Positions 1 through 64,000 of a stretch of DNA of 64,000 bases are shown here, in pieces. Every line of letters begins with the position of its first letter. The first letter of the stretch is position 1. The position numbers were made by a program, and so were the translations under genes. This DNA is from Arthrobacter sp. KBS0703 (GTDB lineage: Bacteria; Actinomycetota; Actinomycetes; Actinomycetales; Micrococcaceae), in assembly GCF_002008315.2 (NCBI RefSeq), contig NZ_MVDG02000001.1:2232001-2296000 (forward strand), read 5' to 3'. Under the pieces are notes generated by a model. The model was not told the DNA's origin, did no database searches, and was given only the letters and a program-made list of their open reading frames with translations.

Positions 1-1064
1 GTGACTTTTTCCACGACGGCGGGGAGCTTTTCGCGGATGTTGCCCGCACCCATGCGGGTGATGAAGGTGAGCCTGCCGGGCTCCCGTTCCGGATCCAGTT
101 TGTCGATGAGCCTCAGGGCGTCGTCCCCGGAGGTGGTCGGACCCAGCTTGACGCCGATGGGGTTGCGGACGCGGGACAGGAAGTCGACGTGCGCGTCGTC
201 CAGCCCGCGGGTCCGTTCACCGATCCAGAGGAAGTGCGCCGAGGTGTCATAGGGAAAGCCTGTCCGCGAGTCGATGCGGGTCAGGGCCCGTTCGTAGTCG
301 AGCAGCAGTGCCTCGTGGCTGGCATAGAACTCCACGCGCTTCAGCGCCTCGAAGTCAGCGCCGCAGGACGCCATGAACTTGATGGCGCGGTCGATGTCCC
401 GTGCCAGGGATTCGTAGCGCGCGTGGGCAGGGTTTTCCGTGAAGCCCTTGTTCCACTGGTGGACGAGGCGCAGATCCGCGAAGCCGCCCTGGGTGAAGGC
501 GCGGATCAGGTTCAGCGTGGAAGCGGACGTGTGGTACGCCCGAAGCATCCGGCTGGCGTCGTGGCCCCTGGACTCGGGAGTGAAGTCGTACCCGTTGACG
601 ATGTCCCCGCGGTACGCGGGCAAGGTCACGCCGTCGCGGGTCTCATCATTCGAGGAACGGGGCTTGGCAAATTGCCCGGCCATCCGGCCCATCTTGATGA
701 CCGGCATCGCGGCGCCGTACGTCAGGACAACCGCCATCTGCAGGATGGTCTTCACCCGTGCGCTGATCTTGTCCGCGGTCGCGTCGCCGAATGTCTCGGC
801 ACAGTCACCGCCCTGGAGCAGGAACGCTTTGCCCTGGGCTGCGGCCGCGAGGCGTTCGCGGAGGATGTCCACTTCACCGGCGAACACGAGGGGTGGAAGC
901 ACCGAAAGTTCCTTGACGGAGGCGTCGAAAACGTCCCTGTCCTGCCAGCTCGGCTGCTGGGAAACCGGAAGGTCCCGCCAGTTGTCGAGTCCCGGATAGT
1001 TGGCTGCACCGCTTTGTGAGGTGCTGGTCAGGGAAGAGGCAGGTTTTGCAGATAGCTCAGTCAC
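1..1064 (-). CDS. aroG: Class II 3-deoxy-7-phosphoheptulonate (DAHP) synthase, 3' end cut by window
   Basis: Catalyses the first step of the shikimate pathway, joining phosphoenolpyruvate and erythrose 4-phosphate. The minus strand is open from a GTG at 1062-1064 to the window edge, giving about 354 residues of a family that is usually about 460 long. The N-terminal half reads GLDNWRDLPVSQQPSW, then the class II signature LLQGGDCAETF with the metal-binding Cys, then KMGRMAGQFAKPRS and the RGDIVNGYD stretch. Further on come ASHEALLLDYE, THLW-type SAHFLWIGERT, and IGVKLGPTTSGDD near the edge. These are plant/actinobacterial-type (AroA II) motifs, distinct from the E. coli AroFGH family. The upstream ribosome site is weak, so the start is the least certain part. 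A lysophospholipid acyltransferase gene lies directly upstream on the same strand, about 100 bp away. Confidence 0.93.
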   Translation of the reverse strand, partial: MTELSAKPASSLTSTSQSGAANYPGLDNWRDLPVSQQPSWQDRDVFDASVKELSVLPPLVFAGEVDILRERLAAAAQGKAFLLQGGDCAETFGDATADKISARVKTILQMAVVLTYGAAMPVIKMGRMAGQFAKPRSSNDETRDGVTLPAYRGDIVNGYDFTPESRGHDASRMLRAYHTSASTLNLIRAFTQGGFADLRLVHQWNKGFTENPAHARYESLARDIDRAIKFMASCGADFEALKRVEFYASHEALLLDYERALTRIDSRTGFPYDTSAHFLWIGERTRGLDDAHVDFLSRVRNPIGVKLGPTTSGDDALRLIDKLDPEREPGRLTFITRMGAGNIREKLPAVVEKV

Positions 1065-1163
1065 ACTACTAAGAGTAGTTGCCGCAACCGGCATCCGGAC
1101 ACCCGATCTGTCATCGACCCCGCGCCCGGCGTCACAGAGGTATCCGCGCCGGGCCTGTACCGC

Positions 1164-2042
1164 TCAGGCAGAGCGGGAAGTGCCGACGTCGTTCCCGTCG
1201 CCGGAGTCCCGCCCGGATTCCCCATCCGGTACGTCCTCAGACCCTGCGGGCGCATCGTCCGGTCCCTGCGCGGGCCCCGCCGCCTCGGGTTCGGGCTCGG
1301 GTTCGGGCTCGGCTGCGGTCTGGGCAGGGCCAGCGCCGGCGACTGCCGGGGCGGCGGTGGCCTTCCCGGCCAGCTGCAGCTTGACGACGGCGGCGTATTC
1401 GTCGACGTATTCCTGCCCGGAGAGCCGCATGAGCTCATACATGATCTCGTCGGTCACAGACCGCTGGATCAGCCGGTCTTCGGCCATGCCCTGATAGCGG
1501 CTGAAGTCCAGCGGTTCGCCGAAGATCATGCCGATCCGGCGGATATTGGGCAGCCGTTTTCCGATCGGCTGGACCTTGTCGGTTCCGATCATCGCCACGG
1601 GAATGACCGGAACGCCGGCCGCTAGCGCAAGGCGGGCTACCCCGACCTTCCCGCGGTAGAGCCGCCCGTCCGGGCTGCGCGTGCCCTCGGGGTAGATGCC
1701 CAACAGTCCGCCGCCGGTCAGCACATCCATGCCGGCCTCCAATGACGCGGCGGAGGCGGCACCGCCGGAGCGGTCCATGGGGAGCTGGTTGGTGAGCCGG
1801 AAAAACAAGGCGGTCAGCCGGCCCCTGAGGCCGGTGCCGGTGAAGTACTCCGATTTGGCCAGGAAGATGACGGGCCGCTGCACCATGAGCGGCATGAAGA
1901 TGGAATCCGAAAACGACAGGTGGTTCGAGGCAATAATCGCCGCGCCTTCAGCCGGAACGTTGTCCAGTCCCTTGACCCATGGCCGGAAGAGCGTGCGGAG
2001 CACCGGCCCCAGGAAGATCCTTTTCATGACCCAATAGAACAC
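1164..2042 (-). CDS. 1-acyl-sn-glycerol-3-phosphate acyltransferase (PlsC-like)
   Basis: A membrane-associated acyltransferase of the PlsC/LPLAT family, which transfers acyl chains to lysophosphatidic acid in phospholipid synthesis. The 292-residue product has the catalytic NHLSFSD box (His41, Asp46) and the substrate-binding EGTRSPDG motif. After the catalytic domain comes a roughly 60-residue Pro/Ala/Glu-rich tail with an EPEPEPEPE run, which is probably disordered. The open frame continues far upstream, but a GTG at 2042 preceded by GGAGGGG at 8-9 bases is the natural start. A downstream ATG six codons in is possible. It is transcribed away from the hydrolase gene at 2154. A second PlsC-like gene lies at 21217-21966, so the two may differ in chain specificity. 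The family is certain; the exact substrate is inferred. Confidence 0.9.
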   Translation of the reverse strand: MFYWVMKRIFLGPVLRTLFRPWVKGLDNVPAEGAAIIASNHLSFSDSIFMPLMVQRPVIFLAKSEYFTGTGLRGRLTALFFRLTNQLPMDRSGGAASAASLEAGMDVLTGGGLLGIYPEGTRSPDGRLYRGKVGVARLALAAGVPVIPVAMIGTDKVQPIGKRLPNIRRIGMIFGEPLDFSRYQGMAEDRLIQRSVTDEIMYELMRLSGQEYVDEYAAVVKLQLAGKATAAPAVAGAGPAQTAAEPEPEPEPEAAGPAQGPDDAPAGSEDVPDGESGRDSGDGNDVGTSRSA

Positions 2043-2153
2043 GTGTCTTACCCCTCCGGAAGGCAACTGGCAGGCGCTCCAAAGGGCCCGGCCAGCACTG
2101 CAATGCAACCCTACTCTAGTGAGAATTGTCCGGAACAGTGACACGATGGTCTC

Positions 2154-2948
2154 ATGACAGAAAGCAGCGCCCGGACTACGCCCGCCGCTTTCAGCTACCC
2201 GGGCCACGGACCCAATGCGCGGATCGGAATCGCCATTTGCCACGGCTTCACCGGCAGCCCGTTGAGCATCCTGCCGTGGGCCGAGTTCCTTGCCGGCCGC
2301 GGCTTCGCCGTATCGGTGCCGCTGCTCCCGGGGCATGGAACCAGCTGGCAGGACCTGGCCCGCACGGGGTGGCGGGACTGGCACAGCACCTTTGAAGAGG
2401 CGTACCTGGACCTCGCCGCCACGACGGACGATTGCTACGTGGCCGGGCTGTCCATGGGTGGCGCCGTCGCGCTGCTGACCGCGGCCCGCCAGAAGGTGTC
2501 CGGTGTGGCGGTGGTGAATCCGGGCCTGAGCTTCTACGACCGCCGCGTCCGGATCATCGGCCTCCTCAAGTACTTCCAGCGGACCACACTTCCCATCGAG
2601 GAAGAGAGCCCGACGTCGGCCCGCACCGACGACGGCGATTACTCCGTGACCCCGCTGGCTGCCGTCCATCAGCTGAAGCGGCTCTTCGCCGCCGCCGTCC
2701 GCGGACTTCCGCGCGTCACGGCGCCGGTCCTGGTCTTCAAGTCGCGGAACGACATCGTGGTGCCGCCGACGTCCCTGGCGCTTATCCGGAGGCGGCTCGG
2801 GTCGCCCGTCCTGGACGTCGTCGCGCTGGAAAACAGCGGGCACGTGGCAACCCTTGATGTGGATGCCGCGGAAATTTTCGAAGCCTCGGCGCGGTTCTTC
2901 CAGGTGCACGCGCGAAGCACCATACCGTCGGAGAAGTCATGCGCATAG
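2154..2948 (+). CDS. Alpha/beta hydrolase (carboxylesterase / monoacylglycerol lipase type)
   Basis: A cytoplasmic serine hydrolase of 264 residues, resembling the Est30/carboxylesterase group. The oxyanion-region motif HGFTGSP lies near residue 30, the nucleophile elbow GLSMGG gives Ser100, and Asp200 (in KSRNDIVVP) with His230 (in NSGHVAT) complete the triad. No signal peptide or membrane segment is seen. The gene overlaps the next hydrolase gene by 10 bases, so the two are translationally coupled. The neighbours on both sides (acyltransferases, acyl-CoA synthetase at 5674) suggest a role in acyl-ester or lipid turnover, but that is inference; the substrate cannot be read from sequence. Confidence 0.88.
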   Translation: MTESSARTTPAAFSYPGHGPNARIGIAICHGFTGSPLSILPWAEFLAGRGFAVSVPLLPGHGTSWQDLARTGWRDWHSTFEEAYLDLAATTDDCYVAGLSMGGAVALLTAARQKVSGVAVVNPGLSFYDRRVRIIGLLKYFQRTTLPIEEESPTSARTDDGDYSVTPLAAVHQLKRLFAAAVRGLPRVTAPVLVFKSRNDIVVPPTSLALIRRRLGSPVLDVVALENSGHVATLDVDAAEIFEASARFFQVHARSTIPSEKSCA

Positions 2949-3751
2949 TTCCGGACCACAGTCCGTTCAGTAGCCCGTTCTCCGGCGAGGGGCCCCGCGT
3001 CGGCGTGGTCCTGTCCCATGGATTCACCGGCAGCCCGCACGGGGTCCGGGCCTGGGCCGTGGAACTGGCCGCAGCCGGCTTCGCCGTGCGCATGCCGCTG
3101 CTCCCGGGCCACGGCACCACGTGGCAGGAGCTGTCGCGCAGCCGCTGGACCGAATGGCACGAAACCGTGGATGCCGCCTACCGTGAACTCGACTCCGAGT
3201 GTGAGTATGTCTTCGCCGCGGGCCTGTCCATGGGAGGCGCACTGGCGCTGCGCATCGCCGCGACGCGCCCGGTTGCCGGAGCCATCCTGGTCAACCCTGG
3301 CCTGGTCATTGACGACCCCCGCGCCCCGCTGGCCGGCATCCTCAAGCTCGTACTCAAGAGCACCCCCGCCATAGCCAACGACATCCTCAAGCCCGGCATG
3401 GATGAGGGCGCTTATGCCCGGACGCCGGTGGCGGCGGCACACCAGCTGAACAGGATGTTCAAAGACACGCTGCGGCTGCTTCCGGACGTCACTGCTCCGG
3501 TCCGGGTCTTCCGCTCCACCGTGGACCACGTTGTTTCCGACTCCAGCATGGCTGCGCTCCGGCGGGGACTGACGCACGCCCCGCTGCAGGTCAGCATGCT
3601 GGCGAACAGTTACCACGTGGCCACCCTTGACAACGACGCCGAGGAAATTTTCAGCGGCTCGGTGGACTTCATCCGCTCCGTGGTTGCGGAATCCCGCCAG
3701 GCTTCGAACCAGTCCGCGACCGCCAGCGAGAAGGGCACGCCCGATGAATAG
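2939..3751 (+). CDS. Alpha/beta hydrolase, tandem paralogue of the preceding gene
   Basis: A 270-residue serine hydrolase paralogous to its upstream neighbour. It shares HGFTGSP near residue 28, GLSMGGALAL with nucleophile Ser97, Asp196 in STVDHVV and His226 in NSYHVATLD. The similarity runs over the whole length, including HGT(S/T)WQ(D/E)L after the first strand, which points to a tandem duplication followed by divergence. The ATG overlaps the upstream stop by 10 bases. Its own stop overlaps the start of the following membrane-protein gene by 8 bases, so the three form one tightly packed operon. Substrate is unknown; an esterase or monoacylglycerol lipase is most likely. Confidence 0.88.
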   Translation: MRIVPDHSPFSSPFSGEGPRVGVVLSHGFTGSPHGVRAWAVELAAAGFAVRMPLLPGHGTTWQELSRSRWTEWHETVDAAYRELDSECEYVFAAGLSMGGALALRIAATRPVAGAILVNPGLVIDDPRAPLAGILKLVLKSTPAIANDILKPGMDEGAYARTPVAAAHQLNRMFKDTLRLLPDVTAPVRVFRSTVDHVVSDSSMAALRRGLTHAPLQVSMLANSYHVATLDNDAEEIFSGSVDFIRSVVAESRQASNQSATASEKGTPDE

Positions 3752-4358
3752 GCCCGATTCAAACCCGTCCGATCCGAGCGCCAACCAGGACGACGCCGTC
3801 TGGCTTGACCTCGTGGCCAGGCTCCAGGGCGGTACGCCCGCTCCCGGCACCGGTGCCCGGCCCGAAGACGGCGCCGGTTCGCAAGGGGACGGCGGCGCAG
3901 CTGCCGCAGACGGCCGCGGACCTGACGGACCGGAACACGGCCGGGCCAAGCGGTTCACTGATTTTGATCCGCTGGGACTCGCCCCCGGGGCTCCGACGGA
4001 ATTGTCGGCAGCGGAGCGCCAGGCGGCCGCCGCCCGGCAGCGGGACGCCGAGAACAGCGAAGCCGCCGAGCAACCAGTAACCGACGGCCCGCGCGATTAC
4101 GGCCTGGAGGACAACGACGGCGGCGCGTTCGTTCCGGAGGAACCCCCCAGCCTTTCCGCCACGGATCCCCTGACCATGCTGGCGTGGCTGGGCGCCGTGG
4201 GCGCGCCGGTGGCGCTGGTCCTATCGGCGATGTTCTGGCGTTCAGCGCCGCTGCTGGCCATCCTGGGCATGGTGGCCGCCTTTATCGCAGCCGTGGTGTA
4301 CCTGATCATGAAACTGCCCCAGGAGAAGGACGAAAACGACGACGGCGCGCGCGTCTGA
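3744..4358 (+). CDS. Hypothetical protein with acidic/Ala-rich N-terminus and two C-terminal membrane helices
   Basis: The product has 204 residues. The first ~140 are hydrophilic and low in complexity, rich in Ala, Gly, Pro and Asp, with no recognisable domain. Two hydrophobic helices follow (about residues 144-164 and 166-190), separated by a short turn, and the protein ends in a charged tail (KLPQEKDENDDGARV). The predicted topology is a C-terminal membrane hairpin with both ends in the cytoplasm. The ATG at 3744 overlaps the stop of the upstream hydrolase, which implies coupled translation. Such proteins are common next to lipid genes in Arthrobacter relatives, but no function is established from the sequence. 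Confidence 0.75.
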   Translation: MNRPDSNPSDPSANQDDAVWLDLVARLQGGTPAPGTGARPEDGAGSQGDGGAAAADGRGPDGPEHGRAKRFTDFDPLGLAPGAPTELSAAERQAAAARQRDAENSEAAEQPVTDGPRDYGLEDNDGGAFVPEEPPSLSATDPLTMLAWLGAVGAPVALVLSAMFWRSAPLLAILGMVAAFIAAVVYLIMKLPQEKDENDDGARV

Positions 4359-4386
4359 CGGCGCCTGACCCGCTGCGCCGGCCGGG

Positions 4387-5502
4387 TCAGACGTGCGTTC
4401 GGCTGCTCACGCGGGACAGATCCGCGGCACCGATGAGTCCTGCATTCGGCCCGAGGGCGGCGAGGTCGATTTCCGCGGCGGGCCGGAACCCGCGCCCGGT
4501 CAGGTTCCGGGCAAAGGCCTTGCGCGCCGGTGCCACGAGCAGCTCTCCGGCGGCACAGAGCCCGCCGCCGATCACGAATTTTCCCGGGTCAAGGGCGGCG
4601 GCAAGGTTCGCCAGGCCCAGTCCCAGCCAGTCCCCCACGTCCTCCAGCAGCTCCCTCGACGCAGCGTCGCCGGAGATGGCCAGCTCGGTGACGGTGGCGC
4701 CGGTAATGCGGTCCGCCTGGCCGTCCACTGCCTTCAGGAGTTCCTGGGCTACCGGGGAGTTGGCCAACGCCAGTTCCCGGGCCTCCCTGCCCAGCGCGTT
4801 GCCGGAGGCGTACTGTTCCCAGCAGCCGCGGTTGCCGCATTCACACCGGTGGCCGCCGGGCATGATGATCTGATGCCCGAACTCGCCCGCGACGCCGAAC
4901 CTGCCGCGTTCCACGCGCCCGTCCATCACCATGGCACCCCCGATGCCGGTCCCCAGCGTGATGCACACCAGGCGGTCCTGGCCCTGCCCGGCGCCGAAGC
5001 GCCATTCCGCCCACGCCGCGGCGTCGGCATCGTTGACCAGCATGACCGGACGGCGCAGCAGGCGCTGGAGGTTTTCCCTCAGCGGCTCGTTGCGCCAGGC
5101 GAGGTGCGGGCTGAAAAGGACGGTGCCGCCGTCGAGGTCCATCCAGCCGGCTGCGCCGATGCCCACCGACCTGATGCGGGAACCACGGCTCAGCTCATCC
5201 ACCAGCTCCACGATGACCTGCTCCACGGCGCGGGGATCGCTTCCGGGAGTGGAACGCCGGGCTTCGCGGAGAATCCTTCCGTCTGCGTCAACAACGCCGG
5301 CCGCCACCTTGGTGCCGCCGATGTCGATGCCGATGGCCAGTCCCCGGCGCCGCAGCCGAAGCTGTTGCCGCAGCATCCTGTGGTGCGCCCCGCGGCCCTG
5401 CTGTCCCAGCGGCCCCCGCTGCCACGCGCGGATCCCGTAGTGCCCGGTTCTGCCATGGTGGTCGGTTTGGCTGGACTGTCCAGTGGGCGGGGGAGGCTGC
5501 AT
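4387..5502 (-). CDS. ROK family sugar kinase (glucokinase-like)
   Basis: An ATP-dependent sugar kinase of the ROK family, most like glucokinase. The phosphate-binding loop DIGGTK starts at residue 60, the catalytic Asp lies in VNDADAAAWAE, GTGIGGAMV forms the second phosphate loop, and the zinc-binding ROK signature is H-x-C-x-C-G-x-x-G-C-W-E. At 371 residues it is about 50 longer than usual at the N-terminus because of a Gln/His/Arg-rich leader. The ATG at 5502 has a GGGAGATT just before it. A start at the internal Met43 (base 5376) would give a standard-length kinase, so the start is uncertain. It is convergent with the membrane-protein gene at 3744 and divergent from the acyl-CoA synthetase gene. 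Confidence 0.88.
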   Translation of the reverse strand: MQPPPPTGQSSQTDHHGRTGHYGIRAWQRGPLGQQGRGAHHRMLRQQLRLRRRGLAIGIDIGGTKVAAGVVDADGRILREARRSTPGSDPRAVEQVIVELVDELSRGSRIRSVGIGAAGWMDLDGGTVLFSPHLAWRNEPLRENLQRLLRRPVMLVNDADAAAWAEWRFGAGQGQDRLVCITLGTGIGGAMVMDGRVERGRFGVAGEFGHQIIMPGGHRCECGNRGCWEQYASGNALGREARELALANSPVAQELLKAVDGQADRITGATVTELAISGDAASRELLEDVGDWLGLGLANLAAALDPGKFVIGGGLCAAGELLVAPARKAFARNLTGRGFRPAAEIDLAALGPNAGLIGAADLSRVSSRTHV

Positions 5503-5673
5503 AATCTCCCATTCTAGGTGTCCGGCCGCATGGGTCCGGCCGCGACACAGTGGCGCATTCCGGCCTGCCGACGTAAAGTTACTGGCCAGTAGGTAATGTG
5601 CGCCCGACCGTTCAAGGCGGCGTACTAAGGTTAGGACTACCCGCTGCGGCCTACGGATATCAAAGGAGCTATC

Positions 5674-7494
5674 GTGCGCGAATTCATCGTTCCGCCCCTG
5701 GCAAACGTCCCACGGGACACCAACATCACGGACCTTGTGCTGCGCCAAGCCTCGAAGGCCTCGAATCCCGCCCTGTTTTCGCGGCTGGATTCCGCCGGCC
5801 AGTGGCAGGACATCTCGGCCACCGAGTTCCTCGCGGACGTCTCCGCCCTGGCCAAGGGCCTCATCGCCAGCGGCGTCGGCGCGGGTGACCGTGTGGGCAT
5901 CATGTCCCGGACGCGCTATGAGTGGGCGTTGATCGACTTCGCCATCTGGTTCGCGGGCGCCGTCTCCGTGCCCATCTATGAGACGTCCTCGCCCTCGCAG
6001 GTCGCCTGGAACCTGGGCGACTCCGGCGCGGTGGCGGCTTTCGGCGAGTCTGCCCATCACGAGAACATCATCCGGCAGGCCGCAGCGTCCGAAGGGCTCA
6101 CCGCGCTGGCCCACGTGTGGCAGCTTGAAGGCAGCGGCCTCGATGCGGTCCGTGCGGCCGGAACCGGCGTCAGCGACGACGACCTGGAAGCACGGCGGAG
6201 GGCCGCCGGGCTCAGTGACCTCGCCACCATCATCTACACCTCGGGAACGACGGGCCGGCCCAAGGGCTGTGAACTGACCCACGGCAACTTTGTGGAACTG
6301 TCCGAAAACGCCCTGGCCACATCGCTGCGCCAGATCGTCAATCAGCAGGCCAGGACCATCATGTTCCTCCCCCTGGCGCATGTCTTTGCACGGTTCATTT
6401 CCGTCCTGTCCGTTGCGGCCGGTGTCACCGTGGCCCACACGCCCGACATCAAGCACCTGCTGCCCGATCTGCAGAGCTACCAGCCCACCTTCATCCTCGC
6501 CGTGCCCCGGGTGTTCGAAAAGGTGTACAACTCGGCCCTCACCAAGGCAGAGGACGGCGGCAAGGGAGCAATCTTCCACAAGGCCGCGGATACTGCCATC
6601 GCCTATTCCCGCGCCAGGCAGAACGGCAGCGTCGGACTCGGCCTCAAAATCAAGCACGCGATCTTCGACAGGCTCGTCTACAGCAAGCTCCGCGCGGCCA
6701 TGGGCGGCCAGGTGGCCCATGCCGTATCCGGCGGAGGCCCGCTGGGCGAACGGCTGGGCCACTTTTTCCAGGGAATCGGCATGCAGATCCTGGAAGGCTA
6801 CGGCCTCACCGAGACCACGGCGCCCATCAGTGTCAACACGCCCGAACGGATCAAAATCGGGACGGTCGGCGCGCCGATTCCCGGCAACACCGTCAAGATT
6901 GCCGACGACGGGGAAATCCTCATCAAGGGCACGTGCGTCATGCGCGGCTACTACAACCGTGATGACCTGACTGCGGAGGCATTCGTGGACGGCTGGTTCC
7001 GCACCGGGGACATCGGCCAGCTCGACGACGACGGCTTCCTGACCATTACCGGCCGGAAAAAGGAAATCATCGTGACGGCCGGCGGCAAGAACGTGGTGCC
7101 CGCCCAGCTCGAGGACCAGATCCGGGCGGACGCCCTGGTCTCGCAGGTGCTCGTGGTGGGCGACAACCGCCCGTTCATCGGCGCACTGGTGACGCTCGAT
7201 GAGGAAGCCCTTCCCGGGTGGCTGCAGCGCCACGGACTGCCCGCGGAGATCACGGTCACCGACGCGGGCGGCAACGCCGTGGTCAAGGCCGCGGTGCAGG
7301 AGCTGATCAGCCATGCGAACCAGTCCGTATCGCAGGCGGAGGCCATCAAGGCATTCAGGATCGTGCCCAGCGACTTCACGGAAGCGTCCGGTCACTTGAC
7401 ACCGTCCATGAAGGTCAAGCGGGCGCAGGTCATGAAGGACTTCGAGGACGTGATTGACGAGATGTACAAGTCGCCGAAGCCCACCCCGGCCTAG
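5674..7494 (+). CDS. Long-chain fatty acid-CoA ligase (AMP-forming, FadD15-like)
   Basis: Activates long-chain fatty acids to acyl-CoA through an acyl-adenylate. The 606-residue protein carries the P-loop-like adenylation signature IIYTSGTTGRPKG around residues 187-199, the ILEGYGLTETTAP motif, the hinge FRTGDIGQLDDDGFLTITGRKKE and the C-terminal VVTAGGKNVVP. It starts at a GTG with AAAGGAG six to seven bases upstream; no earlier start is needed. A downstream lysine-rich end (SMKVKRAQVMKDF) is typical of the family. DAHP synthase, PlsC-like and FadD15-like genes also lie close together in Mycobacterium, which supports an ancestral arrangement. Confidence 0.93.
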   Translation: MREFIVPPLANVPRDTNITDLVLRQASKASNPALFSRLDSAGQWQDISATEFLADVSALAKGLIASGVGAGDRVGIMSRTRYEWALIDFAIWFAGAVSVPIYETSSPSQVAWNLGDSGAVAAFGESAHHENIIRQAAASEGLTALAHVWQLEGSGLDAVRAAGTGVSDDDLEARRRAAGLSDLATIIYTSGTTGRPKGCELTHGNFVELSENALATSLRQIVNQQARTIMFLPLAHVFARFISVLSVAAGVTVAHTPDIKHLLPDLQSYQPTFILAVPRVFEKVYNSALTKAEDGGKGAIFHKAADTAIAYSRARQNGSVGLGLKIKHAIFDRLVYSKLRAAMGGQVAHAVSGGGPLGERLGHFFQGIGMQILEGYGLTETTAPISVNTPERIKIGTVGAPIPGNTVKIADDGEILIKGTCVMRGYYNRDDLTAEAFVDGWFRTGDIGQLDDDGFLTITGRKKEIIVTAGGKNVVPAQLEDQIRADALVSQVLVVGDNRPFIGALVTLDEEALPGWLQRHGLPAEITVTDAGGNAVVKAAVQELISHANQSVSQAEAIKAFRIVPSDFTEASGHLTPSMKVKRAQVMKDFEDVIDEMYKSPKPTPA

Positions 7495-7541
7495 CCGGGC
7501 AGTTGCCACCGAGCCTCACAACAGATGACTGAGAGTGGTTT

Positions 7542-8855
7542 TTAGCTCAGGAAAGCGTCGGCTGCCGCCAGTGCCTCGTCCAGGATCGCCAGGCCGGCGG
7601 CGGCGTCGGCGTCGTTCACGTTGAGGGGAGGGGCGACGTTCACGCGGTTGCCCATGGTCAGCGGCAACAGGCCCCGCTCTAGGCACGCCTTCGTGAAGGC
7701 GGCCATCGGCGCATTCGCCTGGCCGGTGGCTCCTACCGGCACGAGCGGCTCTTTGGTCAGCCGGTCGCGGACCAGTTCGACGGTCCAGAGGCCGCCGATG
7801 CCGCGAACGTCGCCGGCCGTCCGGTGCTTCTTGGCAATTTCCCGGAGTCCTGGCCCGAGGATGTCCGCGCCGAGACGGGCAGCTGCCGCGACGGTGCCCT
7901 CCTCGTGCATCGCGTTGATGGCACCGACGGCTGCTGCGCAGGCGAGCGGGTGGCCGCTGTACGTCAGGCCCGCCGGGTAGGGGCGCTTGGTAAACGTCTC
8001 GTAGATTGCGTCGCCGACCAGCACGCCGCCGAGCGGCACGTACCCGGAGTTCACGCCCTTCGCGAACGCCAGCAGGTCCGGTGCCAGCCCAGCGTGGTCG
8101 ACGCCGAACCAGGCTCCCGTGCGGCCGAAGCCGACCATCACCTCGTCGGCTATGTAGACGATCCCGTGGCGGTCGCACAGGTCGCGGACCCCACGCAGGT
8201 AGCCGGCCGGTGGCACGATAACGCCCGAGCTGCCGATCACCGATTCCAGGACCAGGCCGGCGATCGTCGACGGGCCTTCCATCAGGATCACCTGCTCGAG
8301 ATGGGCCAGCGCCCGCTCGGACTCTTCTTCCGGGGTCCCCGATCCGAACGCCGACCTGTACAGGAAAGGTCCGAAGAAGTGGACGGCTCCCGCCGCGCCA
8401 GTGTCCGAGGCCCAGCGGCGAGGGTCGCCGGTGAGGTGGATGGAGGCCGCCGTCGAGCCGTGGTAGGAGCGGTAGGCGGCGAGCACCTTCGGCCGTCCAG
8501 TGTAGAGGCGCGCCATCCGAACCGCATGCTCGATGGCCTCCGTTCCCCCGGTGGTGAACAGCACGTGCCCAAGGCCCTCCGGCGCCACTTCCACAATCAG
8601 CCGCGCCGCTTCGCCCCGGACATCGGACGCATTGCCGGGTGCGAGCGTGCACAGGCGGTCAGCCTGGTCCTTGATCGCAGCAACGATGCGCGGATGTTGG
8701 TGACCAAGGTTGGTGAACACCAGCTGCGAGCTGAAGTCCAGGTAGCGCCGTCCGCTGGCGTCGACGACGTAGCTCCCGGAGCCCCCGACCAAGGTAGGCA
8801 CGTCCCGCGGCCCCTGGACGGCCCAGGGATGGAAGACCAGTTCGTCGAGATTCAT
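7542..8855 (-). CDS. Class III pyridoxal-phosphate aminotransferase
   Basis: A fold-type I omega-aminotransferase of 437 residues. It shows GGTEAIEHAVRMAR for phosphate binding, YHGSTAASIHLTGD, IADEVMVGFGRTG with the cofactor-binding Asp, and AFAKGVNSGYVPLGG with the Schiff-base lysine. The arrangement resembles beta-alanine:pyruvate, taurine:pyruvate and aspartate aminotransferase-family enzymes; the amino donor cannot be decided from sequence. An in-frame start 12 codons upstream exists, but the ATG at 8855 is preceded by GGAGG at about 6 bases and begins MNLDELVFHPW, so it is preferred. The gene stands alone: the fadD gene converges on it and an unrelated ATPase gene lies upstream. Confidence 0.9.
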   Translation of the reverse strand: MNLDELVFHPWAVQGPRDVPTLVGGSGSYVVDASGRRYLDFSSQLVFTNLGHQHPRIVAAIKDQADRLCTLAPGNASDVRGEAARLIVEVAPEGLGHVLFTTGGTEAIEHAVRMARLYTGRPKVLAAYRSYHGSTAASIHLTGDPRRWASDTGAAGAVHFFGPFLYRSAFGSGTPEEESERALAHLEQVILMEGPSTIAGLVLESVIGSSGVIVPPAGYLRGVRDLCDRHGIVYIADEVMVGFGRTGAWFGVDHAGLAPDLLAFAKGVNSGYVPLGGVLVGDAIYETFTKRPYPAGLTYSGHPLACAAAVGAINAMHEEGTVAAAARLGADILGPGLREIAKKHRTAGDVRGIGGLWTVELVRDRLTKEPLVPVGATGQANAPMAAFTKACLERGLLPLTMGNRVNVAPPLNVNDADAAAGLAILDEALAAADAFLS

Positions 8856-8964
8856 GACCAACCTCCGTTGCTTCAGTACCGGACTGTGCACCTGTACTGA
8901 TTCACCTTGGCACCGTCATCCGGCAGCGTCCATACGGTGCAGGCTGACAGCCGCCCGCTGAAGG

Positions 8965-10503
8965 TCAGGCCTGCTGGAGTTCGTCCATCACCAAAGCGGC
9001 AAGCTCGACGGCGGCACCACGCGTTGCGGGCCGGAGCTGGCTCAGCTGGATCCGGGATCCCTCCGCAAGATGCCGGTCGTGCGGAATCCGGACCACATTC
9101 TTGACCCGGGACAGGAAGTGCTGCTCGATCTCATCTATGTTGACCAGTGTCCGGTCGCCCGCCGCCATGTTAATGACCACCGTGGCCTTGGCCACGAGGT
9201 CCTGGCGGCCGTGGGCTTCCAGCCACGACAATGTCTCCGAGGCCAGCCGCGCTTCATCCACACTGCCGCCCGAGACGAGGACCACGGCGTCGGCCTTTTC
9301 GAGGGTGCCCTTCATGACGGAGTGCACCATGCCGGTGCCGGAATCTGTCAGGACGATTGAGTAGTACCGGCCGAGGATGTCAGTGACGGCCCGGTAGTCG
9401 GCGTCGTCGAATGCGTGCGCCACCATGGGATCGGTGTCCGAGGCCAGGACGTCGAGCCGCGAGCCGTCGCGGGCCGTGTAATTGGACAGCTGCGCGAAGG
9501 AATTGACCGTGAACCTGTCCTTGACCAGCTGGCGTGCCGTGAAGTCCGCCCGGCCGGGAGAACGGTCTGACAGGGTTCCGCGGTCCGGATTGGCGTCCAT
9601 GGCGATGACGCGGTCCTCGCGCAGGTCCGCGAGCACCATGCCCAGCAGGGTGGTGACCGTGGTCTTTCCGACGCCGCCCTTGCGGGAGAGGACCGGCACG
9701 TACCGCGTCCGCTCCCCCAGGCGCATGGCGATCCGGTGCTCCATGGCCCGCTGGATCCGGATCCGGTCCGGATCGCCCAGGTTCACGTAGCCAAAAGTCG
9801 CCTGGAACAGCCACCGGCGCCAGCCCTCGACGGGCGCGGCTGCCGTTCTGTTCAGCAGGCGGTCGGCGGTCAGCGCCGCTGCCGGCTCCGGCCCTTCGGC
9901 GCGTTCCCGGCGTTCGCTCACGTGTTCGTGTGCCTGACCTGAAGCGGGTGCCTGATCTGAAGCGGGTGCCTGCGCCGTTGAAGTCGCCGGCACGGCTTGC
10001 GTATCTGCGGGTTCCTGCACGGCGGGGTGCCCCGGCTCCGGCTGGCCGGCCTCCTGCGGACTGGCATCCTGCGGGCCGGGCCCGGCGGTGACAACGGGAA
10101 TCGATGGTCCCGCAACAGGCTGCAGAATGCTGTTGACGGCCGACAGCGACCCCGCAGACGTGCGGTCCTGCGCGTCGGACACGGTCACGACGCTGATTTC
10201 ACCGGACGGCGGAAAATTTGGAACGGCCGGAACCGAGTCTGCACGCATGCCGTCCGCGCGAATGGCGTCGTCGTCGACAGCGCCCTCGTCTACGGCTAAC
10301 GCGGGGGCCGCGCTTTCAGCTGCGGCCGCGGCCGCCAGAGTGGCCGCATCCGGCGGCGGGCTGTTCGTCTGGTCTGCGTTCAAATGGTCCGGGCTCAAAT
10401 GGTCCGGGCTCATCCGGTCTGTGCCCGGGTCCGGCGCCGAAACTGCAGAACCGGGACTCCGGTCAGGCCGCGGCGCGGGCTTGGGCGTGTTCGTCTGCGT
10501 CAT
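8965..10503 (-). CDS. MinD/ParA-family ATPase with long disordered N-terminus (EspI-like)
   Basis: The 512-residue protein has two parts. Residues 1-220 are Pro/Ala/Asp-rich and carry small repeats (SPDHLSPDHLNADQ, ASDQAPASGQA); they are probably disordered. Residues ~265-512 form a deviant Walker-A ATPase: SRKGGVGKTT (Lys280), a second Asp-containing motif MDANPDRGTLSDRS, LTDSGTGMVHSVMKG for the switch region, and VVINMAAG. A Pro-rich N-terminus on a MinD-like ATPase is typical of EspI-type proteins linked to type VII secretion in actinobacteria, but no ESX gene lies in this window, so function is inferred only from architecture. A strong hairpin terminator lies upstream of the start, ending the pyc-side transcription. 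Confidence 0.8.
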   Translation of the reverse strand: MTQTNTPKPAPRPDRSPGSAVSAPDPGTDRMSPDHLSPDHLNADQTNSPPPDAATLAAAAAAESAAPALAVDEGAVDDDAIRADGMRADSVPAVPNFPPSGEISVVTVSDAQDRTSAGSLSAVNSILQPVAGPSIPVVTAGPGPQDASPQEAGQPEPGHPAVQEPADTQAVPATSTAQAPASDQAPASGQAHEHVSERRERAEGPEPAAALTADRLLNRTAAAPVEGWRRWLFQATFGYVNLGDPDRIRIQRAMEHRIAMRLGERTRYVPVLSRKGGVGKTTVTTLLGMVLADLREDRVIAMDANPDRGTLSDRSPGRADFTARQLVKDRFTVNSFAQLSNYTARDGSRLDVLASDTDPMVAHAFDDADYRAVTDILGRYYSIVLTDSGTGMVHSVMKGTLEKADAVVLVSGGSVDEARLASETLSWLEAHGRQDLVAKATVVINMAAGDRTLVNIDEIEQHFLSRVKNVVRIPHDRHLAEGSRIQLSQLRPATRGAAVELAALVMDELQQA

Positions 10504-10534
10504 GGCTCCCGCTCAGTGTGGTCATCTCGTATGC

Positions 10535-10574
10535 GAAGGCTGTGAGGGCGGCAAATGCCGCCCTCACAGCCTTC
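10535..10574 (-). terminator. Perfect 19-bp inverted-repeat hairpin downstream of pyc
   Basis: Two perfectly complementary 19-base arms (GAAGGCTGTGAGGGCGGCA and its complement) are separated by only two bases. The hairpin lies between the stop of pyruvate carboxylase and the start of the EspI-like ATPase gene, both on the minus strand. There is no clear T-run, as often seen in high-GC actinobacterial terminators. It most likely ends the pyc transcript and insulates the downstream gene. Confidence 0.8.
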
Positions 10575-10644
10575 ACTCAGGATTCCAGCCTACCGGTATG
10601 AGGCCGCGGGAAGCAGGAGTGCTGCCCTGCGACGGAGCCGGCGG

Positions 10645-13600
10645 CTACTCAACCACGAGCAGCAGGTCCCCGCCCTGTACCTGTTCCACGGCGGAAATGG
10701 CCAGTCGCGCCACTTTGCCGCCCACCGGCGTCGTGATGGATGCTTCCATCTTCATGGCCTCAATAGTGGCAACGGTGTCGCCTGCCTTGACAGTGTCGCC
10801 CGCCTTGACGGTGACCGTCACGGCTCCAGCGAACGGGGCGGCGACCTGGCCCTGCTGGGCGGGGTCGGCCTTCTCCGCGGCTTTAACGTTGCTGACCACG
10901 GACTTGTCGCGCACCAGGACCGGCCGGGACTGGCCGTTGAGGGTGCACATGACCGAGCGCATGCCCTTCTCGTCCGGTTCCGAGACGGCTTCCAGCGAGG
11001 CGATGAGACGGACGCCCTTCTCCAGCTGGATGACGTGCTCCTCGCCGCGCTGCAGGCCATAAAGGTAGTCGCGCGTGTCCAGCACGGAGACGTTGCCGTA
11101 CGTCTCCACGCTCTTCAGGTAGTCCTTGGTGGGACCGGCGAACAGCAGCCGGTTCAGGGTCTGCTGCCGGGTCTTCGAATCGCCCTGGAGCGCTGCGCTG
11201 TCTTCGGCGCTAAGCTCGGCATCGCGGACCTTAATGCTCCTGCCCTGCAGGGCCTTCGTGCGGAACGGCTCCGGCCAGCCACCGGGAGGATCTCCGAGTT
11301 CGCCGGACAGGAAGCCGATGACCGAGTCCGGGATGTCGTAGTTCTGCGGGTTCTCGTTGAAGTCGGCCGGGTCGGCGTTGAGGCCGACGAGGTGCAGGGC
11401 GAGGTCGCCCACCACCTTGGAGGACGGCGTCACCTTCACGAGGCGGCCCAGGATGCGGTCCGCCGCGGTGTACATGTCCTCGATCGCCTCGAAGCGCTCG
11501 CCCAGGCCCAGGGCCATGGCCTGCTGCCGGAGGTTCGAGAGCTGCCCGCCCGGGATTTCGTGCTGGTAGACGCGGCCGGTGGGGCCCGGAAGTCCGGACT
11601 CGAACGGAGCGTAGACCCGGCGCACCGCTTCCCAGTAGGGTTCCAGCGAACTGACGTTGGCCAGGCTCAGCCCGGTGTCCCGCTCGGTGTGGGCCAGTGC
11701 CGCGACCAGCGCGGAGGCCGACGGCTGGCTGGTGGTCCCGGCCAGTGACGCGGAGGCAACGTCCACGGCGTCCACACCCGCATCAACCGCGGCGAGCAAG
11801 GTGGCAAGCTGTCCGCCGGCGGTGTCGTGGGTGTGCAGGTGGACGGGGAGGTCGAACCGTTCCCGCAGCGCCGTGACGAGCTTCGCGGCGGCGGCGGGCC
11901 GGAGGAGTCCGGCCATGTCCTTGATCGCGAGGATGTGGGCGCCGGCGTCGACGATCTTCTGCGCCAGCTCCAGGTAGTAGTCCAGGGTGTAGAGGTTCTC
12001 GTCCGGGTCCAGCATGTCGGCCGTGTAGCACAGTGCGACTTCGGCGACGGCCGTTCCGGTGGCGCGGACAGCACGGATGGCAGGTGCCATCTGGTTGACG
12101 TCGTTGAGGGCGTCGAAGATCCGGAAGATGTCGATGCCGGTGGCGGCAGCCTCGTTCACGAACGCCTCGGTGACCTCTTCCGGGTACGGCGTGTAGCCCA
12201 CGGTGTTCCGGCCGCGGAGCAGCATCTGCAGGCAGATGTTCGGCAGCGCCTTCCGGAGTGCCGCGAGGCGGTCCCAGGGATCCTCGCCCAGGAAGCGCAG
12301 GGCGACGTCGTAAGTCGCGCCACCCCAGGCCTCAACGGAGAGCAGCCCGGGCAGCAGCGAGGACACGGCGGGTCCGGCGGCAACCAGATCCCTGGTGCGG
12401 ACGCGGGTGGCCAGCAGCGACTGGTGGGCGTCGCGGAAGGTGGTATCGGTGACCGCAACAGCTGACTGCTCGCGCAGGGCGCGGGCGAACCCTTCCGGAC
12501 CGAGCTCCTGCAGCCGCTGGCGTGAGCCGGGCTGCGGCGTGCGGCCCGCCACGGCGGGGAGCTTGGCGGCCGGATCGGAGTGCACGGTGAGCTCGCCGTT
12601 GGGCTTGTTAACCGTGACTTCGGCGAGCCACGTCAGCAGCTTGGTGCCACGGTCGGCGGAAACGCGGGCCTTCAGCAGCTCGGGACGCTCGTCGATGAAC
12701 GACGTCGCCACGTTGCCGGAGATGAAGTCGGCATCGTCCAGCACGGCCTGCAGGAACGAGATGTTGGTGGACACGCCGCGGATACGGAACTCAGCCAGGG
12801 CACGGCGTGCCCTGGCCACGGCTGCGGGGTAGTCCCGGCCGCGGCACGTGAGCTTCACGAGCATGGAGTCAAAGTGCGGGCTGATTTCGGCGCCCGAGTA
12901 GACCGTACCGCCGTCGAGCCTGACGCCGGCACCGCCGGCAGAGCGGTAGCCGGTGATCTTTCCGACGTCGGGGCGGAAGCCGTTGGCAGGGTCCTCGGTG
13001 GTGATGCGGCACTGCAGCGCCGCGCCCTTGAGGAAGACCGTGTCCTGGGAGAGGCCAAGATCGGCCAGGGTTTCGCCGGAGGCGATGCGCATCTGCGCCT
13101 GGACGAGGTCGACGTCGGTGACTTCTTCCGTGACGGTGTGCTCCACCTGGATGCGCGGGTTCATTTCGATGAACACGTGCTGCCCGGCACGCTCCCCCAC
13201 GGTGTCCACGAGGAACTCGACCGTTCCGGCGTTGACGTAGTTGAGGGCCTTGGCGAACTTGACGGCGTCGCGGTACAGCGCCTGCCGGATGCCTTCGTCC
13301 AGGTTGGGGGCCGGAGCGATCTCGATCACCTTCTGGTGGCGCCGCTGGATGGAGCAGTCGCGCTCGAAGAGGTGCATGACGTTGCCCTCGGCATCCGCCA
13401 GGATCTGCACTTCGATGTGGCGCGGGCGCAACACCGCCTGCTCAAGGAACATCGTGGGATCACCGAATGCGGCGTCGGCCTCGCGCATGGCTGACTGCAG
13501 GGCCTCGGGCAGGGCCTCCCGGGTGTCCACCCGGCGCATGCCGCGGCCGCCGCCGCCCGCCACGGCCTTGGCGAAGATCGGGAAGCCGATCTCGTCCGCG

Positions 13601-14040
13601 GCCGCGATCAGTTCATCGAGGTCCTTTGACGGCTGGCTGGACTTCAGCACCGGGACGCCGGCCTTGCGCGCGGCCTCCAGGGCTGCGACCTTGTTGCCGG
13701 CGAGCTCGAGGACCTCGGCAGGCGGCCCGACGAAGGTGATGCCGGCTGCTTTCGCGGCGCGGGCGAGGTCCGGGTTTTCGGACAGGAAGCCGTAGCCGGG
13801 GTATATGGCGTCGGCCCCGGACTCCTTGGCCACGCGCACCACTTCGTCAACGTCAAGGTAGGCGCGGACGGGGTGGCCCTCTTCACCGATCAGATACGCC
13901 TCGTCGGCCTTCTGGCGGTGGATCGAGTTACGGTCCTCGTTGGGGAACACAGCGACGGTTTTTGCGCCGAGCTCGTAGCCCGCGCGGAAAGCGCGGATAG
14001 CGATTTCGCCGCGGTTGGCCACCAGAATCTTGGAAAACAT
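10645..14040 (-). CDS. pyc: Pyruvate carboxylase
   Basis: An anaplerotic biotin enzyme that carboxylates pyruvate to oxaloacetate using ATP and bicarbonate. All parts are in one 1131-residue chain. The biotin carboxylase domain (about 1-450) starts MFSKILVANRGEIAIRA and holds the ATP-grasp GGGGRGMRRV loop and EMNPRIQVEHTVTE. The carboxyltransferase domain (about 510-800) holds DTTFRDAHQSLLATR, the LRGRNTVGYTPYP stretch and HTHDTAGGQ. The C-terminal biotinyl domain holds EAMKMEAS, with the biotinylated lysine. Length and order match single-chain bacterial enzymes. The ATG at 14040 has AGGAGAA just upstream. A divergent parA-like gene lies across a 305-bp intergenic region. With the methylcitrate and GarA genes in the same window, several steps around the TCA node are clustered, though not in one operon. 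Confidence 0.97.
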   Translation of the reverse strand: MFSKILVANRGEIAIRAFRAGYELGAKTVAVFPNEDRNSIHRQKADEAYLIGEEGHPVRAYLDVDEVVRVAKESGADAIYPGYGFLSENPDLARAAKAAGITFVGPPAEVLELAGNKVAALEAARKAGVPVLKSSQPSKDLDELIAAADEIGFPIFAKAVAGGGGRGMRRVDTREALPEALQSAMREADAAFGDPTMFLEQAVLRPRHIEVQILADAEGNVMHLFERDCSIQRRHQKVIEIAPAPNLDEGIRQALYRDAVKFAKALNYVNAGTVEFLVDTVGERAGQHVFIEMNPRIQVEHTVTEEVTDVDLVQAQMRIASGETLADLGLSQDTVFLKGAALQCRITTEDPANGFRPDVGKITGYRSAGGAGVRLDGGTVYSGAEISPHFDSMLVKLTCRGRDYPAAVARARRALAEFRIRGVSTNISFLQAVLDDADFISGNVATSFIDERPELLKARVSADRGTKLLTWLAEVTVNKPNGELTVHSDPAAKLPAVAGRTPQPGSRQRLQELGPEGFARALREQSAVAVTDTTFRDAHQSLLATRVRTRDLVAAGPAVSSLLPGLLSVEAWGGATYDVALRFLGEDPWDRLAALRKALPNICLQMLLRGRNTVGYTPYPEEVTEAFVNEAAATGIDIFRIFDALNDVNQMAPAIRAVRATGTAVAEVALCYTADMLDPDENLYTLDYYLELAQKIVDAGAHILAIKDMAGLLRPAAAAKLVTALRERFDLPVHLHTHDTAGGQLATLLAAVDAGVDAVDVASASLAGTTSQPSASALVAALAHTERDTGLSLANVSSLEPYWEAVRRVYAPFESGLPGPTGRVYQHEIPGGQLSNLRQQAMALGLGERFEAIEDMYTAADRILGRLVKVTPSSKVVGDLALHLVGLNADPADFNENPQNYDIPDSVIGFLSGELGDPPGGWPEPFRTKALQGRSIKVRDAELSAEDSAALQGDSKTRQQTLNRLLFAGPTKDYLKSVETYGNVSVLDTRDYLYGLQRGEEHVIQLEKGVRLIASLEAVSEPDEKGMRSVMCTLNGQSRPVLVRDKSVVSNVKAAEKADPAQQGQVAAPFAGAVTVTVKAGDTVKAGDTVATIEAMKMEASITTPVGGKVARLAISAVEQVQGGDLLLVVE

Positions 14041-14345
14041 ACTTCTCCTGCATCATTGCGGGTGTATCGGTAAGTGGTCACAGTGTCTAAGACGGGCGCG
14101 TTGAAACACAAATCATTGTGTCTACCATCACAGAATTATCCGTCATGTCGGGGCCACATTCACTCCTGTGCCCGGCTGGAGCCGGAGCTGCTTACCGATG
14201 AGCCATGCCCGGGCCGGATAAGGAGGGTTTCGGGGCGGGGTCAACATATGATGAATGGGGCGGCGGAAGCCTGTCCCCGGTTCCGGCAGTACCGGAACGG
14301 AAACTACCCCAACTCGGCAACCGGCGTTAGGTATTGGTTTTTCAA
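14041..14345. other. Divergent pyc / parA-like intergenic region with a short palindrome
   Basis: The 305 bases hold no convincing coding region on either strand. It must contain the promoter for pyc (leftward) and for the ParA gene (rightward). A 6-4-6 inverted repeat, ACACAAATCATTGTGT, is at 14106-14121, about 66-80 bases upstream of the pyc start, and could be an operator. A GGATAAGGAGGGTTT stretch near 14216 resembles a ribosome site, but no good reading frame follows it. Confidence 0.45.
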
Positions 14346-15167
14346 GTGCAAGTAGTCAGCATCAGCAGCCTCAAAGGCGGTGTCGGCAAGACATCGGTCA
14401 CAACCGGATTGGCGTCTGCGGCGCTGGCCGCAGGCATTCCCACGCTCGTGGTGGACCTCGATCCGCATGCCGACGCCAGCACTGCCCTGGGAGTGCAGCC
14501 CAACGACAAGCTGGACATCGGAAGGATGCTCCGGAACCCGCGCAAGGCCCGGCTTCCTGAGAATGTGGTCCCCAGCGGCTGGATCGGGCGCGCGGAAAGC
14601 AACGGCTCCGGCCCGGCCGTGCTGGACGTGGCCGTCGGGTCTGCCTACACCGGAATCTACGACCGCCCCGATCTCGGCAAAAGGGACCTGCGCAGGCTTT
14701 CCGCGGTCCTGGCCGGCGCGGACAAGTATGAGCTCGTCCTGGTGGACTGCCCGCCGTCGCTGAACGGGCTGACGCGCATGGCGTGGTCGGCCAGCAACAA
14801 GGTGGCCCTGGTGGCCGAACCGGGACTGTTCTCGGTGGCCGGCACGGAGCGGACCATGCGCGCCATCCAGCTGTTCCGGCAGGAGTTCGCCCCCAATCTT
14901 TCCCCGGCGGGCATCGTGGCCAACCGCGTCCGGACCGGATCCTCGGAGCATGCGTTCCGGCTCGCCGAAATGAAGTCCATGTTCGGCGAGCTCCTACTGA
15001 CGCCGCACATCCCGGAACAGGCCAACTGGCAGCAGATCCAGGGGGCCGCACACTCCGTGCACCATTGGCCCGGCGAATCCGCCAAGTCCGCGGCAGGCCT
15101 CTACGACACGTTGCTCGGCAACCTGATGTCACTGAACAAGGTCAGCAGGAGCCGCAGCCACCGTTAA
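14346..15167 (+). CDS. ParA/Soj-family ATPase (orphan)
   Basis: A deviant Walker-A ATPase of 273 residues. It begins MQVVSISSLKGGVGKTS, with the P-loop right at the N-terminus, followed by VVDLDPHADASTALGV (ParA motif A'), LVLVDCPPSLNGLTRMAW (Walker B) and VANRVRTGSSEHAFR. ParA proteins position chromosomes, plasmids or protein cargoes using ATP-dependent dimers on DNA. No parB is seen next to it. An in-frame TTG start four codons earlier (14334) exists, but the GTG at 14346 fits the family better. No strong ribosome site precedes it, so the mRNA may be leaderless. It converges with a MerR-type regulator gene and shares a bidirectional terminator with it. Confidence 0.85.
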   Translation: MQVVSISSLKGGVGKTSVTTGLASAALAAGIPTLVVDLDPHADASTALGVQPNDKLDIGRMLRNPRKARLPENVVPSGWIGRAESNGSGPAVLDVAVGSAYTGIYDRPDLGKRDLRRLSAVLAGADKYELVLVDCPPSLNGLTRMAWSASNKVALVAEPGLFSVAGTERTMRAIQLFRQEFAPNLSPAGIVANRVRTGSSEHAFRLAEMKSMFGELLLTPHIPEQANWQQIQGAAHSVHHWPGESAKSAAGLYDTLLGNLMSLNKVSRSRSHR

Positions 15168-15208
15168 GGGGCTCCTTCACTGCCCACCAGCTTCCGCTGA
15201 CAACAAAT

Positions 15209-15242
15209 GAAGGCCGCTTCCCCATCAGGGAGGCGGCCTTCG
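15209..15242. terminator. Bidirectional terminator between parA-like and MerR-type genes
   Basis: Fourteen-base arms GAAGGCCGCTTCCC and GGGAGGCGGCCTTC pair with one G-T wobble around a five-base loop. Flanking A-rich (AACAAAT) and T-containing (GTTGT) bases give a usable tail on both strands. It lies between two convergent genes, so it can end both transcripts. Confidence 0.8.
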
Positions 15243-15262
15243 TTGTATGCGATGGACGGCGC

Positions 15263-15859
15263 TTAGCCGATCTTCCGGGCTGCACGGCGCTTGCTCAGTT
15301 CGTCGTCGGGAAACGTCTGCTCGCCTGCGTGCTCACTGGGCAGGGACGCCAGGCTGCCTTCCACTTCGCGCCACACGCGGCCCACGGCAATGCCAAAGAC
15401 GCCCTGACCGCCCTGGACGAGGTCGATGACCTCGTCTGCGGAGGTGCATTCGTAGACGCTCGCGCCGTCGCTCATGAGAGTGATCTGGGCCAGGTCCTCC
15501 ACCCCGCGCTCGCGCAGGTGTTCCACCGCGGAGCGGATCTGCTGAAGTGAGACGCCGGTGTCCAGGAGCCGCTTGACCACCTTCAGCACGAGGATGTCTC
15601 GGAAGCCGTAGAGCCGCTGCGAACCCGAGCCGGCGGCGCCGCGCACGGCGGGTTCGACCAGTCCGGTGCGGGCCCAGTAGTCAAGCTGCCGGTAGGTGAT
15701 GCCTGCCGCCTTGCAGGCCGTGGGGCCACGGTAGCCCGCGTCCTCGTCAAGGACGGGGAGGTCCTCAGTGAAGAGAAGGCCCTGAGCGCCGCTCGCGGGC
15801 ACAGCTACGCCGGCCGTGGAGGGCTGCTTCAGCTCGCCTGCTTCGCCTTTCGGACTCAC
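15263..15859 (-). CDS. MerR-family transcriptional regulator, Rv1830-like
   Basis: A 198-residue DNA-binding regulator. The winged-helix part begins at YRGPTACKAAGITYRQLDYW and continues ARTGLVEPAVR...SQRLYGFRDILVLKVVKRLLDTGVSLQQIRSAVEHL, the MerR fold without a Cys-rich metal site. The C-terminal half holds LMSDGASVYEC and a VIDLVQGGQGVFGIAVG stretch typical of the Rv1830 group. GTG at 15859 is chosen because AAGGAGG lies six bases upstream; a longer open frame exists. Gene order gcvH-garA-MerR-DUF151-MerR matches Mycobacterium Rv1826-Rv1830, which makes the assignment firm. In mycobacteria this group is tied to cell division and growth control; that role is inferred here. Confidence 0.88.
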   Translation of the reverse strand: MSPKGEAGELKQPSTAGVAVPASGAQGLLFTEDLPVLDEDAGYRGPTACKAAGITYRQLDYWARTGLVEPAVRGAAGSGSQRLYGFRDILVLKVVKRLLDTGVSLQQIRSAVEHLRERGVEDLAQITLMSDGASVYECTSADEVIDLVQGGQGVFGIAVGRVWREVEGSLASLPSEHAGEQTFPDDELSKRRAARKIG

Positions 15860-16076
15860 GTGGATCCTCCTTGTCATGAGTTCCCCGGGGGAACTTGCCG
15901 CAACAGCTTCTACAGGCATGAAGATCACGCATGTAATTTGGCCGGAGTAGCACTTTCCAGTGTGACTTGCGCGGCTGTTGTATGCAATGGGAACTTGGTA
16001 CCTTCGACGTTAGGCCCGCCACGGCCCAAGGTCAAAGACGTTCGGGTCATTGTTGGGGCGTGTCGAAACTTTCACC

Positions 16077-16094
16077 CTTAACTTTAACCTTAAC
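16077..16094. promoter_or_regulatory. Three tandem hexamers (C/T)TTAAC upstream of the Rv1830-like gene
   Basis: CTTAAC, TTTAAC and CTTAAC follow each other without a gap, just past the stop of the DUF151 gene and about 220 bases upstream of the MerR-type gene on the minus strand (read as GTTAAG-GTTAAA-GTTAAG in the sense of transcription). A six-base period does not match one DNA turn, so it may be a promoter-proximal binding element or chance. No regulator has been shown to bind it. Confidence 0.35.
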
Positions 16095-16101
16095 GTGACC
16101 T

Positions 16102-16605
16102 TCAGCCGTCGAAGTCCTCTGGCTCCACGTCATCCAGGAACTCCCGGAACCTGCGCAGCTCACGCTCTTCGTCCACAGTGGGGCCGGGCTCGGTGTCCTC
16201 GCCGTCGTCGTGTTCGGTGATCCTCACGCCGGCCTCGTCCATCACGGAGTCGGCGCACCAGATGCGGCATTTTGCCCGCAGGGCGATGGCCAGGGCGTCC
16301 GAGGCCCGGGAACTGACCGTGGCGCCGTTGTCGAACTGGAGCTGGCCGTAGAAGATGTTGTCTTCCACTGCCACGATGTTCACGCTGACCACGGCATGCC
16401 CCAGGGTTTCCACGACGTCGACAAGGAGGTCGTGGGTCATGGGCCGCGGCGGCACGACACCTTGTTGTGCCAAGGCGATCGCGCTTGCTTCCGGCGTACC
16501 GATCCAGATCGGTACGTGCCGTTCACCGTGGATCTCCCGAAGCAGAACCAGCGGCTGGTTGGAGGGCAACTCGATCCGTACGCCCACAATCTCTACTTCG
16601 ATCAT
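16102..16605 (-). CDS. Bifunctional nuclease domain (DUF151) protein, Rv1829-like
   Basis: A 167-residue protein of the DUF151/bifunctional nuclease family. It starts MIEVEIVGVRIELPSNQPLVLLRE, has the signature LPIWIG-like VPIWIGTPEASAIALAQQG, then MTHDLLVDVVETLGHAVVSVNIV and SSRASDALAIALRAKCRIW. The C-terminus is acidic (DDVEPEDFDG). Members in plants and Thermotoga show nuclease-type folds; the biochemical role in actinobacteria is not settled. Its ATG overlaps the stop of the upstream MerR gene by one base, so the two are co-translated. It is the middle gene of the conserved cluster described for its neighbours. Confidence 0.88.
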   Translation of the reverse strand: MIEVEIVGVRIELPSNQPLVLLREIHGERHVPIWIGTPEASAIALAQQGVVPPRPMTHDLLVDVVETLGHAVVSVNIVAVEDNIFYGQLQFDNGATVSSRASDALAIALRAKCRIWCADSVMDEAGVRITEHDDGEDTEPGPTVDEERELRRFREFLDDVEPEDFDG

Positions 16606-17327
16606 CAGATTTCCATCCGCGAAATACGGTCCTGGACCAGCGCTCTGTGCAGTGTCAGGCAGAGGTCGCTGATTTCGCGGGCCGCCTCAGCGGCCCGTGC
16701 CTGCGATGCCGCGTCCTTGCGCGACGTCAGCGTGGCCACGGCGCGTTCCACCAGGCCGAATTCCCGCTCAGCCGCGGCCTGGAAGGGACGCAGGTGCCGG
16801 GGCTCCAGGCCATGTCCCTCGAGTTGGACGCATGCACGGGCCACCTGCAGGGCGTGTTCGTCGAACTTGCCGTTGGTGTGGCCGATCAGGCCGAAGCTCA
16901 GCAGGGACTGCAGGAGCGGAACGCTGGCGCCTGACTCCGCGCGCAGCTGTTCCTCGCTCAGCTTGCGGGCTTTATTCTGCAGCTCGGCGGCGAGTTCATC
17001 CGAGACGATCCGCGGGGACACCGTCACGCCGGGCGGGAGGTTTTCGGGGCGTTCCCCGCGGTCTATCGCGTCAAGGTAGTCCTTGATCACCTTCAGCGGC
17101 AGGTACTGGTCGCGCTGGAGGGACAGGACGAAGCGGAGGCGCTCGACGTCGCTGTCCGAATACTGCCGGTATCCCGCGGGCGTGCGCCGCGGATTAATGA
17201 GCCCTTTTTCCTCAAGGAACCTGATTTTCGACGCCGTCATGCTTGGAAAGTCGTCGCTCAACTGAGCGAGCACTTCCCCGATGTTCAGGACCTGGGGTCC
17301 CCGGCGCTCCGGTTGTGCCATTGCCAC
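16605..17327 (-). CDS. ftsR: MerR-family regulator FtsR-like (Rv1828/Cg1631 group)
   Basis: A 240-residue MerR-like regulator. The N-terminal winged helix reads LNIGEVLAQLSDDFPSMTASKIRFLEEKGLI, followed by the wing NPRRTPAGYRQYSDSDVERLRFVLSLQRDQYLPLKVIKDYLDAID. The long C-terminal region lacks metal-binding Cys residues. It lies between the FHA-protein gene and the DUF151 gene, exactly as Rv1828 in Mycobacterium and cg1631 in Corynebacterium, where the product (FtsR) activates ftsZ. Same role is likely here but not shown. ATG at 17327 is used; an ATG two codons later is equally possible. The stop overlaps the next gene start by one base. Confidence 0.87.
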   Translation of the reverse strand: MAMAQPERRGPQVLNIGEVLAQLSDDFPSMTASKIRFLEEKGLINPRRTPAGYRQYSDSDVERLRFVLSLQRDQYLPLKVIKDYLDAIDRGERPENLPPGVTVSPRIVSDELAAELQNKARKLSEEQLRAESGASVPLLQSLLSFGLIGHTNGKFDEHALQVARACVQLEGHGLEPRHLRPFQAAAEREFGLVERAVATLTSRKDAASQARAAEAAREISDLCLTLHRALVQDRISRMEI

Positions 17328-17343
17328 AGGCAGCCGCTCCGAA

Positions 17344-17820
17344 TCAGACGCGTCCTGCTGCGCGGGCAGGGCTCAGGTAGAAGGTGAGTCGGAATTTGCC
17401 GATCTGGACTTCGTTTCCGGACTTCAGCTCCACGCTGTCCACGCGGTCGTGGTTGACGTATGTGCCGTTCAGGCTGCCGGTGTCCACCACCTCGAAGCTC
17501 CGGGACGTGCGCCGGAACTCGACATGGCGGCGGGACACCGTCACGTCGTCGAGGAAGATGTCGGCGTCCGGGTGCCGCCCGGCCGTGGTGACGTCGGAGT
17601 CAAGCAGGAATCGGGCACCCGAGTTGGGCCCGCTGTGGGCCACGAGCAGCGCGGAGCCGGAGGGCAGCGCCTCGACCGCGGAGCGTTCCTCCGGGGAAAG
17701 CTTAGGCACGATCGTGGGCTCATCATGGACGGGAGTGAGGTTGATCGAGGTTGTCTCCGAAGCCCTGCCCACGCCCGTGCCGTAATCGCTGTTGGTGTGG
17801 TTCTGTTCGCCGCCAACCAT
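17344..17820 (-). CDS. garA: FHA-domain regulator of 2-oxoglutarate metabolism (GarA/OdhI)
   Basis: A 158-residue cytoplasmic phosphoprotein homologue. GarA/OdhI binds and inhibits 2-oxoglutarate dehydrogenase until a Ser/Thr kinase phosphorylates its N-terminal ETT motif. Here ETTS is at residues 22-25, inside an otherwise divergent N-terminus. The FHA domain (about 60-150) has GSALLVAHSGPNSGARFLL, AGRHPDADIFLDDVTVSRRHVEF with the phosphothreonine-binding Arg/Ser/His, and GSLNGTYVNHDRVDSVELKSGNEVQIGKFRL. The usual VFRADFL stretch after ETTS is replaced by INLTPVHD, so the kinase contact may differ. Regulation by phosphorylation is inferred from the family. Confidence 0.93.
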   Translation of the reverse strand: MVGGEQNHTNSDYGTGVGRASETTSINLTPVHDEPTIVPKLSPEERSAVEALPSGSALLVAHSGPNSGARFLLDSDVTTAGRHPDADIFLDDVTVSRRHVEFRRTSRSFEVVDTGSLNGTYVNHDRVDSVELKSGNEVQIGKFRLTFYLSPARAAGRV

Positions 17821-17953
17821 GGATTCCTCCTCCTTCGTTGCAGATGTCCCCCTGCAATCAACGCATACCGTCCGGAAATGCCTGGCAAATCCGGTGTACC
17901 GCCTGCTGGCCGGCCATTGGACTCCAATAGCCGGTCAGCGGGACCGGTTAGCT

Positions 17954-18340
17954 TTAGCCTACCTGCTGTTCGTACTCCGATGCACTGAGCAGGGAGTCCA
18001 CCGCGTCGGCTTCGGCGAGCTTGACCTCGATGAGCCAGCCGTCGCCGTAGGGATCGGAGTTGATCAGGGCCGAATCGGTGTCCAGCGATTCATTCCGGGC
18101 GACGATTTCGCCCGAGACCGGGGCGTAAATGTCGCTGACGCTCTTGGTGGACTCAACCTCACCGATGACGTCGTTTGCCTTAACAGTGGTGCCGACTTCC
18201 GGCATCTGGGCGTAAACGACGTCCCCGAGCGCGTCCTGGGCGAAGTCGGTGATCCCCACGCGGACAACACCGTCGGCATTCGGAGCGGACACCCATTCGT
18301 GTTCGGCGGTGTAGGACAGATCAGAGGGAATGTTGCTCAT
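17954..18340 (-). CDS. gcvH: Glycine cleavage system H protein
   Basis: The lipoyl carrier that shuttles the aminomethyl group between the P and T proteins of glycine cleavage. The 128-residue product has HEWV near the N-terminus, GITDFAQDALGDVVYAQMPEVG, and the lipoylation motif VESTKSVSDIYAPVSGE with the target lysine. The C-terminus GDGWLIEVKLAEADAVDSLLSASEYEQ is standard. The ATG at 18340 has GAAAGGCCCC-type purines upstream and is the family start. gcvT and gcvP are not in this window; the solitary gcvH next to garA is the usual arrangement in actinobacteria (Rv1826-Rv1827). Confidence 0.95.
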   Translation of the reverse strand: MSNIPSDLSYTAEHEWVSAPNADGVVRVGITDFAQDALGDVVYAQMPEVGTTVKANDVIGEVESTKSVSDIYAPVSGEIVARNESLDTDSALINSDPYGDGWLIEVKLAEADAVDSLLSASEYEQQVG

Positions 18341-18482
18341 CAGGGGCCTTTCATCGGGTTTGTCACCAATGTCAACGGAGGCGTAGGGAACAAGCCACCG
18401 CTGAAAGTATATGCACATCTCCGAAGCCGCCGGACGCGGCCCGAACGCCCACTCCGGCGTCCGGCTGTGGCAAAGTGGGTGC

Positions 18483-19355
18483 ATGCCAGAACTACCGGAA
18501 GTGGCCGGTCTGACGTCTTTCCTGAACGGGCGTCTGCGGGGCGCCGTGCTGGAGAAGCTCCAGGTGCTGTCCGTGGCCGTGCTTAAGACAGCGGACCCGC
18601 CCTACACGGCCCTGGTGGGCCGCACCGTCACCGGCGTGGAACGCTTCGGAAAATTCATCAGCATCGACGCCGACGGCCTGCACCTCGTGTTTCACCTCGC
18701 CAGGGCGGGGTGGGTCCGATACACGGAATCTCCCTCGGCCGCTCCCCTCCGTCCGGGAAAGGGCCCCATCGCCGCCCGGGTCGGGTTCGCCGGAGCGGAC
18801 GGCCAGCATGTCGGCATCGACCTGACTGAAGCCGGGACCAAGAAGAGCCTGGCGGTCTATGTGGTGCGTGATCCCCGTGATGTCCCGGGCGTTGCCGGGC
18901 TGGGACCGGATCCGCTGGACCCCGGATTCGGCCCCGGGGAGTTCGCCGATATTCTCGCGTCACATTCGCAGCAGATCAAGGGCGTGCTACGGAGCCAGGG
19001 CGTCATGGCCGGCATCGGGAACGCCTACAGCGACGAAATCCTGCACGCGGCAAGAATCTCGCCGTTTGCCATCGCCAGTTCCCTCGACCGGGACAGCGTG
19101 CGGATTCTGTACGACGCCGTCCACAGTGTCCTGGGGGCAGCGGTGAAGGAGGCAGTGGGCAAGGCGCCCGGCGACCTGAAGGACACGAAGCGGGGCGCCA
19201 TGAGGGTCCACGGCCGCACCGGCCTGCCGTGCCCGGTGTGCGGCGATACCGTGCGTGAAGTGTCCTTCTCCGACACCGCGCTTCAGTACTGCCCGACGTG
19301 CCAGACCAAGGGGAAGATCCTGGCCGACCGCAGGACGTCCCGCTTCCTCAAATAG
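18483..19355 (+). CDS. Fpg/Nei-family DNA glycosylase/AP lyase
   Basis: A base-excision repair enzyme that removes oxidised bases and nicks abasic sites. The ATG at 18483 gives MPELPEVAGL, so Pro2 (Schiff-base nucleophile) and Glu3 are in place after Met removal. The H2TH region includes KGVLRSQGVMAGIGNAYSDEILHAARISPF, and the C-terminal zinc finger is C-P-V-C...C-P-T-C with TKGKILADRRTSRFLK at the end. At 290 residues it fits the family. DNA-formamidopyrimidine glycosylase and endonuclease VIII cannot be told apart here, so no symbol is given. Upstream in-frame sequence exists, but Pro2 requires this start. It is divergent from gcvH and ends at a shared terminator with tRNA-Pro. Confidence 0.92.
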   Translation: MPELPEVAGLTSFLNGRLRGAVLEKLQVLSVAVLKTADPPYTALVGRTVTGVERFGKFISIDADGLHLVFHLARAGWVRYTESPSAAPLRPGKGPIAARVGFAGADGQHVGIDLTEAGTKKSLAVYVVRDPRDVPGVAGLGPDPLDPGFGPGEFADILASHSQQIKGVLRSQGVMAGIGNAYSDEILHAARISPFAIASSLDRDSVRILYDAVHSVLGAAVKEAVGKAPGDLKDTKRGAMRVHGRTGLPCPVCGDTVREVSFSDTALQYCPTCQTKGKILADRRTSRFLK

Positions 19356-19400
19356 TCGCCTTTCCGGCAGGGCCTACGCGGCCGGTTCCGGACAACAAAA

Positions 19401-19437
19401 AACCCCGCCAATCCGGATACCGGATTGGCGGGGTTTA
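19401..19437. terminator. Bidirectional terminator between the Fpg/Nei gene and tRNA-Pro
   Basis: A strong stem-loop, AACCCCGCCAATCCGG with its complement around a four-base loop, is flanked by an A-run on the left and GTTTA on the right. It separates two convergent transcripts and has rho-independent features in both directions. Confidence 0.88.
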
Positions 19438-19439
19438 GT

Positions 19440-19516
<77 letters not shown>

Positions 19517-19655
19517 TCAGTTCCGCCGTTCTCCGCTTCAGTGAAGTTCAGAAGAATTTCACCTAAGCAGTCCGGCCGAACCACCTCCAAAAGCTTACAC
19601 GATTCCGGAGGGTGCCCGTGACATTTTCAGCCGCCACGGGCACGGTGTGTCCTAA

Positions 19656-21206
19656 TTAACGCTTCTTGCCGCGTTTTTCGCGGACACGCATGTTGACTTC
19701 AATGGGCGTGCCTTCGAAACCGAACGTTTCGCGGAGCCGCCGGGTGATGAACCGGCGGTATCCGGGGTCCAGGAAGCCTGTGGTGAACAGGACGAACTTC
19801 GGCGGCCGGCTGGAGGCCTGCGTGCCGAAGAGGATCCTGGGCTGCTTGCCGCCGCGGACCGGGTGCGGGTGGGCGGCCACGAGCTCGCCCAGGAAGGCGT
19901 TGAGCCGGCCCGTGGGGATGCGCTTGTCCCAGTTTTCGAGGGCAAGGTCCAGCGCGGGCACGAGGCGGTCCTTGTGCCAGCCGGTCTTGGCCGAGATGTT
20001 GACCCGCGGCGCCCAGGCCACGTGGGCCAGGTCCTGCTCAATTTCGCGTTCCAGGTAAGTCCGGCGTTCGTCGTCCAGCAGGTCCCACTTGTTGAACGCC
20101 AGCACCATGGCGCGTCCGGATTCGATGGCGAGCTGGAGGATGCGGACATCCTGCTCGCTGAGGACCTCGTCCACGGCGAGGAGCACGACGGCGACCTCCG
20201 CCTTTTCGAGCGCGCTCTGGGTCCGCAGGGAGGCGTAGAAGTCGGCGCCCTGGGCCATGTGCTGGCGGCGCCGGATGCCGGCGGTGTCGACGAAGCGCCA
20301 GGTACGGCCGCCGAGTTCGATGAACTCATCCACCGGGTCGCGCGTGGTGCCCGCAGTGTTGTCCACGACGACACGCTCGGAACCGGCGAGCTTGTTCAGG
20401 AGCGACGACTTGCCCACGTTCGGGCGGCCGATCAGGGCCACACGCCGGGGGCCGCCGGAACGTTCCAGGCCCTCGATGGTGGAGAATTCCGGCAGCGTGT
20501 CCATGACATGGTCCAGAAGGTCGGCGACGCCGCGGCCGTGCAGGGCGGACACGGGGTACGGCTCGCCGAATCCCAGGCCCCAGAGCGTGGCGGAATCGGC
20601 TTCCTGCGCAAAGTCATCCACCTTGTTGGCGACCATGATGACCGGCTTCTTGCTCTTGCGCAGCATCTTCATGACGCCTTCGTCCGTGGCAGTCGCGCCC
20701 ACGGCGGAGTCAACGACGAACAGCACGGCATCAGCCAGCTCCACGGCCATTTCGGCCTGTTCCGCCACCCGGGCGTGGATGCCGCGGGCATCGTGCTCCC
20801 AGCCGCCGGTGTCCACCACGGTGAAGTTACGGCCGTTCCAGTGGGCGGAGTACATCACGCGGTCGCGGGTCACGCCCGGGGTGTCCTCCACGACGGCCTC
20901 GCGGCGGCCGAGGATGCGGTTCACAAGGGTGGACTTGCCCACGTTCGGGCGGCCGATGATGGCCAGCACGGGATCGAGCTTGACCGGCCCTTCAAAGTCC
21001 TCGTCGTCGTAGCGGCCGCTGAGCAGCGCTGCGTCTTCGTCGTCGAGTTCGTAGTCGTCCAGCCCGGCCCGGAGAGAGGCCGCGCGGAGCTCGGCCTCGT
21101 CATCGTCCAGGGCTGCGAGATGCTCAGCCACCTGGTCGGTGCCGGTGGGCGTGTATTCGTCTTCGCCGGCGCCCGAGAGGCCGGAGGTTTGAGTCGTATC
21201 GCTCAT
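19656..21206 (-). CDS. der: Ribosome biogenesis GTPase Der (EngA)
   Basis: An essential tandem-domain GTPase for 50S ribosome assembly. The 516-residue protein begins with an acidic extension of about 75 residues typical of actinobacteria. Two G domains follow: [17 protein letters not shown] (first P-loop, around residue 87) with DTGG and NKVD, and [17 protein letters not shown] (second) with DTAG and NKWD. A KH-like C-terminal domain contains [27 protein letters not shown]. The last residues are basic (REKRGKKR). It is the last gene of the leftward cmk-plsC-der series; the acyltransferase stop is 10 bases upstream of its ATG. Confidence 0.97.
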
Positions 21207-21216
21207 TGCACTTTCC

Positions 21217-21966
21217 TTAGTGGTGATCTGCCGGCGACCCGGCTACTGCGTTGGGACGTTCTTGCGGGAATTCCGCGTCGGGCAATGGCTGCCCGCTCAG
21301 GTAAATGGTGTCCTGGACATGTTTCGCCAGCGCAGCGCGGATTTCCATTCCCGCCCTGTCCATTGAAGCACGCCCGGTTTCGTTGGGTTTTCGGCCAATG
21401 CGGAGGGGCTCACCGAAGCTCACGTGCAGCCTCCGGCCCGGCCTGGGAACCGTGTCCAGGTGTTCGCCGCCCTTCCGCGTGCCGAGGATGGCCACCGGGA
21501 CCACCGCTGCCGCGGAGTTCAAGGCGAGCCATGCCACTCCGTTACTGATTCCGGATGCCTTGCCGCTGCCCCGCGTGCCTTCGGGAAGAATCCCGACGCA
21601 ACGGCCGGCGTCGAGCACCGCCTTGCCGAGCTGGAGGGCAGACCGGTCCCCGGAGCGGTCCACCGGAAGCTGGCCGGAGGCCCTCAGCACGCGCCCCAGG
21701 AAGCCCTTGAACATCTCCTGTTTGACGAGGATGTGCATGGGGCGCGGGGATGCGCCGAACATGACCGGGCCGTCCAGGAAGCTGATGTGGTTGCCCGCAA
21801 AGATCACCGGGCCGTCGGCCGGCACGTTGTCGCGGCCCGTGACGGAGGTCCGGTAGATGACGTGGTCCAGCAGCCAGCCCACGGGCCGGCTCCATCCCAT
21901 GGTCCAGGCCGCAGGCACGCCGCTGCCCGGAGCACCCTCGTTGGCAGCGCCGGACGCGTCACTCAT
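21217..21966 (-). CDS. Lysophospholipid acyltransferase family protein (PlsC-like)
   Basis: A 249-residue acyltransferase with catalytic box NHISFLDG (His60, Asp65), the glycerol-phosphate contact [11 protein letters not shown], and [16 protein letters not shown] between them. A hydrophobic stretch at about 25-40 may anchor it to the membrane. The start ATG at 21966 gives [10 protein letters not shown]; it overlaps the end of cmk by 8 bases, a coupled arrangement. An open frame continues upstream but would run deeply into cmk. A PlsC-like gene between cmk and der is common in actinobacteria. It differs clearly from the PlsC-like protein at 1164-2042, so it is an old paralogue rather than a recent copy. 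Confidence 0.9.
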
Positions 21967-22672
21967 GGTTGATGACCTTGGTGACAATCCGCAGTGCCGC
22001 GGCCACGGTCTCCTCGAAGTCGAGCTCCGACGAATCGAGCGTGACCACACCGTCAGCGGCCTGCGTGAAATTCACAACGGTTGAATCCCTGGCGTCGCGC
22101 TGGGTCACCTGGGCGGCAAGCTCCTCCGCGCTTTGGGTGCCGCCAAGCTGGATGCCGCGCCGGCGCAGGCGGGCTTCCTCGCTTGCGGTCAGGAGCATGC
22201 GCACCTGTGCACCGGGCACGACGACGGTGGTGATGTCCCTGCCTTCCACCACCATGCGGCGGTGGTGCTTTTCGATCAGCGCGCGCTGGCGCCGGATGAG
22301 TTCGGTCCGGGCTCCCAGCGTTGTGGCCACGGCGCTGACCGCGGCGGAGATCGCCGGCTCGCGGATGGCCTCGGTGACGTCTTTGCCGTCCACGCGCACA
22401 TACTCTTCATGCGGAGTGGTGCTGATGTCGAGCGGCAGTTCTTCAGCCGCAAGTTCGACGGCGGCTGCGTCGGTGAGGTCGATGGCGCGGTCGAGGCAGA
22501 ACCAGGTCAGCGCCCGGTACATGGCGCCGGTGTCCAGGTAGGCGAGGTTCAGCCGGCGGGCAACTTCCTTGCTGACGCTTGATTTTCCGGATCCGGACGG
22601 CCCGTCGATGGCGACAACGAGGGGCCGGCCCAGGCGCAGGGCAGGCAAAGTATCAATCAGTTCCTGTGTCAT
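21959..22672 (-). CDS. cmk: Cytidylate kinase
   Basis: Phosphorylates CMP and dCMP with ATP for nucleotide synthesis. The 237-residue protein has the P-loop AIDGPSGSGKSSVSKEVARRL near residue 20, the CMP-binding LDTGAMYRALTW, the family insert with ISTTPHEEYVRVDGKDVTEAIR, and the VEGRDITTVVVPGA lid region with R-LLTASEEARLRRR after it. The N-terminal extension of about 16 residues is modest. Its ATG is immediately upstream of the tyrA stop codon (no gap), and its own end overlaps the acyltransferase start, so tyrA-cmk-plsC-der look like one transcript. Confidence 0.96.
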   Translation of the reverse strand: MTQELIDTLPALRLGRPLVVAIDGPSGSGKSSVSKEVARRLNLAYLDTGAMYRALTWFCLDRAIDLTDAAAVELAAEELPLDISTTPHEEYVRVDGKDVTEAIREPAISAAVSAVATTLGARTELIRRQRALIEKHHRRMVVEGRDITTVVVPGAQVRMLLTASEEARLRRRGIQLGGTQSAEELAAQVTQRDARDSTVVNFTQAADGVVTLDSSELDFEETVAAALRIVTKVINHE

Positions 22673-23812
22673 TTACTGCAGTACCCGCCATCCGCGGTCA
22701 TTGAGGGCTTCGATGAGGAGATCGTGCCTGTTGGGGAGAACGGACAGTTCCACCATGCCGACGTTTTGGCCGGATGAGTGGTCGAGCCGCAGGTCCTCCA
22801 CGTTGACGCCGATCTCGCCGATCTCCGTCAGGAGCCGGGCGATCTGGCCCGGCTTGTCGTCCACGAGGACGGTCAGCCAGGAATACGCCTGCGGCGGCCC
22901 CCCGTGCTTGCCAGGGATCCGTGCCTGCCCGGCGTTGCCTTCGCTGATCAGCTGGGCAAGGTCCAGGTGGGCGCCCGGGGCCGTTGGATCCTCCAGCGTG
23001 CCGATCAGCCTGTTCAGGTCCTCGCGGACTCCGTGCAGGATGCCAACGACCTTTTCGGCGTTGGCCCCAAGAATCTGCACCCAGAGCGTGGGATCACTGG
23101 CGGCGATGCGCGTCACGTCCCGCAGCCCGTTGCCGGAGAGGGACAACGCGGGCAGCGGAGTGCCCTGCAGCCGGCTGGCCAGCAGCGACGACATGACCTG
23201 GGGCAGGTGCGATACGAGCGCTACGGCCTCGTCGTGTTCGTCCGCGGTGAACTGCGAGACGACGGCGCCAAGGTCGCCCGCCAGGGCGCGGGCGGCCTGC
23301 AGCGCCGCGGGAGAGGACTCCTCGGCGGGGCACACCACCCAGGGCATGGACGTGAAGAGCTCGCCGCGTGCGGCAACAGGCCCGGACTTCTCGCGCCCTG
23401 CCATGGGGTGCGTTCCGACGTACCGCGACAGGTCCACGCCGCGGCGGCGCAGTTCGTCCAGGATGGCCGCCTTGACGCTGGCGATGTCCACGACGGTGGC
23501 CTCCGGGTAGTCAGCCAGTGCACGTTCCACGACGTCCGCCGTCACGTCCGGCGGAGCCGCCACGACGACGAGTTCGGGCTGCTCCTGGCCCAGTGCGTCC
23601 AGCGGCAGGCCGGCGCCGATGTCCACGGCGACGGCCTGGTTGGTGGGCGACGGGTCAGAGAGGTACACCTGTCTCTTATACACATCTAGATGTGTATAAG
23701 AGACGCCCCGGCCGCGCAGGCCGAGGCCGATGCTGGCGCCGAGCAGCCCGGTGCCGATCACGGCGACCGGGCCGTTCAGGTGCCCGCGACCGTGCGTGCG
23801 GAAAGCAGACAT
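22673..23812 (-). CDS. tyrA: Prephenate dehydrogenase, with an in-frame adapter insert in this assembly
   Basis: Converts prephenate to 4-hydroxyphenylpyruvate (or arogenate to tyrosine) with NAD(P). The Rossmann loop VIGTGLLGASIGLGL is near residue 18, GTHPMAGREKSG provides the catalytic His region, and a C-terminal ACT-like part (LTVLVDDKPGQIARLLTEIGE) suggests feedback control by tyrosine. The frame is open over 379 residues only because a 36-base artefact (23669-23704) happens to be a multiple of three. It adds the foreign peptide [11 protein letters not shown] after GLGLRGRGV, right behind the cofactor loop. Without it, the protein would be about 367 residues, normal for the family. Its end abuts cmk. 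Confidence 0.93.
   Translation of the reverse strand: MSAFRTHGRGHLNGPVAVIGTGLLGASIGLGLRGRGVSYTHLDVYKRQVYLSDPSPTNQAVAVDIGAGLPLDALGQEQPELVVVAAPPDVTADVVERALADYPEATVVDIASVKAAILDELRRRGVDLSRYVGTHPMAGREKSGPVAARGELFTSMPWVVCPAEESSPAALQAARALAGDLGAVVSQFTADEHDEAVALVSHLPQVMSSLLASRLQGTPLPALSLSGNGLRDVTRIAASDPTLWVQILGANAEKVVGILHGVREDLNRLIGTLEDPTAPGAHLDLAQLISEGNAGQARIPGKHGGPPQAYSWLTVLVDDKPGQIARLLTEIGEIGVNVEDLRLDHSSGQNVGMVELSVLPNRHDLLIEALNDRGWRVLQ
23669..23704. other. Back-to-back Tn5 mosaic ends (Nextera adapter) inside tyrA
   Basis: CTGTCTCTTATACACATCT is followed directly by its reverse complement, lacking only the last two bases. This exact 19-mer is the engineered hyperactive mosaic end used by Tn5 transposase kits; natural Tn5/IS50 ends differ at several positions. 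The pair is therefore a library adapter left at a contig join. The flanking tyrA sequence is colinear, so the join is in the right place. Confidence 0.95.
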
Positions 23813-23815
23813 GCC

Positions 23816-25046
23816 TTACAGCCCCACGGACGCCAGCAGGTGGCCGACTTCCTGCTTGCCGAGGTTGCGGATGCTCCCCTGGCGCTGGTCGCCCAGGCCG
23901 ATGGGGCCCACCTTGACGCGCACCAGGCGCAGCACGGGGAATCCGACGGCGTCGAAGAGCCGGCGGACAATACGGTTCTTGCCCGAGTGCAGCACGACTT
24001 CGATGAGCACATGCCCGGGAGTCGAATCAACGAGCCGGAACGAGTCCACCGAGGCGATGCCGTCCTCCAGTTCAACGCCGGCCTTCAGCTGCGCGCCGAT
24101 GCCCTGCGGGAACGGCCCCCGGACCTGGACCAGGTACGTCTTGGGAACCTCGTAGGAAGGGTGCGTCAGGCGGTTGGCCAGTTCGCCGTCGTTGGTCAGC
24201 AGCAGGAGGCCCTCGGTGGCGACGTCCAGGCGGCCGACATGGAAGAGGCGCTCTCCATGGGTGTTGCGGACGAAGTCGCTGATGCAGGGACGCCCGTCCG
24301 GGTCCTCCATGGTGGACACGACGCCCTTGGGCTTGTTGAAGACCATGTACACGAGGGACTCATCGAGCTGGATGCGCAGGCCGTCCACGTGGATAACGGA
24401 CGCCTTGGGATCGACGCGGACACCGAGCTCGGTGACTACCTGGCCGTCGACTTCACGCGGCCTTCGGCGATCATCTCTTCGCAGACGCGCCGCGAAGCCA
24501 CTCCCGCCTGCGCCATGACCTTCTGCAGGCGGACGCCGTCGGCGTCGTGCAGTTCGGACTGCGGCACGGGACCGCTGGGGCCGCGCTTGCGCGAAGGCTT
24601 GCGGACCGCACCGAGGCTCTGGCCGAACCGTTCGCCGCCGAATGCGCGCGTGCCGAAGGTCTTGGCCGCAGCGGACCGCGGCTTGGGCTTGAGCGCGCCG
24701 GGGGTGCCGGGCGCCTTTCCTGCCCCGGGCTTGCGGGCTCCGGGCTTCCGGACTGCCGGCTTGGCGCCGGACTTCCAGTCGCCAGCGGCGGCCGGCCGCC
24801 GTCTCGCCGGCGGGCGATTCGTCGGGATCGACGAAAGGCTCCTCCCGCGGCCTGGGTGCCTTGTAGGGGCGGTCGCCGCCCTTGGAGAAGTCCCGCTGGC
24901 CGGCGCCGAAGCCGCCGCCGCGGGTGTCTCTTATACACATCTAGATGTGTATAAGAGACAGGTCCTGCGCTGCCCGCTGAATTTCGTTCCGGACCTTTAC
25001 GTCCTGAACTTTTACGTGGTGAACCCTGGCGTCCCGCCTGTGTCAT
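23816..25046 (-). CDS. rluB: Ribosomal large-subunit pseudouridine synthase B, frame broken by artefacts
   Basis: An RsuA/RluB-type enzyme that makes pseudouridine in 23S rRNA. Three frames are needed to read it. From ATG 25046 the basic N-terminus MTQAGRQGSPRKSSGRKG runs to the adapter pair at 24925-24961. Next comes GFGAGQRDFSKGGDRPYKAP down to about 24790. A one-base slip near 24780-24800 leads into DWKSGAKPAVRKPG...VRLQKVMAQAGVASRRVCEEMIAEGRV, the S4 domain. A missing base near 24453 returns to EVDGQVVTELGVRVDPK and the catalytic domain, with GRLDVATEGLLLLTNDGEL holding the active Asp. The C-terminus is complete. The gene follows scpB as in other actinobacteria. Its damage is most simply sequence error, not decay. 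Confidence 0.88.
24925..24961. other. Back-to-back Tn5 mosaic ends (Nextera adapter) inside rluB
   Basis: Thirty-seven bases match the paired mosaic ends CTGTCTCTTATACACATCT and AGATGTGTATAAGAGACAG, lacking only the first C. The insert shifts the rluB frame and supplies false start and stop codons (MCIRDT on the minus strand). It is an assembly artefact. Confidence 0.95.
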
Positions 25047-25153
25047 GACCCGTCCTTCGTTGTGTTGACCGGCAACGGTTGTCCTAGGACAACACTAGCC
25101 AGCCGTGCAGATTAAATCTGCCCTGGTGAATACTGTTGCGCAGGCAAAACTGC

Positions 25154-25828
25154 CTACATTCTTCCGGCGTCATAGAACTCTTCAATTCCTTCAAGCCCCG
25201 GAAGGTGCGGTGAAAGCTGAGGCAACTCAGCCACCGAGCCGATTCCCATGCGTTCAAGGAAATACGACGTCGTACGGTACAGGACAGCGCCTGACTCCGG
25301 ATCTGTTCCGGAGTCCTCGATCAGCCCCCGCTGGGTCAGCGTCCGCACGACAGAGTCAACATTGACCCCGCGAATTGCAGACACCCTCGCCCTGGAAACG
25401 GGCTGCCGGTACGCGATGACGGCGAGCGTTTCGAGCGCCGCCTGCGTCAGCCTGGCCGTCTGTCCCTCCAAGACGAAGGCACCGACGACGTCAGCGAATT
25501 CAGCCCTGGAGTAGATGCGCCAGCCACCGGCGACATTCCGCAATTCAAAGCCCCGGGGGCTGGAGGTGAAGCCAGCGTTACTGGCAATTTCCATATCCGG
25601 GGCTTTAACAGTATAGCCGTCATACTCGCGCTGCAGTTCCAGCAGCAGGTTCTCCACGGCCGCCACGGTCAGGTTGAGTCCCGCGGCGAGGTCCGTTGCC
25701 GATGCCGGCTGGTCCAGCACCATCAGGACGGCCTCGAGCGCAGCGCGCGCTCCGCCCGGCAGCGCCGTGACATCGGTGCCGCCGCTGTCCGTGTCATCCG
25801 ACGACGGTTCCTGCACAGGTTTCCTCAC
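25154..25828 (-). CDS. scpB: Segregation and condensation protein B
   Basis: A kleisin-binding winged-helix protein of the SMC-ScpAB condensin. The 224-residue product has an acidic 25-residue leader, then ARAALEAVLMVLDQPASATDLAAGL and LQREYDGYTV in the first winged helix. The hallmark [67 protein letters not shown] forms the second, ending with TSYFLERMGIGSVAELPQL. A GTG at 25828 overlaps the scpA stop by 4 bases, so the two are made together. The rluB gene follows about 107 bases downstream. Confidence 0.95.
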   Translation of the reverse strand: MRKPVQEPSSDDTDSGGTDVTALPGGARAALEAVLMVLDQPASATDLAAGLNLTVAAVENLLLELQREYDGYTVKAPDMEIASNAGFTSSPRGFELRNVAGGWRIYSRAEFADVVGAFVLEGQTARLTQAALETLAVIAYRQPVSRARVSAIRGVNVDSVVRTLTQRGLIEDSGTDPESGAVLYRTTSYFLERMGIGSVAELPQLSPHLPGLEGIEEFYDAGRM

Positions 25829-26703
25829 GGCTGTTCCTCATATTCTTCGGTCAGGTGGTCGCTGCTCCACTCCGCGCCGGGCGCCGTCCAGCGGACGGTG
25901 AGGTCACCCAGCGGCGCAAGCTGGTTGAAGGCCACCACCTGGTCGCGGAACAGCTCAAGCAGGGCCAGGAAGCGGGCAACCACCACCAGCGTGGATTCTG
26001 CATCTGCAATCAGGGCGCGGAACGACAGTGGCCTGCCCTGCTGCAGGCGCAGTCCGATCAGCTCAGCCTGTTCCTTGACGCTGACGGGGCTGCCGTGGAG
26101 GTGCGCCAGCCCCACTTCGGTGGGCGCGGGGGTCTTGGGTTTCAGGGCAGTTTCCGCGAGGGCGGCGAACTGCCGAGGCGTATGCTTCCAGACGAGCTCC
26201 GGCAGCATGGCCGCGAAGTGCTCTTCCAGCGCCACCTGCCTCGGGTACCGCCGAGCCTCCAGCTCGAGCGTGGCATCCAGCAGCGCCGCCACCTGCTTGA
26301 ACGCCTTGTACTGCAGCAGCCGCGCAAAGAGCAGGTCCCGCGCCTCCAGCAGGGCGACGTCTTCGTCGTCCTCGACCTCGCCGGCCGGAAGCAGGCGTGC
26401 AGCCTTCAGATCCAGCAGGGTGGCAGCGATGACGAGGAACTCGCTGGCCTCATCAAGGGCCCACTCCTCCCCCAGTTTCTGCAGGTTCCGGATGTACTTG
26501 ATGAACTCATCGGTCACTGTGGCCAACGCCACCTCGGTGATGTCCAGCTGGTGCTTGGAGATCAGGCCCAGAAGCAGGTCAAACGGGCCGGTGAAGTTCG
26601 CCAGCCGGACTTCGAAGCCGGGCTTCCGGACTTCCGGCGGGGTCCCGCCGTCGTCCGCCTGCTGGCCGCGCTGCGCGAGCGGCGTTGCCGACTCAGCCGA
26701 CAT
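25825..26703 (-). CDS. scpA: Segregation and condensation protein A (kleisin)
   Basis: The kleisin subunit that bridges SMC heads. It has 292 residues, with the conserved N-terminal block GFEVRLANFTGPFDLLLGLISKHQLDITEVALATVTDEFI at about residues 27-67. A middle region LDEASEFLVIAATLLDLKAARLLP follows, and the C-terminal winged helix includes FRALIADAESTLVVVARFLALLELFRDQVVAFNQ. The first 25 residues are polar and variable. The ATG at 26703 is five bases from the parA stop, so parA-scpA-scpB form one operon, as in Mycobacterium Rv1708-Rv1710. Confidence 0.95.
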   Translation of the reverse strand: MSAESATPLAQRGQQADDGGTPPEVRKPGFEVRLANFTGPFDLLLGLISKHQLDITEVALATVTDEFIKYIRNLQKLGEEWALDEASEFLVIAATLLDLKAARLLPAGEVEDDEDVALLEARDLLFARLLQYKAFKQVAALLDATLELEARRYPRQVALEEHFAAMLPELVWKHTPRQFAALAETALKPKTPAPTEVGLAHLHGSPVSVKEQAELIGLRLQQGRPLSFRALIADAESTLVVVARFLALLELFRDQVVAFNQLAPLGDLTVRWTAPGAEWSSDHLTEEYEEQP

Positions 26704-26708
26704 CCAGG

Positions 26709-27620
26709 CTAGGGCGCGCCGCCGCGCGAGATGAGTTCCTTGGCGAGGCGGCGGTAGGCGTCGGCGCCGATGTGGTTGCCGGCGTAGCTGGTGATGGGTT
26801 CGGCGGCCACAGTGGCATCGGCGAACTTGATGGAACGCTTGATGACGGTCTCGAAGACTTTGTCGCCGAAGGCTTCCACGAGGCGCGTAATGACCTCGCG
26901 GCTGTGGAGCGTGCGGGCGTCGTACATGGTGGCGAGCACGCCGTCCACCTGCAGCCGCGGGTTGAGGCGGTCCTGGACTTTGTCGATGGTCTCGACCAGG
27001 AGGGCCACCGCCCGCAACGCGAAGAATTCGCAGATCAGCGGGATGATGACGCCGTGGGCGGCCGTCAGGGCGTTGACGGTGAGGAGCCCGAGGGACGGCT
27101 GGCAGTCGATGAGGACGACGTCGTAATCGTCTTCAACCTTCTTCAGCGCCCGGTCCAGCACCTGTTCGCGGGCAACCTCATTGACCAACTGGACCTCGGC
27201 AGCGGAAAGGTCGATGTTGGCGGGCAGGAGATCAACGTTTTCCACGCCGGTCTGGTGGATGGCATCGCGGATGTCCACCTTGCGGTCCATGAGGACGTTG
27301 TAGACAGTGAGATCAAGTTCGTGGGGGTTGACGCCCAGCCCGGCGGACAATGCACCCTGGGGGTCGAAGTCCACCAGGAGCACGCGGCGGCCGTATTCCG
27401 CCAGCGCGGCCGCGAGGTTGATGGTGGACGTGGTCTTACCCACGCCGCCCTTCTGGTTGACCATGGCAATCACACGGGCCGGTCCATGGGAGGACAGCGG
27501 CGCGGGCTCCGGAAATTCGCGGTAGGGACGTCCTGTGGGACCCATCACGGCGTCTTCCAGGTCGAGTTCCGTGCCTTCCAGAGTTGCTGAACCCTGTTCG
27601 CTGCTCACGTATCTATCCAC
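26709..27620 (-). CDS. ParA-family ATPase of the scpAB operon (Rv1708-like)
   Basis: A 303-residue Soj/ParA-type ATPase. After a 45-residue polar leader comes ARVIAMVNQKGGVGKTTSTINLAAALAEYG (P-loop), VLLVDFDPQGALSAGLGV (motif A'), DYDVVLIDCQPSLGLLTVNALTAAHGVIIPL (Walker B) and DGVLATMYDARTLHSREVI. It sits at the head of the scpA-scpB operon, where its homologue is found throughout actinobacteria, and it has no parB beside it. It is not the chromosomal parA near the origin. The start used is GTG 27620; a GTG four codons later (27608) is equally plausible because neither has a clear ribosome site. Role in chromosome or septum positioning is inferred. Confidence 0.9.
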   Translation of the reverse strand: MDRYVSSEQGSATLEGTELDLEDAVMGPTGRPYREFPEPAPLSSHGPARVIAMVNQKGGVGKTTSTINLAAALAEYGRRVLLVDFDPQGALSAGLGVNPHELDLTVYNVLMDRKVDIRDAIHQTGVENVDLLPANIDLSAAEVQLVNEVAREQVLDRALKKVEDDYDVVLIDCQPSLGLLTVNALTAAHGVIIPLICEFFALRAVALLVETIDKVQDRLNPRLQVDGVLATMYDARTLHSREVITRLVEAFGDKVFETVIKRSIKFADATVAAEPITSYAGNHIGADAYRRLAKELISRGGAP

Positions 27621-27800
27621 ACTTTCGATGACGGTGATTGTTCTCTGCCGCTGAATGCCCGGGCCGCTATCTGCCCGGCGCCCATGCTGCTTCCACCCAA
27701 GGCTACAGCGCCCGACACGGCATTCGGTGGAACTTGACTTTTGATGGCGCTTGAGCCTTGACCTTTTACCTGAGGTCGAAGGTTGGTGTTCCGCCCAAGC

Positions 27801-27837
27801 AAACCGCCCGCACAGGCTGGGCCTGTACGGGCGGTTG
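27801..27837. terminator. Stem-loop terminator downstream of the dicarboxylate transporter gene
   Basis: Arms AACCGCCCGCACAGG and CCTGTACGGGCGGTT pair with two mismatches around a five-base loop, about 35 bases past the stop of the transporter gene on the minus strand. A short A/T-containing flank is present. It also separates this block from the parA-scpAB operon. The rest of the 249-base gap (27621-27869) shows no gene. Confidence 0.7.
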
Positions 27838-27869
27838 GCCGGCGCCGAGGCGCCGTGGACTCGGGAGTC

Positions 27870-29207
27870 CTAGGCGTGGGCAGGAATTGCCTTCTCCTGG
27901 GTTTCGAGCACTCCGTGATGGGCCATCATGGTCTGCTCGTCGAAGGGCTCTTCGCCGGACAGGACGCGGCTGACCTGTTCGCCGTCGATCTCCTTGACCC
28001 AGGTTCCGATCAGGACCGTGGCCACGGCGTTGCCGGTGAAGTTGGTCAGGGCGCGGGCCTCGGACATGAACCGGTCGATGCCGACGATCATGCCGACGCC
28101 GCCGAGGAGTTCCGGCCTGTGGGCCTGCAGGCCGGCCGCCAGGGTGGCAAGGCCTGCACCGGTCACACCGGCTGCGCCCTTGGAAGCGATGATCATGAAG
28201 ATCAGCAGGGAGATCTGGGCCCCCAGGTCCAGAGGGGTTCCCATCGCGTTGGCCACGAACAGTGATGCCATGGTCAGGTAAATGGCAGTGCCGTCCAGGT
28301 TGAACGAGTAGCCCGTGGGCACGGTCACGCCGACCACCGGCTTGGAGACGCCCAGGTGTTCCATCTTGGCGATCAGTCGGGGCAGCGCGGCTTCGGAGGA
28401 CGAGGTGGAGAAGATCAGGAGGTACTCACGTGCGAGGTACTTCATGAGCTTGAAGATGTTCACTCCGGCCACGACCTGCAGCAGGCCGCCCAGGATGACG
28501 ACGATGAAGAGTGCGCAGGTGATGTAGAAAGCGACCATGAGGGTGAACATGCTCACGATGGCCTGGAAGCCCGTGGCGCCGACAACCGCGGCGATGGCAC
28601 CGAAGGCGCCGACCGGGGCGAGCCACATGATCATGATCAGGATCCGGAAGACGACTGCCTGGCCGAGGCCGATGGCCTTCAGGACCGGGGCGCCCTGCGG
28701 GCCCATTTTCTGGAGGGCGAAGCCAACGAGGATCGCGGCGAGCAGCGTGGGAAGCACGGGGACGTCACTCGGGATGATGCCCAGCAGGAAGTCCACGGTG
28801 CTGTCCGTTGCGGCCTTCTTGTTCGGGTCGTAGGGAGCAAGCTCCAGTCCCTCACCGGGGTGGATGATGTTGCCGACAACGAGACCGATGGCCAGCGCGA
28901 ACGTCGACATGACAACGAAGTAGCCGAGGGCAAGACCGCCCACCTTGCCGACCGTTGCGGCCTTGGCAATGGAGCCGATGCCCAAAACGATGGTGCAGAA
29001 GATGATCGGGGCGATCATCATCTTGATGAGCTTGATGAACCCGTCCCCCAGCGGCTTCAGCGATTTGCCGACCTCCGGGAACAGCAGCCCCACCAGTGCG
29101 CCCAGGATGACGGCGGCGATGACGGCAATGTAAAGGTAGTGGGACTTGTCCAGTCCCTTGCGCCCGGTCTTGGCCGGTGCGGCCGACTCTCCTCGTTGAG
29201 AAGCCAT
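27870..29207 (-). CDS. C4-dicarboxylate:cation symporter (DctA/DAACS family)
   Basis: A membrane carrier of 445 residues that would import succinate, fumarate or malate with protons or sodium. It has the glutamate-transporter fold: LYIAVIAAVILGALVGLLFP (first helix), GFIKLIKMMIAPIIFCTIVLGIG, the hairpin motif FSTSSSEAALPRLIAKM, and VTVPTGYSFNLDGTAIYLTMASLFVA. KGAAGVTGAGLATLAAGL is the second hairpin. The ATG at 29207 has AAGGAG seven bases upstream; the frame is open further up but without family similarity. It is divergent from a two-component pair of the CitA/DcuS type, which is the usual partner for such carriers and probably controls it. Confidence 0.93.
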   Translation of the reverse strand: MASQRGESAAPAKTGRKGLDKSHYLYIAVIAAVILGALVGLLFPEVGKSLKPLGDGFIKLIKMMIAPIIFCTIVLGIGSIAKAATVGKVGGLALGYFVVMSTFALAIGLVVGNIIHPGEGLELAPYDPNKKAATDSTVDFLLGIIPSDVPVLPTLLAAILVGFALQKMGPQGAPVLKAIGLGQAVVFRILIMIMWLAPVGAFGAIAAVVGATGFQAIVSMFTLMVAFYITCALFIVVILGGLLQVVAGVNIFKLMKYLAREYLLIFSTSSSEAALPRLIAKMEHLGVSKPVVGVTVPTGYSFNLDGTAIYLTMASLFVANAMGTPLDLGAQISLLIFMIIASKGAAGVTGAGLATLAAGLQAHRPELLGGVGMIVGIDRFMSEARALTNFTGNAVATVLIGTWVKEIDGEQVSRVLSGEEPFDEQTMMAHHGVLETQEKAIPAHA

Positions 29208-29346
29208 GATGTGTCTCCTTATGGATAATCTGGAAGACGCTTCGGCACAGTCTCTGGGCTCTTCGCGTCCGTCCTTTGTGATTTCCATCATTCGCCACTG
29301 AGTGACTTGGCTCACCGTTGCGTTCATATTGGTCATAGGAGGTGTT

Positions 29347-31008
29347 GTGATCCACCGTTGGAGCATTGCCAGGCGGCTGTTCGTGGCCAACCTGCTGTTC
29401 GTGCTGGCATTGACCGCTGTCGTGGGGACGGCCGCCTTCGTGGACGCCCGCGACCGCACGTACGACGAAACCGGACGCCGGATGGCTGCCCTGGCGGTCT
29501 CCATCGCCGATAACCCGCTGGTGCTCCAGGCCGCGGCCTCCCCAGATCCGTCCGCCCGGCTCCAGCCTTACGCGCTCAAGGTGATGGACAACGCCGACGC
29601 CGACTTCATCACCATCATGGCCCCGGACCGGACACGGTGGACGCACCCCCTCCACGAGGAGATTGGCCAGCCGTACATTGGCTCGATCTCCGATGCCCTC
29701 GCCGGGCACGTGTTCACGGAGATCACGGCCGGAACCCTGGGGCCCTCCGTGCGGACGATCGCTCCGGTCAAGGCCGCTGACGGCTCGGTCAAGGCGCTGG
29801 TGGCTGCGGGGGTGACAGTTCGGAACATTGATGTGGCGGTTGCCGGCAGGATTCCGGCGTTGCTCGTCATCGCGGGAGGCCTCCTCCTGGGCGGATCGCT
29901 GACGTCCTGGCTCCTGGGGCGTTATCTCCGCGGGGTAACCCGTGGCTGGGGACCCGAACAGCTGGCCCAGCTCTTTGCCTACTACGAATCGGTGCTCCAC
30001 TCGGTGCGCGAAGGCGTCATCCTGATCGACTCCAAGGGGCGCGTGGTGATGTACAACGACCAGGCGGCTGAGCTGCTGGGGCTTGAGCCGCGGGACTCCG
30101 GCGATGATCCGGCGAACACGCCTCTCCTGGCCGACCTCCCGCTGGCTCCCAGCCTGAAAAACCTGTTTGAGTCAGGCCGCGCCGCCCACGACGAGATCCA
30201 TTTGACCGGCTCCGGCGTCCTCGTGGTGAACCAGGGTCCGGCCGTGGGCCCGGGTTCCCGGTCCGGACGCCCGGCGGCGGCGTTCGGCACAGCCGTGTTC
30301 GGAACTGTGGCGACGATCCGGGACCGGACCGAAATCGAGTCCCTGGGAACCGAGCTTGAGACGATGCGGACACTTTCGGACGCACTGCGGGCCCAGACCC
30401 ACGAGCACGCAAACCGGCTCCACACCATGGTTTCGCTCCTGGAGCTGGGGCGCACCGGGGATGCACTGGACTTCGCCACCCAGGATCTCGAACTGAGCCA
30501 GCAGCTGACGGACGACATGGTGAGCTCAGTGCAGGAACCCGTGGTCAGCGCCCTCGTCATGGGCAAGGCCGCCGAGGCCAACGAACGCGGGGTGGAGCTG
30601 GCGGTGCAGGCATCCGGCGCAGCGGGCGCGGCAGGCCTCGCCGTCCAGGACCTCGTCACCATCCTCGGCAACCTGCTGGACAACGCCATCGATGCCGCCG
30701 CCGACGCCCCCGCGCCGAGGCGGGTGGAGCTGCAGGTGAATTCACACGACGGCGGACTGGAGATCACCGTGCAGGATTCCGGAAAGGGCATTGAACCAGG
30801 TGCCGTCGACGACATCTTCCGGTACGGCTTCAGCACCAAGGAGGCCGGTCCCTTCGGCCGCGGCCTCGGGCTGGCGCTTGTGAAGCAGGCCGTTCAGCGT
30901 CTGGCCGGTACGATGACCATCACCAACTCCGGCGGCACCGGCGGTGCACGATTCCATATCGTGCTGCCCGCGCCGGACCCGCACAGCCTCCCGGAGGAAC
31001 ACGCGTGA
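29347..31008 (+). CDS. Sensor histidine kinase, CitA/DcuS family
   Basis: A membrane sensor for extracellular carboxylates, 553 residues. Helix 1 (RRLFVANLLFVLALTAVVGTAAF, about 8-28) and helix 2 (about 165-185) enclose an extracytoplasmic sensor domain with DFITIMAPDRTRWTHP and IGSISDALAGHVFTE, the PDC fold of CitA/DcuS. A PAS domain follows (VREGVILIDSKGRVVMYNDQAAELLGLE). The Spo0B-type phosphoacceptor region has THEHANRLHTM with the active His, and the ATPase part has NLLDNAIDAA, DSGKGI and GFSTKEAGPFGRGLGLALV. GTG 29347 is chosen for the AGGAGG at 29337-29342. It overlaps its regulator gene by four bases. The ligand is inferred from the adjacent transporter. Confidence 0.92.
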   Translation: MIHRWSIARRLFVANLLFVLALTAVVGTAAFVDARDRTYDETGRRMAALAVSIADNPLVLQAAASPDPSARLQPYALKVMDNADADFITIMAPDRTRWTHPLHEEIGQPYIGSISDALAGHVFTEITAGTLGPSVRTIAPVKAADGSVKALVAAGVTVRNIDVAVAGRIPALLVIAGGLLLGGSLTSWLLGRYLRGVTRGWGPEQLAQLFAYYESVLHSVREGVILIDSKGRVVMYNDQAAELLGLEPRDSGDDPANTPLLADLPLAPSLKNLFESGRAAHDEIHLTGSGVLVVNQGPAVGPGSRSGRPAAAFGTAVFGTVATIRDRTEIESLGTELETMRTLSDALRAQTHEHANRLHTMVSLLELGRTGDALDFATQDLELSQQLTDDMVSSVQEPVVSALVMGKAAEANERGVELAVQASGAAGAAGLAVQDLVTILGNLLDNAIDAAADAPAPRRVELQVNSHDGGLEITVQDSGKGIEPGAVDDIFRYGFSTKEAGPFGRGLGLALVKQAVQRLAGTMTITNSGGTGGARFHIVLPAPDPHSLPEEHA

Positions 31009-31718
31009 CAGACATCCGAGTCCTCGTCGTCGAGGACGAGCCGATAGCTTCGGCAGCCCATGCCGCCTACGTGGGCAGGCTGGACGGGTTCACCCTGGCG
31101 GGCACCGCTCCCGACGGACAGTCTGCCCTGCGGATGCTCACGGAATTCGCAGCGGCCGGCACCCCCGTGGAGCTGGTGCTCCTGGACATGAACCTTCCGG
31201 ACCTGCACGGACTCGACATCGCGCGCCGGATGCGCTCCTCCGGCCATTTCGCGGACATCATCGCGATCACCGCGGTCAGGGAGCTCGCGATCGTCCGCAG
31301 CGCCGTGTCAATCGGCGTGGTGCAGTACCTCATCAAGCCGTTCACGTTTGCCACGTTCTCGGACAAGCTGGACAGCTACCGCCAGTTCCGCGAGCAGCTT
31401 GCCAGCGCCGAGGCGGGATCAGCCAAGGCCGGCGCCTCCCAGAGCGACGTCGACCAGGCATTCGCCAGCCTCAGGGCGCCGTCGGAACTGCCCCTCCCGA
31501 AAGGCCTGGCACCCTCAACCCTTGACGCCGTCCGCGACTTCATCCGGAACCAGCCGGGGGCGGTGTCCGCCACCGAGGTCATGACCGCGCTGGGAATGTC
31601 GCGCGTGACGGCCCGGCGCTACCTGGAGTATCTTGCCGACGCCGGCACCGTCTCCAGGACCGCACGCTACGGCGCGCCGGGGCGCCCCGAGAATGAATAC
31701 CGCTGGTCCCGGGCCTAG
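31005..31718 (+). CDS. Two-component response regulator, CitB/DcuR family
   Basis: A 237-residue transcription regulator paired with the upstream kinase. The receiver domain shows VLVVEDEPIA, the phosphoacceptor Asp in LLDMNLPDLHG, and the conserved Lys in YLIKPFTFA. The C-terminal DNA-binding part has the helix-turn-helix SATEVMTALGMSRVTARRYLEYLADAG typical of DcuR/CitB, ending ENEYRWSRA. GTG 31005 overlaps the kinase stop. The likely target is the divergent transporter promoter at 29208-29346. Its stop is only 12 bases from the convergent prpE stop, with no obvious terminator between. Confidence 0.92.
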   Translation: MTDIRVLVVEDEPIASAAHAAYVGRLDGFTLAGTAPDGQSALRMLTEFAAAGTPVELVLLDMNLPDLHGLDIARRMRSSGHFADIIAITAVRELAIVRSAVSIGVVQYLIKPFTFATFSDKLDSYRQFREQLASAEAGSAKAGASQSDVDQAFASLRAPSELPLPKGLAPSTLDAVRDFIRNQPGAVSATEVMTALGMSRVTARRYLEYLADAGTVSRTARYGAPGRPENEYRWSRA

Positions 31719-31730
31719 GTTTCGACAAGC

Positions 31731-33635
31731 TCAACCAGCAGCGCCGGCCGCCGGGCGCAGAATTCCGATCAGCCGGTCGAGCACGCCGGGGTCCTCTATG
31801 GTGGACGGCACCACGTAGTTGTCGCCGTCGGCAATTTGCCGCATCGTCTTCCGAAGGATCTTCCCGGACCTGGTCTTGGGCAGTGCCTCAACCACCGCAA
31901 CGTGCTTGAAATCGGCCACCGCCCCGATGTCCCGCCGGACCAGGGCGATAAGCTCCTGCACCAGCACGTCCTCCGGCACGTCAGCCCCGGCCTTGAGCAC
32001 CACGTAGCCGCTGGCATGCTGGCCTTTCAGGGTGTCAGCCACGCCGATGACCGCGCACTCCGCCACCGCCGGGTGCTGCCCGATGACCTGCTCCATCGAT
32101 CCCGTGGACAGCCGGTGACCGGCCACGTTGATGACGTCGTCGGTGCGCCCCATCACGAAGACGTAGCCGTCCTCGTCCCGGTAGCCGGAGTCGCCGGTGG
32201 CGTAGCAGCCCTCAAACGCCCGGAGGTACGACGAGACATACCGCTCATCATTTCCCCATAGCGTGGTGAGGGTCCCCGGCGGCAGCGGAAGCCCCAGCAC
32301 AATATTGCCTTCCACGCCTGCCTCGACCGCTGCGCCAGCGGCATCCACGATGCCAAGGTTGAAGCCGGGCATCGGCATCGAGGGTGAGCCGGGCTTGATG
32401 GGCAGGGCGTCCAGGCCCCGGGGATTGGCGCAGATGGCCCAGCCAGTTTCGGTCTGCCACCAGTGGTCCACGACCGGCACGCCCAGCGCTGCCGCGGCCC
32501 AGTGGTAGGTGTCGGTGTCCAGGCGCTCCCCGGCGACGAAGAGGGTCTTGAGGCTGGAAGTGTCGTAGCCGGCCAGCAGGGCGGCCCCGGGATCCGCCTT
32601 GCGGATGGCACGCAGGGCAGTCGGCGCGGTGAATAGCACGTTGACTTTGTGGTCACCGATCACGCGCCAGAAGGCCCCGGCATCCGGCGTGCCCACGGGC
32701 TTGCCCTCGTACAGCACGGTGGTGGCCCCGGCGATGAGGGGACCGTACACGATGTAGGAATGGCCCACCACCCATCCGACGTCGGACGCGGTCCACATCA
32801 CGTCCCCCGGGCCGGCGTCGTAGATGTTTTTCATGGTCCAGCTCAGGGCCACGGCATGCCCGCCGTTGTCACGGACCACGCCCTTGGGGCTCCCGGTGGT
32901 CCCCGACGTGTACAGGATATAGAGCGGATCCGTGGCGGCGACGTCGACCGGCCCTGCGGGTTCGGCCGCGGCCATTTCGTCATCCCAGTCCAGCCAGCCG
33001 GAATAGTCCGTGCCGCGGGCCTCGAAGCCGTCCCGCTCCTTGACCAGGACCCGCGCGCCTTCCGCTCCTGCGAGCGCGAGGGCTTCCGCGACTGCCGGCA
33101 GATACTCCACGCGCCGGGACGGCTCCATTCCGCCGGACGCGGTGACGACGGCCACCGGGGAGGCATCCTTGATGCGGGAAGCCAGTTCCTTGGGGGCGAA
33201 TCCGCCGAACACCACGGAGTGGATTGCACCCAGCCGGGCTGTTGCAAGCATGGCGATGGCGGCCTCGGGGATCATGGGCATGTAGATCACCACCCGGTCC
33301 CCCTTGCCCACGCCCTGTGCCCTCAGGACGCCGGCGAACCTGGCCACGAGATCGGTGAGTTCCGCATAACTGTACCGGCGCTGGCTGCCCAGCATGGCGG
33401 AGTCATAGATGAGTGCGTCCTGGTCCCCTCGGCCGGCCAGGACGTGCCGGTCCAGGGCATTGAAGGACGTGTTGAGGACGCCGTCGGGGTACCAGCCGTA
33501 GACCGGAGCACGGGTGCTGTCCACCGCCTGTTGCGGCGCCCGCGACCAGGACACCCCCGCGGCCGCCTCCAGCCAGAATCGGTCGGGTTCGGCGAGGCTT
33601 CGGCCATAGGCGTCGCGGTAACTGTTGGTGACCAT
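31731..33635 (-). CDS. prpE: Propionyl-CoA synthetase
   Basis: Activates propionate (and possibly acetate) to acyl-CoA, feeding the methylcitrate cycle. The 634-residue AMP-forming ligase has LYILYTSGTTGSPKGVVRDNGG (adenylate-binding), WWQTETGWAICANP, the hinge CYATGDSGYRDEDGYVFVMGRTDDVINVAGHRL, and the acetylation site PKTRSGKILRKTMRQ near the C-terminus. The ATG at 33635 gives MVTNSYRDAYGRSL; the family begins at this position. It is divergent from the GntR regulator gene, sharing 173 bases of control region with two TGTATACA palindromes. Assignment as PrpE rather than acetyl-CoA synthetase rests on N-terminal features and on the neighbouring prp genes. Confidence 0.92.
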   Translation of the reverse strand: MVTNSYRDAYGRSLAEPDRFWLEAAAGVSWSRAPQQAVDSTRAPVYGWYPDGVLNTSFNALDRHVLAGRGDQDALIYDSAMLGSQRRYSYAELTDLVARFAGVLRAQGVGKGDRVVIYMPMIPEAAIAMLATARLGAIHSVVFGGFAPKELASRIKDASPVAVVTASGGMEPSRRVEYLPAVAEALALAGAEGARVLVKERDGFEARGTDYSGWLDWDDEMAAAEPAGPVDVAATDPLYILYTSGTTGSPKGVVRDNGGHAVALSWTMKNIYDAGPGDVMWTASDVGWVVGHSYIVYGPLIAGATTVLYEGKPVGTPDAGAFWRVIGDHKVNVLFTAPTALRAIRKADPGAALLAGYDTSSLKTLFVAGERLDTDTYHWAAAALGVPVVDHWWQTETGWAICANPRGLDALPIKPGSPSMPMPGFNLGIVDAAGAAVEAGVEGNIVLGLPLPPGTLTTLWGNDERYVSSYLRAFEGCYATGDSGYRDEDGYVFVMGRTDDVINVAGHRLSTGSMEQVIGQHPAVAECAVIGVADTLKGQHASGYVVLKAGADVPEDVLVQELIALVRRDIGAVADFKHVAVVEALPKTRSGKILRKTMRQIADGDNYVVPSTIEDPGVLDRLIGILRPAAGAAG

Positions 33636-33706
33636 GAAGAGTTCCTGTCCACTGCGTTGTGTTGCGGCCCATGCTATCCCCGGCGCTGGTCCGCCGACAA
33701 GGGTTG

Positions 33707-33777
33707 TGTATACATACCGGCAGGATTTCCGGCAATTTTTCCGTAATCGCTGGGACAGATCGGGTTTTCTGTATACA
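33707..33777. promoter_or_regulatory. Two TGTATACA palindromes 63 bp apart, likely GntR operators
   Basis: The 8-bp perfect palindrome TGTATACA occurs at 33707-33714 and again at 33770-33777, in the region between divergent prpE and the GntR gene. Centre-to-centre spacing is exactly 63 bases, six helical turns at 10.5 bases, so both sites face the same side of DNA. The second site lies 32 bases before the regulator start. The arrangement suits binding of two dimers with looping or cooperative repression. The regulator's identity as binder is inferred from position. Confidence 0.65.
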
Positions 33778-33808
33778 CTGAAGGCGATCACCAACGAAGG
33801 GAGGCGGG

Positions 33809-34450
33809 ATGCGCGCCAGCGACAGGGCGTATGCGGCACTGCGCGACGACATCATCGAATGGCGCCTCCGCCCCGGATCCGTCCTTGCCGAAGTGGAACA
33901 GTCCGAGCGGCTGGGTATTTCCCGGACGCCCCTCCGCGAGGCCTTGAGCAGGCTCACGGCCGAAGGGCTCACGACGACGGCCGGCGGCCGCGGCGTCGTC
34001 GTCACCGACATCTCGCTGGAGGACATCGACGAACTCTTCGAGCTCCGCGAAACGCTCGAAGGAAAGGCTGCCGCACTGGCAGCCGAACGAGGCGATGCCG
34101 CCATCTTCCTGCAACTGCAGGGCGAGCTGCTCGAAGCGCCGTCACTTATTAGCACCACTGATCCGGCCCGTCACGAGTACTACGAGCTCGTGGGCCGGCT
34201 CGATTCGGCGATCGACGCCGCCATCTCCAACTCCTACCTGGCGCAGGCCATGCGGAGCCTGCGGGTGCACCTGGTCCGGGTCCGCAGGCTCGCCGCCGAC
34301 GACTACGCGCGGCTGACCGCCGCCGCTGCCGAACACGCCGCCATCGCCGAGGCGATAGCGGCCGGCAACCCGCGGCTGGCCCAGGCCGCCACCACCATGC
34401 ACCTGCACCGCAGCCTTTCCCACGTCAAAGCCACCCATACACCTCAATAG
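33809..34450 (+). CDS. GntR-family (FadR/FCD-type) regulator of propionate genes
   Basis: A 213-residue transcription factor. The N-terminal winged helix reads ALRDDIIEWRLRPGSVLAEVEQSERLGISRTPLREALSRLTAEGL, and the C-terminal all-helical FCD domain contains DIDELFELRETLEGKAAALAAERG and metal/ligand-type His residues (EHAAIAEAIAAGN). A GGGAGG lies just before the ATG. It is the first gene of a rightward set that continues, 12 bases on, with prpD. The probable inducer is 2-methylcitrate or a propionate derivative, and the likely operators are the palindromes in front of it. Those points are inference; in other bacteria prp genes are controlled by PrpR or by GntR-type proteins. Confidence 0.88.
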   Translation: MRASDRAYAALRDDIIEWRLRPGSVLAEVEQSERLGISRTPLREALSRLTAEGLTTTAGGRGVVVTDISLEDIDELFELRETLEGKAAALAAERGDAAIFLQLQGELLEAPSLISTTDPARHEYYELVGRLDSAIDAAISNSYLAQAMRSLRVHLVRVRRLAADDYARLTAAAAEHAAIAEAIAAGNPRLAQAATTMHLHRSLSHVKATHTPQ

Positions 34451-34462
34451 CAAGGAGCCCAC

Positions 34463-35983
34463 ATGGTCAAGGAACACCACGTCCGCGTGTACAAGAGCGA
34501 GGAAAACCTGCCGCGCGAAGACCAGCTCGCCCACAAGATCGCGGTGGTGGCGGCCGATCCCGTGGCAGTCACGGACGACGTCACCGACATGGTGATCAAC
34601 CGCGTCATCGACAACGCCTCTGTCGCCGTTGCCTCGCTGAACCGTGCCCCGATCATCGCCGCGCGGGCGCAGGCCCTGACCCATGGGCCCTCGGCCAACG
34701 GCAAGGGCGCCAAGGTCTTCGGCATCGGCGAGCGCGTTTCCCCCGAATGGGCAGCATGGGCCAACGGGGTGGCGGTCCGCGAACTGGACTACCACGACAC
34801 CTTCCTGGCAGCTGACTACTCCCACCCCGGCGACAACATCCCGCCCATCCTGGCCGTGGCACAGCACGTGGGCTCCAGCGGGGCGGACCTCATCCGCGGA
34901 ATCGCCACCGGCTATGAGATCCAAGTCAACTTGGTCAAGGCCATCTGCCTGCACAAGCACAAGATTGACCACGTGGCGCACCTCGGCCCGTCGGCGGCTG
35001 CCGGGATCGGCACGCTGCTGGGGCTCGACGTCGAAACCATCTTCCAGTCAGTTGGGCAGGCGCTGCACACGACCACCGCAACCCGTCAGTCGCGCAAGGG
35101 TGAGATCTCCACCTGGAAGGCCCACGCCCCCGCGTTTGCCGGCAAAATGGCCGTCGAAGCCGTGGACCGCTCCATGCGCGGCCAGACCTCCCCGGTTCCC
35201 ATCTATGAAGGCGAAGACGGCGTGATCGCCTGGATGCTCGACGGCCCGGACGCTTCCTACATGGTTCCGCTCCCCGACGCCGGCGAGGCCAAGCGGGCCA
35301 TCCTGGACACCTACACCAAGGAACACTCCGCCGAGTACCAGGCCCAGGCCTGGATCGACCTGGCCCGGAAACTCCACAAGGAACACCCGGAGGCCACTGA
35401 CCCGGCCAACGTCAAGTCCGTGCTGATCAGGACGAGCCACCACACGCACTACGTGATCGGCTCCGGCGCAAACGATCCGCAGAAGTACAGCCCCACCGCC
35501 AGCCGCGAAACCCTGGACCACTCCATCCCCTATATCTTCACCGTGGCCCTGCAGGACGGCTCCTGGCACCACGTGGATTCCTACTCCCCCGAGCGCGCCG
35601 GCCGGCCGGACACCGTGGAACTCTGGCACAAGGTCACCACCGTGGAAGACCCGGAGTGGACCCGCCGCTACCACTCCCTGGACATCTCCGAGAAGGCATT
35701 CGGCGGTTCCGTCGAAATCACGCTGGCCGACGGCACCGTCGTCACCGACGAGATTGCCGTGGCGGACGCCCATCCGCTGGGCGCCCGGCCGTTCGCCCGC
35801 GAGCAGTACGTGGACAAGTTCCGCACACTCGCAGCAGGTTTGGTGGAGGACGCGGAAATCGAACGGTTCCTCGACGCCGCTGCCCGGCTTCCGCAGCTGG
35901 CCGCCGGCGAGCTTGACCAGCTGAACATCACGGCCGCACCCGGTGTCATCGACTTCGCCGCCGCGCCCAAGGGGCTGTTCTAG
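34463..35983 (+). CDS. prpD: 2-methylcitrate dehydratase
   Basis: Dehydrates 2-methylcitrate to 2-methylaconitate in the methylcitrate cycle. The 506-residue protein belongs to the MmgE/PrpD family: [26 protein letters not shown] at the N-terminus, [29 protein letters not shown] with the conserved acidic/His active-site stretch, [28 protein letters not shown], and [19 protein letters not shown]. Length matches PrpD of Salmonella-type enzymes closely. The ATG at 34463 has AAGGAG upstream. It is followed without a gap by prpB (stop 35983, next start 35984), so expression is coupled. Confidence 0.95.
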
Positions 35984-36889
35984 ATGCTGTATTCCAAGAC
36001 CACTCCGGAGCAGAAGCGCATCCGCTTCCGTGAGCTGCTCGCGTCCGGGACCGTCCAGCAGTTCCCGGGTGCCTTCAATCCGCTCTCGGCCCGGCTGATC
36101 GAGGAGAAGGGCTTCGCCGGCGTCTACATTTCCGGCGCCGTGCTGGCGAACGACCTCGGGCTGCCGGACATCGGCCTCACCACCCTCACCGAAGTGGCCA
36201 CCCGCGCCGGGCAGATCGCGCGCATGACCGACCTTCCATGCATCGTGGATGCCGATACCGGCTTCGGCGAGCCAATGAACGTTGCCCGGAGCGTCCAGGA
36301 ACTGGAGAACGCCGGGCTGGCCGGCTGCCACATCGAGGACCAGTTCAACCCGAAGCGCTGCGGCCACCTGGACGGCAAGAACGTGGTGGACTTGGACACG
36401 GCCACGAAACGGATCCGGGCCGCGGCCGACGCACGCCGGGATCCGAACTTCCTGATCATGGCCCGCACAGACATCCGTGCCGTGGACGGGCTGGAAGCGG
36501 CGCAGGAGCGGGCCAAAGCCCTGGTCGAGGCCGGTGCGGACGCTATTTTCCCGGAGGCCATGAAGGACCTCGGCGAATTTCAGGCCATCCGGGACGCAGT
36601 GGACGTGCCGATCCTGGCCAACATGACCGAATTCGGCAAGAGCGACCTTTTCACCGTGGAGCAGCTGCAGGGCGTGGGCGTGAACATGGTGATATATCCC
36701 GTCACCCTGCTCCGTAGTGCCATGGGCGCTGCGGAGCGTACGCTGGAATCGATTAAGGCCGACGGAACGCAGGAGGCACAGGTAGGGAACATGCTGACCC
36801 GCGCGCGGCTGTATGACCTCGTGGACTACGAGGCCTACAACCGCTTCGACACCGGCGTCTTCAACTTCCGGATCCCCGGAACGCACTGA
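35984..36889 (+). CDS. prpB: 2-methylisocitrate lyase
   Basis: Splits 2-methylisocitrate into pyruvate and succinate, the last step of the methylcitrate cycle. The 301-residue enzyme belongs to the isocitrate lyase superfamily, with YISGAVLANDLGLPDIGL, the Mg-binding DADTGFGEPMNV, the active-site signature KRCGHLDGK carrying the catalytic Cys, and IMARTDIRAVDGLEAA. No recognisable extension. The ATG directly follows the prpD stop. prpC follows after 73 bases, with its own good ribosome site. Confidence 0.95.
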   Translation: MLYSKTTPEQKRIRFRELLASGTVQQFPGAFNPLSARLIEEKGFAGVYISGAVLANDLGLPDIGLTTLTEVATRAGQIARMTDLPCIVDADTGFGEPMNVARSVQELENAGLAGCHIEDQFNPKRCGHLDGKNVVDLDTATKRIRAAADARRDPNFLIMARTDIRAVDGLEAAQERAKALVEAGADAIFPEAMKDLGEFQAIRDAVDVPILANMTEFGKSDLFTVEQLQGVGVNMVIYPVTLLRSAMGAAERTLESIKADGTQEAQVGNMLTRARLYDLVDYEAYNRFDTGVFNFRIPGTH

Positions 36890-36962
36890 CGCGCATTCCA
36901 TCCAGGACCACCGGCCGGGGCGGCCGGTGTACAGACAGACGCAAGGAACGAAGGAGTTCAGC

Positions 36963-38102
36963 ATGGCTGAAGAAGAGATCAAGAAGGGCCTCGCCGGCGT
37001 CGTGGTGGACTACACCGCCGTCTCCAAGGTCAATTCCGACACGAATTCACTGCTGTACCGCGGCTACCCCGTCCAGGAACTGGCGGCACGGTGCAGCTTC
37101 GAGGAGGTCGCCTTCCTGCTGTGGAACGGCGAACTCCCCAATGCCGAGGAACTGGCCGCCTTCACAGCCAGGGAGCGGGCCGGCCGGCGCCTGGATCCGG
37201 TGGTCAAGCAGGTGGTTGACGCCATCCCCACCACGGCGCACCCCATGGACGTCTGCCGGACCGCGGCGTCGGTGATGGGGGCCCGCCACGAGCTCTCGGA
37301 GGATTCGTCCCGCGAAGCAAACATGACCAAGGCCGTGGACCTGTTCGCGGCCATGCCCGCGGTGGTGGCCTATGACCAGCGCCGCCGTCGCGGCCAGGAA
37401 CTGGTGGAGCCCCGGGACGACCTGGGCTACTCCGCCAATTTCCTGTGGATGGCGTTCGGGGAGGAATCAGTTCCCGAGGTGGTGGATGCGTTCAACGTCT
37501 CCATGATCCTGTACGCGGAGCACTCGTTTAACGCCTCCACCTTCGCCGGACGCGTCATCATGTCCACGTTGTCCGATCTCCATTCGGCCGTCACGGGTGC
37601 CATCGGCGCGCTCAAGGGACCGCTGCACGGCGGCGCCAACGAAGCCGTCATGCACACCTTCGACGAGATCGGCATCCGTCCCGAGGAATCGCTCGAGGAG
37701 GCAGCCACCCGGGCCAAGACCTGGATGGAAGACGCCCTGGCCCAGAAGAAGAAAGTGATGGGCTTCGGGCACCGGGTCTACAAGCACGGTGACTCCCGTG
37801 TGCCCACCATGAAGGCCGCCCTGGACAAGATGATCGCGCACTACGGCCGCCCGGAACTGCTGGGACTGTACAACGGGCTCGAGACCGCCATGGATGAGGC
37901 CAAGGGAATCAAGCCGAACCTTGACTACCCGGCGGGCCCGACGTACCACCTGATGGGCTTCGACACGCTCATGTTCACGCCGTTGTTCGTCGCCAGCCGG
38001 ATCACGGGCTGGACCGCGCACTTCATGGAGCAGCTGGACTCGAACTCGCTGATCCGTCCGCTGAGCGCCTACAACGGCGTAGAGGAACGGCACGTTCCGT
38101 AG
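36963..38102 (+). CDS. prpC: 2-methylcitrate synthase
   Basis: Condenses propionyl-CoA with oxaloacetate. The 379-residue type II-like citrate synthase fold protein has catalytic residues in GPLHGGANEAV, GFGHRVYKHGDSRVP and NLDYPAGPTYHLMG. LSAYNGVEERHVP at the end is typical of methylcitrate synthases from actinobacteria. Start ATG 36963 has GAAGGAG at the right distance; an earlier in-frame start runs back into prpB and is rejected. Together with prpD, prpB and prpE it gives a complete propionate route except for a separate aconitase. A strong hairpin lies just after the stop. Confidence 0.94.
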   Translation: MAEEEIKKGLAGVVVDYTAVSKVNSDTNSLLYRGYPVQELAARCSFEEVAFLLWNGELPNAEELAAFTARERAGRRLDPVVKQVVDAIPTTAHPMDVCRTAASVMGARHELSEDSSREANMTKAVDLFAAMPAVVAYDQRRRRGQELVEPRDDLGYSANFLWMAFGEESVPEVVDAFNVSMILYAEHSFNASTFAGRVIMSTLSDLHSAVTGAIGALKGPLHGGANEAVMHTFDEIGIRPEESLEEAATRAKTWMEDALAQKKKVMGFGHRVYKHGDSRVPTMKAALDKMIAHYGRPELLGLYNGLETAMDEAKGIKPNLDYPAGPTYHLMGFDTLMFTPLFVASRITGWTAHFMEQLDSNSLIRPLSAYNGVEERHVP

Positions 38103-38123
38103 CGTCCGCTTCCGCGGAACGCA

Positions 38124-38167
38124 CGACGCCGGGCCGGTCACCTTATCGGGTGACCGGCCCGGCGTCG
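38124..38167. terminator. Strong stem-loop terminator after prpC
   Basis: Arms CGACGCCGGGCCGGTCACC and GGGTGACCGGCCCGGCGTCG are perfectly complementary around a short ATAA-type loop. The hairpin lies 20 bases past the prpC stop and before the convergent end of the sigma-factor partner gene, so it probably acts in both directions. Confidence 0.85.
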
Positions 38168-38181
38168 TCATGTCGGGGATG

Positions 38182-39093
38182 CTATTTCACACGCCGCAGC
38201 TCCAGTGAGACCAGCATCTTTTTCACGTCCTGATACTCCTGCGTCTTCATATAGGCCTTCGCTTCGGCAAGCGAATCGAAGGTGAGCGCCGCCGCCCGGC
38301 CGCTGGCCTCGAGCCACAACGAGTCGCCAAAATGAACGAAGGGAACGTCGTCCGGGGCGAGGATCATGTTGTCCAACCCGCAGGTTACGGTGCCGGGACT
38401 CTGGGGGATGTCGGTTAATGCCATGGAGCCATACACCTTGTCTGACTGGATAACCCTGAACACAAAGGCCGACGGACCGCGGGGAAACTCCCTGAGCTTC
38501 GACGCCTTCTGCGGAATGTCGAGGACGACTGAATCGAGCATGGCGAACGGCTTGGGTTCCGGGCAGGCCGGACCGCCCGCGCCGTCGTAGGCCAATGACA
38601 AGGTTGCCATGGTTTTGCCGGCCGGATTCCTCACTTCAACGGTGTTGAACGCACCCACATCGGTCTTCTGGGGAGCTTCAGATAAGGTCCAGCCAGCAGG
38701 GTGTTCAAAGGTTGCCTGCCCCGTGCCGTCGGTGAAGGAAGTCCATGCGGCGGCCGCCGGTGATGGCGTGCGTGTGCGTGTGGGTCCGGGTGTCGCCGCC
38801 GTCGATTCCGACGGGGGCACCGTTCCGGCCGGAGAGGTCGAGGAGGTCAGCGGACCAAGGTTGGTGGCCACGAGGATGCCTGCGGTGACGGCTGCCGCGA
38901 GCATCAGTACGCCAGCCAGCCGGGCGCGCCTCAGCCTGCGGTCCGGAAGTGCTGTGATGCTGGCCGGCAGGCTGTCGCTGAATATCGGGGCCTCGTTGAG
39001 CACTCTGCGCAGGGCAGCCTCAGCGGCGGGTTCCGCGGCGGGATCGTGGCGGAGCGGGTCTGCACTGGAAATCAGGTTTTTGATCGGATCCAT
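38182..39093 (-). CDS. Membrane-anchored partner of the adjacent ECF sigma factor (hypothetical, possible anti-sigma)
   Basis: A 303-residue single-pass membrane protein. The cytoplasmic N-terminus (about 1-65, PLRHDPAAEPAAEAALRRVL) precedes a helix ARLAGVLMLAAAVTAGILVATNL. After it comes a Thr/Pro/Ser-rich linker, then an outside domain beginning AAWTSFTDGTGQATFEHPAGWTL and ending AKAYMKTQEYQDVKKMLVSLEL. It lacks the His-x3-Cys-x2-Cys zinc anti-sigma motif. Its ATG is one base past the sigma-factor stop, which strongly suggests co-regulation. A paralogue with the same architecture and the same ending (ARAYMKTPAYADAKRM) occurs at 40196-41308. Anti-sigma function is an inference from position and topology. 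Confidence 0.75.
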   Translation of the reverse strand: MDPIKNLISSADPLRHDPAAEPAAEAALRRVLNEAPIFSDSLPASITALPDRRLRRARLAGVLMLAAAVTAGILVATNLGPLTSSTSPAGTVPPSESTAATPGPTRTRTPSPAAAAWTSFTDGTGQATFEHPAGWTLSEAPQKTDVGAFNTVEVRNPAGKTMATLSLAYDGAGGPACPEPKPFAMLDSVVLDIPQKASKLREFPRGPSAFVFRVIQSDKVYGSMALTDIPQSPGTVTCGLDNMILAPDDVPFVHFGDSLWLEASGRAAALTFDSLAEAKAYMKTQEYQDVKKMLVSLELRRVK

Positions 39094-39094
39094 C

Positions 39095-39601
39095 TCATGC
39101 ACCCATCTTCTGTGTGACCGACCCGGCGGCCACAGGCATGTGCTTGCGGAAGGCGGCCCTGGCACGGTGCAGGCGGACCTTTGCGGCGGATTCGCTGCAC
39201 CCCAGGACACCGGCGATCTCGGCCGTGCTCAGCTCGTCCCAGTAGGCCATTTGGAGGATGTCGCGCTCACTGTCGCGGAGGGCGGCCAGCGCGTCGTGGA
39301 CCACCAGGTCCTCGGACCCCGAGCCGGAGAGCTCAGCGGATGCCCGCAGTTTTATCTGGAGCGCCAGGAGCCGGTCACGGCTGCGGTACGCATTTCCGAT
39401 CAGGTTCCGCGCGACGGTGAACATCCAGGCGATGTCGGTCCGCGGCGCGTCACCCCATTTCTGCCACACAACGCGGAACACGTCCGCGGCGAGCTCTTCG
39501 GCGAGCTCCGTCGATTCCACGCGCCGCCGCACAAATCTGTAAACCCGCGGATAGCTGTCCCTGTGAACGGCGATGAACGCCAGTTCGCGTTCCGATTCCA
39601 C
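39095..39601 (-). CDS. ECF-type RNA polymerase sigma factor
   Basis: A 168-residue sigma-70 family factor with only regions 2 and 4. Region 2 is YPRVYRFVRRRVESTELAEELAADVFRVVWQKW with TDIAWMFTVARNLIGNAYR after it; region 4 is LRDSERDILQMAYWDELSTAEIAGVLGCSESAAKVRLHRARAAFRKHM. The GTG at 39601 begins VESERELAFIAVHRD; a GGGGGA lies very close, so the start is uncertain by a few codons. The downstream gene is its probable membrane partner, starting one base after this stop. Signal and regulon are unknown. Confidence 0.88.
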   Translation of the reverse strand: MESERELAFIAVHRDSYPRVYRFVRRRVESTELAEELAADVFRVVWQKWGDAPRTDIAWMFTVARNLIGNAYRSRDRLLALQIKLRASAELSGSGSEDLVVHDALAALRDSERDILQMAYWDELSTAEIAGVLGCSESAAKVRLHRARAAFRKHMPVAAGSVTQKMGA

Positions 39602-39675
39602 GCATCCCCCAAACGTAAGAAGTTGAGTCCTGACCTGGCAGGCTAACCGGTTAGTTTCCGCGAAGAAGCGTGCGG

Positions 39676-40167
39676 TTACACGCCCCGGTAAGAATATTCG
39701 GCGGACGCCACTGTTTCGTTGTCCTCGTTCAGCGTGATGATCGCGTCGACGACGCCACCGTTGAGCGCCACCGGCAGCCAGTGCTCTGCGTCCTGCCACA
39801 TGCGGCCCAGGGGAAGGGCGGAGGTCAGGAACCACTCCGGAATAATCTCGGAACTCTCCGCGGGGTCGCCCGCCCACCGACGGGCAGTAAATAGTCGTGT
39901 GGACATGTTCCAGTCCGGCCGGGCGGGGAATACAAACTCCACTGTTCCCGCATCGCGCAGGTCCTCCTCGAGGACAACGATGGCCGCCTCTTCCAGTACC
40001 TCACGGCAGGCGGCCTCGGCGTCCGTTTCGCCCGCTTCGACGTGCCCGCCCAGGCCGACGATTTTCCCGGTTCCGAATCCGGTCTTCTTCAGGCCCAGCA
40101 GGACCTCCGTCCCGTCGCCAGGGCGCTCCCGGAGGAGGAAGCACAGGGTGACGGGCACAGAGGTCAT
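39676..40167 (-). CDS. Nudix hydrolase, MutT/MTH1-like (8-oxo-dGTP diphosphatase type)
   Basis: A 163-residue Nudix enzyme. It starts MTSVPVTLCFLLRERPGDGTEVLLGLKKTGFGTGKIVGLGG, which is close in layout to MTH1-type proteins. The Nudix box G-H-V-E-A-G-E-T...R-E-V-L-E-E-A holds the metal-binding Glu residues, although the usual Gly after EE is Ala. It likely hydrolyses oxidised purine nucleotides, but other nucleoside diphosphate derivatives are possible. It sits between two sigma-factor/partner pairs on the same strand and may have been carried with them. Confidence 0.87.
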   Translation of the reverse strand: MTSVPVTLCFLLRERPGDGTEVLLGLKKTGFGTGKIVGLGGHVEAGETDAEAACREVLEEAAIVVLEEDLRDAGTVEFVFPARPDWNMSTRLFTARRWAGDPAESSEIIPEWFLTSALPLGRMWQDAEHWLPVALNGGVVDAIITLNEDNETVASAEYSYRGV

Positions 40168-40195
40168 GCAGACCAGCCTAGCCGCGGAATGTCTG

Positions 40196-41308
40196 TCAGT
40201 CCGAAATCCGGAGCGACGTGATCATACGTTTGGCGTCCGCGTACGCCGGCGTCTTCATGTAGGCACGGGCAGCATCGAGGTTGGCAAACTGCAGAACACC
40301 CTGCTGCGGTGAATTACCCGGCCCCATCTGGAGAGCACCGGCGAACATGTAGATCGGCGAGGCGGATGTTCCGTTGACCAGGTTGTAGATCGTGCATGCT
40401 TTGCCGTCCGGGCCGCCCGCCGTGCTCGTCAGTCCATAGGTGGCGATGACTCCGCCGGCATCCTCCATGGCACGGAAGGCGAACCGCGGGGTCACGGAAT
40501 CCGGAACCTGCGGGTTGTACGGGAGGTCCACTTCGGCGAAGTCCAGCACCGTGTAGGGGACGGGCTCCGTGAAGCAGGCACCGCCCACCGCTCCGGACCC
40601 TCCGTAGGTCAAGATCGCCACGATCTTTCCGGCGTGGTCCTTCACCTCGATGTTGACGGCGTCCGGGGCAGCGCCTGCGGCGGGAACAACGGTCCAGGTG
40701 CCGGGGTGGTCGAAGCTGACCTTCCCGCCGCTGCTCCGGTACGTGGCCCAGCCGGCGGGCAGCGGCCCTGCACTTGCGCTGGCGGCGGCGGCGGCGGACG
40801 TTGCCGGCGCTGCGGGCTCGGCCGGCAGCGGAGGCAATGCCACGGGAGGCGTCGGGGGCGCCGCCGTGGCTACCGTCGCCGAGGCGGCGCCCGGCGAATT
40901 GGGGCTGTCTCTTATACACATCTAGATGTGTATAAGAGACAGGGGTGTGACTGGCCGCGCGGTCTCGGTGCTGGCCGCCGGCGCCGGCACGGGAGCGGGA
41001 CTACCGACGTTTCCGGCTACGACGCCCACCGTGATGACGGCCGCAGCGGCCAGCCCGGCCACGGAAGCCCTGAGCACGGTCCGGTTGTTCCGGCGCCCGT
41101 CCGGGCGTGCCTGCGAGGCAGAAGCCCGGCCGGCGTCGTCCGTGAAGGCACGAATCCCGCCGTCTGCCCCGGGGACTCCCCCGGGCGCTGGCACTGCAGA
41201 CAAATGAACCGCCGGCGCCGCCGTGACACCAATGGGACTGCCGGGCGGCTGGTCCGGAACCGCGACGCGGGGCCGGGCGTTCCTCATAAGCTCTTCAATG
41301 CGGTCCAT
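40196..41308 (-). CDS. Paralogous membrane partner of ECF sigma factor, interrupted by adapter sequence
   Basis: This gene is split by an adapter pair at 40905-40942. The N-terminal part (from ATG 41308) reads MDRIEELMRNARPRVAVPDQP, a hydrophilic cytoplasmic segment, then the helix VLRASVAGLAAAAVITVGVVAGNVG and a Pro/Ala/Thr linker. After the artefact comes an Ala/Pro-rich linker, then the outside domain LPAGWATYRSSGGKVSFDHPGTWTVVP and the ending ARAYMKTPAYADAKRMITSLRISD. Architecture and both ends match the product at 38182-39093, so the two are paralogues. The artefact contains a stop (TAG) and a false start; without it a single protein of about 360 residues is expected. Some linker bases may have been lost. 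Confidence 0.8.
40905..40942. other. Back-to-back Tn5 mosaic ends (Nextera adapter), full 38 bases
   Basis: Both 19-base mosaic ends are complete and directly abutted, CTGTCTCTTATACACATCT then AGATGTGTATAAGAGACAG, forming a perfect palindrome. It splits the sigma-partner gene with an in-frame stop. Since the two gene halves lie in the same frame and 38 is not a multiple of three, at least two native bases were lost or the flanks are imperfect. Confidence 0.96.
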
Positions 41309-41310
41309 TC

Positions 41311-41814
41311 CTAGCCCTTCCTGTCCGTCTTCAGGTGTGCCGGGAGGCGCCGTGCAAATGCCTTACGGGCACGGTGAAGCCGCACCCCGGCCGCCGACAC
41401 GGAGCATTTGAGCGTTTCGGCGAGTTCCGCCGTCGTCAGGTCATCCCAATAACTGAGCATGAGCACTTCACGGTCCTTGTCGTTGAGCTGGAGCAGTATT
41501 TCGGCGACAGCTGCGCGCTCGTCGTCGCCGCCGGATTGGGCCGAAATCCGGGCTTCGGCCTGCAGCCGCTCCGTCAGCCGCTGTTTGCGTTCCCTGCCCC
41601 GATATTCGTTGCCGACGACGTTTCTTGCGGTGGCGATCAGCCAGCCGGGGCTGGGGGCCTCGGGAAAGTCCTTCTCCCATGCGATGCGAAAGACGTCGTT
41701 GGCCAGTTCTTCAGCCCGGGGGCTGTCATTGACGCGGTACGCGATGTATTTGTACACCCGGCCGAAGTGTTCGGAGTGCATCGCGACGAACTGATGCTCC
41801 CTGGTAGCCAACAT
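41311..41814 (-). CDS. ECF-type RNA polymerase sigma factor, second paralogue
   Basis: A 167-residue sigma factor with region 2 (FGRVYKYIAYRVNDSPRAEELANDVFRIAWEKD, then GWLIATARNVVGNEYRGRERKQ) and region 4 (LNDKDREVLMLSYWDDLTTAELAETLKCSVSAAGVRLHRARKAF). It resembles the factor at 39095-39601 along its length and has the same downstream partner arrangement, two bases from its stop to the partner ATG. The pair of modules probably came from a local duplication, now diverged. The function is unknown. Confidence 0.88.
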   Translation of the reverse strand: MLATREHQFVAMHSEHFGRVYKYIAYRVNDSPRAEELANDVFRIAWEKDFPEAPSPGWLIATARNVVGNEYRGRERKQRLTERLQAEARISAQSGGDDERAAVAEILLQLNDKDREVLMLSYWDDLTTAELAETLKCSVSAAGVRLHRARKAFARRLPAHLKTDRKG

Positions 41815-42034
41815 GCTGTTTCCCCCTGTGACGGCTGACCTTCACCCGCTGACCGTTAAGTGTCTCCGGAGCGGCCGGTTTTTACATGCATTTCTGTTAA
41901 ATGCATGTCGTCGCAGGTGGCAGCGATAAGCGGCGCGATTCTCGCGTCGTCAATTGCGCCGGGGCAGCTCAGGGTCTCCCGCTGTTTCGCTAGAGGGCCG
42001 TTGTGAATGCATTGCGCTGGAACGCCCGGGGCGC

Positions 42035-43112
42035 TTAGCCCAGGGCCCGGGGGTGGGCGGCGGCGTAGATCTCCCGCAGGGTATCCGCCGTCACCAGGGT
42101 GTAGACCTGCGTGGTGGTCACGGACGCGTGCCCGAGGAGTTCCTGGACGACGCGCACGTCCGCGCCGCCCTCAAGCAGGTGGGTGGCGAACGAGTGGCGG
42201 AGCGTGTGGGGGGAAACGTCCTTGGTGATGTTGGCCTTGTCCGCCGCAGCCTTTAGGATGGTCCAGGCGCTCTGCCTGCTGATGCGCCCTCCCCTGGCGT
42301 TTAGGAAAAGCGCGGGCGTGCCCTTGCCTTTGGCGGCCAGCAGGGGGCGGCCGCGGACCAGGTAGGCATCAAGCGCCCGGGCTCCGTACGAACCCAGCGG
42401 AACGAGCCGCTCCTTGGAGCCTTTGCCGAACAGGCGTACGATCGCGGGCCCGTGCTCGGCCGGCTGCAGCGAGATGTCGTCCACGTCCAGCCCCACGGCT
42501 TCGCTGATGCGCGCCCCGGTGGAGTAGAGGAACTCGAGCAGCGCCCGGTCCCGCAGGCCCGTGGCGGTGTCCGTACCGGCCGCTTCCAGGATCCTGGTGA
42601 CCTCGTCCACCGTGATGGCCTTGGGCAGCCTTTTCCCCGGCATGGGCGGGTGGACATCGCTGGCCGGGTCCGCCGTCGTGGTCCCTTCCAGTGCCCAGAA
42701 CTTGTGCAGTCCGCGGACGGCGACCACCGTCCGCGCCGCCGAGCGCACCCCAAGCGGGGTCCCGCCGTCGGAGCCTGTCTCTTATACACATCTAGATGTG
42801 TATAAGAGACACGTGGTGGCGGGTCACGTCGCCGGGGCTGCTGACGCCCTCGGCGGCGAGGTAGTTCGAGTAGCGGGCAAGGTCACGACGGTAGGCAGAG
42901 AGCGTGTTGGCCGCCAGGCCGCGTTCGACGCCCATGTGCTGGAGGTAATCCGTCACCGCGCGGTCGATGGCCGTCCGCGGGCGTTCCGGGCGCGCGGGGA
43001 CCGGAACGGCTTCTGCCGGCGCCGGATCCCCGCGCCCCGGACCCGTTGGAGTGCCTGCTTCCCCCGCGGCGTCCGCCGGAGGCCGTTCTGCTGCTGCCGT
43101 GCCCGCAGTCAT
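42035..43112 (-). CDS. xerD: Tyrosine recombinase XerD, interrupted by adapter sequence
   Basis: A site-specific recombinase that resolves chromosome dimers at dif. The N-terminal DNA-clamp domain reads [34 protein letters not shown], preceded by a Pro/Ala-rich leader, and stops at TRHHV where the adapter pair begins. After the artefact the frame changes and the sequence resumes [26 protein letters not shown]. The catalytic domain holds [13 protein letters not shown] (Arg), [39 protein letters not shown] with His-x-x-Arg, His and the nucleophile Tyr. Probably about ten codons of native sequence at the join are missing. Start ATG overlaps the Nudix gene stop by one base. Confidence 0.92.
42775..42811. 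other. Back-to-back Tn5 mosaic ends (Nextera adapter) inside xerD
   Basis: The full CTGTCTCTTATACACATCT is followed by AGATGTGTATAAGAGAC plus one base, lacking the terminal G. The xerD frame on the two sides differs, so the join either replaced or lost native bases. It is a library artefact. Confidence 0.95.
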
Positions 43113-43774
43113 CAGCGCTGGCTTGGATGGGCGGGCCAGGGCGCGTCTGCGGGCCGGAGGCCGCCGAAGTCATCGGCCGCCGCGGCCGCGGCGGCGAGGA
43201 TTCCGACGACGGCGGACGGGTTGTGCAGGCGGCCGTCAAGAACCGCCGCAACGGCGTCCTCGAGCGGAATCCAGTGGAGCTCGATTTCCGCTTCCTCGTC
43301 CGTGCGCACGTGCAGTTCGTGATGCGGCACCTCGCTGATCCCGCGGGCAAGGTAGATGCGGATCGCCTCACTGGAGGACCCCGGTGAATTGAAAAAATCC
43401 ACCAGGACATTCCAGGTGCCGGCCACGAGGTCGGCCTCCTCGGCGAGTTCCCGTGCGGCGCCTGCCACGAAGTCCTCACCCTCCACGTCCAGCAGGCCGG
43501 CCGGAATCTCCCAGAGGTCCATGCCCACCGGGTGCCGGTACTGCTTGATCAGCAGCACCTCGCCGGCGTCATTCATGGGCAGCACCGCGACGGCCCCAGG
43601 GTGGTCGATGTAGTCGCGGACCAGGGCCTCGCCGTCGTCAGTGAGCTTGAAGCTGTCACTGACAACGTCCCAGATCCGTCCCTCGTAGACCTTTTCCGTA
43701 GACAGCAGACGGCGCGGGCTCGGCGCATCCGAAACCTGCCGGGCAGCAGGAGTATTTTCAGAATTACCGGGCAT
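43112..43774 (-). CDS. ADP-ribose pyrophosphatase (Nudix hydrolase)
   Basis: Cleaves ADP-ribose to AMP and ribose 5-phosphate. The 220-residue protein has LLSTEKVYEGRIWDVVSDSFKLTDDG and RDYIDHPGAVAVLPMNDAGEVLLIKQYRHPVGMDLWEIPAG, the conserved front half of ADPRase, followed by the Nudix box G-L-L...G-E-D...A-A-R-E-L-A-E-E-A. The C-terminus includes EVPHHELHVRTDEEAEIELHWIPLEDA. It lies between pyrG and xerD, matching Rv1700 in Mycobacterium. The stop overlaps the xerD start by one base. Confidence 0.93.
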   Translation of the reverse strand: MPGNSENTPAARQVSDAPSPRRLLSTEKVYEGRIWDVVSDSFKLTDDGEALVRDYIDHPGAVAVLPMNDAGEVLLIKQYRHPVGMDLWEIPAGLLDVEGEDFVAGAARELAEEADLVAGTWNVLVDFFNSPGSSSEAIRIYLARGISEVPHHELHVRTDEEAEIELHWIPLEDAVAAVLDGRLHNPSAVVGILAAAAAAADDFGGLRPADAPWPAHPSQR

Positions 43775-43801
43775 CGCGCCGTCCTTACGTTGTGGCTGTA
43801 T

Positions 43802-45622
43802 CTACTTTGCGGTGACCGTACGGGCAGCCTTGCCGGCGGCACCGGCTTCCACAGCTGCCGCTTCCGGAGCTGCTGCTTCCCCGGCCGTCGTCCCGGCGGC
43901 CGCCGTGCCGTTGTCGGCGCTGCCGCTCTGGTGCTCCAGGGCAGCCTTGACGAGGCCGGCGAATAGCGGGTGCGGCCGGGTGGGCCGTGAGCTCAGCTCC
44001 GGGTGGGCCTGGGTTGCCACGTAGTACGGGTGCACCTCGCGGGGCAGCTCCACGTATTCCACGAGCTTGCCGTCGGGGGACGTTCCGGAGAACACCAGCC
44101 CCTGCTGGGCAATCTGCTCGCGGTACTTGTTGTTGACCTCGTAGCGGTGGCGGTGGCGTTCGCTGACGGTGGTGGTGCCGTAGGTTTCGGCAATGACGGA
44201 ACCTTCGTCAAGCTTGGCTTCGTAGAGGCCCAGGCGCATGGTGCCGCCGAGGTCTCCCTTGCCTTCAACGATGTCCAGCTGCTCTTCCATGGTGGCGATC
44301 ACCGGGTACTTGGAGTCCGGCTCGAACTCGCTGGAGGACGCTCCCTCCAGGCCCACCACGTTCCGGGCGTACTCAATGACCATGCACTGCAGGCCCAGGC
44401 ACAGGCCCAGGACCGGCAGCTTGGTTTCGCGGGCGAACTTCAGCGCGCCCAGCTTGCCTTCAAGGCCTCGGATGCCGAACCCGCCCGGCACGCAAATGGC
44501 GTCCACGCCCTCCAGCGACCGAACGGCGCCTTCATGCGTTTCGCACTCATCCGACGGGACCCAGCGGATCTTGACCTTGGCGTCGTTGGCGAAGCCGCCG
44601 GCGCGCAGGGCCTCGGTCACGGAGAGGTAGGCGTCCGGGAGGTCGATGTACTTGCCCACGAGGGCAATCTCGACCTCGTGCTTGGGGTTGTGCACGGCCT
44701 CCAGCAGCTTGTCCCAGCTGGTCCAGTCGACGTCCTTGAACGGCAGGTCCAGGGCACGGACGATGTAGGAGTCCAGGCCCTGCGTGTGCAGCGTCTTGGG
44801 GATGTCGTAGATGCTGGGGGCATCTGCGGCGTTGACCACGGCGTCGATGTCGACGTCGCACATGCGGCCGATCTTCTCGCGCATGGCGTCGGGCACTTCG
44901 CGGTCCGAGCGGATCACGATGGCCTCGGGCTGGATGCCGATGGAGCGGAGGGCTGCCACGGAGTGCTGCGTGGGCTTGGTCTTGAGCTCCTGCGAGGGAC
45001 CGATGTACGGGACCAGCGACACGTGCAGGAAGAAGACGTTGCCGCGGCCGATGTCCTGGCGGACCTGGCGGGCGGACTCAAGGAAGGGCTGCGACTCGAT
45101 GTCGCCCACCGTGCCGCCGATCTCGGTGATGATGACGTCCGGCGCGTTCTTGCCCTCGGCGGGAAGCCGCATGCGGCGCTTGATCTCATCGGTGATATGC
45201 GGGATGACCTGGACGGTGTCGCCGAGGTACTCGCCGCGGCGTTCCTTGGCGATCACCGTGGAGTAGACCTGGCCGGTGGTCACGTTGGCCGAGCCCTCGA
45301 GGTTCTCGTCGAGGAAGCGCTCGTAGTGGCCGATGTCCAGGTCCGTCTCGGCGCCGTCGTCTGTGACGAAGACCTCGCCGTGCTGGAAGGGGTTCATCGT
45401 GCCCGGATCCACATTCAGATAGGGATCGAGCTTCTGCATAGTTACAGACAAACCGCGTGCCCGCAGCAGGTGGCCGAGGCTCGAAGCCGTCAGTCCCTTA
45501 CCTAGCGAGGACGCCACACCACCGGTGACGAAGATGTGTTTGGTCGTCTTGGACGAGCCCGGGAACCGGGAATTTACACGGGAATTTGATCGCTGCACCA
45601 CGGAATTCGAGCCTATCATCAA
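43802..45622 (-). CDS. pyrG: CTP synthase
   Basis: Makes CTP from UTP, ATP and glutamine. The 606-residue enzyme has the synthetase domain with [23 protein letters not shown] (nucleotide loop), [33 protein letters not shown], and the Rossmann linker [18 protein letters not shown]. The glutamine amidotransferase domain has [11 protein letters not shown], the catalytic Cys in [17 protein letters not shown], and the C-terminal HPE triad part. An Ala/Glu-rich tail of about 50 residues ends the chain. The start at ATG 45622 is the first; a GTG six or seven codons downstream is possible. Homologue of Rv1699. Confidence 0.97.
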
Positions 45623-45745
45623 TTGAGCCTTCCACGGATCGGATAACGCATCCCCAACTGCCCAAGTTTGCCGTGCCCGTGCGCCATGGGCAAGGGCGGC
45701 ACGAATCGGGCGGCCGAATCCGGCGCCGGTTCAGGCCGGACGGGA

Positions 45746-47485
45746 TCAGGCGCGCTGCGGCAGCAGCTTGGCGTCGTCCAGCAGTTCCTGGGCGTGCGCC
45801 TGAGCCGTTTCGGAGTCCTCCTGGCCGGCGAGCATCCGGGCCAACTCCCTGACCCGCTCCGCTTCGTCCAGGAGCTGGACATCACTGGAGGTGAACCCGG
45901 TGGCGGTGCCGCCGTCGGATCCCCGCACCGAGGTCTTGGTCACGCGGATGTGCTGATCCGCGAAGGCAGCCACCTGGGGCAGGTGGGTGACCACCAGGAC
46001 CTGCACGTGCTGCGCCAGCATGGCGAGCCGCCGGCCGATCTCGACGGCGGCACGCCCGCCCACGCCGGCATCCACCTCATCGAAGACGAACGTGGGCACC
46101 GGATCAACGGCGGCCAGCACCACCTCGATGGCGAGCATCACCCGGGAGAGCTCGCCGCCGGAGGCACCCTTGCCCAGCGGCCGGGCGGGCGCGCCGGAGT
46201 GCGGCTGGAGCAGGAAGGAAATCTCGTCCGCGCCGTGGGGCCCCAGCTGTGCGGCGGCTTCGATGGTGATAACGAGCGTGGCATCGGCCATGGCCAGGGC
46301 CTTCAGCTCCGCGCTGACCCGTGCGGACAGCTCCTTGGCCGCTTTGGCCCGGATCTTGCTGATGGCCGTTGCCTGTTTCCTGAGTTCGGCCTCGGCCCGC
46401 ACCACTTCGGCGTCGAGGCCCTCGATCCGGGTGGAATCGTCCTGGAGTTCGTCGAAGCGGACACGGGCGTTTTCCGCCCACACCAGGACCTCGTCGATGC
46501 TCGGCGCGTACTTGCGGACCAGCTTGGCCAGGGCCGCCCGCCGGTCTTCGATCTCGGCCAGCCGCTCCGGCCCCTCCGAATCCAGCCCGGCCTGGTAGCT
46601 GGCAAGCTCGGTGGCGATGTCGTTGAGCAGGAAGCCCACTTCGGCGAGTCGGGCTGCGGCCGTGCCGAGCTCCTCATCGTGCTCGGCCACGTGCTCCAGC
46701 GTCCGCTTGGCCGCGTCCACGAGGGACGTGGCATCGCCGGTCTCTGCGAAGTCCTCGGCAATGATGGCCTGGTGCGCCGTGGTGGCGGCGATGCGGAGTT
46801 CCTCGACGTTGGCGAGCTTCACGGCCTCGGCCTTGAGCGCATCGTCCTCCCCCGGCTGCGGGTCCACGGCATCGATCTCCGCCAGGGCCGCTTCCAGCGA
46901 CTCCGCTTCGCGCAGCCGGTCCCTCGCCGCGCTGCGGAGCGATTCGAGCTCGGCCTGGCTGGATTTCCACGAGCCGTAGAGTTCCTGGAAACTGGCCAGC
47001 GCGGCGGCGAGGTTTTCTCCCGCGAACCTGTCGAGGGCTTCACGCTGCGCCGCCGAGCCCTTGAGCCGGATCTGGTCCGACTGCCCGTGTACCACCACGA
47101 GCGATTCGCCGATTTCGGCCAGCACACCCACCGGCGCACCCCGGCCGCCCAGGAAGGCCCGGCTGCGTCCGTCCGCGCCCAGACGCCGTGCCAGCAGCAA
47201 TTCCGCGCCGCCGTCGAACTCCTCGATCTCCGCGCCCGCATCACGGGCGCGTTCCAGGGCGAAGTGCCCGGCGTCGAGCCGCACCACGGCTTCAGCGGAG
47301 GCGCTCTTCGCTCCGCTCCGCACCGCGCCCGCATCCGACCGCGCGCCGAGCAGCAGCCCGACGGCGGTGACCACCATGGTCTTGCCGGCACCGGTCTCGC
47401 CGGTAACCACGCTGAGCCCGGGGCCCAGCGGCAGCGTGGCGTCGGCGATGACGCCCAGATCTCGGATTCTCAGTTCTTCAAGCAT
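45746..47485 (-). CDS. recN: DNA repair protein RecN
   Basis: An SMC-like ATPase that acts early in double-strand break repair. The 579-residue protein begins MLEELRIRDLGVIADATLPLGPGLSVVTGETGAGKTMVV (P-loop). The middle is a long coiled coil rich in Ala, Glu and Leu, and the C-terminal ATPase half has GASGGELSRVMLAIEVVLA (signature) and TFVFDEVDAGVGGRAAVEIG (Walker B), then QVLVVTHLPQVAAFADQHIRV. It sits two to three bases downstream of nadK, as Rv1695-Rv1696. SOS control is common for recN; no clear LexA box was recognised here. Confidence 0.96.
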   Translation of the reverse strand: MLEELRIRDLGVIADATLPLGPGLSVVTGETGAGKTMVVTAVGLLLGARSDAGAVRSGAKSASAEAVVRLDAGHFALERARDAGAEIEEFDGGAELLLARRLGADGRSRAFLGGRGAPVGVLAEIGESLVVVHGQSDQIRLKGSAAQREALDRFAGENLAAALASFQELYGSWKSSQAELESLRSAARDRLREAESLEAALAEIDAVDPQPGEDDALKAEAVKLANVEELRIAATTAHQAIIAEDFAETGDATSLVDAAKRTLEHVAEHDEELGTAAARLAEVGFLLNDIATELASYQAGLDSEGPERLAEIEDRRAALAKLVRKYAPSIDEVLVWAENARVRFDELQDDSTRIEGLDAEVVRAEAELRKQATAISKIRAKAAKELSARVSAELKALAMADATLVITIEAAAQLGPHGADEISFLLQPHSGAPARPLGKGASGGELSRVMLAIEVVLAAVDPVPTFVFDEVDAGVGGRAAVEIGRRLAMLAQHVQVLVVTHLPQVAAFADQHIRVTKTSVRGSDGGTATGFTSSDVQLLDEAERVRELARMLAGQEDSETAQAHAQELLDDAKLLPQRA

Positions 47486-47488
47486 GGT

Positions 47489-48514
47489 TCACTTCTCCGT
47501 CAGAGGATCGGATTCGTCGTCGGACGCGGCAGCGTGCTGCGCGGAGGGCGGCGTCATGGGCCGGGGGGTGCGCACGATGGGCACCGGTCCGGTGTGGACG
47601 GTCTCTGACTGCGGCACTGGTCCGCGCCAGCCATGGATGGGCAGTTCAAACTTGCGGACCAGCCGTGCCGAGAACGGCGTCTGGTGGGTGCGCGCCAGCC
47701 GGACCGGCGTGGCGGACCGGGTGACTTCGACGCGGGCGCCGGGCGGCAGGTCCACCGAACGCCGGCCGTCGCACCACAGCACGCCCTGGGCATCCGTCCG
47801 GTTCAGCACCTCGACGGCCAGCCGGGACCGCGGCGACACCACCAGCGGCTTCGCGAACAGGGCGTGGGCGCTGATGGGGACGATCAGCAGGGCTTCCACT
47901 TCCGGCCACACCACCGGGCCGCCGGCGGAGAAGGCGTAGGCGGTGGAGCCCGTGGGAGTTGCCAGCACCACGCCGTCGCAGCCGAATGAGGTCAGCGGGC
48001 GTTCGTCCACTTCGGTGACCACTTCAAGCATCCGCTCACGGTTGCCCTTTTCGATGGCGGCTTCGTTGAGGGCCCAGGTGTGCCAGATCTTCTGGCCACG
48101 GACCCAGACCTGGACGTCGATGGTCATCCGCTCCTCCACCGTGTACTCACGGCTGGCGATCCATTCGACCGTCTGGGCGAGGTCCGCACGCTCGCTTTCG
48201 GCCAGGAAGCCGACGTGGCCAAGGTTGACGCCCAGCAGCGGCACGTCCACTTCCCGCACCAGTTCCGCGGCGCGCAGGATGGTGCCGTCCCCGCCAAGGA
48301 CCATGACCAGTTCGACGTCGGGGAGCTGGATGTGGTCGTGCAGGATCTCGACCGGCTGCTCCAGCCGGCCGAAAAACCCTTCCATGTCCCCCAGCTCGGA
48401 CTTCTGCATCACGGGGATGATGCCCGAGGCGTGCAACTGGGCGCACGCCTCCCAGGCAGCCTTCAGGGATTCTTCGCGGCCGGTGTGGGCAAGTACCAGT
48501 ACACGCCTGCTCAT
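47489..48514 (-). CDS. nadK: NAD kinase
   Basis: Phosphorylates NAD to NADP. The 341-residue enzyme begins MSRRVLVLAHTGREES, has the GGDGTILRAAELVR motif, the LGVNLGHVGFLAE region, the conserved NE in ALNEAAIEKGNRERM, and GSTAYAFSAGGPVVWPEVEALLIVPI. A polar C-terminal extension of about 45 residues is a feature of actinobacterial members. The ATG at 48514 is used; the frame is open further upstream but overlaps tlyA. It is 13 bases from the tlyA stop and precedes recN, all on one leftward transcript. Confidence 0.95.
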   Translation of the reverse strand: MSRRVLVLAHTGREESLKAAWEACAQLHASGIIPVMQKSELGDMEGFFGRLEQPVEILHDHIQLPDVELVMVLGGDGTILRAAELVREVDVPLLGVNLGHVGFLAESERADLAQTVEWIASREYTVEERMTIDVQVWVRGQKIWHTWALNEAAIEKGNRERMLEVVTEVDERPLTSFGCDGVVLATPTGSTAYAFSAGGPVVWPEVEALLIVPISAHALFAKPLVVSPRSRLAVEVLNRTDAQGVLWCDGRRSVDLPPGARVEVTRSATPVRLARTHQTPFSARLVRKFELPIHGWRGPVPQSETVHTGPVPIVRTPRPMTPPSAQHAAASDDESDPLTEK

Positions 48515-48527
48515 CGGGTTCCGCTCT

Positions 48528-49340
48528 CTAATGGTTCGGCCAGATCTTTCCCAGCAACGCAGCCACGGCTGCGTCCCGCTCTTCGATCTTAGGCAAGTCT
48601 TCGGCAATTCTTCGTTTTATCCACAGGAAGTATTCGACATTTCCGTCCTGCCCGGGGAGGGGGCTGGCGGCCAACCCGCGCAGTTCGAGGCCTGCGTCGA
48701 TGGCTGCCCCCGCCACTTTACCGACCGCCATCCGCCGTTCGCGCTCTGACGTGACCACGCCGGTGCGCCCCAGCCGGTCCTTGCCGATCTCGAACTGCGG
48801 CTTGACCATGAGCACCAGGTCACCGCCGGGGCTGGTGCATGCGGCCAGGGGCGCCAGCACCAGCGTCAAGGAGATGAAGGACAGGTCCGCAACCGTCAGC
48901 TCGGCCCTGCCGCCGATCTCTTCCGGATCCATGTAGCGGACGTTGAGCCCTTCGTGGACGGTTACGCGCGCGTCGCTTCGGAGCTGCGGCACCAGCTGTC
49001 CGTGCCCGACGTCGACCGCCACCACGTGCGCGGCGCCGCGCCGCAGCAGGACATCGGTGAAACCGCCGGTGGAGGCACCCGCGTCCAGGCACCTTTTGCC
49101 GCCGACGGCGACGGCGGGAAATGCGTCCAGCGCCCCTGCAAGTTTGTGGCCGGCCCGGCTGACGTACGCATCCGTGGCGTCTTCCGCCACGGACAGCTCG
49201 CGGTCATCGGCCATCTGTAGGGACGCTTTTCCGAGCACATCGCCCGCCGAGGAAACCTTGCCCTCGGCGATGAGCCGCGCGGCATGCGTGCGGGACCGCG
49301 CCAGTCCCCTGCTGACGAGCAGCTGGTCGAGTCTGGCCAT
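48528..49340 (-). CDS. tlyA: TlyA-type 16S/23S rRNA 2'-O-methyltransferase
   Basis: Methylates 16S and 23S rRNA cytidines; its loss gives capreomycin resistance in mycobacteria. The 270-residue protein has an N-terminal S4 domain (MARLDQLLVSRGLARSRTHAARLIAEGKV) and a FtsJ-like methyltransferase domain (KCLDAGASTGGFTDVLLRRGAAHVVAVDVGHGQL with the SAM loop, then VADLSFISLTLVLAPL). LVLMVKPQFEIGKD contains the catalytic Lys. It lies between a small conserved protein and nadK, as Rv1694-Rv1695. Confidence 0.95.
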   Translation of the reverse strand: MARLDQLLVSRGLARSRTHAARLIAEGKVSSAGDVLGKASLQMADDRELSVAEDATDAYVSRAGHKLAGALDAFPAVAVGGKRCLDAGASTGGFTDVLLRRGAAHVVAVDVGHGQLVPQLRSDARVTVHEGLNVRYMDPEEIGGRAELTVADLSFISLTLVLAPLAACTSPGGDLVLMVKPQFEIGKDRLGRTGVVTSERERRMAVGKVAGAAIDAGLELRGLAASPLPGQDGNVEYFLWIKRRIAEDLPKIEERDAAVAALLGKIWPNH

Positions 49341-49342
49341 GG

Positions 49343-49606
49343 TCAGGCGGCCCCGGGGCGGGGTGCTGCACCGGGCACGGACGACGTGTCCTGGTTCAGC
49401 GCTTCGAGCAGGGCGTCATGCATGTCCGTGTACGCGTCAGGGTGCTCGGAGACCGGGAGCCCAGGAACGTCCCGGACCCGGCGGAGGACCTCCTGGACGG
49501 CACCGTCGGACACTGCACTGGAGTCTTCCGCCCCGGAAAGAGGCAGTTCCGGCCAGGCAACGTCCGGTGCGGCCCCGGAAAGGTCATTCTGATTCAGCTC
49601 GGTCAT
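49343..49606 (-). CDS. Small hypothetical protein between HAD phosphatase and tlyA genes
   Basis: An 87-residue protein with MTELNQNDLSGAAPDVAWPELPL at the start and a helical SDGAVQEVLRRVRDVPGLPVSEHPDAYTDMHDALLEALNQ in the middle. No membrane segment, Cys cluster or known domain is visible. Start and stop fit tightly between the two neighbouring genes (9 and 2 bases), so it is almost certainly translated. Small proteins at the same position, such as Rv1693, occur in other actinobacteria, but their function is unknown to me. Confidence 0.75.
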   Translation of the reverse strand: MTELNQNDLSGAAPDVAWPELPLSGAEDSSAVSDGAVQEVLRRVRDVPGLPVSEHPDAYTDMHDALLEALNQDTSSVPGAAPRPGAA

Positions 49607-49615
49607 GGCACCAGT

Positions 49616-50605
49616 CTATTGATCCAGCCACTCAAGCTCGGGAGCCGTGGGTTCCGCCGCATGGGGGTGGGCCGCCCACCAGGCAGCGCATGCCGCACGC
49701 CACGAATCGAGGCTCGCCTTGTCACCCCGGACCCGGATGCCGTTGGCGTCGACGGATGCCGTGGCGTCCCCGCAACGGTACGTTCCGTCGCCGCCCTCCA
49801 CCTCCGGATACGGCTCGTACAGCCCGGTCAGGTCGTTGATGATGTACCCAGGCCGTTCGTCAGTGCGGGCGGCCAGGATGGTTTCCAGGGTGTCGACGCC
49901 GGTCAGGACGGCGACCGTGGCAAAGCCGGCTCTGTTGCCGCCCAGGATGTCCGTGTCCAGCCTGTCGCCCACGACGAGCGGCCGCTCCGCGGACAGCCGC
50001 TTCGCCGCGGCATGGAAAAGTGGAGCCTCGGGTTTGCCTGCGACGAGGGGGGTTTGGCGTGTTGCTGCCGCGACGGCAGCCACGAGGGTGCCGTTGCCCG
50101 GCGCAATTCCGCGGGCCTGCGGAATGGACATGTCCGTGTTGGTGGCGACCCACAGTGCCCCGCCTGCCACGACATACGACGCTTCAGCCAGGTCCTTCCA
50201 GCCGATCCCCGGGTTGAAACCCTGGACCACGGCCACCGGCTTGTCCTCGGCGCCGTGCACGGGCTTGAGGCCAACGAGCTCTATTTCGTGGGCAAGCGCC
50301 GGGCTGCCGGTGATCAGGACTGCGGCGCCCGCCGGAAGGAGCGATGCCAGCAGCTCCGCCGCCGCCTGCGAGGAGCTCACCACCTGGTGGTCCTCGGCCG
50401 GGGCGCCGAGCTCGCGCAGGTGGGCGGCAACCTGGGCCGGTGTGCGTGAGGCGTTGTTGGTCACGTAGCCGAGGCCAATGCCGGCGCCGGCCAGCCGCAG
50501 CAGCGACTCAACCGCGCCGGGGATGGCATGCGGGCCTGCGTAAACCACGCCGTCCAGGTCCGAGAGCAGGGCGTCGAACCGCGAAATGAGCTGAGCGTCA
50601 GTCAT
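49616..50605 (-). CDS. HAD superfamily (IIA) phosphatase
   Basis: A 329-residue member of the NagD/phosphoglycolate-phosphatase-like HAD-IIA group. Motif I is LLSDLDGVVYAGP with the nucleophile Asp, motif II is GLGYVTNNASRTPAQVA, a C2-type cap follows, and motifs III/IV are KPEAPLFHAAAKRL and VVGDRLDTDILGGNRAG. The C-terminal ~50 residues form an extra domain rich in Asp and Trp. The homologue Rv1692 is a glycerol 3-phosphate phosphatase; substrate here is inferred. It lies 9 bases upstream of the small protein gene and 6 downstream of the repeat/TPR gene. Confidence 0.9.
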   Translation of the reverse strand: MTDAQLISRFDALLSDLDGVVYAGPHAIPGAVESLLRLAGAGIGLGYVTNNASRTPAQVAAHLRELGAPAEDHQVVSSSQAAAELLASLLPAGAAVLITGSPALAHEIELVGLKPVHGAEDKPVAVVQGFNPGIGWKDLAEASYVVAGGALWVATNTDMSIPQARGIAPGNGTLVAAVAAATRQTPLVAGKPEAPLFHAAAKRLSAERPLVVGDRLDTDILGGNRAGFATVAVLTGVDTLETILAARTDERPGYIINDLTGLYEPYPEVEGGDGTYRCGDATASVDANGIRVRGDKASLDSWRAACAAWWAAHPHAAEPTAPELEWLDQ

Positions 50606-50611
50606 GCGCGG

Positions 50612-52457
50612 CTAGTCCTCCTGGCCCTCGTGCCGGGTGTCCTTGGCGGATGCCTCGCCGTCGCCGTCTTCGTCCTCATCCGGCTCCGCGGAGTCGGCGT
50701 CGGACTCGGCGTCGTCGGACTCAAAGTAGTCCGATTCGACGTCGTCGAGGTTGTCATCGGCGGACGCAGCTTCAGGCTGTTCAGGAGCCGTCTCGGCTGC
50801 CGGCGCGATGCCGGTGGCATGCTCCGAGGTCCGGGCTTCCTGGGGAGCAGCGTCTGTGGCGGCGTGGGCCATCAGCCGCTTTCGTTCGGCTTCCTCCCGG
50901 GCCTCCTCTTCCTCGTCCCAGCCGAGGTCGATGATGTCCGGCTCCTCGGAGACGCCCATGCCGAGGGCCTCCTCGGCGACGGCAGCCTGCCGCAGCCACT
51001 TCTCGGATTCGGCTCCGCGGCCCACTGCTGCGAGGGCGTCCGCGTAGGCACGGAACAGACGCGGGCTGTAGGAGAAGGCGCGGTTGATGTCCAGCTGCGG
51101 GATCTCCAGCTCGGCCACTGCAGCGTCCAGCTGGCCCAGATCCGAGCGCGCACCGGAGGCAACGATCGCCAGTTCCACCTTCCCGGGAGCGTCCAGGTCC
51201 TGGGCTTCTTCGGAGCGGACCACGTCCAGGGCACGGTCCGGGCGTCCCAGTCCGCGTTCGCAGTCCGCCATGACGGGAAGGTGGACGTTGGAGCCGCTGA
51301 TCCTGCGGTACGTGCGGAACTCGCGGAGGGCCTCGCCGTAGTGTCCGGCGGCGTAGGCGGTCAGGCCCACGGCTTCGCGGACGGCGGAAAGGCGTCCGCC
51401 GCGACGGCTGGCGGCCAGTGCATGCTGGAAGGCCAGCTCGGGTTCGTCATCAATGAGGCGTCCGGCCATGACCAGGTGGCGTGCCACCCATTCAGCGCTT
51501 TTGGCTTCGAGTGTCTTGATCTGGTGCTGTGTGGCCCGGTCCAGCTCCTTGCCTGTGACGTCCTCGTCGATTTGGGGAGAGCGCTCACGGTCCGGGCGGT
51601 TGGCACTGCGGAGGTCGCGGGCGTTGGGCACGCGGACCGGGCGGTCTTCTGCCCTGTCGCGGCCGAACTGACGCGGGCCTGAATCGTTGCGGTCAAAACT
51701 GCGCGGGGCCCGGTCCTGGCGGTCGCCGAACGGCTTGCGGTTCTCGCCGCCGCCGAAGCTGCGGCGCTCCCCCTCGCCATCACGACGGCGGTCGCCTTCG
51801 CCTTCGCGGCGCGGACGGTCGCCGAAGGGCTTGCGGTCACGGTCGCCGAAGGGCTTACGCTCGCCGGCACCGAAGCTGCGGCGCTCTCCGTCACGCTCGC
51901 CGCGCGGACGGTCACCAAACGGCTTGCGGTCACGGTCACCGAAGGGTTTGCGCTCACCCTCGCCATCGCGGCGCGGACGGTCACCAAACGGCTTGCGGTC
52001 ACGATCGCCGAACGGCTTGCGCTCACCCTCGCCATCGCGGCGCGGACGGTCACCAAACGGCTTGCGCTCGCCGTCACGCTCGCCGCGGGAGATGTGTATA
52101 AGAGACAGGCTTGCGCTCACCGGCGCCAAAGCTGCGGCGCTCACCGTCACCTTCGCGGCGCGGACGGTCACCAAACGGCTTGCGGTCACGATCGGCAAAG
52201 GGCTTCTTCTCGCCGCCGTCAAAGCCGCGGCGGTCGCCGTCGCCCTCCCGGCGCGGACGGTCAGCAAACGGCTTGCGGTCGTCGCCGCCCGGAGCCCGAC
52301 GGGGGCCGTCTGAGCCGCGGCCGTCCTTGGCACGGAAGCCGCGGGGGTCTCCGCCTGAGTTGTTGGTCCCCCTGAAAGGGCCGCCCTGTGATCCGCGGTT
52401 ACTGCCCGAGTATCCCCGGTCATTTCCTCCGCGGTTGCCGCCGTTGTGCTCAGCCAT
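50612..52457 (-). CDS. Arg-rich repeat protein with C-terminal TPR region, adapter inserted in repeats
   Basis: The gene begins at ATG 52457 (MAEHNGGNRGGNDRGY, AGGAGGA upstream). The N-terminal half is Gly/Asn/Arg-rich and contains many near-identical copies of RKPFGDRPRR(D/E)GE(G/R). A single mosaic end at 52090-52108 breaks the frame; taking out its 19 bases restores one frame exactly. The C-terminal half has a conserved stretch (KELDRATQHQIKTLEAKSAEWVARHLVMAGRLIDDEPELAFQHA), then TPR-like helices, and an acidic tail of about 80 residues. Homologues in actinobacteria are annotated as TPR proteins. The highly charged repeats suggest RNA, ribosome or partner binding, but no function is known. 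Repeat number here is unreliable. Confidence 0.8.
51700..52330. repeat. Coding tandem repeats (about 24-45 bp units encoding RKPFGD...)
   Basis: Short DNA units such as CGGTCACCAAACGGCTTGCG recur more than ten times with small changes, encoding RKPFGDR and RPRRDGEGE alternately. This repeat makes assembly ambiguous, and an adapter sequence lies inside it. The number of units in this window may be fewer than in the genome. Confidence 0.85.
52090..52108. other. Single Tn5 mosaic end (Nextera adapter) in the repeat gene
   Basis: AGATGTGTATAAGAGACAG is present as an exact 19-base match, without its partner. It gives the frame change in the repeat/TPR gene and supplies false terminal codons. As with the other four sites it is an artefact; here the repeat may have collapsed at the join. 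Confidence 0.95.
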
Positions 52458-52787
52458 TGTGGATTCCTCCTGTAGTGAGCCGACCACTGGCGCAATTTGC
52501 AGCCGCTCTTGTCCGTGTTTTGTTGTCCTGCGGGACCCGGGGTGAACCACCCGCCGTCCGCGTATCTTCTGCAATTCTAGGCGAGAGCGCGTCCCAGCCA
52601 CTAACGGCGAGGCCGTTTGCCGGGCCGGCGTGTGAATCCTCACAACGGCTGCGTGTGCAGACCCGTTCCTGCGCGCGATGTCCTGCCGCGGCCGGTTGGC
52701 AACCAGCGGCCGGCACCGGTGCCCATAGGGAAATTCCAAGGCGTGGTGGCCAGACTTTCCCCGACTGTTAGCGGCTGAGGGAGAACC
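52458..52787. other. Divergent intergenic region without genes
   Basis: The 330 bases between the repeat/TPR gene (leftward) and the CopD-CtaG gene (rightward) hold no convincing frame. Both promoters must be here. GAGGGAGAACC directly before the ATG at 52788 is the ribosome site of the copD-like gene. No copper-operator (CsoR/CueR type) palindrome was recognised. Confidence 0.5.
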
Positions 52788-54695
52788 ATGTACAAGTCAC
52801 GCACAATGGCAGTGGCCGTAGCGGCGGTGGTCTTGGGAAGCGGGCTCCTTGCCCTGGTCATTTCGTACTCTGCCGAGGCCGGTGCCGATGCGGGCGCCGC
52901 ACTGGACCGGACAGGGCCGGCGGTAGCGTGGGGGCTGCCCATTGCCAAGCTGGTCTTCAACGCCTCGGCTGCCTGCACTGTCGGGGCGCTTGCTTTGGCG
53001 CTCGTTGCCCTGCGGCCCAAGGAAAGAGCGTTTCGGCTGGCCCTTGACCTCGCCGGCTACTCCGCCGCGGCCTGGACGGCCGCTGCCTCGGTGATGAGCT
53101 TCCTGACATTCCATTCGCTGGCCAATCTCCCGCTGTTCTCGGACGGCTCGGGCGGCGCGTTGGTCAGTTTCCTGGCCGACGTCGACGCCGGGAGGCGGGG
53201 AGCCCTGACCATTCTGATCGCCGCGGCTGTGACGTGCCTTTGTTTCGCGGCATCGAGCCAGCGGTCTGTGGCCCTGACGGTGGTGCTTGCCCTCGCCGGG
53301 CTCTTTCCGCTCGCTTTGAACTCCCATGCTGCGGGAGGCGGGAGCCATCCGGACAGCACTGTCACGGTGGTGATGCACATGGGCGCTGCGGCCGTCTGGC
53401 TTGGCGGGCTCGCCGCCGTCGTCATACTGCGCCGGGCGCTAAACCCTGACAGGGTCGCCACGGTGGTCCGGCGGTACTCAACGCTGGCGTTGGGTGCGTT
53501 CGTGGCCTTGGCTGTAACAGGATTCCTGGCCGCGTGGGCGGGCATGGGTTCGCTGGAAGGACTGGCGTCGCCCTACGGAACCATCGTCGCGGCCAAGTGC
53601 GTCGCCTTCGTAGTTCTGGGGCTGATCGGGGCACTGCACCGAGGGTGGGTCATCCGCAGGCTGGACGCAAATCCGGGCGGCGGCGCGCTGACGTTCACTG
53701 TCTTGGCCGTGGCCGAACTGGCGGTCATGGGAGCTGCCTCAGGAATGGCGGCCGCGCTGGCCCGGACGCCGCCCCCGGCGGTCACCCGTACCGGTTTCTC
53801 CCTGGAGACACCGAAGATTCCTTCGCTCATGGATTCATTCATCAGCTGGAAACCCGATCCGTTGTGGACCCTCTTCTGCGGTGCCGCTGTTTTCCTGTAC
53901 CTGGCGGGAACGCGCCGGCTGCGGCAGCAGGGCCGGTCTTGGCCGCCCTACCGCTCCATCCTGTGGGTGCTGGGCATGGCGGTCCTCTTCACCGTGACAA
54001 GCGGAGGGCTTCGCGTCCTGCAGGAATCCCTCATCAGCGCACATGTCTTGACCCAGATGGCGCTGATGGCGGTGGTTCCCCTCCTCCTGGTGCCGGCGTC
54101 GCCGCTCACCTTGGCCAGCCAGGTTATACCCCGCAGGACGGACGGGACCGTAGGCGGCGCGGAAGTGCTCCGCCTCGGACTCCGGCCGTTTTACGCCGCC
54201 ACAGCGGCCCCCTACGTTCCCGCCGCCGGGCTGGCCGCCGTGCTGGCTGTGCTGTACTACACGCCCCTCCTGGAATACTCGTCACGCACCCAGCTCGGTT
54301 ACGAAGCCATGTCCGTACTGGCGCTCCTGTCCGGTTGCCTCTTCGCCTCTTCGCTGGCCGGTTCCTCCGGTGCCAGGCAGGCGTCCAGCCTGGCAGCAAA
54401 GCTCCTGAGCATCGGCGGCACAGCAGTCCTGTACGCGATCCATGGCTGGGCACTGGCACAGCAGCCCGACCAACAGCCGGACAGCAGAAGGCAAGAGTGG
54501 CTGATAACGGTCCAGCAGCCATGGAACCACTCCGTCCTGGCGGCGCCGGAACCCGCCGGGGCGGTGATGTGGATCGTGGCGGCAGCCACGTTGGGCGTTG
54601 CCGCGCTGACCGTCGTCCTCAAGGCACGCCGCACCGCCATGGCCCGGCACGGTAAGGGCCGCGCCATCGATCGTGCCCGGGAACTGGTCCGCTGA
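52788..54695 (+). CDS. Fusion of copper-resistance CopD domain and CtaG-type cytochrome oxidase assembly protein
   Basis: A 635-residue polytopic membrane protein. The N-terminal half has about eight helices and a CopD-type motif VVMHMGAAAVWLGGLAAVV. After a loop with SLMDSFISWKPDPLW the C-terminal half (about 360-620) has the CtaG/caa3 assembly features: ISAHVLTQMALMAVVPLLLVPASPLTLA and more helices. The chain ends in a basic tail. Such fusions are common in actinobacteria and are thought to bring copper to cytochrome oxidase or to copper enzymes outside the membrane. It is followed, after 187 bases, by a Tat-exported multicopper oxidase gene, which fits a shared role in copper handling. Confidence 0.9.
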   Translation: MYKSRTMAVAVAAVVLGSGLLALVISYSAEAGADAGAALDRTGPAVAWGLPIAKLVFNASAACTVGALALALVALRPKERAFRLALDLAGYSAAAWTAAASVMSFLTFHSLANLPLFSDGSGGALVSFLADVDAGRRGALTILIAAAVTCLCFAASSQRSVALTVVLALAGLFPLALNSHAAGGGSHPDSTVTVVMHMGAAAVWLGGLAAVVILRRALNPDRVATVVRRYSTLALGAFVALAVTGFLAAWAGMGSLEGLASPYGTIVAAKCVAFVVLGLIGALHRGWVIRRLDANPGGGALTFTVLAVAELAVMGAASGMAAALARTPPPAVTRTGFSLETPKIPSLMDSFISWKPDPLWTLFCGAAVFLYLAGTRRLRQQGRSWPPYRSILWVLGMAVLFTVTSGGLRVLQESLISAHVLTQMALMAVVPLLLVPASPLTLASQVIPRRTDGTVGGAEVLRLGLRPFYAATAAPYVPAAGLAAVLAVLYYTPLLEYSSRTQLGYEAMSVLALLSGCLFASSLAGSSGARQASSLAAKLLSIGGTAVLYAIHGWALAQQPDQQPDSRRQEWLITVQQPWNHSVLAAPEPAGAVMWIVAAATLGVAALTVVLKARRTAMARHGKGRAIDRARELVR

Positions 54696-54882
54696 TCAGC
54701 AAGGTGGTGGCCGCCTGCGTTTGGCGGCGTTTCCAGGTGGCGGGACCGCCCAACGCCGCGGCCGGGCGTTGTGACCAGCCCTTTCTGGTTCCTCAAGGCC
54801 CATGTTTGCTCAAGGTATTCGCAGGGTGGGCCTTACATCCTTTATCTAAACCAATTGGACTTACGGCACGCCGGAGGAAAAC

Positions 54883-56604
54883 ATGCCAGTTTCACGTCGC
54901 CAAGCGCTCCAGATCGGTGGGGTGGGAATTATCGGGGCCATGGGGCTCGCGGTGCCGCTGTCATCGGTCAGCGCGAAGTCTGCCAGCCTGCTGGATCCGC
55001 GAAACATGCCTAAGCCTTACCAGCAGGCGCTCACCGTCCCGCCGGTGCTCAAGCCCAAGAGCACGGTAGTAGGTACGGACGGTAAGAAGACGCACCTCTA
55101 TCACATCGAGCAGACGGCCGGCATGGCCAGCATCGTTCCAGGCCTGAAGACGCCGATCCTGGGATACAACGGCTCCTTTCCCGGTCCCACCATCAAGGTG
55201 AACCAGGGAGAGCGCATCAAACTGGAAATGGATAACGTCCTGCCGCTCTTCCATCCGCAGTGGGGATACCGCCTGGATACCTCGACGCATCTCCACGGTT
55301 CCGCGTCCCTGCCTCAGTTCGACGGGTACGCCAACGACATCACCGGCCGCGGGATGTGCAAGGACTACGAGTACCCCAACTTCCAGCCCGCGCGCACGTT
55401 GTGGTACCACGACCATGCCGTGCACAACACCGCGCAAAGCGTGTACTCGGGCCTGGCAGGCCAATACCACCTTCACGACGAGGTGGAGCAAAACCTGCTG
55501 CCGCAGGGCCAGTACGACGTGCCCCTGACAGTCTCCGACGCCATGTTTGCCAGGAACGGGGCACTCGGCTACAACGACAACACGCATTCCGGGCTGTGGG
55601 GCGACGTCATCCTGGTCAACGGTGCGCCGTGGCCGTACATGAAGGTTCAGCGCCGAATTTACCGCTTCCGCATCCTCAATGCGTCCATCTCACGCTCCTA
55701 CAGGTTCCAGCTCAGCACCGGAGACCCGGTGACCGTGGTTGGAACCGACGGCGGCCTGATGCCGTCCGCCCAGCAGGTCACCTCCTGGCGGCAAGCCGGT
55801 GCCGAACGCTACGAGATCCTCATTGACTTCTCCAAGTACCCGGCAGGCAAGCGCGTTGAACTGCGCAACCTGTCGAACAAGAACAACGTCGATTACGACA
55901 ACACCGGCAGGATCATGGCCTTCGACGTCACCGGCGATCCGGTCGACACGTCCGGTCCCGCTGCCACGGTGATGCCGACGCTCCTCGCCGGCAGCACGGC
56001 CATGAGCCTGACGCCGTCCCAGTCCGTCAAAACCCGGCAAATGCGCCTGAAAAGGGACAACGGCATCTGGACCATTGGCGGCACGACGTGGGATGAAGTC
56101 ATCAAGAGCGGCTACAAGAAGGTCCTGGCTAACCCGGACCTGAACGATGTTGAAATCTGGGAGGTCGAAAACAGCTCGGGAGGCTGGTTCCATCCGCTGC
56201 ATATCCATCTTGTGGATTTCCAGATCCTCAGCCGCAACGGCCAGGCACCTTTCGCTTACGAGCGTGGCCCCAAGGACGTCGTGTATGTCGGAGAAGGCGA
56301 GACGGTTCGCCTGCTCATGAAGTTCGAGCATAACCGGGGCCGGTACATGATCCACTGCCACAACCTTCCGCATGAGGACCACGACATGATGGGCCAGTTC
56401 AGCGTGGGCTATAACCCGAACGAGCCCGACCCCAACGACCCCATCGAAGCCGTGAAACCGCATCCCATCGGCCAGGTCCCGCCGGCCGGCGGGGCGGCAA
56501 CGCAGCCGGCCGAATCCACCGGCGGCGGGGGCGGCGGATCTAGCGAGCCCACCGAGGCTGCGGCGCCGGCGGCACCGCAGCCGGCAGCCCCGGTGACCCC
56601 GTGA
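54883..56604 (+). CDS. Multicopper oxidase, Tat-exported
   Basis: A secreted oxidase of 573 residues. The signal starts MPVSRRQALQIGGVGIIGAMGLAVPL, with a twin-Arg motif (SRRQAL) and an Ala-containing cleavage region near SVSAKS. All four copper-binding motifs are visible: THLHG, WYHDHAVH, HPLHIHLVDFQ and HCHNLPHEDHDMM, so type 1 and trinuclear copper sites are intact. A Gly/Pro/Ala-rich linker ends the chain (GGGGGGSSEPTEAAAP). The layout resembles CotA/bilirubin oxidase-type three-domain laccases. A small reading frame overlaps its end in another frame and may be the real C-terminal domain if one base is missing. The substrate could be Cu(I), Mn(II) or phenols. Confidence 0.93.
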   Translation: MPVSRRQALQIGGVGIIGAMGLAVPLSSVSAKSASLLDPRNMPKPYQQALTVPPVLKPKSTVVGTDGKKTHLYHIEQTAGMASIVPGLKTPILGYNGSFPGPTIKVNQGERIKLEMDNVLPLFHPQWGYRLDTSTHLHGSASLPQFDGYANDITGRGMCKDYEYPNFQPARTLWYHDHAVHNTAQSVYSGLAGQYHLHDEVEQNLLPQGQYDVPLTVSDAMFARNGALGYNDNTHSGLWGDVILVNGAPWPYMKVQRRIYRFRILNASISRSYRFQLSTGDPVTVVGTDGGLMPSAQQVTSWRQAGAERYEILIDFSKYPAGKRVELRNLSNKNNVDYDNTGRIMAFDVTGDPVDTSGPAATVMPTLLAGSTAMSLTPSQSVKTRQMRLKRDNGIWTIGGTTWDEVIKSGYKKVLANPDLNDVEIWEVENSSGGWFHPLHIHLVDFQILSRNGQAPFAYERGPKDVVYVGEGETVRLLMKFEHNRGRYMIHCHNLPHEDHDMMGQFSVGYNPNEPDPNDPIEAVKPHPIGQVPPAGGAATQPAESTGGGGGGSSEPTEAAAPAAPQPAAPVTP

Positions 56605-56891
56605 CCACGGCGCCAAAGGACGTGGTCACCGTTAGCACCGCCAGGCACCGGCTGAACAAGGACATCACCTTCGCGGGGACGTCCAAGAACGCCGGCCCTG
56701 CGACAGGGGCCAGCGTTATGCTCTACGACGTCACACCGGGCCGTGCGGCCGCCCGCCTCGGCGCCGCAACGATCAACTCCCTCGGAAACTGGTCGTGGAC
56801 GGCAAAGCCCGGCCCCACGCGGCAAGTCACCGCGGTCAGGGCAGACTCGAGCCGTGGAGGCACGGCGCAGGCCGCGGTGCGGCCGGGTTGA
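56601..56891 (+). CDS. Ig-like small domain overlapping the multicopper oxidase end
   Basis: A 96-residue frame beginning at a GTG that overlaps the oxidase stop (GTGA). It reads TTAPKDVVTVSTARHRLNKDITFAGTSKNAGPATGASVMLYDVTPGRAAARLGAATINSLGNWSWTAKPGP and looks like a beta-sandwich domain without a signal peptide. A domain with no export signal beside an exported protein is odd. Adding one base near 56598 would join the two into a single oxidase with a C-terminal Ig-like domain. It is either a coupled small gene or, more likely, the displaced end of the oxidase. Confidence 0.6.
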   Translation: MTTAPKDVVTVSTARHRLNKDITFAGTSKNAGPATGASVMLYDVTPGRAAARLGAATINSLGNWSWTAKPGPTRQVTAVRADSSRGGTAQAAVRPG

Positions 56892-56906
56892 GGGGGTTAA
56901 ATGCGG

Positions 56907-56936
56907 GAGAGCCCCAACCGTGTGGTTGGGGCTCTC
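56907..56936. terminator. Bidirectional terminator between the oxidase and rRNA genes
   Basis: Perfect 13-base arms GAGAGCCCCAACC and GGTTGGGGCTCTC flank a four-base loop. The hairpin separates the rightward oxidase gene from the end of the leftward rRNA operon and can stop both. Confidence 0.9.
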
Positions 56937-56952
56937 GACCGTGTAATGGTTG

Positions 56953-57070
56953 TCCGGCGGTGACCTACTCTCCCACACCCTCCCGGGTGCAGTACCATCG
57001 GCGCTGTGGGTCTTAGCTTCCGGGTTCGGAATGGGACCGGGCGTTTCCCCCACGCTATGACCGCCGTAAC
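56953..57070 (-). rRNA. rrf: 5S ribosomal RNA
   Basis: The minus strand starts GTTACGGCGGTCATAGCG and contains GGGAAACGCCCGGTCCCATTCCGAACC and AAGCTAAGACC, the universal 5S landmarks, ending in AGTAGGTCACCGCCGGAC. About 118 bases. It is the last gene of the operon, 222 bases after 23S. Confidence 0.95.
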
Positions 57071-57292
57071 CCTTGCTCCGCAACCCTTTTGGGGGTTGGG
57101 AAATTTGTGGTTACAACATCCCTGCCCGGTGAAGGGGCAGGTGTGGTGTTGTTATGTAGTTGTTGGTTCCTGTGCAACAAACCGGTGGTGCGGGTTTGTT
57201 GGTTGGGAACCACATAGTGGACGCAAGCAGTCTTGTTTCTTCTTACCGCCCCTGGGTGCAAACGCTTTTGAATCCGTTTGCGGGGTGGTGTG
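57071..57292 (-). other. 23S-5S spacer with 3' arm of the 23S processing stem
   Basis: No gene is present. Bases 57203-57234 (plus strand TTGGGAACCACATAGTGGAC and following) are the inverted copy of 60561-60592 in the 16S-23S spacer. In the transcript these two arms would pair around 23S rRNA and form the double-stranded site for RNase III-type processing. Confidence 0.75.
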
Positions 57293-62506
<5,214 letters not shown>

Positions 62507-63018
62507 AGTAAAACAAAAACAGACACAACATGCGCCCCCGGGAAAACGGGACACGCACCCTGCACAAAATTTGAAACCAGCTGTCAAAACCAGACCACAC
62601 CACGGGGTGGCGCAACCTGGCAAATTCAACCAATTCATATAAAATAAACCGGTATCAACAAACTTGGCACACTATTGAGTTCTCAAACAACAGACACATT
62701 CGAATACTTCTCGAAACAATTAGCAATTCAATCCGCTAATTTATTTGTTCCGCATTTCTTCGCTGCGATGTTTATAGCTTATTTCATTCATATTCACTTT
62801 GCAAATCCGGGTTATTTTCCCGATATTCACTTCCGTAAAACGAATCCGCCCAGCACCATTGAAAGCTTTTCTTCATTCAGTGCTTTGAACATGAAGAATT
62901 GCTTCTCAGTGAAGGGGGTTTGTCACCACTCAGCGGCGGCGACTCAGAAGACATTACACGCTCCCCCGCGGCCGTGCAAATCGGCTGCGGAGGAGCGTGC
63001 GATGTAGGGATCGTGGTG
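62507..63018 (-). promoter_or_regulatory. rRNA operon leader and promoter region, AT-rich
   Basis: The 512 bases between tyrS and 16S hold no gene. On the transcript strand TTGTTTGAGAACTCAATAGTG at about 62669-62689 is a boxA-type antitermination element, matching the copy in the 16S-23S spacer. The stretch 62700-62890 is strikingly AT-rich for this genome and must contain the rRNA promoters. A candidate -35/-10 pair, TTGCAA and TAAGCT 17 bases apart, lies near 62780-62812, but other pairs are possible. Confidence 0.6.
62964..63001 (-). terminator. Stem-loop after tyrS
   Basis: The arms CGCTCCCCCGCGGCCG and CGGCTGCGGAGGAGCG pair with two mismatches around a seven-base loop. It lies about 20 bases past the tyrS stop, on its transcript strand, and before the AT-rich rRNA promoter region, so it should end tyrS transcription. 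Confidence 0.78.
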
Positions 63019-64000
63019 CTAGTTACCCGATACCTGCACGGTGGCCAGGTTCTTTTTGCCCCTGCGCAACAGCAGGTATTTGCCGTGCAACAGCTCGGAC
63101 CGCGGTATCACGGCGTCGGGGTCTGACACCTTGGCGTTATTGACGTACGCGCCGCCTTCGCCAACGACCCTGCGCGCGGCCGACTTGCTCTCCGACAACC
63201 CCGACGCCACCAGCAGATCAATGATCCCCAGGCCGGCCCCGTCCACTGCCGCCGACGGCAGCTCGGACGTCGCCGCTGCGAGGGTCTGCTCATCCAGCAC
63301 CGACAGGTCCCCATGGCCGAAGACCGCAGCCGATGCCGCGATGACCTTCTCAGTCGCTTCGACGCCGTGAACCAGCGAGGTCACCTCGTACGCGAGCTTG
63401 CGCTGGCCCTCGCGTGCAAACGGACGTTCGGCAACGGACACCGCAAACGCCTCGATCTCGGCGCGGCTGAGGAAGGTGAACACCTTGAGCCGGTCAACAA
63501 CATCGGCGTCGGCGGTGTTCAGCCAGAACTGGTAGAACGCGTACGGGCTGCACATGGCCGGATCCAGCCAGATGGCATTGCCTTCGCTCTTGCCGAACTT
63601 GGTTCCGTCGGCGTTGGTGATGAGCGGCGTGCCAAGCGCGTGCACGGTCTTGCCCTCCACCTTGCGGATGAGTTCCGTGCCGCTTGTCAGGTTTCCCCAC
63701 TGATCGGATCCCCCGGTCTGCAGCAGGCAGCCGTAGTCGCGGTAGAGCTGCAGGTAGTCCATCCCCTGCAGGATCTGGTAGCTGAACTCCGTGTAGCTGA
63801 TGCCCTCGTCGGAGCTGAGGCGCGACGCCACGGCATCTTTGCGCAGCATAGTGCCCACGCGGAAGTGCTTTCCGATCTCGCGCAGGAAGTCGATGGCGCT
63901 CAGCGGCGCGGTCCAGTCAAGGTTATTCACCATGCGGGCCGCGTTGGCGCCATCGAAGCTGAGGAACCGCCGCACCTGTGCCTGCAGGTAGCCCACCCAC
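63019..64000 (-). CDS. tyrS: Tyrosyl-tRNA synthetase, 5' end beyond window
   Basis: Charges tRNA-Tyr. About 327 C-terminal residues are present and the frame runs off the right edge. Seen are WTAPLSAIDFLREIGKHFRVGTMLRKDAVASRL, YTEFSYQILQGMDYLQL and GGSDQWGNLTSG (tyrosine pocket), LITNADGTKFGKSEGNAIWLD (KMSKS-loop equivalent KFGKS), and the C-terminal S4 domain SGLSESKSAARRVVGEGGAYVNNAKV. The Tyr enzyme is told from the Trp enzyme by GGSDQWGN and the S4 domain. The gene lies directly upstream of the rRNA operon on the same strand, separated by a terminator. Confidence 0.96.
   Translation of the reverse strand, partial: WVGYLQAQVRRFLSFDGANAARMVNNLDWTAPLSAIDFLREIGKHFRVGTMLRKDAVASRLSSDEGISYTEFSYQILQGMDYLQLYRDYGCLLQTGGSDQWGNLTSGTELIRKVEGKTVHALGTPLITNADGTKFGKSEGNAIWLDPAMCSPYAFYQFWLNTADADVVDRLKVFTFLSRAEIEAFAVSVAERPFAREGQRKLAYEVTSLVHGVEATEKVIAASAAVFGHGDLSVLDEQTLAAATSELPSAAVDGAGLGIIDLLVASGLSESKSAARRVVGEGGAYVNNAKVSDPDAVIPRSELLHGKYLLLRRGKKNLATVQVSGN

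Follow-up and report, generated by a model that had tools for sequence, protein, structure and literature searches.

The Tn5 mosaic end is a hybrid between the outside end and the inside end of IS50; in adapter read-through from a Nextera library, a Nextera tail would follow it. Ordinary Nextera molecules are not known to carry two such arms abutting at their inner ends. Two mosaic ends joined in this way form a 38-base palindrome, and excerpts of one study describe a ring adapter, biotin-labelled and used on circularised fragments, with exactly this 38-mer as its sequence (PMC7357533). NxTrim is presented, in an excerpt of the cited text, as a trimming tool for the mate-pair junction adapter (PMC6298255). 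Adapter contamination of microbial genome databases has been described as well; that study counted a TruSeq 12-mer, concentrated at contig ends, in published assemblies whose accuracy was lowered, and the word "Nextera" is absent from its main text (PMC11536531). The case described here likewise concerns adapter in a published assembly, but the copies are internal to contigs. This kind of artefact is already known, and what we add is its identity as a mate-pair junction, its scale across a genome and the loss of real bases that accompanies it.

In the window, by which we mean the whole 64-kb stretch of Arthrobacter sp. KBS0703 DNA that was analysed, the Tn5 mosaic end CTGTCTCTTATACACATCT is present as nine arms of 19 bases at five places, all of them within coding sequence. 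Four of the five sites are back-to-back pairs of 36 to 38 bp, in which two mosaic ends are joined at their inner ends into the 38-bp palindrome that defines a junction adapter, and the fifth is a lone 19-mer. The extent of each site was measured against the 38-base palindrome (bases 1-38). The pairs, to which no strand applies, comprise bases 1-36 at 23669..23704, within ORF 22673-23812 (minus strand), which encodes prephenate dehydrogenase; bases 2-38 at 24925..24961, in the 5' part of a pseudouridine synthase gene (ORF 23816-24940, minus strand); bases 1-38 at 40905..40942, the sole complete 38-mer in the window, across the abutting ends of ORFs 40922-41308 and 40196-40921 (both minus strand); and bases 1-37 at 42775..42811, in a gene split into ORFs 42035-42748 and 42792-43112 (both minus strand). 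The single 19-base arm (bases 20-38) lies on the minus strand at 52090..52108, in the tandem-repeat coding region of ORF 50612-52495 (minus strand). An earlier, sequence-only reading had reported mosaic ends at these five sites, had placed all of them in coding genes and had described an exact 19-mer at each. The sites are all present, and the ORFs of the window bear out their position in genes, but exactness holds for six of the nine arms, the other three deviating at one or two outermost bases. In 100 dinucleotide-preserving shuffles of the window, no mosaic end was found, even when up to three mismatches were allowed.

The whole assembly (4,860,540 bases in 37 contigs) contains the 18-base mosaic-end core 380 times in forward and 376 times in reverse orientation, together with 324 back-to-back palindromes, searched as a 32-base core. 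Reversed-pattern controls for both searches gave no match in the assembly. Subtracting the paired arms leaves about 108 more, which are unpaired or damaged. The adapter events of the assembly amount to about 430, or about one per 11 kb, a figure that is approximate because damaged arms are counted unevenly. At least 124 palindromes lie within the window's own contig of 4.42 Mb, and the 400-kb stretch around the window contains 39 events, of which 24 are palindromes and 15 are single or partial copies. Full 38-mers account for 13 of these 39, another 11 fall short by one or two outer bases, and 15 match 18 to 32 unbroken bases. In each of the 24 palindromes, and likewise at the window's four paired sites, the arms abut directly, with no cargo. 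The flanks of the 39 events are GC-rich: the 20 bp closest to the adapter on either side have a GC content of 0.765, compared to a mean of 0.669 and a maximum of 0.709 in 1000 random draws. At G000:C1:2106358-2106439, two partial junction adapters were seen on either side of a genomic segment of about 19 bp.

Adapter read-through from an ordinary Nextera paired-end library, if it had remained in the contigs, would account for the same 19-mer, and a read-through pattern does occur in a relative: among 58 other relatives searched for the 18-mer, the one positive, a same-genus assembly (G014), carries seven mosaic-end copies, five of them starting at base 1 of a contig. However, when the expected Nextera tails were searched in the whole genome, one had no match and the other a single 14-mer match, and the 301 bases around that match contain no mosaic core. 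A TruSeq prefix searched in the genome also gave no match. Furthermore, the inner ends of two arms meet directly in 324 places, and we regard read-through as very improbable. The back-to-back arms and the lack of ordinary Nextera tails beside them therefore point to a mate-pair junction.

Furthermore, the edges of the adapter were examined using 100 distinct genome-side ends adjoining an intact mosaic end, taken from the 400-kb stretch and 30 small loci of the same genome. Position +1 is G in 58 of the 100 ends against 38% locally (p = 4.5e-5), and position +5 is A or T in 52 against 25% locally (p = 8e-9); a weaker enrichment was seen for a pyrimidine at +4 (70 of 100) and a purine at +6 (60 of 100). 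Among 282 ends taken from loci L031-L150, the most frequent pattern was G1, T2, Y4, W5, R6, A8, C9. It corresponds to the motif GTNYWRNAC, which is reported, in the excerpted text of PMC8224930, for two Illumina transposase kits, including Nextera XT. The adapter edges are Tn5 cut sites, the property that separates tagmentation kits from ligated ring adapters. This signature argues for a tagmentation kit rather than for ligation of an adapter to DNA that had been sheared, the procedure in the excerpts of PMC7357533. The kit was most likely Nextera Mate Pair, whose junction adapter shares the 38-mer, the 19-mer arms and the Tn5 edge signature with the sites described here. The earlier attribution to Nextera libraries thus stands as regards a Tn5 tagmentation origin but not as regards ordinary Nextera, since the tails are absent beside the arms and a mate-pair library is indicated instead. 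We are highly confident that the five sites are remnants of a mate-pair circularisation adapter.

We observed that genuine DNA is missing where the adapter stands. Each flank was aligned to up to four relatives, and placement was considered strict when no more than five bases per side were unaligned. By this measure 16 of the 39 sites could be placed and 23 could not; among 1000 random control positions, 666 were placeable and 334 were not. At 15 of the 16 placeable sites, 6-42 bp of genuine DNA are gone and 19-38 bp of adapter are in place. In contrast, 657 of the 666 placeable controls showed no difference, and losses of at least 6 bp were found at only three of the 666, one of these three falling in the range of 6-45 bp. 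For eight of the 15 sites, at least two relatives were available for comparison; they agreed exactly at seven, while the eighth gives 15 and 18 bp. Within the window, the loss is 6 bp at site 23669 in comparison with each of four relatives, 15 and 18 bp at site 24925 in comparison with two, and 30 bp at site 42775 in comparison with each of three; for site 40905 no alignable relative was found. The sixteenth placed site is the repeat site at 52090 (2284090), which lies outside the 15 and gives contradictory values (+12 and -381), as the relatives disagree there because of the repeats. The flanking genes had been described as colinear, which agrees with the flanks matching one place in the relatives at three window sites, but the joins are not lossless, given the bases gone at the 15 sites.

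At none of the 15 sites does the length of adapter inserted equal the number of bases lost, and at 12 the two are more than 5 bp apart. The net length change is not a multiple of three at 10 of the 15 (site 2256925 being taken as 19 or 22). A looser placement provided values for 24 of the 39 sites, of which the unreliable ones were not relied on: 2158322 gave -28 and -13 with more than 60 bases unaligned, 2360448 gave +135 with 76 unaligned, and the repeat site 2284090 gave -168, -354, -6 and +12. A mate-pair chimera joining distant loci was rejected, as both flanks, where testable, match one locus in a relative within tens of bases.

The consequences for the genes of the window differ from site to site. 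In the prephenate dehydrogenase gene (PF02153), the adapter at 23669 adds a 12-residue in-frame peptide, and the ORF encodes 379 aa compared to 369 aa, the length of 106 of the 120 retrieved proteins; the best-matching proteins come from Arthrobacter and Pseudarthrobacter. In the pseudouridine synthase gene (PF00849), the adapter at 24925 supplies a false start reading MCIRDT. Both cases agree with the earlier statement that the adapter generates spurious peptides. The adapter at 40905 terminates ORF 40922-41308 and begins ORF 40196-40921; neither ORF has a Pfam match, and the two are probably one gene cut in two. Likewise, the adapter at 42775 splits a tyrosine-recombinase gene, which we take to be of the XerC/XerD type, so that PF00589 is found on one of the resulting ORFs and PF02899 on the other. 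The repeat-rich ORF hit by the arm at 52090 has no Pfam match.

Two further observations concern these regions. The tandem repeats at 51700-52300 of the window encode GERKPFGDRDRKPFGDRPRR-like units, and contigs of several relatives stop at or near this locus (G002 C1, G028 C8, G009 C13 and G013 C17), so that the repeat copy number is unreliable in draft assemblies. Between 23705 and 24504, the window has 800 bases and all four relatives aligning over the full length have 801, a one-base shortfall that is probably a further small assembly error. By eye, from the ORFs, the frame of the pseudouridine synthase shifts near 24.45 kb, and relatives hold intact copies.

The adapter arms face outward like those of a cargo-free transposon, and their edges show the Tn5 target preference, both of which would also fit mini-transposon scars left by Tn5 mutagenesis in the living strain or a natural MITE-like element. 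However, matching 9-bp flanks were found at none of the 39 sites, the fewest mismatches being three, and real bases are lost rather than duplicated at 15 of the 16 placeable sites. Furthermore, an element with 324 copies and nothing between its arms would be required, and the exact 18-mer is missing from 57 of the 58 other relatives. An origin of this kind is hardly credible, and the sites differ from the ends of IS50/Tn5 in that their arms enclose nothing and a 9-bp target duplication is lacking. The view that none of these sites is a mobile element is thus upheld by the lack of both target duplication and cargo, and the genome-wide number, the Tn5 cut signature and the lost real bases substantiate the view that they are a technical artefact.

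A mate-pair junction origin suggests how the adapter could have entered the assembly. In vitro, hyperactive Tn5 would cut genomic DNA and put a mosaic end on each fragment end, and circularisation of the fragment would bring two mosaic ends back to back as the 38-base palindrome. The circles would then be sheared and sequenced, with the junction left untrimmed in the reads. At coverage holes, reads from both sides would run into the junction, and because the 38-mer is its own reverse complement, every such contig edge would carry an identical end. Neighbouring contig edges could then be joined through the 38-mer, and the uncovered 6-42 bp would be dropped. The breaks are presumably due to coverage holes, and the GC-rich flanks suit coverage dips. 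Conversely, a GC-rich composition of the missing segments was not supported as the cause of the holes: these segments have a GC content of 0.669 in the relatives, and their own composition therefore does not explain the coverage holes.

Several features do not fit a simple palindrome overlap, namely the single 19-mers, the truncated copies and the island at G000:C1:2106358-2106439. Adapter of the same origin could instead have been inserted by a gap filler or a read-based polisher working on an otherwise correct scaffold, an explanation that overlaps the preferred one and that the single and partial arms and the genomic island between two partial adapters would favor. However, a polisher overwriting base for base would equalise inserted and missing lengths, which are unequal at every one of the 15 sites. 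A gap filler inserting freely may be compatible with unequal lengths. We consider this explanation a serious possibility, albeit the less probable one; the truncated copies and the island hint at the involvement of a gap filler or polisher at some of the sites. The likeliest course would nonetheless be joining that used the palindrome as an overlap.

The palindrome is not confined to this assembly. In public genomes, at least 120 stretches from at least 19 named assemblies, counted from titles, carry it. These include assemblies with a documented mate-pair library: AT8 was built with a Nextera Mate Pair library according to an excerpt of PMC5552949, and VB511288 and VB-61278 with 3-kb mate-pair libraries, the kit not being named in the excerpts of PMC4384489 and PMC4384490. 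Compared to such leftovers, the present assembly stands apart by the at least 124 copies inside one 4.42-Mb contig, which replace real bases. Two chromosome-titled records, CP051244.1 and CP017948.1, one of them titled "complete sequence", also carry the junction palindrome, and seven contigs of the IMG/VR viral collection contain it (eight stretches); in five of these contigs it lies no more than about 50 bases from a contig end. The sequence-only reading had further held that the spurious peptides pollute protein databases. This is shown for a single entry among the 120 retrieved proteins, P0001, in which the 12-residue adapter peptide occurs twice in an unrelated gene (PF07992 and PF00070, no prephenate dehydrogenase domain). 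In the open-licence literature, no paper was found that contains the adapter peptide MCIRDR as text, and five other adapter peptide words yielded one paper, PMC4106830, for LSLIHI.

The adapter sites have no biological significance for this organism; they matter as data hygiene. The assembly is rated 99.99% complete and is the sole genome representing its species, yet it holds about 430 adapter events. The palindrome offers an easy screen, in which a match flags lost real sequence plus foreign sequence. Since real sequence is missing at the hits, the flanks alone do not yield the true gene. It seems rather likely that retained mate-pair junctions are a systematic and poorly catalogued source of hidden small deletions, each marking a spot where real bases were lost and usually frame-breaking in genes, and that many published genomes are affected even though they pass completeness checks, including records labelled as "complete" chromosomes.
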